Shown one piece after another: positions 1 through 64,000 of a stretch of DNA of 64,000 bases. Where the stretch lies: positions 530,923 through 594,922 of the forward strand of contig CM041204.1 in NCBI GenBank assembly GCA_023078555.1, written 5' to 3'. The notes under the pieces were generated by a model. The model was not told where the DNA came from. It saw only the letters and a list, made by a program, of their open reading frames with translations, and did not search any database. The stretch is from Ulva prolifera. Taxonomy: Eukaryota > Chlorophyta > Ulvophyceae > Ulvales > Ulvaceae. The position numbers and the translations under genes are program-made. Positions within the stretch are counted from its first letter, which is position 1, and each line of letters starts with the position of its first letter.

Positions 1-1070
1 AATCCCACAAGATACATACATGTGGCGCTTGCGCCGCACACACTTGCAGAGTCACACACTCTATTGCATTTCACAAAATTAGCATATAAAAGGTCGTGCA
101 CTTAATCATGCACGCGAACATAAGTTACCTCAGCTTATGAGGCCGCTTGTGCGACAAGTTACAACCATCCACCAGTTCGGGCAGTCGCACGCGTCGCGGA
201 GACACGTTGCGCTTGCGCGCCATCAGAGTCAGTTGTGCACGTCAAAATGTAAATAGGCTTGGATAGTTTAGTCCCGGCGCCCCTCTAGGTACCCTTTGAG
301 GGGGCTGCGCCAAGATGCTTGATGCAGCTGCACACTATCGCGCACAACCTCGGGATGAGATCCAGCTTTCAGTATGTCGATCTCTGGCTCGCACCACGCC
401 ACGCCCGCTCATGGGTTCGTGCGCAGCCTCCCTCACAGATCCTCATGCACTGCGCACTGCGCACAGAACACTGTCAAATACTCATGCATATCAACGTATC
501 CCCACAAGTCACTGGGGATCCCTCACTTTTGGGGGAGTCCATGAGATGACTGCATAGGGTGCGCAGCATCTTGGCGAGGCCAGCCATAGCAGGGGGTAGT
601 CCTCGGCTCATCACAAGTAGTATTTATGATGCGCGATTGCTGGACACAGTTCGCACTGGTTCGGATGGGGCGCTTCTATTGAGCACTTCTACATTTTTTT
701 CATGCGTACACGCATCCAATCTCATTTTATTGTTGCCTCATAGGTCCTCGTGCCTGGCCGTAAGCCCACGCGTCCACTGTCAATCATTCCAAGGTACTCC
801 GCTCAAAGATCAGGGACCTCGCGTCCTAGACAGGTAGATGCATCTACACAAGATGTCTATCGGACTCGGCACAGCGCTATATACATCATTCCTAAACACA
901 ACACTCAGCGAAGCGAAGAGAAAAGCCTTGTGGAAAGCATTACACAGAGGAATCCCCCCGTTTCTAGGGGCTCTCTGGTAATATTCGCATGTCATCGAAT
1001 CATAAGGCTTATGGCAGTGTAGTTTTCTTAACTTACGTATGTTGGCTAGTCACATGTTCATCGATATGCA
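1..1070. other. No supportable gene
   Basis: Short frames only, on both strands, with no splice-consistent pair and no duplicated counterpart. A TATA-like string (atataaaagg) occurs near position 85 but no gene follows that I can support. Confidence 0.4.
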
Positions 1071-1073
1071 CAA

Positions 1074-1152
1074 GTAAAGTAAAGCAAATCTGAATTTACT
1101 GAGCTGTATCCTATTGGACATTGACAACTCCGAATTAACGGGACCACATTTG
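1074..1152 (-). repeat. SINE 3' end, inverted copy
   Basis: The reverse complement of this stretch matches the 3' part of the element at 35148-35408 almost base for base, including the GTCCAATAGGATAC core and the terminal TTTACTTTAC tail. The tRNA-like 5' head is missing, so it is a 5'-truncated copy. With the copy at 2238-2316 it forms an inverted pair about 1.1 kb apart. Confidence 0.75.
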
Positions 1153-2237
1153 CCGAACATGTAGACACATCTAAGCACGGCTTAGCAATTGGACACTGTC
1201 CCACAGTAGTATTCTCATGCATGCCTCAGCTCATAGTATACTTCAACATTGGGCTATCTCAAGTGATTCCGATAGCTGTGATCGAGACTGTGTTGATGAG
1301 GCAGCTTTCCACCATTTGATTGTTACCGGTCGTGAAGAAATTAATGTGCAATAGAATATGAAAGTGTGAGGAAATGGGCATGCGCTATGTATCGTTGCCA
1401 TGGGAGTCGGTACAACGTTGATGTACATCAGAAGTGTATACCTATTCCTATAGGAAAGCAAGAATGCATTACATACAACCTCTGTGTGTGCATGACTCTG
1501 TGACCTGCCACATTACGCCCATCTATGGCATCATCATTGTTTACGATCCATTCACGTGGATCAGGATTATTCAAAATGGTTGTTGCGTAGTTGGCGGTGT
1601 TGAGCAATTTAGCATGGTATGGCAATTCTGTGATGACCGCTATACCACTGGACCCTTGCACGTCGCGGCATATCACATTACTAATATTGTGCACCTGCCT
1701 TGGGGAATACAAGGCTCTTTCACAACTTGCAGAAACCCGTGCTTTTTTTTACCCCCCTTCAACATTCGACACACCACCATGTTGCCATCTTTGTTGAAGC
1801 AGAGCCACCACGCGCTGCCCGTATAATAATTGTTGACTTTTGCAGCGCGATTCCCTTTGGCGAAACCGGGGGCGCCGGCGTACAACCCTGGATCCGACCC
1901 GCCAGCACTGCACAACTCGTTTGTGGCCACCGTGTACACCACCATTTGCAAGCAGGTCAAATGTGTTGTGACAGGTTCGCCCGATGCAGCCGTGGCTCAG
2001 GGCCCGGCCGCCGGCCAAAGGCGTTGGGGGGTGGTGCGAGGGCTGCCAAGGGCTGGTTAGAAGTACGGCCAATGTGCGCGGGTTAGTCAGTCCAAGTCCA
2101 TGCTGAACATGTTACGTTCAACACTGCACCAACAGCGTTTGAACCACGATACATATGTACATTGTCAACGGTTACCCCAACCACCGTAGGTGCAGCACAG
2201 TGTCTCGTGGGTCACAGCAGCCGTTTTTGACAACATG
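1153..2237. other. Segment between inverted SINE ends
   Basis: About 1.1 kb lying between two oppositely oriented copies of the same repeat end. Both strands contain open frames near 1670-2090; the reverse-strand reading (1673-1960) is rich in Gly, Lys and Cys. A stretch at about 1690-1730 (gtgcacctgcctt, then acaaggctctttcacaac) recurs in altered form at about 6925-6960, so part of it is dispersed repeat. No gene is supported. Confidence 0.3.
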
Positions 2238-2316
2238 CATATGTGGTCCCGTTACCTCGGAGTTGTCAATGTCCAATAGGATACGGCTCAGTAGATTCAG
2301 ATTTACTTTACTTTAC
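2238..2316 (+). repeat. SINE 3' end copy
   Basis: Direct copy of the 3' region of the element at 35148-35408: it starts near CATATGTGGTCCCG and ends in ATTTACTTTACTTTAC. It differs from that copy at only a few positions. The sequence upstream is unrelated to the tRNA-like head, so the copy is 5'-truncated, as is usual for retroposed elements. It lies about 80 bp before the start of the 2393-4774 gene. Confidence 0.8.
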
Positions 2317-2392
2317 AGGCTGAGTCATGAGCCACAGTCATGAGCCACACTGAAAGGCAGCGTGGCTAGCAGTGTGAAGACGTTCACCCCGT

Positions 2393-4774
2393 ATGGCTTT
2401 GCAGATGTTGAAGCAAAGAGATTCAGAGATGCGCAAGCGCCTACACCACCTACAGACACAGGCCGTGAGCCTCATTGAGCGGGCGGAGAGCGCAGAGCAG
2501 GAGGCTGCCGCCAAAGCTGTCGAGGCGGTCGCCGCCGCTGCGGCGAAAGCAGAGTTGGAGCGGCAGCTGCAGCGTGCGCGGGAGTCTATTGCGAAGGAGC
2601 GTTCGCGAGCAGATGCGGCCGCTATTCATGTTGCGGTGGATCCCGAATGCGCTGAGGGCGGTTCTGAAATAGCCGCAGAAGACCACGCGTGGTGCCTTCA
2701 TTGCGTGTCTGCCAAGAAGCGTGCCGCTACCGCTGAAAGGGAGGTGGCAGCTCTGCGCTCCGAGGTGAGCAGACTACGAAAGATATTGGGCGGGAGCCGT
2801 TGCTCTGAGGCCGCGCAAGCGAGCAGGGGCGTGCCCAGTGCACCCGCCAGCCCCCCATGGGCCCCCGCGCGGACCCCAAGTGAATCATGCATGCCGTTGA
2901 TGCATGTTGAGGCGGACTCCAAGAGCGTAAGAGCAGAGATTGCAGGCGAGTGCAGCAGCTCTCAGGCTGCGATGCGATGCCTAGGGCCAGTGGTATCTAC
3001 CAGTATTGAGGCATCAGACGGTGATGCTAGTGCTACTGTTGACGCCTCAGCAGATGCTCCTCCATCTCAACCTGCCGCTGCAGCTGATGCTCCATCAATT
3101 CGCACGCAGCCATCGCTCACCCTTCCATCTAAGGTACCTTCAATTTCGGGGCCAGCAACGCGCAGCTGCACACCCGAGCCTACCGCCGCCGTTGCCATGA
3201 TGCCCAGCAGAATTGCTAGGAACGAGGCGCCCCTCGAGCCGTCCGTCCAGCCCCCCGCACGCTGCAAGCACTGCGAGACCACGGCTGCCCCGGGGTGTAG
3301 CTGTAGTGGGATCCGGGCGCCTCAGACGCCTGCTATTGCGACCACCTCGCAGGCGCGCGTGCCTCCACCACAAAGACAAGAAGTGGGGCTCAAGTACACG
3401 CACATGAGAACTGCGTGTGCCAATCCCCAGGTCGCGCCGCCTGCGCGTGCGAAGCTGCCGCCCGCTCCCAAGAGCATGCACACTGGCCCTACGGACTTAC
3501 AGCCTGTTGTCCAAGGCCAGTCACCTGCTGCATTGGAGGAACCGCTACATTCTCCATCTGGGGTTCCTCAACGAAAACGCAGGCGCATCACGGTGAAGCA
3601 GAGATCTGCGCCGTCGCCTTCGAAGAGGTTACATGACACGGATACACCACTGGTACTTTTCCCCCCGCCGTCCGCAACGCCTCCAACACCCGGTCTAGAA
3701 TGGCCGTCCGTTGTCGCAGCTCAGTCACCGCCATGCCAACCGCAGCAGCTAGGTCCAGCAGAGCTCCTTGGCGACGCGGCCAAGGCCCCGTCAGCAGTCA
3801 CAAAGCCCACTGCACACCCCGGTACATGCTGCACCCCTTCCAACATTGTAGCTCCCACACGCGCTACCAGCGCGGAGCTCGCATCTGCCGTGGCCCCACA
3901 TCATGCGCATACAGTGCCATCTCCGATTGCGACCAGCAACGCCCATGCAGCCACAACCCCCTGCCCCGCACCCGCCGCTGCCCCCACCTCCACGGCCACC
4001 AACGTCGCGAACCGAGGTCCCGCCGGCCCGATGGCCGCTGTTAAGCCCCGTAGACATATTCGGAAGCATACTCTGCCCATGGGGCATCATCATCAGAGTG
4101 AAGCTGCGGGGACTGCAATGACGCAATGGGACCACCGCGGCAAGAGTGGTGCGAAAGGTACAGATGGAGTGGGCGGAGAGGCAGGTGTGGGGGCACATTG
4201 CACTGCCTCGGCGGCTGCGCATGAGGATGCTGGCGCTTGCACCGGGCTCCCCGCACGCAAAGCGACGCCACTCGCTGCGGGCGCTGCTGCTGCGTTCGAG
4301 CAGATACTTGCAGCCACATCAAAGGCGCCCCCTAGTAGCATGGCAAAGAGGCGCCGCCGCCGCGACCGGAAGCCTCTGGAGCTGAGCCCGCCTCCTCAAG
4401 AGAGCCTGCCGCCACAGGTATACCGGACTCGGGCAGTCTCGGTGGCAAGCCCTGAGGATAAAGTGAATGCAAGCGGTGATCTGGACCTAATGCAGTCTGC
4501 TCGTGGTGAAGGTGATGGGTGTGGACATGAACACGGTTCGCGGGCATCGCTTATACCTGATGATGATGTGCGGCCTCGTCTCCCGGTACTCCAGAGGCAA
4601 CTACACCAACCCTTCATAGGCGATGCACCGCAAGACTGTATTGGGGTCGGTGCTGGTCAAGATGCAATGACGGAGGTGACTGTCAAGCACGTGGATGCAG
4701 CATCCCTAGCAGCAACATCAGATGAGCTTCCTGCATCTGCCACTGATGTTGTGTCAAAAGCACAGGTGTGTTGA
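2393..4774 (+). CDS. Large coiled-coil and disordered protein, unknown function
   Basis: One uninterrupted 793-codon frame, by far the longest forward frame here. Residues about 5-80 and 107-133 are highly charged, Ala/Glu/Arg-rich and predicted by eye to be coiled coil; CLHC (101-104) lies between them. A second Cys cluster, C291-x2-C294-x7-C302-x-C304, could bind metal. The rest is Pro/Ala/Ser-rich and looks disordered, with two basic patches resembling nuclear-localisation signals: KRRR near residue 393 and KRRRRRDRK near 650. I chose the ATG at 2393; a second ATG at 2405 directly follows TTTGCAG and could instead mark an acceptor. The frame ends in CAG|GTGTGT-TGA, an excellent phase-0 donor at 4765/4766, so the protein may continue into an unidentified downstream exon. 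No homology to the array family is visible. Function unknown; a scaffold or chromatin-associated role would be speculation. Confidence 0.6.
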   Translation: MALQMLKQRDSEMRKRLHHLQTQAVSLIERAESAEQEAAAKAVEAVAAAAAKAELERQLQRARESIAKERSRADAAAIHVAVDPECAEGGSEIAAEDHAWCLHCVSAKKRAATAEREVAALRSEVSRLRKILGGSRCSEAAQASRGVPSAPASPPWAPARTPSESCMPLMHVEADSKSVRAEIAGECSSSQAAMRCLGPVVSTSIEASDGDASATVDASADAPPSQPAAAADAPSIRTQPSLTLPSKVPSISGPATRSCTPEPTAAVAMMPSRIARNEAPLEPSVQPPARCKHCETTAAPGCSCSGIRAPQTPAIATTSQARVPPPQRQEVGLKYTHMRTACANPQVAPPARAKLPPAPKSMHTGPTDLQPVVQGQSPAALEEPLHSPSGVPQRKRRRITVKQRSAPSPSKRLHDTDTPLVLFPPPSATPPTPGLEWPSVVAAQSPPCQPQQLGPAELLGDAAKAPSAVTKPTAHPGTCCTPSNIVAPTRATSAELASAVAPHHAHTVPSPIATSNAHAATTPCPAPAAAPTSTATNVANRGPAGPMAAVKPRRHIRKHTLPMGHHHQSEAAGTAMTQWDHRGKSGAKGTDGVGGEAGVGAHCTASAAAHEDAGACTGLPARKATPLAAGAAAAFEQILAATSKAPPSSMAKRRRRRDRKPLELSPPPQESLPPQVYRTRAVSVASPEDKVNASGDLDLMQSARGEGDGCGHEHGSRASLIPDDDVRPRLPVLQRQLHQPFIGDAPQDCIGVGAGQDAMTEVTVKHVDAASLAATSDELPASATDVVSKAQVC

Positions 4775-5452
4775 TCAATGCGTTCAGATGGTGAATATCA
4801 TGCTTGCACGAGTCAAAGTGCACGCCACACCATCCTCATGATGTGGAACAAACTGCAAAGGCGTGGCTACAAACACATACTGTATATAAAACTGTATGAC
4901 CAGCCACCCCTCATTTGCATCAGTCAAGTGACTGCGTCCGTGTCCAGGTGATGCAGTTGTGCCAGGTAAGGCGTCACATGTACAGCAGCTCACAAATCTG
5001 TTCTATGTCTCAGTGCAGACGTAACAAACACATATCTGAGTGTCACATAGAAGCTGGTTAACGTTGTAGGCTGCACTCATACATGCATCGACCGTTGTGG
5101 GCGACAGAACTTCTGCACAGAAGCCGCTGAGGGCATTGTTGGCTACATCTGCGCACATGGCCAATGCATCCACTGTATTGGAGCAGCAGGTTGACCAATA
5201 CGCCTTCTTCACGGATCTCTGTAGCGCTGAGATCAACGAGGCTGTAGATGTCTCTGGTGAGGGTAAAGGTACTGTCCTGCTTCCACAACAGTCAATGGCT
5301 TCGAAATTGACAATACTACTTCCGCTGCCACAATGATGGTGGGCTACAGCTTCGTCTCCACGGTGTTGATGTTTAGGAGTCACCGACACATACTAGACAG
5401 TATCTAGTGTATCTCGTGCAGAGACAGCCTCCAGTATATGTGATGTCACATT
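4775..5452. other. No supportable gene
   Basis: Short frames on both strands; none has a splice-consistent partner. It may hold the 3' continuation or 3' UTR of the preceding gene. Confidence 0.35.
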
Positions 5453-5986
5453 ATGAATGGAACACACATGCTGCCACTGAGTGCAGGCGGGGCTGCAAGT
5501 CATGAAGCCATGCGCCAAGGCATTGTCACGGAGCCCGCTGATACTGACGAGGTGGCGACAGGCGCCAACGCTATCATAGCAGTCTGCTGCCGCGACAGAG
5601 ACGGCGCACAGACACCGGACCTCCAGCCATGGGCTGACGGCAACAACACAAACTTCGGCAACTCCCAGAGGCCGCAGACGGCGGCATCGGAGCGGCGCAT
5701 GCTGTGGCATCCAGCGCCGCCGCTTGAAATGAACGAAGCAGCTATGCATGCGATGTTCCCGAGCGCGCTTCAGGAATTCGATATACGGAAGTGGATGGTA
5801 TCCGGCAACAGCGAGGCGCGTTTCCCCTGCATGCAAGCATACATGAGAAGGATGAATTACAGTCGAGAACGGGTGCCGTCTGCGCATATCCGCGTCTGGA
5901 TGAACAGTGCAAGCATGCATGCATATACACGCTTTATAACACCTGGTTTGCAATGCGGTGCATGTGCGTACCCGGTTGCAAACTGA
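5453..5986 (+). CDS. Hypothetical 177-residue frame
   Basis: ATG-initiated frame of 177 codons with mixed, non-repetitive composition, including an acidic segment near residues 28-40 and a Met/Arg-rich amphipathic stretch near residues 95-150 (motifs such as FDIRKWMV). The reverse strand is also open over much of this stretch (5393-6016), so the strand is not certain. A TGCAG acceptor-like site at about 5484 would put the frame in a different phase from the donor at 4765, so I do not join it to the upstream gene. No family recognised. Confidence 0.3.
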   Translation: MNGTHMLPLSAGGAASHEAMRQGIVTEPADTDEVATGANAIIAVCCRDRDGAQTPDLQPWADGNNTNFGNSQRPQTAASERRMLWHPAPPLEMNEAAMHAMFPSALQEFDIRKWMVSGNSEARFPCMQAYMRRMNYSRERVPSAHIRVWMNSASMHAYTRFITPGLQCGACAYPVAN

Positions 5987-6019
5987 GGTGCTTCCTCTGA
6001 AAACAGGCGGTTGCATGCA

Positions 6020-6341
6020 CTGTGAAAGAACACAGCTGCTGTGAGTGTATGGATATATCCCTCTTGAGTACTCACAGATTCATGCAGCCTGTGTTCAATT
6101 CCAATAGACCAGATTTGCAAAGGTATACACTAAGTAGAAGTATATCTGTGAAAAGAGCACAGCTGATGTGATGTGAGTGTATCTCCCTCTAGAGTACTCA
6201 CAGATGCATGCAGCCTGCATTCAACGTGCTGAGTTATACCAACTCAGCAGACTATGTGTCCACAAGCACAAAACAACAACACATCCATGCATGTCAGCTA
6301 GAGGACATCAAACCTGTGTTCAACTCCAATAGACCAGATGT
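6020..6341 (+). repeat. Imperfect tandem duplication, ~126 bp period
   Basis: Two units (6020-6099 and 6146-6224) share ctgtgaaa, then acagctg, gtgagtgtat, ctccctct or its equivalent, gagtactcacagat and catgcagcctg. A third, partial piece at 6312-6341 repeats cctgtgttcaaytcc and aatagaccagat from the end of the first unit. It is a locally duplicated AT-richer block without coding signs. Confidence 0.7.
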
Positions 6342-7174
6342 CCTACTGGAGTCAACACAAGGCTTATATACGTTCAAGCATACAGACACATAAGCTCTGC
6401 CTATGTGCAGAACAACAAACGCTCCCGGTTTCTGAATCCCTTCATCTCAGAGATCGCATCGAGAACGTGTACAGCAACTATGCGTACAACCCCCTCTTGA
6501 TATGCTAGCCTCTAGCTCCCTCATAGCAGTCTCCTATTGAGCCATGCTTATGATTCTCCTGAAACTCCTGGTTTCACCACACACACTGTCTAGCATTATT
6601 ATTCGCATGCATGTACCAGCTCACGTTGTACTGCAACATGCACACATTGACGCACCCCAAAGCTAGCTTCCGAATGTGGAAGTGTTTGAATGCAAGCGCG
6701 AGTGGAAGCGTCATACCGTAAGTTTAGTTGGGCGAAATGTTAAGTATGTGTGCGGAGTACTTAGCACATGACACCTGAGATCTGGGATCACACCTGCATG
6801 GTCAGTATCTGAGCCAGATACTTGAGCCATGACCTTGTTCGACCTATACAGAGAGTTGGAATGTGTCTTCTCCTTCGCGGGCTGGTGACTGCCACGTGTC
6901 ACCCCGTGCGTGCATTCGCATGTGCACCTGCCTTGTGCGCTACAAGGCACTTTCACAACAGGAAGCGCATGTATGTTGCTTGATGTTGCTTGAATGCACA
7001 ACCATGTCCAGAGGTTCATTGACAGCGCCTCACAGAAGTCAGATAATCAAATGATTTCGCCCCTCACGCTGAGGAACCGCTTGCGAGCAAGTAGTTTGTC
7101 ATGATCGAGCTTTAAGTATGTGTGCATGTATCCTTTCTCTCAGCTGCATCCTTGCACCGCTAGCTGCTGTGTAG
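6342..7174. other. No supportable gene
   Basis: Only short frames. A dispersed-repeat fragment at about 6925-6960 matches 1690-1730. Upstream exons of the gene at 7175 could lie here but I cannot place one. Confidence 0.35.
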
Positions 7175-7646
7175 GTGCCCATCACTTCGCCAAAGCTCTT
7201 CTACGACCCAACCGAAATCATTGATTTCTTGCATGAAGCCTCTGATGGCTTCAGGCATAAAGTCACCTTTGCCGGCGACCGCGATTACGTTGCCAAGGCC
7301 ATACTTGAGTGCCAGGAGTGGCCACACTGGCAGCAGGTCCTTGCCGACTTCTACGCGCTCTTCAGCACCCCCCCCCATCAGTGCCGTGACCATCTACTGC
7401 CTTTACTGTACCTACATGGAGGTGGCGGGCCTGGGCGGCGTGTTCCGGGGCAGCATGGCCATTCGTAGGCTGGCCCGGCGTGCGCTGTATTTTCGAGGCT
7501 TTGAGAGGATGCAATGGAAGACGGAGGAGTTAGCGCGGTTGACAGCGGACTGGGACACGGGAGGCATGATATGGGAGGGCTGTTCCAAGCGGCGCAATCG
7601 GCTGTTAGGCATAGCAGACCGCATTCTGCCGTCGCGGCCGTACTAG
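7175..7646 (+). pseudogene. Exon of unknown protein, frameshifted at a C9 run
   Basis: The stretch begins directly after an acceptor (gctgtgtag|GTGCCC) and reads as a good protein: an acidic/aromatic first part (FYDPTEIIDFLHEAS..., ...EWPHWQQVLADFYALF) and a Leu/Arg/Trp-rich second part (RLARRALYFRGFERMQWK..., ...KRRNRLLGIADRILP) ending at 7646. The two parts are in frames one base apart and meet at nine consecutive C residues at 7368-7376. With eight C's the frame would be continuous for about 157 residues. Either this copy carries a one-base slippage mutation or the base is an assembly/sequencing error. Other strands and frames look worse. I do not recognise the family; no ATG is present, so at least one upstream exon is missing. 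Confidence 0.5.
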
Positions 7647-7649
7647 AAC

Positions 7650-9255
7650 ATGTACCCTTCAGTGGTGAAAGCCTATCGTGAAACCGGGACTCCGATATAG
7701 ATAGGAGCAGCATCTGATCTTGGAATGGCCCTATTTGTAAATTTGTTGTTGACTTTGCCACATGGCAAGGGCGATGAGAGTCGTGGCGATGGTCAACTGA
7801 ACTGCAGATCACACTGCGCACGTTCTTTGCTCACCGGACTGTCATATGCATGCAGAAGCCATCACGTCCATGCCCAGCCGTCTATCGCAGCGATTTTCAT
7901 CCAGTTGGCAGCGCCGTACATCTTTGCAATTCCAACCACATATGTTGCTCAGCACAGCTGCGCCCCCGCCCCTGAAGACACCTGCAAGACACCGACCATC
8001 CTCCCCAACAACAGCATCACGACACCCTTCAGACATCCGCACCGGCGCTGTTCTCCCTTGCGCGATCTTGCATGTGATGTCACAATGCGTGCGCCTGCGG
8101 GCAGCAGTGTGGTGACAGGTGCACCCATGCACGGATGATTCGCGGATCACGTGTAAGGGTAAGCCGCCAGCGGGATTGTCCTGGAGTAGTGAGGAGATCC
8201 TGCGAGGATCTCCCGCCGTAATCTTGACTGTTCAGTGTGCATATATGGCTGTGCACACAGAGTGCTGTGACCATTCTTATCACTGTTTCACGGTACTAGC
8301 ATTATCCTGTCTCTCCCTCAGCATCTCTCCGGTTCTACCTTTGTGCGCAGTAGGTATGAGATGCTAGCCTCCTGACCTGACCTGACGTAAGACTGCGTGT
8401 CTGACCTGACCAGGATAGACTTTCTGACATGTGCACCATGCACTGCAGCGTAAAATGCACCGTCGATTCTGGCACGCCACCATGCAAAGTTGTGGGAGCA
8501 GCCACTGCACCGTGGAGAGTGTCCCAGGCCCAGGAGATGTTGCGGTCTGCCGTGGTACACAGCCTGGTCTCCGTCAGGAATTGCTTTGTTTATACATTTT
8601 TAAACCCCCCCAATGTCCCAACGCCCAGTGCATGCCCGTTAAAGCTCCTCCCCACCCGCTGTGTCATGCCACATGGGCTGCCAGTATGTATACTCACATG
8701 CAGAGGGTTCCACCGGGCGCTCCACTGATCAGAGTAGCCTGACCTTCTCCAGCACCTTGTTGGGGGATAGCTTTAGTGCGGGCAATGATGGCAGCGAGGG
8801 CAATGGAGGCAACGAGAACAACGAGGGGAGCGAGAGGACTCCTCCACGGATGACGCGGGGGTGGGTCTGGGTGGGTGTCTGTGGGGTGCTGCGGGGTGCA
8901 TCGGGTGCTGTGCAGCCGCAGATGCATCCTGAGATGGTGGCGCGGGTGCGCATTTTGTGTGAACATGCATGCTGTGGTAGGGCCGAGGATGTGACGGTGT
9001 AGTGACTTGAGCATGCCACTACACTAGCACACGCCGGAGTTGCGAATTCCGCTATCTCTGGCAATTCAAATGGCACACCCTCGCGGCGACGAAGATGTAG
9101 CCTTCTCCGACGGCACTGGCACCGCGGACGCCAGTGCAGTCGGACGAAGCTGTCGCGATTGCAGTGTAGTGTGAAACCTTGATCCGCCGGTCAAAGATTG
9201 AGGAGGTGGAGGTGGTGGCGGTTGTTGTGAATGATTCTGGTGGCGATGATTAGGA
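7650..9255. other. No supportable gene; low-complexity patches
   Basis: Contains a CTGACCTGACC repeat at about 8371-8413 and a purine-rich imperfect repeat of GGCAAYGA/GGCAGCGA units at about 8778-8834. Frames on both strands are short or compositionally biased. Confidence 0.35.
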
Positions 9256-9260
9256 AGACA

Positions 9261-9272
9261 GGGGGGGAGGGG

Positions 9273-9318
<46 letters not shown>
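9261..9318 (+). repeat. Poly-G tract including 43 uninterrupted G
   Basis: From 9261 the + strand is G apart from two A residues, with the last 43 bases (9276-9318) all G. It is preceded by GGTGGAGGTGGTGG. It would code for nothing but poly-Gly or poly-Pro. A matching C38 run occurs at 44408-44445. It is a strong potential G-quadruplex and a likely place for assembly length error. Confidence 0.95.
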
Positions 9319-9320
<2 letters not shown>

Positions 9321-9672
9321 CGAACAATGAGAGTAAGTGAGGGCGACGAGGGCGTTGACAGCAATGGAGTGATGGAGCTGAGAACTCGTTGATGAACGCT
9401 GTCCCGCTCCCCTGCGAAGGAGCTATACAGCATCTGCTGCAATACTTGGCTTCATATGATGCATGACACATATGTGCTTGTGGGGGAGTGGTGTTGTGCA
9501 AGACTGGCATGTGACAGTCGGTCAGCATTAGTGCGCAACCACCGATCCAAGGCAACTCGGAGCTAGCACGTATATATTCGGAGCTAGCACGTGTATATTC
9601 TTACACCTTTCGCAAGTGCCACGGCAACCTCGATTGTGCGGTCATCGTCCCCACTACAAGAACAACTTTGAC

Positions 9673-9864
9673 CCGGAACATGGTCCGGTAGCTGGCTGTG
9701 TACCGGAACTTCGCCGTCTGGTTGTCCCAGGTGCTTGTTCCGGGGACCGCGGATCAGAGCTGGCACCCACGTGTACCGGAACATGAACAATCAACTGTTC
9801 CGGGATACTTGATCCGGTATGCGCACCCACCTGCCAAGAACACCGGCCATAGCGGTCCGGAACA
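9673..9864. repeat. Cluster of GTTCCGG/CCGGAAC sites
   Basis: The heptamer GTTCCGG or its complement occurs at about 9674, 9703, 9737, 9776, 9797 and 9857, in mixed orientation, with further CCGGTA/TCCGG partial sites between. Two more sites occur at about 11876 and 11900. Spacing is irregular (21-60 bp). It could be a degenerate satellite or a cluster of binding sites. Confidence 0.5.
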
Positions 9865-10118
9865 CGCGCTCCGGGGAACTATCATCGTGAGCGAAACCGC
9901 TGGCTTTGTAGACCCAGCTGCCCAGGATTGTCCTATCTGCCATATAGTTATGCATCTGGTATCAGATCGACTGCACTAAGACCGATGGTGTGACTACAGT
10001 TGCAGGGCAACGTGCCTAGCATGCTGCAGCAGCGGTCTGTCGACGCAGTGACGCGGTGTAGACTTGATAGATTTTGCAATACAGCACTCATACGTGGCAC
10101 ACGAATTCTTAAGACATC

Positions 10119-10448
10119 TTGATGTATTATCTAGTGGTGGCCATGTTCGCAATTTGCGAAGCTGTGCGCGTGGCCAGTCTGGGTCGCCATGTCTGCGTCT
10201 CGCGTGGCCGACCTGGCGAAAATTTTCAGGTCGTGCATACGAACGACGGTGATTTGTCATTCACATCCCCTGGAAGTCCTTCGCTGGACGTCTCGTTGCA
10301 AGTCACAGCTGATGGCCAGTCCGTCCCGTGGGGCCTTGTCGACACCTGCATGATACTGCACTGCGTCTACGCCTTCTACCTAGGGAATTGCAATGCTGGA
10401 GATGCTGCACATCGGCGGAAAACCAAATTCGAGCATAACATATGGTAA
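10119..10448 (+). CDS. Hypothetical terminal exon
   Basis: A frame of 109 codons. An internal acceptor (aaaattttcag|GTCGTGC) at 10230/10231 would leave a terminal exon of 72 residues, starting VVHTNDGDLSFTSP and ending KFEHNIW. This part is polar and beta-prone, unlike the biased shadows nearby. No upstream exon can be placed and no family is recognised. Confidence 0.3.
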   Translation: MMYYLVVAMFAICEAVRVASLGRHVCVSRGRPGENFQVVHTNDGDLSFTSPGSPSLDVSLQVTADGQSVPWGLVDTCMILHCVYAFYLGNCNAGDAAHRRKTKFEHNIW

Positions 10449-13187
10449 ACGCCTCGGCCAGGCAATGTGTACAGACTGCGTTCACATATCCGTTTGCTCC
10501 GAGGCCTGTGTTGACTTTGCAGCACCAATGCAACTTCCCATCCCGCGAACAGTCTGGCCACCACCACGTTAACTTATGAGATGTTTAGCTGTGGATTGAT
10601 TCCGAGTATCCGAAGCTGGTTTGGCCCTTATCGACGCTCACATCGTCGCAATGTGGTATCGCACCGATCCGTTTTCAAGAACAGACGTCCGCCTCAGCAT
10701 GACAAGCTATAATGGGATGGTCATGTCTATGTAACATCGAGTGGCCATGAAACATGTTCAGAACAGATGCTTTTTGGAGGTGTGCGGGTGCCCAGCTCTT
10801 CTCCTTGCATTGATCTCTTGCAAGAACGCGAGCTGAGAGAGAGCTCCTGCAGTCTTTCAAAGATGTCGGAGATGCCACGAGTTGTGCCTCCCCCAGAACA
10901 TGACATACAGCAAACAGTCTAAATCTCTACCTCAGATTAGCTATTCCGGGCCCGGCGGAACCAAAGGAGCGCGCGAATTAGAGCCCCAGGACGGGTGAAA
11001 ATAGCAGTACATGCCAGTTATATTGTTTTGCGTTGGGTCGCTGCACGGCTGGGCTGGCGAAACAACGTCCGCCCTCTGACAACGGGGCGCCAACTGATCA
11101 CACGATCATGGCCACGACAGGCTGACAACATACAGAAGTGCTCCGAAACACAGCCGCAAACAATCAGCAGGCAACTTAGATTATCAGCGCGGAGAATAAT
11201 CGGTCGCCGGGCCTCCTCAGCACCACGAACAAGCTGCACAAGAGCACCGTGCCCTCCAACACTGACACTCGGTACATCGTATTGATGCATTGTGAACAAA
11301 TCAGGCAAGCCCTTGCACCTTTACGCATTTGAATTGGGCCACTGGGCGCGAGTAAGTGTGGACACGCCTAAATGGTGTGATGTAGCGCACGATGGGAGTA
11401 CGAAGCATCTCTGCTTCAACCGGGGGCCCGACACGGAACATGCTACCGTTGAGTCACAGCGACACCGAAACAACATAATTAATCTTAAAGCTAAAACATC
11501 GCGTCACGAAAGTCGACCTTTGCCTGTCGCATGACGTGCCCGCGCTGAGACAGATAGCCTACCCGCACCTGGTGCTGAACGCACACGGGCTCGGGAAGAA
11601 CGACAACAAGCGTAAAAAAGCAGCCACTCAAAATTCATCCACATGTGCCCCCGTTTACTCTTCACGGCAGTGGAGTTCGGCGTGGTACGAAAACTTCGCG
11701 ACTGGCTTACATGCACACGAGAACACGCGCGTGTAACCGTCGGTGCGCGCCGCGAAATCATGCGGGCGTGCAGCATACAACTACAACAACCTCAAACGAT
11801 GTTCTCACGCCGACACCACTGCAAAGATTATTTCCCACACTTTGTTTGAGAGTCGCTGAACACGGCATTTTGCCCCCGGAACAGCTCCCAAAATAGTGTT
11901 CCGGAGGCCTGTTCCTGCAAAAGTCATTCTTGTAGTGCCCTGTGCAGTTTGCACAAGCAGATGGTCGGCTGCGTGCTGCTTCGGACGGGCTGCCCGCGGC
12001 AGTGACACATGCAGCCACATTACATTACAAAAAGGCATGTAACGTAGTCATGCTTAAAAAACGCAGCAGCGCTGGACGCACGGTCGGGCTTGCTGAAGGC
12101 AGCGGTAGCAACGAGTCCGAATCCGCAGAGGGATGTGAGGCCAAGCCCGGCACAGGCTGCATTCCCATGAGTTCGTCCTAAATAAAGTGGAGAAAGGTTT
12201 CCTAACGTGTTGTGTTTTGAGTCGCAGATACGTGCTCGCTCTACGAGCGGCATTGCGGAACGCCTCTTCAGAGATGCAGCCTCGCTGAGCCAGCTGCAGG
12301 ACACTATATTCAGCAGGGGATATCCTGAGTGCAAAGGATGTTCCCCTGACTTTTCTACTCCTTCGCACGAAAATGCACGTCGCGCGCCAGGTCGTGGCAG
12401 CCATGCTGTCTACTAACTGAGGTAGAAAGTTCACTGATTGATGCTGTATTACATGAACATCACGGACCGGCATAACATGTTTCGGCCTTGCGAAAGGGCC
12501 TCATCACACGCCTACGTGAGTCAAGCAACCAACACCGAACCAGCTCGCAAGTTCCCTAATATTCAATCATCTAGAGCGAGACCGACCGAGACTGGAAGAA
12601 ACGTCCAGAGCCCAGAATACCGACACGAGATAAGATAACGAGATAAGGCACATCACGCCGCCCGCAAATGTGAGCAATGCATGCAGAGGCACGCAAGTGT
12701 ACCTCCGCAGCACCTCTAGCCCGTGCGGAAGCAGCCGCACGACAAATATAGGCCAACTGCCCAAAAAACGCAGGAAAAGAAAGAAATCCTAGGTGGCAAT
12801 GTCCGTGGCAGGAGGACCGCCAAGTACAACAAGCTTATCAGTGACAATGGCAGATAACCACAGTAGACCGCCGGCGCATGTGTGACCACGACGTCCACGG
12901 CCGCCATCTCCAGGCGCGGCAATGCGGATATGTATCGGAAGTCTGGGCTGGTCATCTCTCGGGAGCAGGGGTTGCGGTATGATGCGGGCCTGGAGGACGC
13001 GATCCTGCCGGACTGAGTTGTGAGTGCGGTGGTAGTGTTCGTGTGTGTGTGTGTGAGTGTACGTTGCTGTTGATTCGGGTGAGATTCGGTTTCAGTGTTT
13101 GTTTTCTCCCGTTCACTCTTTTGTAAAGGACCACAGTAGACTACAAACCAACTGCATGAGAGGCACACATGTGTTGCAACCGCTACA
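10449..13187. other. Mostly featureless; one short + frame
   Basis: No supportable gene across most of it. A 57-codon + strand frame at about 12847-13017 (MADNHSRPP... to ...AGLEDAILPD) has ordinary composition and may be an exon. A GT dinucleotide run lies at 13041-13058. Confidence 0.3.
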
Positions 13188-13990
13188 TCACACATCCGCC
13201 AAAAGGCGCAGAAACAGATCCCTGCCCGCATAGAAGTCATCCTCCAGGATGCCAGGTTGGAAGGCCAGAATCGCTCTGCGCGTGCGCACAGCCGAAAAGC
13301 CGAGATGCGACGCGTCGAGCCAGATGGCGAGGAAGCCGGCAGCGTGGAGAAGACCGTCCAGGGTGGCAGAGGTGTTGTCGCGGAGCCGCGCACACATGCC
13401 CATCACCCATGCAAGGAAATAGACACGGCCGGTACGGACCACGGGGGGAAAGAAGGTGACGTGCGGAAGCGGGAGGTGCCGTAAGTGGGCGGCGAGATTC
13501 TTCGGGCGGAAGAGCAGATGGATGTCGGTGGTGTCGAGGATGATCCGGTGCTCCAGGATGTCGATGATGCGGCCTTCAGCGGTCTCCTCGCAGATCAGGC
13601 CAGCGGGGTACGCGGCGTAGACGGCGGTTTTCACGGCGGCGTACAAAGAAAGCTCCTCAAAACAAACGATGAGAACCCCATCATCGACGTATCTGAAACC
13701 TGCAATGTGGTGGGTCACCTGCGGCCCAAGGCGAGCATGCATACACCGTTCAGCGGCGATGCACACAAGCATGGCCATGCTGTGCACATTCCATGCATTG
13801 CGATCGAGGGACGCGCTGCTGAAGGCATGTCATTTGACAAAGCACGACGGTTGAGCTCGTCGTGGTGGAACTCAGCGTACCCACAATCTCGATTCCAAGT
13901 GATGGAACATTGGAGCAGTAGGATAGTGACTGCACTTCGAGCTGCATCCAGTGCCTTCTTGATATCGATCTGCAGCAAATTGGCATGCTC
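13188..13990 (-). mobile_element. Reverse-transcriptase remnant (YVDD)
   Basis: The reverse-strand frame from about 13810 down to 13188 contains FRYVDDGVLIV, the catalytic palm motif C of reverse transcriptases, followed by a YPAGLICEE...DILEHRIIL block and FFPPVV...FLAWVMGMCARL. This order resembles the RT of Penelope-like and related retroelements. A motif A-like string, LLQIDIKKAL, lies upstream (about 13960-13990) but in another frame, separated by a stop, so at least one frameshift breaks the domain. No endonuclease domain or terminal repeats were found. The RT identity is established knowledge about the motif; the Penelope-like assignment is inference. The element is almost certainly inactive. 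Confidence 0.65.
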
Positions 13991-14604
13991 GTCAAAGGTA
14001 CAGCGAAGTATGGCTACGAGGGACACCCGGAACAGGTTCACGAAGCACGAGGGCGGGCTCGTCCTGGTGGATTTCGCGGTGTACCGTCCATTCGGCGCAC
14101 GAAGAGCTCTGCATGGCACTGTGTCACAAGGACGAATGTGGCGAGGCGGGCAGCACCGCGAAAGAAGCCAGCATGCAGAGCAGAGGCCCTGCACTTTTTT
14201 TTTTATGTGTATGCATGCGGGCTGGAATGGTTGGTAGTCTGCCGTCCACTGTGGCGCACGGCGCGCCGTGCATAGCATTCTGTATGCGCGATCACGGCGT
14301 CCATTCCGGGCGGAGCAACGCACGCGCTCCATTTTGTACGTCATTATAACGGCATTTTGTATGGCGTTACAACGGCGATCTGACTTAAGATACATCAAGT
14401 CATATGTGATGTACACACACCACATCAAGGTGTGACGTTGCATTCCATCTCAGCCGTCAATCGTGCAGTGTAGCTCGGGTCGATCAGGACCGCTGCGCTC
14501 TAACTTTACCTGCACTATCAGAATGCACGCAATGAGTATCATGTGGTATGATTAAAATGCACGGCGGTGTCAGTCCCGGGGAAGCTGCAGATCGGACTGG
14601 TCAC

Positions 14605-14748
14605 CTCCGCCGTATCTCGAGATAGTACATGTTCCACAGTGATGCAGAGAGTAATTTCGTCTCCGCATGCACCCCAGATTTGTTGCATCAAGTAGTCTGC
14701 TGCAAGCGCTGATGTGGGAACGTCGCCACCGCGGTGTGCCACTGCAGC
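14605..14748 (-). CDS. Candidate internal exon, 48 codons
   Basis: On the reverse strand a good acceptor (gtgtgtgcag|GCTGCA) and donor (GCGGAG|GTGACC) bound exactly 48 codons, phase 0 at both ends, with ordinary composition (GGDVPTSALAADYLMQQIW near the start). Flanking exons were not found; upstream frames at 14749-14930 include a hydrophobic stretch (FILTAWLAMIGSFFLM). Product unknown. Confidence 0.3.
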
Positions 14749-15005
14749 CTGCACACACGCTGCCAGCCTCCCCGGAATCCCGCCCGAGCTACAGGTGAGC
14801 CTGTACGGCTCATCAGGAAAAAGCTGCCGATCATGGCCAGCCATGCAGTAAGAATAAAATCTATGCAACTTCGAAACCGGTACGCTCCGCGAGCCTCCAG
14901 CATCTTGCGTATTTCACGCATGCGCGACACACACGGATGTCCTGAAATGGACTTTCAGGGACACGTAAGACTCCAACTCCAAAGCATCGCATGTAATTTC
15001 ACACG

Positions 15006-17600
15006 CTAAGACGCAGATGTGGCCTCAGAATGACATTTTGCGCCTGGGGGACGAGCCTGCCGAGCAGGCCTGAGCGATTGTCCGTGGTTGGAGCTCGCGC
15101 TCACGCACCTGCTGTGACAAATTCCTTGATCGTTCAACCATCTGCAGCACTTGATATGTATGCATCTGTGGGGAAATTTGGGGAAGATCGCTCCCGTGCG
15201 CCGGCGTGAGGCTGCAATGCGTGTGAAAGCAATAATGCATGGCAGCCCTGTAGGTTGGCCTGCGGCACCCTGGGAGTTGGGCCATGCACTCTCGTCAGGC
15301 ACAGACGGCGCAGCAAACGCCTGGAAGCTGCTTGCCGCAGAGCCAAGCGGCGGCTGCCCTGTCACTCGCTGAGGAGGTGTGTGCAGCGGCGCAGACCATC
15401 TGGTAGCGCCTGTCATGCCGCGACCATCACGGACGTTTTGACGTCCATGTGCAGCAGCATATCTGTTGGCGTGATTGATGGGTGCAAGGTGCGGACCTGC
15501 GGCCCGACCTCTTCCTGCCGCCGCTGCTGCAGGCTTCACTGAAGCATCATGAAATTGAGGAGGCTGTCCGCTGCCAGCCGCAGCATCGTCACGAGCGGGA
15601 CTGTAGATACCCCGCAACCCGCTCATCTCAACAGCGCAATATGGCACGCTTTCAGCAACCGTTGCCGCATCAGCGTCAGAACATGCATGATGCATGCGGC
15701 CGCACCCTGGCACGGGCCGTGGCGTTTCGTGCTCTAGAGCGTGCACGGTTCCCGGACGCGCAGTTGGCCCACTGCGCGTCATCAATTGCGGCATCAACTG
15801 CAACGTCTCACGGATCCAGCATGTCGTAGCAACATTGCCTCTTTCAGGGTAGAACCCGCCTGGGTGGGTCAAGCGGATCGTATGCTGGATGATGTCCTGA
15901 AGGTACTGTGCGTCAGTATCCATCGGCAGCGTTGGCCGGGGTGCCTGGACGGGAGAGGCGGACAGCCTGCCGCTGCATGTTCTCTTCTCAGATCTGGAGT
16001 CGCAAGTGCCGTGGCGGGAGATACTGGTGGCGCTGCGTCCTCACTTGTGTCTGGCCGTGCATAAAAGACATGGCTGCGGGGACCATCGGAGGCTGGACTG
16101 CGCCGATCATGAGCTGGGAAACAGCGAGTGCACTGGCGCCACGCGGTGCACTCAGTTGGCTGCCGGAACGTGGACTGCGGCATGTGAGCGAGAGGTAGCA
16201 GCTGCCGTACTCCTGGTTGCACTTGAGCGTAATGGATGTGCAGTTCTTGACCTGCCGGAGCTGCAGGTGCCAGTACGCCCCCCAGCATACTGTCCATAGC
16301 AGGTGTACTGTTTGACCCCGTTGGCACTTTGGCCACGCGTGCGTCAGGCGCACACGTATGTGAGCCGTGGGCAGCTTCAACACCGCTGCTGTTGTGGAGA
16401 TGATAGTGGACTCATTTTGCGTGCACTTCAGCCTGCGCCAGGCTGGCACGCACTGCTGCCGCGTGGCGCTGTAGCCACGGCCATGCCGGAACGCCTTGCC
16501 GCTCTGATCTGCGCCGCTTTCCGAGCATGTGTGCATGCCGCTGCGCTGTTTGGTCAGGACAGCTGCTGCTTCTAACACTACCAGGGCTTGCGCACACGGC
16601 CTCTGCACCGTCGGGTCCGGGGCACAGGCTGGCAGCACCTTGCATGGGTCTCCACCTGAAGGTGCTGTGGGCCTCCTTTAAACAAAGTTCCCCCCGGCGG
16701 TGCCCATGGCCCCCGGATTGCAGCCGAAGTGGCAGCCAGCCCGGCAGCAGCCGGTGGACCAGCTACCGGTACCGGTGCAGGTGAGATGGTCAGGGTTTCT
16801 CCCACATGTGCTGCGAGCGCGACCAGGGCCTCTGCAGTCGCCGATGCTGGGGGGCGGGGTGGTTGAGAGCACGCGACCACCGGGGCTCGCGTTAGTGTGA
16901 CCGGGTCCGCAGCCGCTGCGCATGCTGCAGGTGGTGGAGCTGGAGGTGGCGCTGTCGTTGGAGGAAATGCCGGGTCTGCTGCAGGCGGAGGTGCTGCAGA
17001 CGGTGCTGGTGGCGCAGCCGCTGTGGCGAGTGTGGAGACAGGCGGAGCTTCAGGCGCTGCAAGTGCTGCTGGCCATGGGCACGCTACTCTGGCTGCGCTG
17101 AACGCCGTTGTGGTGGACTTGGGTGTTGGTGCTGCATTTAGAGGTGCGTGCGCTGCCGGTGTGGTGGGTGCAGAAGCGCAACTGGGAGAGGCTGCTGCTG
17201 CTGGATACTGTCCTGCTACGGCGCTTGCGGGCGGGGGTGGCGAGGGTGCACTTTTTGAAATGTTCAGCCCAAGCACAACAGATGGAATCCCGCACGAAGG
17301 AGCTCAGGCTGCGACGTCCATGTGTAGCGTCGGGCTGCACCCTCGACAGACCTGCAGCTGGAAGTCGCAGCTCATGCATTTGAGTGGCGGCAGTGGACAC
17401 CACCATGGAGCGCATCCATGCAAGTGTGCAAGTACTCCGCAAACATCTCTTCACCTGAGCCATGGCACGCGACAGTGGGTTGATGATATGTAGCTCATCG
17501 GCTCGGTCTGCACATCCAGGTTGAAAGGGCCTGCACATTGGAAGGGCCAGGCAGCCCATATTGGCACACCAACCAGCCACAAGCACAATCCCAGACTGCA
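15006..17600 (-). pseudogene. Truncated paralogue of the 21.5-24.9 kb Ala/Pro-rich gene
   Basis: Reverse-strand frames over this stretch (17276-16578, 16638-15988, 15923-15006) align in order with the long gene at 22501-24915. Shared blocks include the APEAPPVSTLATAAAP region, the PPRPPASATAEAL region, and an APLHTPPQRVTGQPPL region followed by FAAPS. The three pieces lie in different frames, so the copy is frameshifted. It stops before the FPFG-type C-terminal domain, and I found no exon for that domain downstream. At its 5' end (about 17290-17490) it carries the same Cys-containing block (CMSCDFQLQVCRGC in one frame) that lies separately at about 25290-25450 upstream of the intact copy. The opposite strand is also open (e.g. 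16897-17493, Ala/Gly-rich) but this follows from base composition. Confidence 0.6.
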
Positions 17601-17779
17601 TAACCTTAAGAATAAGATCGTGACCGCACAGTGATCTTCATCCATTCTTTTGAAGATACGTAGCTGACTGGCCGAAACGTTTAGGGTGCGGGGCACGCCA
17701 GTGCCGGTGTGGCGTGCCATCTACCCACATGCAGAATCCCAACCTACATAACCTTAAGAATAAGATCGAGACCGCAACA
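17578..17779. repeat. Imperfect 52-bp direct repeat
   Basis: Units at about 17578-17629 and 17725-17779 share CCACA, a CAGAATCCCA-like core, CATAACCTTAAGAATAAGATC and GACCGCA, with a few substitutions. They are about 148 bp apart. On the reverse strand both read as a similar hydrophobic peptide (ILFLRLC). Confidence 0.7.
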
Positions 17780-17799
17780 TGAACTGGCTCTGCATGCAA

Positions 17800-18185
17800 T
17801 ATGTCACGCATGCCACAGGGTCCGGAAGCTTCCCTTGAGACCACTCAGTGTACACCATCATGGACTGGGCCGCCACCATGAATACCATGGTCATGCATGG
17901 TGATCATGATTGTCAAGTCCGATTTCAGCAGAAGTCCTGTTACGCGATATGCAGGGGCATCATGTCCGAAACCTAAGGGTATGGCGCTGATGTAGTGTGG
18001 CCGTGGGTGTGTGATGTGCCAGGTATGGTCTGATCCGATGTGCGGCTTTGGCCCGAGTTGTTCCATCCGGGCGGCCACCGGTCGTTCAGAAGATTAACAT
18101 GTAGCCTGGCTGTCATTCCTCCTTGAGTGAGTGCCGTTCCACGTGCACGCTAGCTGTAACTGCCTAACAGGCATGCATAAAAGAT
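17800..18185. other. No supportable gene
   Basis: Short frames only. It leads into the acidic gene remnant at 18192; an aacag|GCATGC acceptor-like site lies at about 18166-18172. Confidence 0.3.
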
Positions 18186-18191
18186 GTGAGC

Positions 18192-18644
18192 ATGATGTGG
18201 CGGGGGGTACAGGAGGCACTTCTGTTGGAAGCGCCCAAGGAATGTGATGTAGACGAAGTGCGGGAAGTTTTGTACACACCGACGCTTGGAGAGTGGGGCG
18301 AGGAACTGCAAGGGCTACCGCAACTGTTAATTGATGATTGTGATCTTCTGCAAGATAGATGGCCAGTATTCATTGACGAGGACAAACACAGCCGGGGCGG
18401 GTAGATTTTACACGAGTTCGGGCTGGAGGGCCCTCCAGGAAAAGGTCGAGAGGGGGCCTCAGTATTGCTGCGGAAGTTCATAAGGCAGACCCGCCCATAG
18501 GTGATCCTGTCAGCAGCGTGCAGTGCAAGTCACAAACACACGAACCAGTGGTTCAAGGTGTACTATTCAGAAGAGGACAACGAGGGGCTTATCGAGATGA
18601 GGGTGTATGTGGGCCAGTTAACACCTAGGGCCAAGTTGGTGTGA
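18192..18644 (+). pseudogene. Acidic protein gene with two in-frame TAG codons
   Basis: From ATG 18192 one frame runs to TGA at 18642-18644, interrupted only by TAG at 18402 and TAG at 18498. Segment 1 is acidic and aromatic (EVREVLYTPTLGEWGEEL..., DDCDLLQDRWPVFIDED), segment 2 has GLEGPPGKGREG, and segment 3 has WFKVYYSEEDNEGLIEMRVY. Continuity of plausible protein across both stops argues for a recently broken gene. Alternatively, segments 1 and 3 could be exons: the second TAG sits in CATAG|GTG, an acceptor, and GACGAA|GTGCGG at about 18259 is a matching phase-0 donor. Stop reassignment is unlikely because the array genes end at conserved TAG stops. Family not recognised; GPPGKG only loosely resembles a Walker A loop. 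Confidence 0.5.
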
Positions 18645-18659
18645 TATCGAAGTTGTCAG

Positions 18660-19055
18660 TCGTAGTTACAATGCAAGCGATACTATTGTTGTACAAAAAA
18701 ACTCCGTCACGTACTACATCTCCTGGTCAAGAAGTCAGCTGTCCATGGCCACAACTTGGACCGCAGCTTGGACCACAGATGAAGCTGGCAGCCTTGCATG
18801 CCAACGAGTCTTAGATCCCGTGCACTGACAGCCCAAGCTTAAGCAATAGAGTGATGTGATGTGGATCACAGCGATGGTATCTCTCTGATGATTTCAGCCA
18901 GATCTAGGTGATCCTCGAGGTGATCTTTGTAGAGACAGTGGACTGTGCACTGGTGGCTGATACAAAGAGGCGCATGTTGTGGGATATCCATATCTGGGGA
19001 TCCAAGAATATAGATGACATAATCGAGGGAGGAGTCATCTAACAAAGGACTCGTT
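18660..19055. other. No supportable gene
   Basis: No frame of interest and no repeats recognised. Confidence 0.35.
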
Positions 19056-19059
19056 GCTT

Positions 19060-19125
19060 CAGGTGAGCCCCAGTTGTAGAGCATGTCGTGTGTACTCATG
19101 AGGTCACCGGTTCAATTCTTGCTTT
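19060..19125 (+). repeat. tRNA-like promoter sequence, possible SINE head
   Basis: Contains GAGCCCCAGTTGTAGAGC, close to a tRNA D-arm/A box, then a TCGTG/CATGA stem around a seven-base loop, AGGTC, and GGTTCAATTC, a B box. The T-stem does not pair well and position 33 is not T, so it is not a functional tRNA. A tRNA-derived retroposon head is the simplest reading; no tail like that of the 35 kb element follows. Confidence 0.4.
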
Positions 19126-19870
19126 CATTTCTGTTGCGCGACTTTACGCGTTGGCAAGGTACGCTCCCCTCCACGTCGTCATGCACAGTCAGCATGCTTA
19201 CCAGCTCAGGCACGCGCATTAACCCCTGTGCACACTCGATGAGACTAACACGCGTCTTGATAGCGCATGCTGTGTCCAACGGTACTCTAGATGAGATACC
19301 AAACTCTGGGATGGCCCACGCCCCGCCCGAGCCGCATACACTGCCATTACACTGACAAATACATCTTGGAATGTATTTCCTCCTTGCCTTCTCCTTTTAC
19401 CGGGCCCGGTAGTGGGGCTCGTACCTTGCATCCACCCCCGCTGCGGGGAGCTGCACTGCTCTGGCAGACGTTCAATGCGGCTTGAGAAATGCAGAGACCT
19501 AGTCAACTCCACGGAAAGAGGCACTGCTGTGCAGAGATGAGCACCTGTCCAAATTTAGTTGGCTCGTCTTGTGAGGAGGTATGCCACAACTGCCATTGTC
19601 ATCTTGCTATTCATCCGTGACTGTCATTAAACATCACAGCCACAGTCTGACCTGCGCAACACAGCTACTCTGACACAAGATAGAGACACTTAGCAGGCTC
19701 ACCTGATACACTGGCGCAAGCTGGACCAGCACCCATATCAGGCATTGCCATGACCAAGGCAATATTCGTTGTGGTGGCTTGTCCTGAGCAATCTTGTGCA
19801 TCCTCACCGCATGTGCGTAGAAAGTCCGTTGTGCATCCACGCACGAGTGCACGAGTTGTGCATCCGAAAT

Positions 19871-19892
19871 GTACCCTCCGACGGAGCGTGGC
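19871..19892 (+). repeat. 22-bp dispersed motif, copy 1
   Basis: Matches GTACMCTYCSNCGGAGCGTGGC; further copies are at 19965-19986 and 21154-21175. Within each copy CGGAGCGTGGC is invariant. Confidence 0.5.
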
Positions 19893-19964
19893 GGAGGATG
19901 ATGCATCAGTTGATGCAAAGATGTGATGGCAGCAAGGGATGTGCTCGAGCGGTACATTCAGCTT

Positions 19965-19986
19965 GTACACTTCGGCGGAGCGTGGC
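19965..19986 (+). repeat. 22-bp dispersed motif, copy 2
   Basis: Second copy of the motif described at 19871, 94 bp downstream in the same orientation. Confidence 0.5.
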
Positions 19987-20099
19987 GTCGCCTCGAATCG
20001 ATCGGCTGTGGCTGATGGGCGAATATGCACTCGAGCATTGCAGGGGGTGCACATCAGATAGACTGGCTATGCACGTGATCCTGAAAATCAGCACAGAAT

Positions 20100-21150
20100 A
20101 TCAGCGGCAACGTGAATGCAAGATGTTCTAACGTGAGCCTCGTCAGAGCTTTGGTGCGGTAGATGCACATGCCAACAGGCTGCTGTGGGCATTGGTCACT
20201 CTAGGTGCACTGTTGCTCTTTTGACTCCCAACCTTCGAAATAGTACACTAGAGGTCAACGTGATGATGTTGTGAAGAAAAAGCACACAATGGATGCAACA
20301 GTCATAGCGTGGGGAGCAGACTAAACGGTGGGGAGCAGACCAGGCATGACGTGTCCGACTCCATCCAGAGCTCACTGGTCCGGAAAAATCCTCTCCAGAG
20401 GTCTGCACCAGATGTTGCAGACTTCACCGTCGTAGGTGATCAATAACTCCGTGCGGGCTGTGCTGAGTAGGGATTGGGTGCCGCAAGTGATGCAGAGACC
20501 CCACTTACAGCCACGGTGCGTCCCCCGTAGCCATACAGTGTGGCACCTTTAACGATTCGGCCCAATTATTACAAACAAAAAAAACATCTCATGGAGTTCA
20601 GGATCCGTTTTCTATGCTACTCCAGAGATTCTCCATCCATGGGATGTGCATGTGGGTAGCCGGCATGTCACAATGGCCTCAAGCGACACGTGTGTTGGTG
20701 AAACGTGGCAGTGCCACCAGTGGGGCTTGGACGACAAACGCATGGTTCTCCGATGCATGGTATGGATAATTGCTACTAGAGCTACTGGTTTTCATGGCAG
20801 CTGCTGGACATTGTGCCGGGATAGACAGAGGTGGAGCAGCGGGAGCAGACCAAGCATCACATATGTTGGTCTGTCCGGAGCTCTTCAGTCACACAACCAT
20901 GGCAGATTGATGGTTGTGATGGTCTGATTGCTGCAGACAAAGCAATCAATGCAGACCGCCATGGGATGGCCAATTTAGGTCACATGATTCGATGTCTGCA
21001 CTTGACTATTGTATGCACCGCTGTCAGGGCCATCTAGGCCGGGCAAGCTCGGAGCAGTGTCACGGAAAGCCATGGACCCACCCCCCGGCTGCTCCCCAAA
21101 GTCACCGAAGCCACCAAAGCCAATCGACGAGAACACATGTCAGCCGAAAG
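20100..21150. other. No supportable gene
   Basis: Short frames only. Two loosely similar stretches (ggagcagacca plus catcac/catgac and gagctc) occur at about 20330-20375 and 20835-20885. Confidence 0.35.
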
Positions 21151-21153
21151 AGT

Positions 21154-21175
21154 GTACACTCCCTCGGAGCGTGGC
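21154..21175 (+). repeat. 22-bp dispersed motif, copy 3
   Basis: Third copy of the motif described at 19871, about 1.2 kb from copy 2, about 320 bp downstream (3') of the reverse-strand gene's stop. Confidence 0.5.
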
Positions 21176-21497
21176 AGCGCGACTATAAAGTTTGCATTCC
21201 GTAACCCCAGCATGTACTGAAGATGTATTTTTCGCGTGGACTTTAAGAAAGCTGCTCATGTACAATCTGTTGTTACATTCCCTGAATATGCTGAAATGCA
21301 TCCAAACCGTTGCCAAATTTTACATGACCGCATGGCCAGGCAAAACGAGCATGTAAAGTGTACATTCTTGCGTGCCTACCATCTTCCGTAGTGCCTATCG
21401 CCCACAGGCCTAGGCATGCATGTACCTCTGTTCGGCAACTCGTCCTATCAATCCAACCTCCTACTATGGACTCATGCTGGAGCATGCAGCAGCAGGG

Positions 21498-24400
21498 TCA
21501 CTCGATCTCGATGATCTTACAAACAATTTCTGATATGGTATCCGACGGGCCAGCAGCTGCGTAGACGGTATGCTCCACCTCGCCGCCGTTCGCTGCAGCG
21601 GCCCGTCTGTTCTCCCAGCTCGCCAGTGGAGTCGCCACCCTCTGCCGCTTTAGTCCCCCCTCTGCAGTTGACGTCGCCGCGGCATCAGCCATCCACTCAT
21701 CCTGAGCCTGAATCACACGTTTGGTGGTGGCGATGGAGCCATGACGGACAGGGTGCTGGCCTCCGGTGGGAGCTTCTCCGCCCGCAACAACGGGCTCGAC
21801 CGCAGCGACACGCGGGTGCGCGGCCGCCGCCGCAGCAGCCTCTTGGCATGGCTCGCACCCGGCCTCGGGTGGCAGGTCTCCAATGTCTGCATCTGCTGGC
21901 GTGCGCTCCTGCTGGGCCACGTGTGGCACATCAGCGCATGTTGTTTGAGATCGAGACACGTGCAGATACAATGGAAGGAGTTTGAACACCCGCGTGTTTG
22001 CTGCGAGCACGTGTGGCGCGTCAGGGCGACCTTGAGGTAATTTCCAGACGTACCAGTCCTTGGTATGACTGCGAAAGCCATTCGCTGACAGGGGTAGCAC
22101 CGACACAATGCCAAACGGAAAGTCAAAGCGCACATATACACACACCACGCTCGTTGCTAGGGGAATTCAGCACTGGCTCGACCCTGGAAAGGGACATGTG
22201 CATGTGGGCGGGCAGACACCGGATACGGCAGGCGGTGAGAAGCTGGCATGTGTTTGCGGAGGTGCATCTGCCTGTCACGATGTCTGTGTGTGGAAAGCTA
22301 GGCAAGCAGACAGTGGCGCAGTCCATTGATGCTGCCAGGATGCTTTCTGTCAACGAGACCATGTGACTTGTTGCCGATCTGGAGGCCCGCCGCATGCTGC
22401 AGTGACAACGCACAGCCAGAGCGAAGCGTGCATGTATGTATGTACAGCCGCACGCATGCAATGCGCCCGGCAAGAGGACAGCAGCAGGACAGCAGCGCAC
22501 TCTCCCGGCGAAGAGGTCGTCTATGCCTTGTCTGAACTTGAGCTGGATGTGTTTCGCATCATTGTGAACGTCCGCCGGCCACTTCTTGTGTGGAGGCATG
22601 TACCAGGCACGTTTGATGGGGACAATGGCATTTGCCATTGCATCGGTATCGGGCGACGCGATGTCTGTGCACGGCGCCTCGCAAGAAGGCAGAAGAGCTT
22701 TGACCAGGCTCTTGTGCTTCTGTGCCATCGTATGCGACATGGTGCCAGCTGGTACAATGTGCGGGACACATTGTCTTCTCGCAGCAGACAGCCTGAGCGG
22801 TGGCCTTGGTGTGGGAAGGGGCAGAGGTTGAGTAGCCGTTTGAGATGCTGTTACCGGAACCTCCAGCGCAGCAGGTAGCATACCTGGTGGTGCGGCAGCT
22901 GGGCATGATCGCTGAAGTATGTCGGCGTGTGGCTGCGATGCGACGGCATGCATCAAAGGCAGACCGGTCAGCTGGCCTGCGGTGGCCAGCTGGGAGTCGC
23001 GACACTCACTCCTGTGAGGCGAAGACGGCGCGGCAAAACCCTGGCAGCTCTCGGTCGTGGGGTCTAACGGTGGCTGTCCCATCGCTGGCTGCGGAGGTGT
23101 GTGCGGCGGCGCCACCCGTCCGTCATCAGGTATCACGTCTCGATCGCCGCGAATGTGCAGACCTCCCAGCACGTGCACACCAGCATCAGGCAGGCCATCC
23201 GTCCTAGGCTGCGCACATAAATTGGTGGAGGCCATGCGAGCAGCGCACCAGCCTGAGGTGCGAGCGTCTCCCGCCGCTTTTGCAATAGGCTCCACCGCGC
23301 TGCCAGCAACATCATGTGGCTGTCCACGGCCGGCCGCATCACCCTCCTGTGCGGGACGCCGTGTCCGCACATTGCTCCTCTCCACAACATAAGGTGGCAC
23401 CGCTTCGGCCACCTGTGCCACATCAGCCTCGCATGCATCAGGCATGTGTGTATATGTACCGCGGGCAGCTCCGGAACTATCGCTGCTTTGGCGGATCCAG
23501 GCGAGGCCGCTTGGGCGCACTTCAGCCTGCGCCAGGCCGGCACGCACTGCTGACGGTAACCACGGCCATGTGCACGGCCAGGTGCACGCCTTGCCCCTCT
23601 GATCTGCGCTGCTTGCTGGCCATGCATGCATGCTGCTGCGCGATTTGGTCAGGCCGGCTGCTGCGACCGAGACCACTGGGGCCGGTGCATCGAAACTCTG
23701 CACGGCCGGATCTGGGTGAGAGGTTAGCAACGCCCTGGGAGGGTCCCGAGTTGCTGCGGGCCGCGTGTTCCCGCTGGCACCCTGAGCTGGCACCCTAAGG
23801 ACCCGTGAAGTTGTGAAGGCGGGCTGCCCGGCAGCAGTCACAGGACCAGCTACAGGCGTAGGTAAGGTGGCTGGGGCTTCTCCCGTACGCGTAGGTGCTG
23901 AGATTAGAGCCTCTTCAGTCGCTGGTGCAGGAGGACGGGGCGGCGGAGAGCTCTCTACCCTCGGCGCTCGTGTGCGCTCGACGGGGTCCGCAGGCGCTGC
24001 GCCTGCTGTCACTGGATAAAGTGCTGCGTCTGCTGCCGATGGGAGTGCTGCGCGCTGTGCTGCAGGCGCCGCTGCTGTGGCAAGTCTGGAGACAGGAGGA
24101 GTTTCAGGCGCTGGAAGTGCGCAGCATGCTGCGGGGCACGCGGCGGTGGCTGCACTCACTGCTGCTCCGGTGCATTGGGGTGAAGATGCTGCATTCGGAG
24201 GTGCTCGAGCTACTGCCAGTGCTGTGGTGAATGCGGAAGTGCTGTTGGGACAGGCTGCTGCTGCTGAACGGTACCCCACGTTGGGGCTCACTGGCGAGCT
24301 CGAGGGTGGCGGGAGTGGCGCCACGAGCCTGACGATAGCTTCCACGAGCGTGGAGACAGCTGTCGCAGCTGCCAGTGCTACCAGGCCCTGCCGACGGTGA

Positions 24401-24915
24401 TCCGTGGGGGCTGCTGGGGCAGACGCTGCAATCTCTTCGTTTTCTGCTTCTGCACATGAGGCCCTCGCTGCCTGCGCTTGCACAGGCACCTCGGTGTATG
24501 CTTCTACTCCGGGTGCGGCGCCGGCTCCTAATTGCCCAGGCTGGGCCGCTTCTGCTGTTGGCGGTGGCTGCGGTGCCAGACATCTGCATCTGGTTGATGC
24601 ATTTGCTGCACATAGCGATTGCTCGCAGGATGCTGTTCTGGCAGCTGCATCTGGCAAAGGAGCCTCGGTGTGTGCCACCTCTGCATCATGTTCAAGGCGC
24701 GTGCCCTGGACACGTGTCCACCCCAGCACGAACGCCACCCTGGGTGGGTCGACGGCATGAGCAAGCTTGTCGCGCCAAGACCGCTCCACGATATCTCTGA
24801 CCTCAAGAATCCTGCTGTTGAGGTCATTCACGAACGCAGCGGCCGCATCTGCTGAACTCGGCGGCTGAACCCTGCGCAGCTGCTCCCTGTCGACGTTGCA
24901 CATGTTACACTTCAT
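21498..24915 (-). CDS. Ala/Pro-rich protein with FPFG-type C-terminal domain
   Basis: Reverse-strand gene. The first exon, 24915 down to 22501, encodes about 805 residues: a CNMC motif near the start, an Ala/Pro/Ser-rich disordered body, then a block that aligns with array exon 2 (KHKSLVKALLPSC..., AIVPIKRAWYM..., KHIQLKFRQGIDDLFAGR). It ends at AGA|GTGCGC, a phase-0 donor like those of the array. The second exon, about 22133 down to 21498, encodes VRFDFPFGIVSVLPL...DWYVWKLPQG and a long Ala-rich tail with a basic LKRQR patch. The acceptor is the weak point: the bases just before GTGCGCTTT are TATAT rather than CAG, and nearby AGs give the wrong phase. The gene may use an alternative donor/acceptor or may be decaying. 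The first exon's frame also runs on to 22123, probably through the intron. Upstream, an 18-bp direct repeat (24907-24924, 24958-24975) duplicates the start-codon context. Function unknown. Confidence 0.6.
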
Positions 24916-24975
24916 CCTATGTAATCACATCACAAAAGAGCGAACAGGAGAAGACAAACACTTCATCCTATGTAA
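24907..24975. repeat. 18-bp direct repeat over the start codon
   Basis: ACACTTCATCCTATGTAA occurs at 24907-24924 and again at 24958-24975. Read on the reverse strand the first copy holds the ATG of the long Ala/Pro-rich gene (ATAGGATGAAGTG), the second holds an out-of-place duplicate ATG 51 bp upstream. Confidence 0.8.
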
Positions 24976-25259
24976 GCCATCAGCTAGACGTCGAGATCAC
25001 GTTCACGGATGTGACGGAGATTTCAGTCGACACAGCTCCCGAGGTTAACATTGATGTCAAGAAGCCAAGATCATACCCGTCGTCGAGGTCCAGACGCATA
25101 CATGTGAGGTTGAAAGAAGGGCTGCTCATGCTGCAGCTGTGAAGCTCGAGAAGGCTGAGAAGACAACGTGCGGAGAAACCAACAGTTGGCAGCTAGCGAT
25201 TGCCCAGCGAAAATCATTCAAAACAAGCAGCTGGTGTTATTTGAGTAATTCAGCCCAAG

Positions 25260-25490
25260 CGCAGCAGATGCAGTGCACGAACTAGCTCAGGTCGGGGCGT
25301 CCGTATTTGCCGCATCGGGCTGCACCGGGGCACACTTGGAAGTCGGAGCTCATGCAGTATGCATTCGCATTGGCGGCTGTGCCACCAGTGGACACGTTCC
25401 CGGACCGTGTCCATGCAAGTGTGCAAGCACTCCGCGGACATCTCGTCACCATCGCCACGCCACGGTAACACTTTCGCCACGCCACGTCAC
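25260..25490. other. Block conserved with 17.25-17.49 kb
   Basis: This stretch aligns with 17.25-17.49 kb, which directly adjoins the truncated paralogue. Shared strings include CATGCAAGTGTGCAAG, CGGAGCTCATGCA versus CGCAGCTCATGCA, and CCCAAGCRCARCAGATG. Both strands are open. The reverse strand could be a Cys-containing upstream exon (CMSSDFQVC) of the long gene; the forward strand reads CKCASTP in both copies. Confidence 0.45.
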
Positions 25491-25499
25491 ACCTGTCCG

Positions 25500-28130
25500 G
25501 AATGCCAGCCAGAGTACTAGTACACCATCATTTCCGGGGTGATATACCCTTCATCTTTCAAGTTGCCAAAGTAACCTTGCGCCTCTGTAGTGCACATGTG
25601 GCCGTGTGTGGCCGTGTGTGGCCGTGTGTGCTGTGCCGGAGACCTTCACGACATATCTCGAGATACGGCTACGTTGCAACATGTACTTGTTGCCTACACC
25701 GGGCGATGTAGTCAACGTCTGACGGCTGCTCCAGCGCCAAGAGCGCTGGCTCACCAACTACATAGACTCGGCGCAGCACACTTGTACATGTCATTGCGCA
25801 CATGCGCCACATCGCGCAGCTTTCGACCTTTCCGGTGGCATGTGCTAATACTCGAGCCTTGTTGACTTGTCGGGTAGCGCAGGGAGCTGGGCACCCTAGC
25901 GAGCGTACAGAAAAGGACAAGGGAGAACAACAGGAGTAACAATGCTGCACGCAGTGGAAAGACTGGAACAGGAGCGCCCCAATCGACCAAAAGTAATTGT
26001 GTCGATCACAGCAAAACACTTGGAATATATGTGCCCAGGCCCATCCCTGCTTTGTGCTGTCCTCGCTACTGATAGCTCTGTGGAACCATGGAATCGCGCT
26101 GCTCGTTGATCTCTGTACAGATCAGGGTGCAGCATCCCGCGAGATCTGGCGATCTTCTGCGGGCATTGGGATTTGGCATGTATCATCCTCCGTCAATCCA
26201 CTGCAGCAAGATCGTGCTGCATGGAGACGTAGACGTGGACTGGCTGGCATGGTCTTTGACGCTGCACCCTTGGCGTGCGCAAGCGCCGTCCAGGGGTATG
26301 CATGCGCCGCATGCATGACGTGCCACATACTACGCTGGTAGTTCGCACTGCCATAAGGCTGTGGCATAAGGTGGCATGACACATGGGATTGGTATGTGAG
26401 ATTATACATGCTGAGGAATGCTGGTGGCACTTTTGGGCATGTGGAATTACGCACATGTAGCTGTATGCATGCAGCTCATGTGCACAGCTGTGACGTGGTA
26501 CAGGCTGGCACTCTGAGGTATTCTTTGGTATACTTTCGGCTGGCTCAATTTTGCAAGGCAGTGGCCTGAGATACATACACATCTATCCACAATTGGTGCC
26601 TGCATATCTGGAATATGCATGCTTCTGAGCAGACAGATTTGGCCATTACAACAAGCCTTGAGCATGCTTGCTGCTCCCGAAGAGACTCCGCTGCGCATGC
26701 GCGGTGGCTGTTGTGTCCGTACAGAAAAGTGAACGGGCAAACGCTCATAGACGCAGCGGATATGTCTCTTCGAATTCCGAAGCTGTCATCGCGACTTGCC
26801 GGGCCCGGGAAGCCGCTAGCTCTCTCCAGCAGCGCTGCCTCCAAGTCGCTGTCCGGCCGCGGGATGCTCCCGTTGATCAAACGGTGATGGTCGAGCATCT
26901 CGAAGCTGCAGGAGCCACCCCGGTGGTGGGTGGCCGATCCAAACTCCGCGGATGACACACATGGCCAGCTGCCTGCCGAACGATGCGTGCCCAAGTGAGG
27001 TGCATGTACTAGAGTGAGTGCGATTGGCTTTGCACCAGTGGTATGCAGCAGCAGCAGGGAGAACTCAGGCAACGTCGGCCACCCCGGGCTGTTCCTGTGA
27101 CGTCTTTTCCAGATGCATTGAAATGGACATGTTTTGGGGAGACAGCCTCCTCCAGCATCTGACATGTCCGTGTGTCAAACAAGCAGCACCAAGACCAGCT
27201 TGTGGCATGGTGCAGGGCCATGCAGGTGACCAACCAAAGTCTGGCTTGCATATCAACCATCAAGCCCGGATCAAGCCCGTCCAAACAGCACCGTGAGCGG
27301 CAGACATATGTATCTCATCAAGGTTTCGTGCAGATATGGCAAGCAAGCAGCAGCAATTTGCAGAAACGTGTCCGATCAGCAGTCCACACTGTTCAGTGCA
27401 GTGCATGTCAAAGGAGACGCAGTGCATGCAGAAAGCCAGGCAGACTCGCCAACATGATTGAGAATCTGCAAATCATAGAGATATATACTGATGGCCATCC
27501 TTCAGACACTGCATCAATGCTGCTTGACCAGAGGCAGCGATGTTGACAGGTACATCCTTACTTCCAAAAGGGCAACATGCTCGTTGAACTTCCAAAGCAC
27601 CCCGTCACATGACCTCGGCAACTGTTCTCAGGACATAAAGAGTGAACGCATGGCACGGCGATGATCCGACAGGTCTCTGTTGATGTGCGCAGGAAGCGCC
27701 GCTGCGTCGCTATGATGTGCACCGACAAGGCCAATACGGACAGCCAGCGCGGCTATATCTATGACTGCAATAAGGTCCGTGCATTTTTCTTGCTGACACT
27801 GCCAACTTGCAACAGCGTGTAGCACGAAGAGTCCGCCGATCACCTGTGCGAAGATGCACACCTGAGTAGCGGCGTATTCCAGAGGTGCACCTGTTGCAAC
27901 CAACATGATCTAATATTTCTGTCAATATCTCCCGTAATGCGACCGCAAAGACACTGTAAATTTGGGCGGCGGCCAGCCTCAACCTAGCAACGAAGATTAC
28001 ACGCTGTGGAACATGACCGAGGTGGACTATCACTTTACACCAGGCTTGCAAGTGGCAGAAGTACCACCTGTAGCAACAGTGTCGACGTCGCTTCAGGACG
28101 CAGCATCGTTCTGTACACACAGCTGCGTTG
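25500..28130. other. No firm gene; candidate frames only
   Basis: GTGGCCGTGT is repeated three times at about 25599-25630. Reverse-strand frames at 25751-25990 (with a hydrophobic LLLLLFSLVLF stretch) and 26545-27165 have tolerable composition but no splice partners. A + strand stretch at about 27962-28186 (NEDYTLWNMTEVDYHF) reads well and ends in the upstream motif of copy 1. Confidence 0.3.
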
Positions 28131-28140
28131 TCCATGGAAA

Positions 28141-28174
28141 TGTCTACAGGCGCACTCTTCATGTCTACAGGCGC
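28141..28174 (+). promoter_or_regulatory. TGTCTACAGGCGC motif, doubled, before copy 1
   Basis: Perfect copies at 28141-28153 and 28162-28174, 193 and 172 bp before the ATG of copy 1. It may be a promoter element or the acceptor (CTACAG|G) of a 5' UTR intron. Confidence 0.5.
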
Positions 28175-28333
28175 TACCATTGTTAACTCCAGGCCGACAG
28201 TCAAGCTGGAACATCCGCTTAAAACCCCGCAGGAGGGACATTTTGCTGTTTAAGAGTCACTCCCTTGCTGCAGTATCGCGTGCAAAGCATTCTGTGGGGC
28301 GTAGTATACAGGACACTGGTCAAGCGTACAAGA

Positions 28334-29823
28334 TGCATCGCTGTGTGCGCATTATTGACGACAAAGGGAACAGCATACTACGTGCAGAAAATCAATTGTT
28401 CCAATATCTGATCCTGAGTCGTTTCGTGATGTCCTCGGGAAGGTTGTCCCCAAGTCCAGGTTCCGAGTGAACTGCGTGCAGCTGACGCAGACAGCCAATA
28501 CACTGGCTGAGGACGCTAGTGAAACGCTAGATGTGGACGCAAAAGTGACGGAAATTCTTGAAATCATGGCGAGCTGTCAGGGGCACACCCCGCTGATCAT
28601 CACCTACGTCGTGGCGCGTCTCACTCATGAGTGAGACTGCATGAGCTTCACGCTGTACCACCAGCGATGGCTAGCCCTCGATCAACGAAACCAGCGGCGG
28701 GGGGCGCAATGCAAGTCAATGGTCAACCCTCTCCGGAATTATACTCTACGCATGTCCAGGACCATGGCAATCGCACTGAATGCGGCACAGCAGGGGATGC
28801 TGCTGAACAGCACCCAGTCCAGAGCCCTCCCGAGACGTCTTCACCACGCCATGCCAGTACCGCAGGGAACAATAGTGAGGGCAGAGAGGCTGGTGAAGAG
28901 TGCGCCTCTTAGTAACTGATGATATGCATGGTGTCCTGCATAGCGGCCATTGTTAACACCACGGCTTCAACTGCACCCCCGTCTGCAGCAGCCTGTACAC
29001 CGCACGCGCGCCACGCTGTCCCGACTTTACGCAGGCGAGATCCTACGTGTCTACATATGTGTATATGCTCGTGTGCCGTGAATGCATGACTGCGCTCCAC
29101 TGCTCAGAGGCGAGCACCCGTTGCCTCTGGACCCGCCATCCAACATCATCAATGCACAGATCTCATGCATGCAATGCATGACTGCACCTGAGAACATGCG
29201 GGGCTATGTGGCGTACAAAGGGGGGGCCAGAGTGCAATGCCCACCTTGACGGCTCTGCCTCAGGCAGCGAAGCTGCGGCTTCCGATTCGGCAGCTCCACA
29301 AGGCGGAGCTGAGCCGGCAAGAGGCACAGCGCCATCGGCAACCCAACAGCGTGACTGCGACTCCACCGTTGCGCGCAGCGGGTACAAACGCAGTGCCACG
29401 GGCGTCGAGGAAGCAGACAAGAGCACCCCGAAGCAGGCCCGGGCCGACGCAGTCCCACAGCCGGAGCCACTACCCCCTCCTCACACCCAAGGCGGTGCGC
29501 TGCAAGCGGCGCCAGCAGCACCGGTACCTGGCACGACTGCGCCCTCAGCGCCGCTGGAACGATTCAGCTCTCGATATTGCGTGCTTGATAGTTGGTACGT
29601 GGAGGCAGCTGGCGATGTCAGCAATTCCTACAGCGGCTGGCGGTATGACTTCATTCGATGCGGACAGGGTGAAGCGCCGGCCGCCACCTTGGAGGCGTGG
29701 CGCCCGAGTGCTGATGCCATCATCTGCGGACATACGGGCCAGTGTCCGCACACAGATGATGACGATTGCAAGAAGTTGTATCTCAAATTCAAATCAGCAA
29801 TGTATGCGTGTAAAGCTGCAAAG
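28334..29823 (+). pseudogene. Array copy 1, degenerate
   Basis: Starts like its neighbours (MHRCVRIIDDKGNSILRAEN), then a one-base deletion at about 28392-28400 relative to copy 2 shifts the frame. The N-terminal domain continues in the new frame (ESFRDVLGKVVPKSRFRV... to LIITYVVA) until a TGA near 28632. A further shift restores linker sequence down to the exon-1 donor equivalent near 28903 (GAAGA|GTGCGC). The exon-2 equivalent runs to AAG|GTGCGA at 29823 and includes STPKQARAD and the WRPSADAIICG block, but the AG of its acceptor is lost near 29204. No exon 3 with FPFG occurs before copy 2. It is a clear pseudogene. Confidence 0.75.
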
Positions 29824-31680
29824 GTGCGAGGTGACCTCACGTGCACACACGGCTGCAGTGGCGGCGAGATGTGCAAGCTGGCGTGCCGAGAAGGTGCTGC
29901 GGGGCCCGCCGCCGCTCCAGACTGCCTCGGCCACACGTGTGTTTGACATTGCAGCATGCCAGGCGGTGGGCGATGGCTGTCGACTGGGGCAAACACACCA
30001 TATGAGTTCCGCTGGCATCGCGCTTGCGTGCTGCCAATCTTGTGTGGTTGGTTGTTGAAATGGTTGGTTGTTCTGATGTCAAATGGAACGGTGAATAAAA
30101 CTAAACTGTGCAAGTTGTTAGGATTAGATCGAGGTGAATGTGGTGCACGCACGCAGCCAGGGCCCTGTGACCGGCCATGGCAATGCTCTCCTCTGCCCCG
30201 ACACTCCTGCACCTTCAGATTCCAACCCTCCAGCCTGAGGCGCCGCGTTCAGCTATGATTTTCAGCTGCCGTGGTGTGTGCTCTTCGTGCGTATGTGTTG
30301 TCGACCTGGCGACAAGGATCGGCAGTCTTTGCAAAATTTACACCAGGTCCAGAAGCTGCGCCTGTCCCCATAAAGCTGTTCATCAGGCAGAATGCTAAGC
30401 AGCAGATTCTGTTACTTGCAAGCCTGTAGTAATTCGTGCTATCCACGATGTGATGGGCCGTTGCTCCGCTGCTGGAAACGACGTGGCTAGCTACCACACG
30501 GCTGATCTGGGGCGAAGCACAGCAGCTGCAACGTCTCGGCCTGGCGGTGATGCCCGTGCATTGATTCAACCTACACTCTGTGAGGTCGTTACCTTAGGGA
30601 CAGTGATTCGTTGCCCATCGGTGGTGGTGTTCGATCAAGCACTTCCATGGAACACATGCCAGCGCACTGCGGGCTCGTTGGTGACAGATGGTGGCTGTGA
30701 ACAGGTACGGCTCAGCAGCAATGAAGTGGTGGTGTAGCGCCGCGACGTGTGATCGTCAATTCTGCAGTCTGCAGCACAGAGGCTGCTGGAGCAGCTGGTG
30801 GGTCGTAGAGACCACGTTGCGATTGCTCTGACGGTACTCAACCCAAGGCGATTGCAAATCGGGGAGCAGGCCCGCCAAAGTAAAACCTGTGAGCAACGCC
30901 GCGGTGTTTCTCATACGACTCAGTGCACAATCGTAAACAAACTGTATCAATATTGGAGAAGCGTGACCAACCTGCAACACAAACTTTTCTGAGCAGTCAA
31001 TGGTACAGCAGGCACTGTTCGGTCAGACACCCAGAAATTTTTCGAAACTGACAATTGTAGGAACATTGGATGGCTGAATCTGTGAACATTGGGCGAACGC
31101 AGCCTGGCAGATGGATGCTTTTCAGCTAGGCGACAAGCTACGTGTGGATTGAACTTGCAACATCGCATACTTCGACAGATAGGGCAGTACATACAAGCAG
31201 CGTGCATTGACTGCAATTGCAATTCGCCAGGGCCCTACCCGCATGCACTGCTGCGTCGCTACTATCTGCACCGACGATGCAAACACGGCCAGCGATCGCC
31301 ACCACTTTCACCGCTGCGCATAAGCATATTACGTGTGTGCCACTCCTACTGACAAATCAGTGAAGAGCGTGTGGCATACCGGTAAGGAACCGAGCGTGGG
31401 CGATGAGCTGTTCGAAGAGGTGGGGACACGCCCGCCCAATGGCGTCCCCGAGATACACATTTTACAACGAAGTACATAGCAGTATCGTATGAACGTTCTG
31501 TGCCGACATCTGCCACAATACACTCTTCAATGGTAACTCAAAGCTGCTGTTCAGGATCACCTTAACGCGAGGCTACACAGCTAGGCATGAAATACGGTAA
31601 AGCTGTGCGAAGCAACAATGCATATCTGTCGGCGCTGCAGCGCGCTGCTGCATGCGATACGCACACCCGCAGCGCATGGA
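29824..31680. other. Intergenic, copies 1-2
   Basis: No FPFG exon and no supportable gene. Short frames on both strands. A small GTGGTTGGTTGTTG repeat lies near 30045-30075. Confidence 0.4.
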
Positions 31681-31682
31681 CA

Positions 31683-31715
31683 TGTCTACAGGCACACCTT
31701 CATGTCTACAGGCGC
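31683..31715 (+). promoter_or_regulatory. TGTCTACAGGCRC motif, doubled, before copy 2
   Basis: TGTCTACAGGCAC at 31683-31695 and TGTCTACAGGCGC at 31703-31715, 201 and 181 bp before the ATG. The doubled arrangement matches copy 1. Confidence 0.5.
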
Positions 31716-31883
31716 AGTGGTTGTCAACTCGATGCTGAAAGTCAACATACGAATGCGCTGTCAAGGCCATCGCATGGCCATAACAAAGCATCAGCACCAA
31801 ATCTCGTTGATGTAATTCAATTGTTGCACTGCATGATGTGAATTAGAGAGTACGGGCGCAGTGATCAGCTGTTGGCTTACAAG

Positions 31884-34236
31884 ATGCATCGTTGTGTGCG
31901 CGTCGTTGACGAGGACGGGCGCAACGTTCTCCGTGCAGCGAATAAAATTGTTGAAGTTTCTGATTCAGAATCATTCCGTGATGTCCTCGGCAAGGTTGTC
32001 CCTGATTCTAGGTTCCGAGTGGATCGCGTTCAGCTGACGCACACAGCCAGTGCACAGGCTGGTGATGCAAGTGAGACGCAGGACTTGGATGCAACAGTGA
32101 CTCAGATTCTGCAATTCGTCGCAAGCAGTCAGGGCTACGATCCGCTCATCATCACCTACGTCGTGGCGCGTCCCAACCAGGAGCTTGCACCACCAGAGCT
32201 TGCTAGCCCTCCATCAACGCAAACAGCGACAGGGGACGCTGTAGCCGCTGGCATTCAAACCTCCCGATCCTCTCCTTCTGGGCATTCTGCAGCACAACGC
32301 ACCGGCACTGACTGTGGCGCGGCAGGTGATCCTGGTGCCCAGAACACAGGTCAAAGCCCTCAATCCAAGTCTTCACCACGCAATCCCAACACTGCTGAAA
32401 CCAGCGTTCAATCCAGGCATGCTGGTGAAGGGTACGCCTCTGGGAAGCTGCATGTACACATGACCAGCTGCATCCTGGGTAACACCGCCACAGCCTGTGC
32501 AGCCCTGCCTGCTTGTACCGATGCTGTCCTGATCGTGCATGGCGGTTCCTGTGTCTTCACTATGCGATCCTCCCGTATGTGCTATGTATGCCGCACGCCT
32601 CTGCCCCTCTGTGCTGAGGTACCCGCCCGATGCCTATTTCTGATGGACCCGCAAGCCGTACCCATCAATACAACGCTTACATACATCTAATGCTCACTAA
32701 CTAGTAGACGCAGCTGCGCATGTGCAGGGCCGTACGCCGCACGGAGGGGGGGCCTGGTTGCTCCCACCTTCCAGCCCGCCTCCACACATCGGCGGCAGGC
32801 AGCGCACCTGGGGCTTCCGCAGCGACAGCTGTGCAAGGCAGGCCGGAGCCGGAGGGAGGCACACCGCTACATGCATGCCGGCAGCGTGATGGAGGCGCTG
32901 CCATCGTGCGCAGCGGCCAAAAGCGGTGCGCTGCAGGTGTCGGCAGCGCCGGCCAGAGCTCCCCGAAGCAAGCCAGGACCGCCACCGCCCCGCAGTCCGA
33001 CGCACCGCTCCCCCCGCCACGCACCCCAGGCGGCGCCCTGCCAGGCGTGCCAGCAGCACCGCTGCCTGCCCCCGCCCGAGCCCCGAGCGCCGGGCTGACG
33101 GCCAACTGAGAGCAATCTGTGTCCTATGTCTCAGGAACTAGGCCATGGTTCCGTGTGGTTGAGAACTACTGCGTGGAGGCTGGAGAGCTCGGCAGTTGTT
33201 ACGGCGGCTCGCGGTACAGTCAGCTGCAGAGCTGGCTAGGTGAGAAGCCATGTAGCAGCGTGGTGAGCTGGCGTGCACACAGCGCTCCCATGATTGTATT
33301 AAGTCAAATCTCAGAGTACTGTGAACCCTGCAAGCTCCGGTCCAAGCTTCGGTCGGACATGTCTCACTTGAAGTCTATCAAGGTGTGAGGCCGCCCGCCC
33401 TTGCACGCCACATCCTGCTTCTATAGCCATCATATGCCCACGTCATCTCTCGGTGCTGGGGCTTCGTCCGTTTGAGCATGCCTCGCCATCCTGTGTGGGA
33501 GTGCAGCATTGCCGACTGGCCAGCAGTCAGTTGCTAGCAGTGCTTATGTACTGGCTCTACTTCCCCCTGCACGTGCTCCTCCTGCGTCCGGGCTGTGCTG
33601 ACTGTGCGCGATTAATCGGCCAGCAGTGGTGGCAGTCATTGCAAGCGGTGTTTGGTGGGCTGCGCGCAGAGCAGGGCCTAGCTAGAGATCTGGTGAACCG
33701 CTTCAGTAAATCTGGGCATCTGATGTGCTGAACTACGTCCCAGGGGTAGCAAGCCCTGTGCATCGTCATCACCCTGAACATGTGAAGTGTGTGCACCTGG
33801 GCCCACTGCGTATCCCAGGCATGCGGCAGGCTGCATGTTGCAGACGGTTGCGCGAATAGTCCCGCCAGCTGGTGATGCGTGTGCACACATTCTGCACATC
33901 CTGCACATCCTGCATGCAGGAGATGCTTGCGTTGCATTCGCTCCGCTCGTTCTCCTCCTGTATGACTCCAGCTAGGTGAATTCCTTTGGCACTGCTACTT
34001 GCACGTCACAGTTGAGGTGGTGGGTGCAGCCGCGTTTTTACTTCCCGTACGGCATAGCGGTCGTGGCCCAACCAAGTCGCAGACTCTATAAGTTTTGGGT
34101 CGCATGGCGGCTGCCGGATTGCCGCGGCGAGGTGCTGCAGAAGGCGCATCGGGCCATGGCAGATAACTTCGAGGCGAACATTGACTACCTGATGTCCCTG
34201 GCTCGCCCCACCTGCGGCGTCCATGCAAGCGGCTAG
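31884..34236 (+). pseudogene. Array copy 2, one in-frame TGA
   Basis: Exon 1: 31884-32431, N-terminal domain (MHRCVRVVDEDGRNVLRAAN... to LIITYVVA) and linker, phase-2 donor GAAGG|GTACGC. Exon 2: 32728-33382, acceptor tgtgcag|G, linker with QSSPKQART, then RVVENYCVEAG and the C-terminal-domain first half, donor AAG|GTGTGA. Exon 3: 34030-34236, acceptor gtgcag|CCG, PRFYFPYGIAVV...WVAWRLPDC...AHRAMADNFE. All phases match the other copies. The only lesion is a TGA at 33107-33109 inside exon 2, with normal family sequence resuming at once after it. A 469-codon protein would otherwise result. Without evidence of readthrough I call it a young pseudogene; a sequencing error is possible. Confidence 0.7.
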
Positions 34237-34239
34237 GTG

Positions 34240-34960
34240 CGCCACACCCAAGCCGGCCTGCAGCGGCGCATGGCGCTATGTGCAACGTCTTGTCATGAGG
34301 CAGGTATCAGCATCCGTCGGCGTGGTTCCAGCATTGTCATGCTATCTCGTGTGTTCCTCAGACAGCGGCCAGGCTGAGTCCAGTGCAATACGGCACCACA
34401 CTGTATGTTATGTCAAACAATGCGCTGTGTGTGCGCTCGTAAGACGCCTGCCCATGCAATGCAGGGTGTGCTGCCCGCCACGTACATGTGCGACTTCCCA
34501 AAGCCATGTGTGCTGTCAGCACCTACGGGCTTCAAACTTGGGCTGTGCTGAAGTGGGGCTGCACGGCCCCGGCGCGACCCCTGCAGGTGGAGCCGCAAGC
34601 GTGCGTACTGTTCACCTCGACTCGCCACAGCAGGGCACGGTGCACACTCACCGCTGGTTTCTGAGTGCTGCCCGCCTCACCGTCTCGATCCTAGCAGCAC
34701 ACTCACTGCTGGTGGTGTGCTACACACTAGTCTGTCATTGCAAAGTATTGCAGTTTTGAGCCCGGACGGAGGCTGAGTGAGGAGAGCGTGTTTCGCGGTA
34801 GTGTCTACTAGTGTGCGCCGTTGAACACATGCCACTTGGCTGTCCAGCGCCGCGCGACACGCTGGGTGAATGACGATTGAATGGCAGGGGATGACTGCCT
34901 TGCGAATGCTGTGGCTCTTGTGCGGTGGGGATCTGGAGTGTGTTCTGTTGCACGGAGCAC
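34240..34960. other. Intergenic, no gene seen
   Basis: Frames on both strands without splice support or paralogous counterpart. Confidence 0.35.
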
Positions 34961-34969
34961 GCCGGTTGG

Positions 34970-35890
34970 TTTGTGTTGTCTTCCTGCGCACTTGACTGTT
35001 GCAATTGCAAAAGGTGTTGACGCCGGGCATGTGTGAAAGTAAAGCAACTGTGTATACTGTAATTTGAGTGAATCACTTTGCCATAAGAAAGTATGCATGT
35101 CCGTCAACACTGTAATATGCACTGCGGCTGAGTGCTGTAGCACATGGTCCAATGGGTTGAGGACGGATTAAAAGCTACCCCCTCCGTTTCAGGAGGTCGT
35201 GGGTTCGATTCTGCGTGCGCTTTGGGGAATCGAAACGGCCGCACGTGACCACCTCGCTTAGCACAGGAGGAGGCCCTGTGAGTTGCGTACGGTCGTCTGA
35301 GGGGGGTTTCCAGGTGGTTTACCCCTTCGGCATATGTGGTCCCGTTAATTCGGAGTTGTCAATGTCCAATAGGATACGGCTCAGTAAATTTAGATTTACT
35401 TTACTTTACACGAGGTGTTTCTGTGGCAACTGTACTGGCTGGCTCCATACCAACGGTCACATCTGGCGTGAATCCCCACGCCACTTGGCTGCGGCACAGC
35501 GTGTGCCACAGTGCAGCTTCAGGCTTTCGGGGGCTGTGTAATCTGTGCCACATCGCGCGAGTTTCTTCAATTTTAGAACAATTGCAATGAAAAAATGTGT
35601 CAGTGCAGCTGATAATCATACACAGTAGATAACCTGCACTAGCTAGCCTGCAAGCCAGTGCATTCAATACGGGTGATAGAATCTAACGAGCCGCACCTGA
35701 TCTGCAAGCATTCCTGTTCTGCAATGTTTCTGCGACTCCGAAGCATGCGTTGCAGCATGCACTGAAGTGAGCACCGGCTGCCACGATGCGGACAGCGGCA
35801 TGCACACCATGCATCTTCCAGATGCCTCCAAAGCAGCACCGGCTCTGCATGCTCTCCGCCGGACACTGCAGCACGACCAGCCCCTTGTCG
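34970..35890. repeat. Duplicated intergenic block A (with SINE inserted)
   Basis: Matches block B at 43540-44195: shared strings include TTGCAACGCCGG/TTGACGCCGG, CATACCAACGGTCACA, ACGAGCYGCAC, GATCTGCAAGC, TGCAATGTTTCTG and CAAAGCAGCAC. The only large difference is about 260 bp present here at 35148-35408. Confidence 0.75.
35148..35408 (+). mobile_element. Full-length tRNA-derived SINE
   Basis: The head has a D-arm-like GTCC-loop-GGAC, a CCTCC/GGAGG variable-arm stem and a B box, GGGTTCGATTC, as in class II tRNAs (Ser/Leu type). A body follows, and the 3' end is GATTTACTTTACTTTAC, a short tandem tail typical of SINEs. It is absent from the paralogous block at 43540-44195, giving an empty site near 43705. 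Flanks CACATGG (35141-35147) and CACGAGG (35409-35415) look like a diverged target-site duplication. Copies of the 3' part are at 1074-1152 and 2238-2316. SINEs are non-autonomous and mobilised by a LINE; the partner is not in this window as far as I can see. Confidence 0.65.
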
Positions 35891-35899
35891 CTTTTCGTT

Positions 35900-37030
35900 C
35901 AACAGTGACTATGCGGAATGATTGAAAAGCGCCAACCCCGAGGGGTGAATTGTCAACTGATGAGGATGGGATGCCTGTATAGTGCTACTTGAGTGGCAGC
36001 CTCACTCGCAACAGTCACTGCGTGTCATGCCCCAGGAACTAGCATCTCCCCATCAACGTGCACTGCTATAGTATCCTCTGTGGAGACTGTTCTTGCTGAG
36101 TCATGTGTGACATCGTACACGGTATGAAGAGGCAGCTAGCGGACCGACTTAGGCCGGATCCTAAGTAGTGTGAGCGTATCTGCATCGCTGCAAGGCTGTG
36201 CGAGTCGGAATGGAGACGGTTCAATTACCGACATGCAGTGTCCAACCACAATCCGTGTCTCTGCATGGCGATGGCGTTGCAGCCGAGGCGCCCACAGGCT
36301 CGATGCCACAGCATTTGCTTGCAGTCGCAACTTAGTTGTTCAGTGCTGCGCTACTCCGGGGCCAGCTCGATAGATTAAGTGCCAGGTCATGAGTCTGGCT
36401 ACAGTTTGGGCCCAGCTGCTTGGAGGGCAGCAGTTGCACCATCACATCGCCACAACATACACACCCATTAGATGCGTCCTAAAGCTGAATGGAGCGTCTA
36501 CGATCTGATAGGACTGTATCTACGTTCACTTGAATGGTTGCAGCGATGCTACGAGAGCTCCGAGGCGTACGTCGGACGTCCAAGACGGACAGATCGCACA
36601 ATTGCGTATACATACAACTGTGCTGAAGCTCATGCTCTGCTCCAACGCTGCTATTGTCAAATCGTAGATCAGCGTACGGCATACCACTGGCGAGTGAAGT
36701 CTGGGGTCGCGGTAAGGGCTTGGGGCGATCCGACCGGAGGCAGTCCCATGGCATACAGCTGATTCCGCAAGCCCGCTTCTTGGCGTGGATATCCTCTCTC
36801 TGAGGTTTTTCCGGTGTCTCAGACACGATGCGCTCCCGAACTCGCTTTCAGCTCCGAGCTGTCACGCGATTCCAACATACGAAGCTCCGAGCTGTTTTCC
36901 AAGATCGAACAAGACCACGAGGCTGCCGTGGTGCTCAGACGACATAGCGTTGAGTGGCTGCGCTTTCGCGCGCTGCCACGACCGTCAGGCATGGCAATGG
37001 AGCACAACGTGTGTTCAGGGCTTCACGCAC
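35900..37030. repeat. Duplicated upstream block, unit of copy 3
   Basis: The stretch from 36472 matches 40230 onwards: both begin ATGCGTCCTRAAGC and read MRPKAEWSVYDLIGLYL / MRPEASTWRVDDLMLLFL. The following TGGCR, GATCCGACCGG/CACCCGACCGG and CAGAYACGATGC strings also agree. Both lie about 740 bp before the ATG of an array copy. Whether the MRPxA frame is a gene is unclear; frames diverge quickly. Confidence 0.45.
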
Positions 37031-37040
37031 GCTGTGCATG

Positions 37041-37053
37041 TGTCTACAGGCGC
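37041..37053 (+). promoter_or_regulatory. TGTCTACAGGCGC motif before copy 3
   Basis: Single perfect copy 181 bp before the ATG of copy 3. Confidence 0.5.
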
Positions 37054-37221
37054 AGCGGCGGTTCGAGGTCTGAAGGATCAAGCATAGGCCTGGCTGCAGC
37101 ATGGCAGGTCAACCAGCGCAAGTTGCCCAGACGCTTTCTAAAAGGTATTTGTGCAGACACATGTTGTGTGCAACGCTTTTTGCGCAGCAAGTTTTGAGCT
37201 GGGCCTGATGATACGTACACC

Positions 37222-39317
37222 ATGCACCGATGTGTGCGTATCATCGACGAGCAGGGGCGAAACATGCTCCCTGCAGGAAATAGAATTGTGCAGATTTCCG
37301 ATGCAGAGTCGTTTAGAGATGTGCTTAACAAAGTTGTTCCGGAAACCCACTTGCGCGTCAACAGCGTGCAGCTGACGTCCACAGCCAGTGCACAGGCCGA
37401 AGACACAAGCGACACGCAGAATGTGGACGCGAATGTTCAGGATCTGCTTCAGCTCGTTGAAGAAAGCCAAGGCTGCAAACCACGAATAATCACGTACATC
37501 GTGGATCGTACCCCTCGAAATTCGGAACGACCAGCTGCCCGTGTCAGTCCTCCACGAACGCAAGCAGATTCTGACGACGTAGTGATAGTGGACGTAAAAG
37601 CGGCTCGTGCACATGCATCTAGCCAAGCTCCAGGTCTATGCAATGACGTCGAGCCTGGCACAGCGGGAATCCCAGCTGGTGACCAGCCTCCTCGAAAGCA
37701 GCCATTGCACAGCCATCAATCACAGTTGTCGCTGAAGTCGCGGGCCACTGCTGACACCGATGCTCCAGCCGAACAGGCAAGCCAAGGGTGTGTATCTCGG
37801 CAGCTGTATGCATGCATGGCCTGTCGTGCTATGGCAGCTTCACCTCAAACGCCATTCGCCTCCGTGCGCCGCAGTCACTTTGCCTGTGCATGCTCACCGC
37901 ACTCATGTATGACGTACATGCTGCTATGCTCCTTTGCGCACCGCTGCGCACCGCTGCGCACATCGTGTGTGATGATGTCATCACTCTGTACCTCAACATA
38001 ATACGCATCGTTGCCACGGTATGCCATGTGGCATATATATCTGCAAAACGGACAGCTTGCCTGTTGCCTGCAGCACCGGCAGCCGCAAGGACGAGGAGGC
38101 AGTCCACCTCCAAGGATCAGTCTTGGTCAGCCTGTGCAAGTTGTCTGCAGCAGCTGCTGTGCGAGGCAGGCAGGGGCAAGGGCAAGGCACATTGGCACCC
38201 GGCAGCCGGCGACGTGGAAGAGAGTCTACCGACGTGCGCGCTGGGCAGCACCGGTGCGGTGCAGACATCGGCAGCGCAGGCCAGAGCTCCCCGAAGCAAG
38301 CGAAGGCCTCCTCCCCCGCCCGTGGTGCTACCCCACCCACAAAGCATGCGCGCGTCGACGCGGGGCCGCACCTGGCCGCGGGGCCGAGCATGCCACCCCC
38401 CCTAGATCCCCCGCCCTCCGCCCCAGGCCTCCAAACTCAGAAGACGCCGAAGAAGAACCCCAAGGATGCGCGGCCGCATCTGTCGCTGCTGTGTACATAT
38501 GTCAAGGATAGCTTCTGGTTCGCGGCGACTTCGAAAGAGCGTGCTCGGCTGAGATTCAAGACGTTACGGGCCGAGCTTGCGGCCGCAGCGGATGTGTGCT
38601 GTGAGAGCTGGCAACCAAGCCCTGCCTCCGTGGTGTTGATAGGCGAGCATACGTTTGCGCCGGACACCGGGTTGAGTGATCACGCGAAGCAGCAGAAGCT
38701 GTACGCGGCGATGTCATTGGTGAGGAGTGGGGAGGTGAGTATCTTGGTCACCAAACGTACGGTGCCGTGATTCGACACCAGCAGTGTCAGAGCAGAGTTT
38801 GAGCTTCAGCACAGCTGTGTGCATACGCAGATCGCGCGATCAACCCGTCTTGGCCGCCTCGGAGCTCGTCGTAGCGTACCCTGGTGGCCTTGACTGTCGA
38901 CCTCCAACTGGCGCTGTCTGTCCAGCCCGCCACCACTGTCACAGGCTACATGTGTGGCATGTATCTCGCTTGTGCTTGTGTGACGCCGCGCCTTCAATGA
39001 TTTGCGAGTGTAGTTGCCCCAGGAGAGTCACTGAGCCAACAACGATCTGGAGAAGCCAGTGATAATGGGACCGTGTGCAGGTGAAATTCGCCTTCCCGTA
39101 CGGAGTCGTGAAGATCGTGACAAAGTTGCCCGGTCGGAGGGAGGGGCAAAAGACCGAATGGCTCATGTGGCGCCTACCCAATGGCAAGGCCGCGGCTGTT
39201 GAGGAGGCACACCGCCGCATGGTGGCCTTCTGCAACGCAGATCCGAGTGCCCTGCGCTGCCAAGCCGCCACTGCCCATGCCGATCAGCGAGCCCTCGTGC
39301 ACGCTCCTTCCCAGTAG
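37222..39317 (+). CDS. Array copy 3, intact three-exon gene
   Basis: Exon 1 37222-37787, exon 2 38074-38734, exon 3 39081-39317, joined 487 aa. Intron 1 (286 bp, phase 2): CAAGG|GTGTGT ... gcctgcag|C. Intron 2 (346 bp, phase 0): GAG|GTGAGT ... gtgtgcag|GTG. Residues 1 to about 95 form the N-terminal domain (MHRCVRIIDEQGRNMLPAGN; ends RIITYIVD), with strand-strand-helix-strand-helix-strand order by eye. Residues about 100-330 are a Ser/Pro/Ala/Gln linker with QSSPKQAKASSP and KHARVD basic patches. Residues about 335-487 are the C-terminal domain: SFWF, an RLRFKTLRAEL helix, ESWQPSPASVVLIGEH, KQQKLYAAM, then VKFAFPYGVVKIV, EWLMWRLPNGKAAA and AHRRMVAF. TAG stop after HAPSQ. Basic patches suggest a nuclear location; molecular function unknown. 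Confidence 0.8.
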
Positions 39318-39319
39318 CA

Positions 39320-40760
39320 CCCGCAGATGTGGTGGGTTTGCATTGTTGTGGTGGACGGGTGGTGCATGTGCGACATGCCAAAAGTGGCGACGCACATCGC
39401 ACGACTAGCCAAACCTACGCTGTGCGGACTCGAATTGCTGAATCTGGATGTTTGAAAATAGTATCGTCTCATGCCGACGTCCAGCGTGGTGACTGTGTGA
39501 AACATGCGGAGCGAATGCAAATTTACTCGACCTTGTTTCGAGAGGACATCCACAGCTGAATGAGACCACGTGCCGACACATATTCTAGCTTACACGGTTG
39601 TGCTGCCGTGCCACGAGACTGTGCTGTGAGAGAGAACATGTGCTGTGACAGATGATGTAGCACTATTGCTACCGGGTCTATTCCGGCTTGATGGAGTGCA
39701 GGCCCGAAGGCTACCGCCAAGTGTTACGAGGTGGTGCACGCCATTGTCCACAGTTGTATTTGAGTGAACTTAATTCACCATTCCCCACTAGCGCAGCTGC
39801 AGGAGGGCGCCACAGCAGTGCCTCTAGCGGCTATGGCAGCTTCACCAGACGCACAGCTGTAGCAGAGCCCACACCTTAGCCCAATGCTCAGCTTGAATTG
39901 CGACACAGGCCGTGTCAAGGTCGCCAGATCGTGCAATCCGTTCATGTAGACGGCATACGCTAGCGCAAGCCCAAACACGCCAGCATTCGGTGTCGGTGAC
40001 ACAATTTCAATAGCAACAGTGAATTCCCAGAGCTCTTGCTCTGCAAGGACCCTGTGCTTCCACAGACCGAATCACGGCTGCGGAGGTGAGCTCAAGAGGA
40101 CAAGCCGCGTGGACATTGTCCGGTCAACACAGTCGCCGGAATCGGTCTGAGCGGACATAGCTGCGTGGAAGTAGCTGCGTGGAAATAGCAGTTGCCCTGA
40201 CACGCTACCGCAGCATACACATCCTTAAGATGCGTCCTGAAGCGTCCACGTGGCGCGTCGATGATCTAATGCTTCTGTTTCTATGTGCACAGGGAGGGCT
40301 CCTGCGTCCAGGCGGCCAAGACGGACAGCCAGCGCCACTGTGTATGAAGCCAGTTGTGGTAAAGTTCAGACCATGCGTTGAGACTGCGAGTATCAGATAA
40401 CTGAAAAGCGTCTGGCATGCCTCTGCGGAGTCAAAGCTCGGCTGGAGGTAGAGGCTTGGACCACCCGACCGGGAGCACTCCCAAGGGTCCCAGGTGATTG
40501 CAGCAACGCGCTTATGGATGAGGCTATCTTTTACATGAGCATTTGCGGGTGACTCAGATACGATGCCCACCCAATTGCGCTTTCAGATGGCTGTCATTCG
40601 ATCCAGGCCCGGCATACACAGCTGCTTCCGAGGAACAACGAGGCTGAAGCGGCATTACATGCGATGTATCTTTGAGCGGCTTCACGCTTATCGTGTTCTG
40701 CTAGGTGCGTCACGCATGGCTGTGGAGCCCATCGCTCGGTCATGTCCACATGCATATGCG
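39320..40760. other. Intergenic, copies 3-4
   Basis: From about 40230 it repeats the upstream block of copy 3 (see 35900-37030). Otherwise only short frames; nothing else supportable. Confidence 0.4.
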
Positions 40761-40769
40761 CGTTGTGCA

Positions 40770-40782
40770 TGTCTACAAGCGC
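40770..40782 (+). promoter_or_regulatory. TGTCTACAAGCGC motif before copy 4
   Basis: One mismatch to the consensus (A for G at position 9), 189 bp before the ATG of copy 4. Confidence 0.5.
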
Positions 40783-40958
40783 AGCGACGATCGGAGATCT
40801 GAGTTCGCGGTCTAGATACAGACAGCACCGCAGGGCATTTAGCGCAAATCGCCTAGAAGTGGCAAGGAATTCTTTCTGCAAAATTTGTAGCATGCAGCAT
40901 ATTTCGTGGAGCAAGTTGTGAGCGGGGTCTGTTCAGACAGCACACGATGCAAGCTACG

Positions 40959-43002
40959 ATGCATCGATGTGTGCGCATTATTGACGAGCACGGGAGCAAC
41001 ATGCTTCCTGCAGGCAATAGAATAGTGCAGATTTCCGACGTAGAGTCCTTCAAAGATGTCCTCAACAAAGTCGTCCCGGAGTCCAGCTTGCGCGTCAGCT
41101 GCGTGCAGCTGACGTCCACAGCCAGTGCACAGGTGAGAGACGCAAGCGACACGCAGGATGTGGACGCGAATGTCCAGGACCTCCTTCAGTTCGTTGAGGA
41201 CAGCCAAGGTTACAAGCCGCGGATCCTCACGTACATCGTGGCTGATTGTGCTGAACAGCTGGAGCCAGTAGCTGCGCATGTCAATCCTCCACCAACGCAA
41301 ACGAGTTCAGACGATGTAGTGGTGGTAGACCTCGAAGTGGGTCAGGCGTGTCCAACGAGTCCCTGTACAGCTCAAGGCAATGACACCGAAAAGGGCCCAT
41401 GGGCTGCAGCGGGGAGCCCTTGTGAACAGACTCTTCAACGGAGGCCAACACAAAGCCCCCAAACCCAGTCTTCACTGAATTCGAGTGCCGCTGGTGATAC
41501 CAACAATCAAAGAAAAGGGGCAGGCCAAGAGTGCGCCTCTTGACAACTGTATGCATGCATGCCCTGCAGCGATGGTGTCCCGCTCCAATGTCCATCCCAT
41601 CACACCGCAAAAATCTCTGCTTCACTTTCTCTGCGCCACGTCACATTGGTCCTGAAGAACATTTAGAGCACAATCGCATTCACAATGCAGGCGTCGCAGT
41701 CACACTGGTCATTGCATAGCCATTGTGCATGGTCATCCCAGCGTTTTTTTTGGTCCCTTGTTTTTTCTTCGCTCCGGCGGATGTTGACCATGCATACCGA
41801 AATGGTCATCCCAGCCTTCTGTGCTCCCTTGCGCACGCATCGACAGGGCTGAGCAACTGCAGGATCGTGTGCCGCGAGGAGGGCAAGGCAGGCCACCTAA
41901 AGGGATCGATGTTAGGCAGCCTGTGCAAGGCTTCTGCAGCGGCTGCTCTGCGAGGCAAGCAGCAGCTGGGCGAAGGCGCCGCGGCATCTGACAGCTGGCG
42001 CTCGGACAGAGATGCTGCCGGCGTGCACAGGGGGCGGAAGCGGTGTGTCTCATGCGTCGGCAGCGCGGGCTGCAGCCCCCCAAGGCCAGCCAAGGCCTCT
42101 TCCACGGGCCCCGGCGCCGATGAGGCATCGCAGCTGGGGCCAACCGTCCCACCCATCAGGCCGTCCCAAATCTCGTCCACAGCGCTCCCAAGCCCCGCTT
42201 TGGCGACACAGAGGCTTGACAAAGCTCTCACCTCTCCGGCAGCATCACATCTCTGCGTCGAGGAAAGCACGTGGTTCGAAGGGAGTGCGAGGCCGCGTAA
42301 TCTGTGTTCCTTCAAGCCCATGCGGGACGTGCTTGCATCCGTGGCTGCAGCGGATGTGTGCTCTGTGGGCCGGCAGGCCAGCGCGGAGTCCTTGGTGATG
42401 GTAGACGCGCATTGGTTTGTGCGTGGCGGCAATTTCAGTCAGCAAGAGAAGCATAAGAAACTGCTACCGAAAATGAAGTCCGTTTTGGAAGGCAAGGTGG
42501 GTACTGTTGAACTTTGTCATAATGGTTTTTGACTGTTAAGTGGAGGTGTCTGGTCACGACTGCTGGCCACTTGGTTTGCAATTGTGCAGTCCACCTGACT
42601 CGCGTGTGTGTTGTGGGGGGGTACGCTGCGGGGGCCTGCAGGTTTGGTTGTTCATTGTCAGGTCATGAGGGTGGCAGCCTCAAGAGAACCACTGAGACTC
42701 CGACGAGCGGTATCCAGCAGCAAAGGTGCGATTGTGTCCAGGTGAGATTCACCTTCCCCTTTGGAGTCGTGGCGATCTTACCAACGCCTGCCCAGCCTGA
42801 TGGCAGTTCTCATCAATTACAGCGATGCCGGCTGCGGAAGGAGTGGTTCATGTGGCGCCTGCCCGACGGCGAGGCCGCGGCTGTTGAGGAGGCACACCAC
42901 CGCATGGTGGCCTTCTTCGAGGCAGATCTGTGCAACCTGCGCCGCCTAGCCGCCGCTGCCCGTGCCGAGCGTCGAGCCCTCGCGCGCGATTCCTCTGCGT
43001 AG
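40959..43002 (+). CDS. Array copy 4, intact three-exon gene
   Basis: Exon 1 40959-41530, exon 2 41863-42496, exon 3 42742-43002, joined 488 aa. Intron 1 (332 bp, phase 2): CAAGA|GTGCGC ... aactgcag|G. Intron 2 (245 bp, phase 0): AAG|GTGGGT ... gtgtccag|GTG. An in-frame ATG at 40947 would add four residues; I prefer 40959 because MHRCVR is the shared start. The N-terminal domain is very close to copies 3 and 5 (ISDVESFKDVLNKVVPES; ILTYIV). Exon 2 has the PPRPAKASS patch and a full C-terminal first half (LCVEESTWFEG, FKPMRDVLASVAAADVC, AESLVMVDAHWF, KHKKLLPKM). Exon 3: VRFTFPFGVVAIL...RKEWFMWRLPDGEAAA...AHHRMVAFFEADL. The REC of donors, acceptors and stop position (TAG after DSSA) fits a working gene. 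Confidence 0.8.
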
Positions 43003-43539
43003 CGCCGCCACGCAGGGCGAACGAGCAGCAAAGCCTCACCTACGAGCCCACTGATTACAATGATGCCTGTTCTGTACAGTAAATATGGATCTCCGTGTGC
43101 GTGCATTCAATGCACAGTACATGTCAGAGTTCCGGCCTATGTGAGCATCAGAATGACTGGAGGGCACACTTGACACGAGGGCTGTGAACAGCCGCCTGGC
43201 GATGGCTCAGCCGCCTGCTGAGGGCATGTGGATATTCTGGAATGTTGAGGCTTATGCTGCACTGATCTTGGACTGGTTGAATGCTGCAGCCTGTCTTGGC
43301 CGCCGCTGCGGTGATGGGTTGGGTGATCCTGGATGTTTCTCTTATGGTGGATGGTTGTAGAATCACCAGCTGGTGTACAATACAAAAGTGGCATCGCACA
43401 ACCGAGTCTGTGCACAATTTTATCGAGGGCGGGGTCGTGCAGGCCTACTCCGCTTCACGTTTCTGGTTATTGTCACCTGATGTTGCACTTTGATGTCGTC
43501 AAGTCTGGCGTGTGGTGGTTACCCGGAGCGTGACGCGTG

Positions 43540-44195
43540 ACGATTTGTTTGTGTGGTCTTCTGGCACACTTGCTTGTTGCAACGCCGGGGGTGTGCGAAA
43601 GCAGAGCAACTGTGCAAACTTCATGTTGAGTGCACCATTTCTCTTCTCGAGAATATTCATGTCTGTAAACAATGTAATACGGACTGCGGCCAAGTGCTAC
43701 AGCGCATGAGGTTCCACAGTGCTTCAGTTGCAACTGTAGTGGCTGGATTCATACCAACGGTCACAGCCAGCCCAACTCCCAACAGCGGTTGAGTAACGTT
43801 GGCCACAGCGCAGCATGTGCCACAGCGCAGCATGTGCCACAGCGCAGGTGGCCGTGTGCCACAGCGCAGGTGGGACTCTTCCTTGGGCTGCGTAGTCTAG
43901 ATCTGTGCCACATCGTGCGCCAGATGACCTGCACTAGCTAGCTGTAGAGCCGGTGCATTCAATACGGATGACACGTGCACAACCTAACGAGCTGCACTTG
44001 ATCTGCAAGCGTTCTTGCACTGCAATGTTTCTGTGACTCCAAAGCATGCATTGCAGCATGTACCGAAGTGAGCACAGGCTGCCGTGACTCGAACAGCGGC
44101 ATGCACACCACGCATCTGCCAGATGTGTCCAAAGCAGCACTGGCTCTGCATGCTCACCGGACACCGCAGCACAACCAGCCCCTCGTGCCCTCAGG
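43540..44195. repeat. Duplicated intergenic block B (empty site)
   Basis: Counterpart of block A (34970-35890) without the SINE. It contains a short tandem array of GTGCCACAGCGCAG-like units at about 43800-43875, four to five copies, absent or reduced to one or two in block A. Confidence 0.7.
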
Positions 44196-44254
44196 GTGTG
44201 CAGCATTTCCATACATGCAAGGTAGCCGCTGAGCTGACCCACAGCATTCATATG

Positions 44255-44407
44255 ATCCAGCATTGTAGCCATGAGTGCCGCTTTCACCCTCGCCGCCTCT
44301 TCCATAGCCACCCTCACCGCCATGGATACCCTCCCCAGGCGCCTGGTACTCGTTGCCCTCCTCGGTCACGGCCGCGTAGGAGGCCCCATCCCCGGCCGCG
44401 TAGGAAG

Positions 44408-44446
<39 letters not shown>

Positions 44447-44460
44447 CCTTCCTCCCTCTG
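44255..44460 (-). pseudogene. Relic of the Gly/Tyr-rich gene tail, with C38 run
   Basis: Read on the reverse strand: poly-Gly from the C run at 44408-44445, then ASYAA, AAVTEEGNEYQAPGEG, GGEGGYGRGGEGE and YNAGSYE. This matches the end of the gene at 55827-57277 (ASYQAEE, AAATEEGNEYETPSGEG, GGEGEY, YNTGSYE). The stop after SYE is lost and no upstream exon is attached. The 38-base homopolymer presumably grew from GGN glycine codons. Confidence 0.65.
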
Positions 44461-44695
44461 CCGGTCGAAGCCCGCCACAAGCACGGGCATGATGACCTGG
44501 TCATTTCCCTAGACTGCATGCACCACAACACCTGTACATACGATAGGGCTGCGTCCGGCGTCATGCCCCCTGTGCAATGCCACGCGCTCGCTACACATTG
44601 TTTGTAAGCAGCGCATCGCATGTGCAGGCAAGCTACCACTCGGGCACCGACGCCACTACCCGCTCCATTCGCGGCCGCAGGCCTGAGACCCTCGT

Positions 44696-44998
44696 GTGTG
44701 GAACAGCTGCCAGAATGCCGCGGAAGAGGCGGGGCTGAATGCTCCCAGCCCCATGGCCGCGTCTGCGGTGGCCGGCATGGACACCGTGGCGCAATGCATG
44801 CCGGCCCAGCAGCGCAGATGCATGTGTAGGACACCGTTGGGACGACCCCCCCCCAAAGCTGGCAAGTGCTGGCGCATGCATACGGTGCACAACACGCTCT
44901 GCCGCTGCGAAGTCAGAGTTCAGGGTCGCTTGGCTCAGTGTGAGCTGCACAGTTGCCCAGGCGGTGGCCATGCAGGGGGGCATGCATTGTTGGGCTGA
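44696..44998 (+). CDS. Cys/His-rich hypothetical frame, duplicated at 50.4 kb
   Basis: A 100-codon frame whose second half (PPPKAGKCWRMHTVHNTLC, then RVQGRLAQCELHSCPGGGHA) aligns with the frame at 50393-50800 (SPPEAAECLSTHTVCSKTCC, LPGQLDECELHSDPGGGHV). Conserved Cys, His and the CELHS-x-PGGGH string suggest a metal-binding or disulfide-linked peptide. It lies in the block duplicated between copies 4-5 and 5-6. Initiation and any introns are uncertain. Confidence 0.35.
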   Translation: MWNSCQNAAEEAGLNAPSPMAASAVAGMDTVAQCMPAQQRRCMCRTPLGRPPPKAGKCWRMHTVHNTLCRCEVRVQGRLAQCELHSCPGGGHAGGHALLG

Positions 44999-44999
44999 T

Positions 45000-46205
45000 A
45001 TTGTAGTCGTACACCGTGCCCAAGTCACCCTCAGCTGTGACTCCGGCTGTGCACTTCGTGTGTTGATTCCCCAAGGAATTCTGGGTGTGATTCTGGAGCC
45101 TCTTTGCTGGTCAATTTCGAGGCTGGTGTGTGTTGGGTTTGATGTTAACTCTCGGCAGACATACTCCAACACAGTGTGTCCAGCAGTACATCTTGTAATC
45201 ATGCGTGTCCTGTCATTCGCTGGCGTGGAGCATCTCTATGCTTCAAATCGTGTGGCCATTCATCGAGTGTGGGTGCATGTGGTGTTAGTGCTGATTCCAG
45301 GCTTGCCGAGGCTGCCCTTGGGCGCTGTGTGCCACATGCTCGGTCAGCAACGCATGGCGTTCACGGGAATGCAGCACTTCGAAGGTCATACGGTTTGGGC
45401 TGTATGTGAACAGCAGTGAACTCAGCACTGGCGGTGCTGCCTGAACATCAGCCAAACACACATCTCAAACCGCTGTCTAGCGATGAGCTGGAATTAGGCA
45501 TCAGATGCCACTAGTACGTCCACATTGAACACAGCTATTATAACGGTGCTTCATGGCCTCACAATTGCCTTGAAACATTGCCCAGGGCGCCGCTGAGGGC
45601 AGCCATGGGAACATCGCCATGGCCAAGAGAACACTTAAAGCAGGGACGCACGGAGACAGCGGGTGTTAGTGCTGAGCGAGGGTAGACGAAGTGGATCCGC
45701 GAGAATGTTGACTCATGTCAATTGAGCTGTTCCATCACGGCCGCTCTGCTGCGCGCGCCGGTGAACCAGCAGCAGCGGGGCCAACACGCGCGTTGCCCGT
45801 TCGAGGTCTGCACTTGCAGTTACTCGGACGGCTCGTCAGCGACACCCCAGACTACGCACATCTTTGCAGGGATTCCATACCATGCCGCTGAGCAGAGCTA
45901 TGGGAAAATGCGTGGGGACTTTCGTCGAGATCGTCAGTCGAACACGAACGACCGAAGACGGGCTCCAGAAGCCACGCAAACAAATTATCAAAGCAAGCAT
46001 ACGATGGTCACTCAGTGCTTCAATGTGCGGGCAGTCTGATCACCGATGCGCAGCAACCTGCTACACATCGCTCTGCCTAGGCTTTGCGTCTGACAATATA
46101 CAACCGAACATCGGCGGCGCCTTACCCTTTTTAGAGTTTAAGCGTTGCGGCAAGCATTTGTATGTGTGGCGTGACACAGATTGACATGTGGCGGTGAGAT
46201 GCACG
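45000..46205. repeat. Duplicated intergenic block C (copy 4-5 spacer)
   Basis: Matches 50990-52090 in order: the TTCAYSGGRAYGCAGCA region (about 45361 and 51029), the CATGGGAACAT region (about 45605 and 51302), and an AGCAGCGGGGCCAACA / AGCAGCGGCGCCAACA region (about 45771 and 51468). A frame with QQQRGQHARCPFEVC here (45722-46039) corresponds to a broken HQQRRQHALRPLED at 51.47 kb, so a small gene may once have existed. Confidence 0.55.
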
Positions 46206-46218
46206 TTGCGTGTTTTTG

Positions 46219-46520
46219 TGTCTACAGGCACTGGGATGCACAGCTCCAACTTCGAACTCTCGTTCCAGAATGGACAGTGACAGAAACTGCGCCAAAGCAT
46301 GGATTGCCGTATCCTGAGCGTCTGATGCAGCGTAGATATTGTCTCACACACGATTCCGACTTAAATAGCTCAAAGCTGCAAAGAAAACAGGAGCTGAAGT
46401 GAGTTTGCATGTGAAATGTGTTTTAGCAGCAGTGCACTGGCCGCGCGCAGCAGCGCGCAGCAGCTCGCGTGAAGCATCGCTACGATGAATTTATCTTTGT
46501 AACACAATGCATGTCTACAG
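46219..46520 (+). promoter_or_regulatory. TGTCTACAG motifs before copy 5
   Basis: TGTCTACAGGCA at 46219-46230 is the counterpart of the copy 6 motif by flanking homology, but lies 481 bp before the ATG. A shorter match, TGTCTACAG at 46512-46520, lies 188 bp before the ATG, at the usual distance. Extra sequence between them distinguishes this copy. Confidence 0.4.
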
Positions 46521-46699
46521 CTGTAGGCAAATAGCCGATGGTCCACCGATCGGTGCCCTGAATAATCTGGCCTAGCTACGGCAGCGCAGGGCCGCCAACG
46601 CACGTTTCTCAGACGTGCAAGATTTCAGTCTGCAGCAGCTGTTGTATGAATTATATTTCGTGAAAGAGGGTGTAAGCGGGAACCAGCTGGACGAACCAG

Positions 46700-49001
46700 A
46701 TGCATCGATGTGTGCGCGTTATTGACGAGGACGGGCGCAACCTCCTCCCTGCAGAAAATAGAATCGTGCAGATTTCCGTCGTAGAGACGTTTAGAGATGT
46801 CCTTGACAAAGTGATGCCAGAGACCCACTTGCGCGTCAACTGCGTGAAGCTGACGTCCACAGCCAGTGCACAGGCTAGAGACCCAAGCGACACGCAGGAT
46901 GTGGACGCGAATGTCCAGGACCTCCTTCAGTTCGTTGAGGACAGCCAAGGTTACAAGCCGCGGATCATCACGTACATCGTGGCGTGTTTCGCTCATCAGA
47001 TAGAGCCAGCAGCCGCGCCTGTCAACCCCCCACCAACACAGGCACCTTCAGACGATGTTATGCTAATACGCTTTCAGGCGGCTCAGGCATCGCCTTCAAG
47101 TCCCGGTACAGATCAATGCGATGACATCGAATGTGGCCCAGAGGGGAGCCCTGGTGCACAGACTCTTCAACAGAGGCCAACACACAGCCCCCAACCGCAG
47201 TCGTCGCTGAAGTCGCGTGCCGCCGTGGGCACCAACAGTCTACACAACCAGGCAAACCAACGGTGTGTCTCTTGACAGGTGTATGCGTGTATGACCTGCT
47301 GCGGGTCACACTGTTTCAATGTCAGTCACAATGCATGCGCCGCAGTCACACCGACGGCAAGTACACAGCCACTGTGCATGTCCCTCACACCTTTATGAGA
47401 CCACGACGTGGGCCGTGTATGTCGCACGGCTGTGCTCCCCTACGCACAGCTGCGCGGACAAAGTCTAATGCAGTTGGAGTCAATCCGTACCGGACGCTGG
47501 TGTATGTTGGTGCGGCAACAAGGGTGTGGCAGAGGCGACGAGCGGAGCGTTGAACTGATGTGACAACACACCACTGCAACATCACGCCAAAAACCTTCGC
47601 AGAGGTAGCTGTGGCGTACGATGCATGTGGTCGCATCGCCGCTGCCGGGGAGCTTCCTTTTTTTTTGTTGCTCTGAACGAATGCCTGCTGCCGAAGGCGT
47701 GCTTGCAGCGTAAGGGGCACCGGGCCTCAAGGAACGATACATCTGAGACACCAGTGCCACCATCTCAAACAGACAGCTGGACTGTTGACTGCAGCACAGT
47801 CTGCCACGAGGGTGGGGAGACAGCCCGCATCCAGGTTCCGGTCACGGCTAGCGTAGGCAGGGTCTCTGCAGCGGCGGCTCCACGAGGCGGACAGGATCCT
47901 GGAGGATACATTTCGGCACCCGGCAGCCAGGGGCGGGATACGCAGGTTGCCGTTTCGCGCAGCAGGCAGAAGCGGTGCGTCTCCGGAGATGTCAGCGCTG
48001 GCCCGCGCACCCCCAAGCAAGCCAAGGCCTCCTCCCCCGTCCCTAGCGCAGCTTCGCCCGCAAAGCATGTGTGCGATGACGCGGCGGCGCAGCTGCGGCC
48101 GAGCACGCCACGTCTCGGGGCGTCATCAGCCTCCCTCGCAAGACTCTGCACACGGGAAGCGCACACACAGAGGCCCCAGGGGAGCACGGGTCCCATGGTC
48201 GCATCACAGCGTCAAGGTCAGCTTCTGTATCGAGGAGGGCACAACAAAACGTGCTCGGCCTCGCTTCCAGCCGTTGCAGGATGTGCTGGCATCTTCGGTC
48301 GCAGCCCGTGTGTGCTCCGAGAGTTGGCAACCGAGTGCGGCTGCTGTGGTGAAATTAGACGCGGACTGGCTCGCGCCGGGCGCCAGTGACCAGGAGAAGC
48401 AGAAGAACCTGCAATCAGTATTGACGGGCCTGAGGGACGGCAAGGTGAGCACCTCCACAGCTTTGTAGTTGCCTGCCAAGTGGCATTTACCGCCACGGTG
48501 CATGCCTGCAGGCGTGGCTGCTGGCCACTTGTGATGTGAGGCACTAATCTTGAATGTGTACGCCAGGGAGGGGGGTTGTCTCCCAGAGATCCACGTTGAA
48601 AGCACATCAGCCCCACGGCGATCACGGAGCCTCAACCCAAAGTGACCAAGCAGAAAAGGTGGGATGGTGTTCAGGTGAGATTCACCTTCCCGTTCGGAGT
48701 TGTGTCGATCGGCGTGATGCAGGCCAGGTTGGGCTGCCGCCGGGACGAATGGTTCGTGTGGCGCCTGCCTGACGGCAAGGCGTCCGAAGTCCAGGACGCG
48801 CACCGCCGCATGGTCGCGTTCTTTGAGCGCATCAAGGCTGCCAAGGCGAGTTTGGGGACTATGCCCCACAATGCAGCCAGTGGCATGCAGGCCAGAGAAC
48901 TGCCAGCGTTGGTTGACAGCTGTGAGCATTATGCCACCACGGATCCGTCCATACCACGGACAGCGGGCACAGGTGCCGCAGCGGAGCGTGTGCCACTGTA
49001 A
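46700..49001 (+). pseudogene. Array copy 5, frameshift in exon 2
   Basis: Exon 1 46700-47262 (phase 2, CAACG|GTGTGT), exon 2 47795-48444 (ctgcag|C ... AAG|GTGAGC), exon 3 48675-49001 (gttcag|GTG). The splice sites and the N-terminal domain (MHRCVRVIDEDGRNLLPAEN; RIITYIVA) are normal. Exon 2 is 650 bp, one base out of phase with its neighbours: linker with RTPKQAKASSP in one frame, then, from about 48195-48215, SFCIEEGTTKRARPRFQPLQ and ESWQPSAAAVVKLDADW in the next frame. Exon 3 restores VRFTFPFGVVSIGV...EWFVWRLPDGKASE...AHRRMVAFFE and has a longer tail than other copies. One extra base (or two missing) near 48200 explains everything. Pseudogene or sequence error. Confidence 0.7.
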
Positions 49002-49286
49002 CATTACTTGAATTAAATTTGAAAACGACAAGCCTTGCAGCGACGCTCACCTCCTGCGCACATGGACCTGCTGCAGCAACGCCGGCACCTCGTCGCAGCC
49101 AAACGCGAAAGCCTCCGCAAGTTCATGCATGTGAAACCACCCTGACCATACCCACACAATCAGCATGCACCAGTGCTGTACCACCAGTCCCATGTTCACG
49201 TCCGGCGCTTCTACCATAGCCACTCGCACCGCTGCCCCCGCATCCACCCCCTCCCCCCCAAACCAAGCAAACCCCCGTCAGCCTAC

Positions 49287-49385
49287 ATCATCTGCTGGAC
49301 CACGGCGGCCACGGAATGGTCGATGTGAAGGTCGGCGTGGACGGTGTCGGGGTAGAGCTCATCGTCGTCGCCGCTGCCAGGCCTG
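49287..49385 (-). pseudogene. Relic of Gly/Tyr family exon 2
   Basis: Reverse strand reads DDDELYPDTVHADLHIDH then VAAVVQ, matching EEDELYPDFVRVIFHQDRDKAAVW at the start of exon 2 in the 55.8-57.3 kb gene. It ends in a stop soon after. It sits after copy 5 as the relic at 44.3 kb sits after copy 4, so both probably descend from one gene in the duplicated unit. Confidence 0.6.
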
Positions 49386-49389
49386 TGGC

Positions 49390-50390
49390 CCGCCCGGTCC
49401 CCGAATCGCGCCTGTCTGGCATGTGATGTTCCATCATGACTGCACAGTGGCATGGTTGGGCGTCTGCTTCATGCATAGACTGGACACCTGCGTAGCTGAT
49501 CGCCGCGCTGCCGGTGGAATGCGTCAAGCATCCACGGCCTACGCCATCTGCTCCAACACGGCACCAGGCTGAGACGGTCCGACCCCAGCGCGCCGACAGG
49601 ACCTGGATGCAGCCTGCAGCCCGCTGCCACGCCAGCCGCATCAGGTGTCAGAAATGCATTGCGGCGGCCTGCATACGACGAAGGGGCACATGTCTAAGGA
49701 GGGCCGGGGCATGCGCACGGACGACACGTCCATGCCTGCATCATGCTCCACAGCCAGCTACATGAGCCGCCGCCCCCGAGCATACCGCTCTGAGCCTGCA
49801 CGGCATGCAACAGGCACACACAGCAGGACGCATGCGCACCATGCACGCACGGTGGTGCCACGCAGCAGGCACGCGCAGCAGGCACGCGCAGCAGGCATGA
49901 GGCGGGCGCAGCCTGCACCTGCAGCAGCAGCAGGCCCTCGCAGCGGGGCGTGCATGGAGCGCGCGCGCCGACAGCCATGCCCCTGCAGCAGCGTGCCCCC
50001 AGCCCCACGCCTTTGGAGTCCGCCACGAAGCACAAACACATAATCGACTGATCAATGGGCGTGCAGCGCCACGTGATGCGCCCTCCAGACCCGTCACTCT
50101 GACGCAAGAGAACTCTCAGGTTGCTCTCAGAGGCTGGCGGACGTCATAACGTCATAAAAATGAATTAATAATTGTTGTGCACATTGTTGCTACGCACTAT
50201 TGCGCACTGATTTTGCTACTCGCTGCTGTCTTGTACGTACACGTATACGCAGCAGCTGATGTTGCCCGTGCAGGTGCGCCGCCTGACGCCACTGCCCGCT
50301 CCCATTGCGCGCCCCGAGCCTGCTGTGCGGGGCAGCTGTGGGAGTGAAGCCGGGAGGCGCCGAGGAACACTCACTGCCGCATCCCCGATT
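49390..50390. other. No supportable gene; short repeats
   Basis: Contains GCAGCAGGCACGC repeated about three times at 49861-49900. Frames are biased in composition. Confidence 0.35.
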
Positions 50391-50392
50391 TC

Positions 50393-50800
50393 GTGGAGGC
50401 CGGCACGGGCACCGGCAGGTCTGAGGCGTTACGCAGCAAGGCCCTGCGGCGCCGATCCATGACTGCCATGCTTCATGGCTGTGCGCAACACTCCAGGAAC
50501 AGGGCTAGCCCCCCAGAAGCTGCCGAGTGCCTGAGTACGCATACAGTGTGCAGCAAGACCTGCTGCAACAAGCCCAAACTTCCGGGTCAGTTGGATGAGT
50601 GTGAGCTGCATAGTGACCCTGGCGGTGGCCACGTGTGGGAGCATGATGTGGAACGCCGAACCCGGTGTGGACCACTGGCACGCCACCCTCCACAGCCACT
50701 CCGGCTGCGCTGCACGACGCGTGTCATGCGTCTACAGGTGATGCGTGTGATTCCAGGGTATGTTTGCTGGTCTCCATCCGGACGGACGTCGTGGCTGTGA
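50393..50800 (+). CDS. Cys/His-rich hypothetical frame, paralogue of 44.7 kb
   Basis: 135-codon frame. Residues about 40-90 hold the block shared with 44696-44998: SPPEAAECLSTHTVCSKTCC and LPGQLDECELHSDPGGGHV. Conservation of Cys/His positions with divergence elsewhere would be consistent with selection, but many synonymous and indel differences need an alignment. Possible small secreted or metal-binding peptide; function unknown. Confidence 0.35.
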   Translation: MEAGTGTGRSEALRSKALRRRSMTAMLHGCAQHSRNRASPPEAAECLSTHTVCSKTCCNKPKLPGQLDECELHSDPGGGHVWEHDVERRTRCGPLARHPPQPLRLRCTTRVMRLQVMRVIPGYVCWSPSGRTSWL

Positions 50801-50989
50801 CCAATAACTCTGGTTGATTCATGGCAAAGGAAGACTCCCCCAGTGACACCAGCAGTATGTCTGGTGACCATGCGTTTCTTGTTGTGTCAGGCGCTGATAT
50901 GGAACGAATTCGTGCTCTGACGCATGTGGCCAGACACGGAGCGAGGGTACCCTCCACACCGGTGTTCGTGGTATCGGTGTTCATGCAAG

Positions 50990-51930
50990 GCTTGCAAGGG
51001 ATAGCCTTGGCACCTGTGCACCACGGCGTTCACCGGGACGCAGCAGTTCAGAGGTCAGCCCTGCGCCATCTTGGCTATAGTTGAGCAGCAAGATTTTGGT
51101 TGCTGGTGCTGGCTGACTGACCGCTAGCACGACGGGGAACGGCGTACGTGCGCCGTTCCCCGATGTGGCGCAGGTTGTGCAGATAAGTGCCTGACTGCCG
51201 CTCTGCGAGCAGCTGGAATCAGGCATCTCTTGACATTGGTGCGTCCCACATAAAAACAGCTAGCCATTCGGTGCTGTGTGGCCTCCTTGCCAAATGCAAA
51301 CATGGGAACATTGCCACGAGCGCCACCGGTGGTACCAGTACACTTGCGGCAGTTCCGCACGGAGATATCGGGTTGAAGTGCAGAGCCAGTGTGGACGATT
51401 CAGATCCGAGGGAACGTCGGGCGTCTGCACAACTGTCGCTGCGCACATCACGCCTCGGGAGCACCAGCAGCGGCGCCAACATGCACTCCGTCCGTTGGAA
51501 GACTGAATGTGCATTCAATCGGACGTCCAGCTGTCGACACCAGCCTACGCAGACTGCTGTAAATTGTACTGACAATTCCGCGGAACAAGTCGGGGAACAC
51601 TCGTGTGGCCTTTCGTCAAGATTCTCATTCAACCACGACCGACTCGGGATAGGTCCAACAGCCGCGCAAACATCCTCTCAAAGCTAGCCTAGGTTGTGTA
51701 TTCGGCAAGATCGAAGAAAAGACACCCTGACAGTCTAACCCCTGATGCGCAGCCTGTGCTGACAGCCTGTGATGACATCGCTCTGCCAAAGCCTTCCGGC
51801 TCCACATATGCAAACAATAGAGCATTGACGGCGTTCTGCGCTTATTGTATCTCCACCATTGCGGTAGATGTGTGTATCTGCGGTCTGGACGCGCCCAGAT
51901 TGACATGCAGCGAGGAGATCGCTGCATATT
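50990..51930. repeat. Duplicated intergenic block C' (copy 5-6 spacer)
   Basis: Counterpart of 45000-46205 in the same order and orientation, more diverged in frame. It precedes copy 6 as block C precedes copy 5. Confidence 0.55.
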
Positions 51931-51941
51931 CCACAGTTTCG

Positions 51942-51954
51942 TGTCTACAGGCAC
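51942..51954 (+). promoter_or_regulatory. TGTCTACAGGCAC motif before copy 6
   Basis: One mismatch to the consensus, 177 bp before the ATG, preceded by the pyrimidine-rich cacagtttcg. Confidence 0.5.
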
Positions 51955-52118
51955 TCAGACGCTCAGTTGCATTTTTGAACTGTCGAACGGTGATCTGGCT
52001 AGAATCTCATCCCAGAATGACCACCGGCAGATATCACTTCAATTGGCATCGATTGTTGTATTCTCAGCGTCTGGCTGACTGCGGGGCTTCGGCACAGGCG
52101 GGCGCCAGTCGCTGAGAA

Positions 52119-54748
52119 ATGAATAGATCTGTGCGGGTACTAGATCGCGAAGGGGACAGCGTCCTCGCTGTCGCAAACAGAATTGTCAAAGTAGAAGCCT
52201 CGGAATCTTTCCGTGATCTGTTCAAGCGGCTCCTGCCCGAATCCGAGCTTCGCGTGCTCTTTGTTCAGCTGACGCAGGCAGCCACCACACAGGCGAAGGA
52301 TGCCACTGAAACGCGTGATCTAGATGAAACTGTCTCCGAAATTCTGCATCTCGTTTCTATCAGCCACAGCTATGACCCTATGGTCATCACGTACGTTGTG
52401 GCGCAGCCCAGCCTCGACGTGGCGCCAGCTCCAGATCCTGCCGCACCGTCAGTGAAACGGCCAGCAGCAGCAGACCCCGCCGCAGCCCCTCAAAAGAGTA
52501 AACTGCAGACACCTTCAGACAAGGATGCAGCGTGCGATGAAACCATTGGCAGCGGGCGCGCAGACGCGGACGCTGTCGAAGAGCATGCCACGCAGAGCCC
52601 ATATAGTCCACAGCAGTGCCCCGCCACCGATGATCCAGCGGCAAGCGACGGCGCCCCTGAGCAGCTGCATGATACCACAAGAGATGACGACAGCTGCGGC
52701 TACTGTGGCCCAGATGCGATGGCTCGAGCCGCGATGACATACGCATACCTCGCGAAGCATGGGTGCAGCTTCCTGCCGGACGACCCCCGGCCCGCCGTGT
52801 TTGAGGCCCTGAGGGATGCCTTTCTCCTGATGACCGTCTTCAGCCACCTGCAGCTGCAGTGCTCCGTGGCCCAGGCAGAGCTGGACGCACTGGCTCCGGC
52901 CATCCAGGCGGCGCCGGACGGCAGCCGTCAGCATGATACAGACGAAGAGCTGGAGGACGGCCCCGGCATGGCTCATGAGGTCCTCCTCCTGCTGCGTGGT
53001 GAAGATGTGCAAAGGTGTAGTCTCCAAAACACCATGCATGTGCACAGCTGCCATGTCCTGCATGCATGCCTGGGAGTGTCCAGCGCTCTCGAGAGCTCCG
53101 TGGGTGCAAGGTGTCGCGTGAACCCTGGAGCTGCTCTACTATGCGAAAAATTCATCTTTAACAAATACATATACATGTATATGATCTAGATGACCGTGAT
53201 GCACAGCCCACAAACATTGGCACATTCACAAGTCCGTACTGCTGCTCCGATCCAGGCGTCCAAGCATCTTGTTGCTGCTGAGGTCGGCTGGGAGTCTTGT
53301 CAGTTTTCATGTTCTGGGAGGCTTTGGCCACCTGGACGGGCTGGGCTGCGTGATCCCGTCCAGATTGACAGGACACCATACGCTCGTCTCCGGAATCACA
53401 GCTACAGGTCTTTCACGCCTTTCAAGATGCCCATAGCAGCCCACTAGTTCATCAAGTGGGGTGGCTGCAGGGTGTGGAGCCGCAAAGAGTGGCAGCCAGT
53501 GCGTTGCCTTCTCTCTGCCTTCTGCACCAAGATCGCTGAGGACGCCGGCATCAGGTGCAAGGCCGCCGCGCAAGCCGAACTAGAGGGCGCCGTGCGGCCA
53601 CATGTATGCAAGCACTGCGGCACAGAGTGCCGTCCCCGCACAGTCGGGGGCAAGCACCGCGCCTCCTTCCTCGTCCCCAATACCCCGCCTCCCGCAAAGC
53701 GCGCTCGCAGCGACGCGGCGGAGCGACCGCGCCCAAGCACGCCACCGACCGGCAAATCCCGCGTCTCACGCGCGACGCTCCCGACTCAGGACAAGTCGCC
53801 GCCAAAGAAAACTAGGAGCGCGCGGGGGTCTCTGCCGCCGGCGCGCCTCAGTGTCGTGGAGAGCTTCTGTGTTGAGGGGAGCGTACAGAGGTATAGGTGG
53901 TACCGCTTCCGGCCGCTGCAGGCTGTACTTGCGTCCATGGACGCCGCATACGTAGGCTCAGAGAGCTGGCAGCCGAGTGCGGACGCCGTGGTGATGGTGG
54001 ACGCGCACTGGTTTTCGGCGGAAGCTGAGCTGAGTGATAGGGAGCGGCAGATGAAATTGCGGAAGGCGATGCTGGCCCTGATGGAGGGCACGGTGCGTGA
54101 TCGCGGGGCTGCTTGGCGACAGCAGCTGGTTGACGGTTGTTGGGTAGCGCGATCTGATTGGCCTCAAGCCGCCTGCCCTGCACTCTGTGGTTGCATTCTG
54201 GTACGCAGGATGTGGCTTATGTGTACGAGGAGACGCGTCCAAGCTGGGCTCGGCTGCATGCCCGGAACGCTCTCGGGTTTGATGCAGCAGCTCCCCAGCT
54301 GCGGGATTTAGGTTGGGAGGGATCTGCGCCTGCCCCTCAGAGGCCCTGTTGTACATAGCCCCGTGATCGAACCCCTGGCAGATCATCATACCTCTGAACA
54401 CTTTCAGAATTTCGGACGCAGCCGCATATCAAATTTCGATGTCTCAACTAACATGGCCCCACCATTAAACAGACCCATCATGCATCGGCATTAGTGAAGG
54501 CGGATTGTGTGCAGACAAAGTTCGCGTTTCCGTACGGAGTGGTTTCGATACGGCCGAAGCAGGCCAGTGCGGTCAACGGTCGGAAGGAGTGGTTTGTCTG
54601 GCGCCTGCCGGACGGCACTGCCTCAGCAGTCAAGGAGGCACACAGCCGCATGGTTGCATTCTTCAAGGCAGATATGTGCACCCTGCGCCGCAATGCCGCC
54701 TCTGCCCGCAGCGACAGGCGAGGCCTCCTGCACGTGCCGTCGCAGTAG
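52119..54748 (+). CDS. Array copy 6, longest intact member
   Basis: Exon 1 52119-53014, exon 2 53471-54092, exon 3 54515-54748, joined 583 aa. Intron 1 (456 bp, phase 2): CAAAG|GTGTAG ... ggctgcag|G. Intron 2 (422 bp, phase 0): ACG|GTGCGT ... gtgtgcag|ACA. The N-terminal domain is the most diverged (MNRSVRVLDREGDSVLAVAN; MVITYVVA). After a linker, residues about 190-298 form an extra, apparently folded helical segment absent from the other copies (CGYCGPDAMARAAMTYAYL, EALRDAFLLMTVFSHLQLQC, a GMAHEVLLLL stretch). Exon 2 has HVCKHCGTEC and PPAKRARSD, then SFCVEGSVQRYRWYRFRPLQ and ESWQPSADAVVMVDAHWF. Exon 3: TKFAFPYGVVSIRP...RKEWFVWRLPDGTASA...AHSRMVAFFKADM, stop TAG after HVPSQ as in copy 3. 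Confidence 0.8.
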
Positions 54749-54749
54749 C

Positions 54750-55820
54750 TGCGCCGCAGATCTGAAGCAGGAGGGGCGCCGCAGGTCCAGGCCTTTCTGG
54801 GCAGAGCAGCTGCCTTGGTTTGCACTTGGAGTTCAGAGTTCAGTGGCCTTGCACGGCGGTACGAGACTACACGAAATTAGACCAAGTCCTTCTGACGCAG
54901 AAGTAGCGTCGGCTGTACAAGACAGCCACAGAGTTTGAAAGTGTGGTGTTGGCTCCGGATGGTCACCCATGTGGTGGTGGTAGATGGGGGATGCCAAATC
55001 GAGAATGACAGTGAAGAATGTGCGAGAGGGAGGCCAAACTGGTGCGGCCAGTGGAGCAGTGCCATCTGCTGTCGCCGTCGCATGATGTCTGATGTGGCCC
55101 AGGCTGTCGATGTAAAGCGTATGTGCTGTGGTCGCCTCCTGCATCACTTGCAACGGCATGCATGTGTGTGGACGCTGTGCACATGTTCTTCGTGGCGACA
55201 CGGGTGTGACATTATGGTACGAGATATGATGGTGTTTCATCAATGATACGTGTTGTGGCAAGGCGCGTGCGTACAGTGGAGGGTAGCCGCGCTGCATCAG
55301 GCAACGGGCCAGTGTCCCAAACTGCGTGGCGCAAGCCATGATTAAGATCAAACGAAGTTGTGTTGAAAGCCCCCATGCTCTGAGACATGCTGCGGACAGC
55401 AAACGAGAGCCCTGTCGGACTCGGTCAAACGCTGCAATGGTTGTACCACGGCGGAGCTATCCAGCTCACAGAGAATGGGGTGCAGCATCATCGCGTGAGA
55501 AAATGATTTTATACAGTCAAGGTCAAACACACCCCAGCCGTGCACTCCCACCCACTGCGTGGGGGCACAGAGCTGCGACGCCATGGTCAGGAACACCAAG
55601 CGCAGGCTCTTCAAGCCCAGATGCCAGCGGCACACCTGCCCCGCACATCAAACCGTGTCCGAGCCTACCAGCGCATGCAGCCCCTACACCCTGCGGCCTG
55701 CGCAGGCCTGGCGCGCCTCCACGCAACGCCGGCTCTGCATGCCTACTGCCACATTTCACAGCGCAATCACACAGGCCTCCGCCGGTGCACGCAGCAGGTC
55801 CATGCATGCCCCTAGACTAA
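54750..55820. other. No supportable gene
   Basis: Overlapping frames on both strands, none splice-supported. It would contain the 3' flank of both the array and the reverse-strand gene ending at 55827. Confidence 0.35.
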
Positions 55821-55826
55821 CCCACA

Positions 55827-57277
55827 TCATTCGTACGAACCAGTGTTGTAACCACCGCTGCTATATTCCCCCTCGCCGCCTCCACCGTAGCCACCCTCAC
55901 CGGTTTCACCGTAGCCACCCTCGCCGCCTTCCCCGTAGCCACCCTCCCCCGTCTCATAAGAGGAACCTCCCCCATAGCCACCGCCCTCGCCAGACGGCGT
56001 CTCGTACTCGTTGCCCTCCTCGGTCGCGGCCGCGTAGCCACCACCCCCGTACCCGGTCGTCTCTTCGGCCTGGTAGGAAGCGCCGCCGTAGCCACCCGAG
56101 GCCGAACCGCCTTCAGCCTTGAGCGCCACCACCGTCGCCGCGCCGGAGTCGGACGTGACGGCGACGTACGCCGAGGAGTCGTCGCGGTCGCTGTCGGGGG
56201 GGATCGCGAGGTAGGCGCCCTCGGTGTCGCCGCCGCTCTCGTCCAGGTTCTTCTTGATCTGGAGCACCTTCTTGCCGTCGGCGTCGGCGAGCACCCACAC
56301 GGCGGCCTTGTCGCGGTCCTGGTGGAAGATGACGCGGACAAAGTCGGGGTAGAGCTCGTCCTCCTCGCGGGCCTTGTGGACCGCCAGGTACCTGCACCAT
56401 GGCTGGCTGTCATGCTGTGTGGTATGTTTGCGTAGGTGTGCACGCTACTGCGCAGATCATGCTTCAGTCACGTGGCTGTGTGGCGGCACAGCGCCGTGAG
56501 CATGAGCATGCAATGGTGCGGTTCCGGGCGGCCCAGGGCAACCCTGAAACTGAACCGAGAAATGCAGCCTGATGCCAGGACGCCTTCAAATGCCAGTCAT
56601 CGCTGCTGGTATCTATGCTACTTTTATGCATCTAGGTTACCTATCAGAATTGCTGCTACCACAGTGCCTTGCCGCGCTGACCTTGCAACAGCCGGGATTC
56701 GCACGCAGCAGGCAGGCACAGAGAGCACAGCCCGCAGCACACACAGCACACACAGCGCACGGCATGGTGCCGGTGCAGAGTTTTGGTGCCGGTGCAGAGT
56801 TTTGGAGCGCACATGCCGTCAGCCCTGCCAACACTTATCGCATCAATTTCACCCACCAGCACGACCAGGCGCCGCCTTCGTGAACAACCCCCCGTGCACA
56901 CATTTGGAGCACCCACACGCACCCACACCCACACCCACACCCAGCACGCACAGCACGCATAGCACACACAGCATGCAGCATGGGTTTGGTCTACTTGTTC
57001 TGTACGGTGTGGGCGGAGCGCACATGTAGTCAGTTTTGCCCTCGCCGTCACCAGCGCGGTTCGCCGCCGCCTGCAGCAGCACGCCGCCGCGCTCGAGGTC
57101 CGCGACGACCACAAAGACGATCGACTGGTCGGTGGCGGAGGTGGTGGAGACGTAGTAGGTGCCCTCGTCGCGGGTGTCGGTCTCGTACGACTCGGCCATG
57201 TGGAGCGCGCGGGAGCCGCTGTCGGTCGTGATCGTCGCCACCACGGGCAGGCCGCTGAGCGCTTCGTAGCCGGTCAT
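55827..57277 (-). CDS. Two-exon Gly/Tyr-tailed protein (family member A)
   Basis: Exon 1 is 57277 down to 57024, exon 2 is 56391 down to 55827; joined 272 aa. The intron (632 bp, phase 2) is GACTACAT|GTGCGC ... ggtgcag|G, restoring a Met codon, and is at exactly the same place in family member B. The N-terminal part has GLPVVATITTD, SYETDTRDEGTYYV and FVVVADLERGGVLLQAAANR. Exon 2 starts YLAVHKAREEDELYPDFVRV and continues AAVWVLADADGKKVLQIKK and DSSAYVAVTSDSG. The last ~90 residues are low complexity, with imperfect EGGYGEG repeats and a final GSYE. A CAG lies 22 bases before the ATG here and a few before the ATG in B, so a 5' UTR intron is possible. No signal peptide. Family not recognised. 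The tail resembles Gly-rich structural or phase-separating proteins; that is inference. Confidence 0.75.
56765..56990. repeat. Short tandem repeats inside the intron of gene A
   Basis: GGTGCCGGTGCAGAGTTTT occurs twice (about 56765-56805), and CACACC/CACAGCACGC repeats run at about 56915-56975. Confidence 0.7.
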
Positions 57278-57329
57278 CGTGTCCAGGGGGGTTCTCGCTC
57301 CTGCACGGCACCGCTGAGGCATGCGCTAT

Positions 57330-60300
57330 GGGTGAGTGGCCCAGGTGTCAGGAAACGCAGGGGGGACTATTGGCGATGACTGGGCGGTGATGTAGCCGGT
57401 GTAGAAGAATGGTTGTGATGTGTTGAGGCCGGAGCCTGAGCCCCACATGATTAAGGCAGAGGGGATGGCTTGGCCCCAACTTCAGGGATGGTGTGGACTG
57501 CTGAACTATGCAAATTCAAACATAGCTTGACGATGGACCTGCAGGACCCGAGACATGGCTGCTGACCTCAGCTTGGGAGATGAAACTGGATGTGGCTGAG
57601 TCACGGAGAGGACAGTCATCTTGTGCAAGGGACTCTACTTAGTCAACACGTGCCCTAGTGCCCCAGTGGCCCAGTGGGTGGAGGGCTGCCACACATGGGG
57701 AATCTCCACCTGTGACTACTCTGATGTGCTGCAACTGGTTTGCATACACAGAGGACCTGCTCTGTGGATGCGGCTGAGCAGGGGCACTGGGCTGTGGCTC
57801 AGGTGTGTAGCAGGATGCTCACACACAGGGCGTGTGCACTTCTCACTGCCCTTTGCATATCTCACTGCCCTTTGCATGAGATGCTGTGTATCTCATGGCT
57901 CTGTGGATGTACACTCATTTGCATGACAGTGCTCATCAGCAGCTAGTGTTCAGAAGACACAGAGAAAAAAACAAAACAGACAGTGTTCCTCGACACACAG
58001 GCACACCCAGCCTCCCAAGCACTGTCCTTGACCTCCCTCACCTCAAAAGCTCAGGCTGCTGCACCTTTCCCAGTAGCACAACGGCATCAGTGGCCATTGA
58101 CCAATGGGAAGTCAAATGATTTGCTGACAGCGTGGCAGTGGCAGGTCTGCACTGGGTGGTTGCCATGGCTGGTCACAACTGCAAGGACTGCATTCGACAT
58201 GCGAGTCTACCCACAGCCAGAAGAGTCACACAATCACGATCCCCTGGGTCTGGAAATGGTGGAAGTGGAAGTGGTGGCACAGATGTTCCACGTCATGTGT
58301 GTTGGACTTGCTTACTTTGCTGCTTTGCTGCCCCACGCAATGACATACATATAATATTGAACACTCAGAACAGCAGGGGGGGCCATGACACCTTGATCAT
58401 GCTACACAGCAGTTTGTGTGTGCTGCCACAAAAGTGAGTGCAGAGTTGTCCCACATAGTATGGCAGCTGCTGAAGAGAGCAAGGCAGCTGCTGGGCATGC
58501 AGACCATCACAGTTGGATCACAGATACTGGATCACAGATTGTGATCCTCAGGCAGTTCAACAACAAACCACAGAATCTTTGCATATCGTAGATCCCCCAG
58601 GACCGAGGCAGCCCAGCAACAAACCACAGAATCTTTGCACATTGTAGATTCCCCAGGACTGGTTGGTTTGGTGTTCCACATGTCAGTGGGTCCCTGTCCG
58701 CTGGGACAACTTCCACTGGCATTGGCAACCAAAGTCATACCTGTTTCAAACAAGATCAATGCCTTCACTCGCAAGCGCCTTGGATGTGCTTGACCTTGCT
58801 GCGGGCCTGGAGATGGTTCCTGCTTCCGGCCGGTGAAAGTCTGCAGCCACGGGTCCTGTCAAAGTGGTCATGCCAGCAGTGGCTTCCAGACATATATACT
58901 CCAGCGATCTGGTGTGCCATGCTAGCCCATGCCCCAAAAGCCACCAGGCTGTACTAAGCAGTCAACCACTGGATGTCATGTCATGAGCGATTGATGTCAT
59001 CGGATTGATGTCATTGTGAGTGCACAGGCTGGCAGGCATGCATGTGCACGTCTCATGTACTAAGCTTGCGCATGGAGGCTTGCATGGCTATTAACACATC
59101 CCGAAAGCACAGCACATTCCGAAAAGCACAGTGCCCAAGCTGGCCACGGTGCCGTCAGCACAACGGTTAAAAAAAGGTGCCGTGTGCCATGTTCACATGT
59201 CAGGAGTGAATTGGCATGCCAAAGAAAAACAGCAGCTATCCTGCATCGTTGTTGTGGACTCATCAGCTTTTTATCCTCAACTTTGCATGGCATCAGCCAT
59301 AACTGCTACGTAGCTGTTGTGCTTATGTGCTGGCATGAGTTTGGGGAACAATTGTTACCAATACCAGGATGGAAAACACTGAGAAAGCCCATAGTTGACA
59401 TGATTCTGCATATGTTTTGCATAGGGTCAAGCCAGAAGCCCTGTTTCAGGGGCCACCAAAGCCAGCATGGACCACATCTTATGACCACGCCACTGGCCAC
59501 TGCAACATTGCATTGCACCATTGCCCAGAGTATCCAGCCATCCATCCCCACATTCATGACCATGAAGCACAGGCAGGGACAGTCGTCCTACAGTATGTGT
59601 GGGATGCTTCAAGTTGGTCATAAAGTATCCAAGCCAGATCTGAGCAGGAGCAGCCATGCCCGTGAGTGCCAGCATTGCCAAGGAGAACACTGCCAATTTG
59701 AACAATAATGGTAAACCTGGATGCTTTGCAATGCTTACAAAGGTGCGTTGACTCATCCAAGTCATACTACCATGAGTCAGTGTTCCATGCCATGCCTGAA
59801 AATGCCTGAAACGACTGTAAGGCATGCAGAGGCCTGCATGCAGATCACGTCTGTACAAATCAGGCAAGGCCTGCACGAGAGCCACATTGAAATATGGTCG
59901 TGACCCCGCTGACAGGCATGAGACATACAATTCATTATCGTGATTTTGAGCCAGGATGGTACATGATGATGCTTTGCGCACATAGGTCTACAAAGGGAAG
60001 GTCTTTGGGATGCTACCACAAATCACAGTGTGCTTGACGGCTCGGCAGGCTCCATCATCTTGACAGGCAGCCGAATGGGCATGCATCGCGCTGGCGCACC
60101 TGAAGGATACGTGATTGTGCGCTTGGCAGGAGTTCGATCCATATTCAGCTCCGGGTGCTGCTGAGTATCTCCGGAGATGCCCATGCTGCACCAGTGTCGT
60201 CTGTTCCGAGGATGAACAGGCAGCGAATGAAACATCGATGTTTGGCCTGCGCTGAGCTGTGCAAACATCTCAGCTGGACGGTGGCCATCGCTTTGCCGCG

Positions 60301-61900
60301 CTGTATACGTGCATGCATCCCCATCAATGCTATCACAGTACGCCCCATCACAGCTTCAAGTCTGCAATCCACCATCGAATATAACTACATGTTTGACCGT
60401 ACAGGAAGTGGCGAGCGAGATACGCGCAAAGCTGCATGTTGACTCGTTCAGGTTTCGTGCACACCATTGGTCGAAGAGACCTGGTCAGCCAGAAGATCAT
60501 CACACCTGCGCCAATGACAAGAGACTTCGCCATTAGTCTTCGCTGCGAAAATCTGGGCGACGCTGCTGACGTGCACAGCCGCGGTGGTGCCTCATCGCTA
60601 GCACAACGCCGGTACTGCAGGCAGGTCCAAGCAGCCTTCGAACGCTTCACCCTTTCTACAACTGCTCTTCGATCACACAATTATTGCATTGTTTCAGAAC
60701 TCGAACATGAGGGGCGCCGATGACGCAAAGACTTTCCTGAACGCCCGCAGTTCGACGGCCGCTCGTGCATGTGAGCCGTGCGTGGAGAGTAAGTCCCTGG
60801 ACGGGCTTGCTATCGCTGTACATGGGGCGCTTCGCCGTCGCTATCGGGTGTCGAGGGGTCTGTAGACTGCAATGGCGCCTACGTGAAAGCAACAACGCGT
60901 GTCCATCACACCCGATCAAACATTGGCACGTGAAAGCAGCTGTGGCCTCAGGGGGCACGTGCAAATCGCGACGTTGAAAGCCAAGCTAGGATCGGTCACG
61001 CGGGTGTATGCACAATTGCGGTTTGCTGCGCCAAAGCTACCAACAAGTCGCAGGTCGTCTTGAATCCAGACAGCTGTGCCTGGCCCATACACACAGATGC
61101 AAGGGTGAACTCCTGTTGCCAATATGACCATGCATGCTCGATTCTCGCCCACGTGAGTACTCGGCACACCTTGGCCTGTGGAACTGGCTTTCATCGAAGT
61201 GATGCGTCCAAATTCAGGAAGGACCCAAAGACATGTGCTGGTCCGTTGTCTTCAGAGCACGGGCTGAACGTCAGAAAGGCAGGCACCAAATTTCTGAGGC
61301 CAGCCCGGACGCCTAAACAGAGCATGTATGAAGAGCATGTATGCCTGCAGTCCTATACTGAGTAGAACAATTACATGCCACCCTGCCTGTGAGCCAGACA
61401 GACCTGCCGCTGTCACCAGTTCACTTGCACCCTTGACTAGGCATACCTAGGTATACCCAGCAGCCACGAACAGCTGGGGCTACTAGTAGCCAGTTCACTA
61501 TACTGTATACACCCAGCAGCCACTAGCCGATCGTTAAATCTGCTCGCCAAGGCTACGACAATCGATACCCAACAAATCGTGCACCAACAGCATCAGAAAT
61601 ACAGTTGTCTCCACATGTCGGGCCCGACACCCCAGCACTCACAGCTGTCAATACAGCCCCCAGAACACAGTATTGACATTAATACTTCACGGCCGCTGTC
61701 TAGCGTGTGTAGCAGCTCGCGTTCCTGCCCTGCCACGTACGCAACATCCTCCCGAGGTAGGCCACGTTTCCGCCCACACTGTGAGCATCAGCGACTCGCA
61801 TGACGTGATCATGTGCGGCACTGGAGCCCTGATCCAAGTCAGGCCCGTCTCCCCGGCCCCCCTCACATCATGCTCATACATATTGTAGTGTACATAGGGA
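57330..61900. other. Long stretch without firm genes
   Basis: Contains CTCACTGCCCTTTGCAT twice at about 57842-57877, and a ~57-bp tandem duplication at about 58560-58660 (AACAAACCACAGAATCTTTG plus a GTAGATYCCCCAGGAC end). Possible exon ends: ATG 59656 to AAG|GTGCGT at 59742 (29 codons, phase 0), and an acceptor at 60404 (gtacag|GAAGTG) followed by 43 residues to a stop at 60536. Both strands are open around 59.3-60.7 kb. I cannot assemble a gene from these. Confidence 0.35.
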
Positions 61901-61920
61901 TACTGTAACGTAACAGGAGG

Positions 61921-62852
61921 CTAGTAGTCACGCTCAAGAGACAGCGGCACAGCCGCCACCGACACCGCCGCCCCCGCGTCCGGCGTAACCGCGACGTAAC
62001 TCGAGTCGTGGTCGCGGCCGCCGTCCGGGGGCACCGTGAGGAAGCAGCCGAGGGTGTCCTCGCCACTGCCGTCACAGTTCGCCTTGACCTGGAGCACCTT
62101 CTTGCCGTCGGCCTCGGCGAATGTCCACACGGCGGCCTTCTCGCGGTCGGGGTGGACGATGGCGCGCACGTGGCCGGGGAAGAGGGCATCGTCCGGGAGC
62201 GCATTATGCACTGCGAGGAACCTGCACAGGCACAGGAGGTAGCTGGGTTCCAATTCAGGTTGGCCGTGCATGCATGTTGGCCATGCACACAGAAGAGGTG
62301 AGGATGGAAAGGGGGATTGGGGGGGAATGTGGCAGTGATGATGACCATGCAGGACGGAACAACATTTGGTCTGCCATGGCTGCCTCTGTGGCTGCCTCTT
62401 GTCCCCGTGGCATGTGCACACTCTGAATTCAGCCACAGCGATCGTGCGACGTGAGGTGGTGTATGCTGCTGGTGTAACACATGCACGGCACGGCAGATCA
62501 CGTGGCTACAGGTGCATCAGGGTGCCACAAACAGGCCCAGCACATGCCTGGCACGCGCGTGCCACAGGGCGGAGGCGGGGGGGCCGCACATGCCGTCTGT
62601 CTTGCCGCGGCCGCCGCCGGCGCGGTTCTCCACCGCCTGCAGCAGCAGGCCCTCGCGCTCGAGGTCCACGACGAAGAGGAACACGACCGGCATCTCGAGG
62701 TCGTTGCTCGCGGCCGCGTACAGCGTGCCGCCGTTGCGGGCGTCCTTGTCGTACGTGTCCGAGATGTGGAGGGTGCGGGTGCCGCCGTCGACCTCGAGGT
62801 GGACGGCGCCGATGAGCGGCAGACCCTCGTACTGCGCTGCGCTGGCGGCCAT
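61921..62852 (-). CDS. Two-exon paralogue lacking the Gly/Tyr tail (member B)
   Basis: Exon 1 is 62852 down to 62590, exon 2 is 62221 down to 61921; joined 187 aa. The intron (368 bp, phase 2) is GACGGCAT|GTGCGG ... gtgcag|G, at the same codon as in gene A. Exon 1: MAASAAQYEGLPLIGAV, TYDKDARNGGTLYAAA, FVVDLEREGLLLQAVENR. Exon 2: FLAVHNALPDDALFPGHVRA, AAVWTFAEADGKKVLQVK, DSSYVAVTPDAG, ending SLERDY with TAG. It matches gene A up to the end of the globular part, then stops, so the Gly/Tyr tail was gained by A or lost by B. The core is rich in predicted beta strands with alternating acidic loops. Function unknown; conservation of the pair with intact frames suggests a working gene. Confidence 0.75.
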
Positions 62853-62859
62853 GGTCGTG

Positions 62860-64000
62860 TGCCTGCAGGCACGCTCTGTGATTGATCTGTCAGAGTCGCA
62901 GGCGAGGGTGTAGCAGCCAGTGACCACTTACGTTGCTCTGGAAGCTATTGCATGGGAGTTCATATGAGTACAGTCAGCGTGTGTGGATGGGTGGTGTGTG
63001 TCACGATCGTGCTCAAGCACCCAGGCGGAGAGGCCAGGAGCACCGGCGGGCGTACATACAAGAACACCATTGCCCCAGCCATCAGCTCAGCAGGCCACTT
63101 ATGTCCACGGCATTCCTGTACATGTGCAGCGGGAGTGCGACACTCCACGGCCGCGTGCACGAGAACATGCATACACATCCCGCGGACACCCACGCACCCC
63201 ACCCGCACGCCTGTAGCCCCACACGCACAGAGCGACCCCGCCGCCTCCAGAGCGATGGGTGGTGTGTTGCAGAGACACAGGCGGAGAGGTAGGTAGCACC
63301 TCGCAATTGCTGTTTGCCAGCAGCACGCGGCTCCATGGCAGATGCGGTAGTGTGTGTCTGATCGGGAGGGAATGCAACTGCGTGTGCCAGAGTTGAGAAT
63401 TGAGGTCTAACAAAAACAACTGAGTTGCGGTCACAACATGAGGTGTGCTGTGTGCACTGCTTCTACCTGTGAAGCGGGGTTGGCAGGTCCAGAAACCGCG
63501 GCATGGCAGACAATACGCATGGCAGACAATGCACATGGGAGGAGCCATGATTCGCCTCCACAGCCAAGCTGTCACAAATCACCATGATTCGGGGACACGC
63601 CTGTTCACAAGGAGAAGAGTCCCCAAGAAGGGGGTTGTCGATCAACTTCTGGCAGATGACTACCACTGCAGAAGATGACTATCACTTCCTGCCTACTTCA
63701 CTCAGCTGCCAGCCTCAGCACCACCTTAAATCCTCTGCAACCATTAGGGGGTCCTATGAGCCAGAGACTGGGAGTGCCTGTGGCTGTGGCACCTGACTGC
63801 TCTGACTGCTCTGAGTGCAGCTGCATGAAGACAGGTGGCATCATGCAGACAGGCAGCAGCACTGCTGTGCATGCAGAGCTGAACATTCACTTGTGCAGAC
63901 ACCACTGCATGTCACGATGCCTGAACTTGACAAGGGAGGTCACTTGAGTGCACCCTTGCCTCCAAGTCTGTCAAGAGAGCTGTTCTTGAGATGATGGCAT
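62860..64000. other. No supportable gene
   Basis: Upstream side of gene B. Short frames only; a small repeat (CAGGCGGAGAGG) occurs at about 63023 and 63279. Confidence 0.4.

Follow-up and report, generated by a model that had tools for sequence, protein, structure and literature searches.

The window analyzed here, a 64,000-nucleotide stretch of the Ulva prolifera genome (contig C9, positions 530923 to 594922, in an assembly of 88.9 Mb and 44 contigs), contains six related units in tandem on the plus strand. Each starts with an ATG-led N domain, at positions 28333, 31884, 37222, 40959, 46700 and 52119, giving ATG-to-ATG distances of 3551, 5338, 3737, 5741 and 5419 nt. A preliminary description of this DNA had reported six same-strand units with a common start, a shared exon order and intron phases of 2 and then 0, spaced 3.5 to 5.7 kb from ATG to ATG. 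All of these features were seen again, with a measured spacing of 3551 to 5741 nt; only the start of the array, given as 28334, was off by one, the true first base being 28333. All six units are present, but only units 3, 4 and 6 are intact, and the C-terminal motifs ascribed to every unit hold for units 2 to 6 but not for unit 1, in which no profile detects a C exon.

Units 3, 4 and 6 are open and, with GT-AG splicing, reproduce the proposed proteins of 487, 488 and 583 aa, respectively. Their introns are 245 to 456 nt long and are in phase 2 and then phase 0. In the spliced model of unit 3, exon 1 (37222..37787) encodes the N domain and a linker, exon 2 (38074..38734) encodes the M domain and has an alternative in-frame acceptor 9 bases downstream, and exon 3 (39081..39317) encodes the C domain and carries the stop. 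The spliced model of unit 4 comprises exons at 40959..41530, 41863..42496 and 42742..43002. In that of unit 6, exon 1 (52119..53014) adds to the N domain and linker an extra segment common to the family members on contig C1 and is followed by the M domain exon (53471..54092) and the C domain exon with the stop (54515..54748). Exon 3 of all three units starts at the homologous acceptor discussed below.

Units 1, 2 and 5 are decayed. Exon 1 of unit 1 (28333..28634) contains a frameshift inside the N domain, with the other frame in use from about 28395, and a stop after the domain. Its M segment (exon 2, 29554..29829) is weak, with an E value of 0.003 to the M domain of unit 6; no C exon was found downstream of it by profiles, and the DNA similarity between units 1 and 2 stops just upstream of it. 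In unit 2, the donor of exon 1 (31884..32431) was set by eye at the phase 2 site homologous to those of units 3 to 5. The exon 2 region (32708..33382, its start being approximate and not a called acceptor) contains an in-frame TGA at 33107-33109, and exon 3 (34030..34236), identified by the C profile, has the homologous acceptor. Unit 5 consists of an exon 1 identified by the N domain search (46700..47262), an exon 2 region (47795..48444) in which the frame shifts between about 48127 and 48205, and an exon 3 (48675..49001) identified by the C profile, again with the homologous acceptor.

Profiles were also built exclusively from family members beyond the window (13 N rows, 16 C rows and 16 M rows) and compared against the window and its reversed sequence. 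The N profile detected exactly 6 N domains (E values of 2.5e-26 to 5.6e-15) and the C profile detected 6 C domains, 5 on the plus strand and 1 on the minus strand (4.2e-16 to 3.5e-9); in the reversed window, these two profiles had 0 and 0 matches at an E value of ≤0.01. The M profile was weaker, with three matches at an E value of ≤0.01 (the minus-strand copy, unit 6 and unit 5) and a best match of 0.011 in the reversed control, and it did not find units 1 to 4, the M segment of unit 1 included. By this comparison, the six-unit array is more than chance, and the six-unit observation is confirmed as real at the sequence level.

The preliminary description was right about the six tandem units but overlooked a seventh, diverged relative that precedes the delimited interval and is encoded on the minus strand. 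The M domain of this relative (22513..22758, minus strand; E value of 4.8e-10) lies inside a 933-codon open frame (24924-22126), and its C exon (21501..22139, minus strand) carries a basic K-R-Q-R signal and is without an acceptor AG; it has no recognizable N domain. The orthologous protein found in the protein collection, P0004, is 98.6% identical and reads VQV at the missing acceptor, as expected if the AG were present. A partial copy of the upstream frame of this relative, in three patches of 67 to 70% DNA identity, occupies 15179..17469 on the minus strand, and no C domain was found at this copy.

Family members across the genome

The family extends genome-wide and is wider than the array first described. 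Three N-domain queries converged on at least 22, at least 22 and at least 21 places, and the at least 22 places comprise 17 on C9, which accounts for 6.4% of the assembly, 4 on C1 and 1 on C2. A C-domain query found at least 19 places, to which a C1-type M-C query added the four C1 genes; a C profile over the window and the fetched loci identified 25 C domains with E values below 1e-4. The domain plan consists of N (about 95 aa), a linker rich in Ala, Pro and Ser, M, and C (about 50 aa), the last with the motif F-x-FP-x-G ... W-x-x-WRLP-x-G ... H. At two loci (L018 and L023), M-C is repeated downstream of one N, with three pairs at C9:2.79 Mb and two at C2:1.43 Mb; we infer that each of these loci is one gene. 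The extra segment that unit 6 shares with the C1 genes after the linker was not seen in units 1 to 5 and is presumably ancestral. In the N-domain tree, built from 18 places out of 22 (omitted were unit 1, the place at C9:3.52 Mb and two segmental duplicates), units 2 to 6 group together (92/90), as do units 3 to 5 (100/99), and the C1 genes stand apart (100/100).

The gene structure is conserved along with the domain plan. The acceptor AG falls at exactly the homologous base in 22 of 23 C exons (the 25 minus the near-identical duplicates L011 and L012), 20 times as CAG, and the one exception is the minus-strand copy in the window. A phase 0 donor, GT in 11 cases and GC in one, lies 1 to 6 codons past the M profile in all 12 cases examined. 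These homologous sites argue against retrocopies and support the second junction independently of RNA; the first junction is based on units 3 to 6 and P0001, a protein described below. As judged from the splice-site positions, the phase 0 intron between M and C is ancestral and occupies a homologous position across the family. The first M-C junction of L023 (C2:1429500-1439000) likely has a GC-AG intron at this conserved position. A segmental duplication was also found on the same contig as the window (G000:C9, 8050-24204 and 215235-231389; L009 to L012), with two family members in each copy; the offset between the copies is 207,185 bases throughout, or about 207 kb.

Comparison with known families and folds

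The preliminary description could not name a family for these proteins, and no significant match was obtained here in Pfam, NCBIfam, PHROGs or PDB sequences. In Pfam, the three full proteins matched 0 families at an E value of ≤10, and there was no match for the 22 C rows; nothing significant was found for the 18 N rows (best, OTU1_UBXL at 0.013, in 2 of the 18 members), the 12 M-C rows (best, 0.1) or ten longer ORFs (two matches, at 0.33 and 0.095). Searches of NCBIfam (best, 0.039 and 0.056) and PHROGs (best, 0.35) likewise gave nothing significant. Among PDB sequences, the full protein had no match, and the best E values were 0.7 for N, 0.47 for C, 0.038 for M and 0.12 for M-C. The extra segment of unit 6 and the C1 genes looks BEN-like, a resemblance for which Pfam gave no support.

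Structures of the N and C domains were predicted from the six-row window alignments. The N domain resembles PB1/beta-grasp domains in its inferred strand and helix pattern and its N-terminal position but differs from them in having no PB1 profile match (none in Pfam at an E value of ≤10 among the 18 N rows), and its AlphaFold model is unusable, with a pLDDT of 49. The C model (pLDDT of 67) has the order strand-strand-strand-helix; a fold search with it matched no fold, although absence from the match list excludes nothing.

The family might nevertheless represent a highly diverged DNA-binding or other known fold that escapes sequence comparison, with AP2/ERF (PF00847) and the Rubisco small subunit (PF00101) as the two candidates that left an echo. 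The predicted topology of the C model recalls AP2/ERF, and true AP2 domains and SBP domains are present in this genome, as is typical of the green lineage; however, the C segment shows no profile similarity to AP2/ERF, with 0 of 22 C rows matched in Pfam and a profile comparison probability of 0.15% on one column. The Rubisco small subunit shares with the C segment the micro-motif W-x-x-W-[KR]-L-P before a helix, its chains are among the weak PDB matches of the C profile (E values of 0.88 and 1.6), Rubisco is also among the weak PDB matches of the M-C profile (E value of 0.12, with the best stretch outside the motif), and hhalign returned a P value of 0.0028 on 11 columns. However, that comparison was picked post hoc, only these 11 columns align, at a probability of 10.9%, a second comparison aligned 31 columns at 2.3%, and Pfam gave no match in the 22 C rows or the 12 M-C rows. 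Together with the fold search that matched nothing, these values make a concealed membership in a known fold unlikely.

Selection, decay and taxonomic range

Selection was estimated as dN/dS (NG86 with bootstrap), with the decayed units 2 and 5 included. In the N domain, dN/dS was 0.18 to 0.30 in 9 of 10 pairs, the tenth being units 4 and 5 (0.53; 0.27 to 1.06); for the intact pairs, the values were 0.18 (units 3 and 4), 0.21 (units 3 and 6) and 0.27 (units 4 and 6). The linkers of these three pairs, in the same order, gave 0.96, 0.69 and 0.65. Purifying selection acts on the N domain and far less on the linkers. In M and in the C exon, five pairs had values of 0.30 to 0.64 and 0.25 to 0.42, respectively; the pair of units 3 and 4 had 1.09 and 0.92, values near 1 that are also compatible with lost constraint. 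For units 4 and 5, dS was 0.20 (0.10 to 0.34) in the N domain versus 0.88 (0.43 to 1.8) in the C exon, and the copies are thus mosaics, which may have arisen through sequence exchange or unequal crossing-over. Intact and decayed copies lie next to one another in the array. An unspliced orthologue of unit 6, P0001, shares 284 of 298 residues with exon 1 and differs by whole-codon indels; beyond the donor, identity drops to 25 of 36 aligned residues, with a change of frame.

Decay on this scale raises the possibility that the array is an orphan, either a once-useful family or a domesticated mobile-element protein that is now drifting, in which units 3, 4 and 6 are simply not yet broken and serve no function today. 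The loss of three of the six units, the minus-strand copy without an acceptor AG, linker dN/dS values of 0.65 to 0.96 and the values near 1 in M-C of units 3 and 4 would all agree with such drift. Yet the low N-domain dN/dS in 9 of 10 pairs, units 3 and 4 among them, and the restriction of exon 1 indels between unit 6 and its orthologue to whole codons speak against this reading, and the low copy number and conserved introns are unlike those of a mobile element; drift of the whole array is improbable.

Relatives outside this genome are few. Searches of 5.8 billion proteins, in each of which about 8000 candidates were scored, returned 1, 3 and 5 proteins at an E value of ≤10, eight of them different. 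P0001 to P0004 are 94.7 to 99.1% identical to one locus each of this genome, and P0005 to P0008 are 80.3 to 85.7% identical to C1 genes, with one best locus each. From their read-through ends, the eukaryote genes in this collection seem to be unspliced fragments. No relative was found in viral contigs with the window N rows or the window C rows, in prokaryote genomes with the window N rows only, or in phages with one protein. The range of the family appears to comprise a single green alga plus close relatives, which is the best reading of these searches rather than a proof. The earlier suggestion of an undescribed lineage-specific expansion is supported within the libraries and protein collections searched, where the eight near relatives are the only ones. 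Capture of a gene from a virus or bacterium, followed by multiplication in the alga, would fit the narrow range and the amplification mostly on one contig but is highly implausible, considering that those viral, prokaryote and phage searches yielded no relative and that introns occupy homologous places in every branch examined.

The reading that we favor is that the window almost certainly contains one tandem array of a multi-domain family that grew by duplication and is apparently taxon-restricted. Judged by the searches above, the family is undescribed and probably belongs among the lineage-specific tandem families, with domains that have no match in the libraries searched. The NCL/OPR cluster of Chlamydomonas is a lineage-specific tandem family shaped by birth-and-death evolution. 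Several paralogues in tandem with a common gene structure, the hallmark of such evolution, are found here, and the resemblance to families of the NCL/OPR type extends to mosaic copies, decayed copies beside intact ones and an apparently narrow range; the difference is that no known family in those libraries matches the domains of the Ulva family.

Possible role of the family and other features of the window

Basic motifs offer a hint at the cellular location of the proteins. Of 8 long C tails (seven taken from this genome, the window included, and one from the relative P0007), 7 contain K-[KR]-x-[KR], with L019 as the exception, versus 1.4 to 4.9% in shuffles. The C tails of units 3 to 6 are short and have no such motif; basic stretches, noted by eye, are found instead in exon 2 of units 4, 5 and 6. 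On the whole, the family probably comprises nuclear proteins that evolve rapidly.

A tentative scheme can be proposed for how such a set arose and might act. The family grew through DNA-level duplication with introns retained, partly in tandem; neighboring copies are mosaic and three of six units decayed, a pattern of birth and death. The basic signals, which are short motifs, predict nuclear import of the family proteins. There, the N domain, a putative beta-grasp domain (PB1- or ubiquitin-like), might let copies associate, and the M-C module might bind a putative nuclear target, either DNA or a chromatin protein. Divergence between duplicates would affect the linker and, for one pair, M-C as well, and the likely outcome would be a lineage-specific set of gene-regulatory or defense proteins. 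Taken as a whole, from family and birth-and-death growth through nuclear localization, N association and target binding to the regulatory or defense outcome, this chain is conceivable but somewhat doubtful. A bolder reading, for which the chances are slimmer still, is that N-[M-C]n is a new class of green-algal nuclear recognition proteins, in which a conserved association domain is joined to one or more copies of a new recognition module; the class would have multiplied chiefly on a single chromosome, with duplication and exchange as the source of its diversity. In its logic, though not in its sequence, N-[M-C]n would resemble DNA-binding regulator families that are specific to one lineage.

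If the favored reading of the array holds, it would add a new protein family with three domains for which neither Pfam nor the PDB sequences give a significant match. It would also provide a compact system, with one species, at least 22 N-domain places and one 26-kb array, in which birth, exchange and death of genes are seen directly. Automatic annotation can easily overlook or truncate three-exon genes with long low-complexity linkers such as these.

The window contains several further features. Two open frames had no Pfam match at an E value of ≤0.1, namely, a 798-codon frame at 2378-4774 (plus strand), the beginning of which looks coiled-coil-like by eye, and a frame at 13829-13188 (minus strand) that contains a YVDD stretch resembling that of reverse transcriptases. 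The minus strand also carries another small paralogous family, which likewise had no Pfam match at an E value of ≤0.1. It comprises two partly Gly/Tyr-rich, two-exon genes (57325-55827 and 62927-61921), the exons of which are 47% and 60% identical, and a fragment (44912-44154) that adjoins a run of 38 C residues and separates unit 4 from unit 5. No Rfam family was found in the window. Finally, an 84-base element at 35327-35410 recurs at 2237-2317 and 1157-1074 and as near-identical repeats across the genome, with at least 41 matches listed from 1762 candidates, 40 scored.
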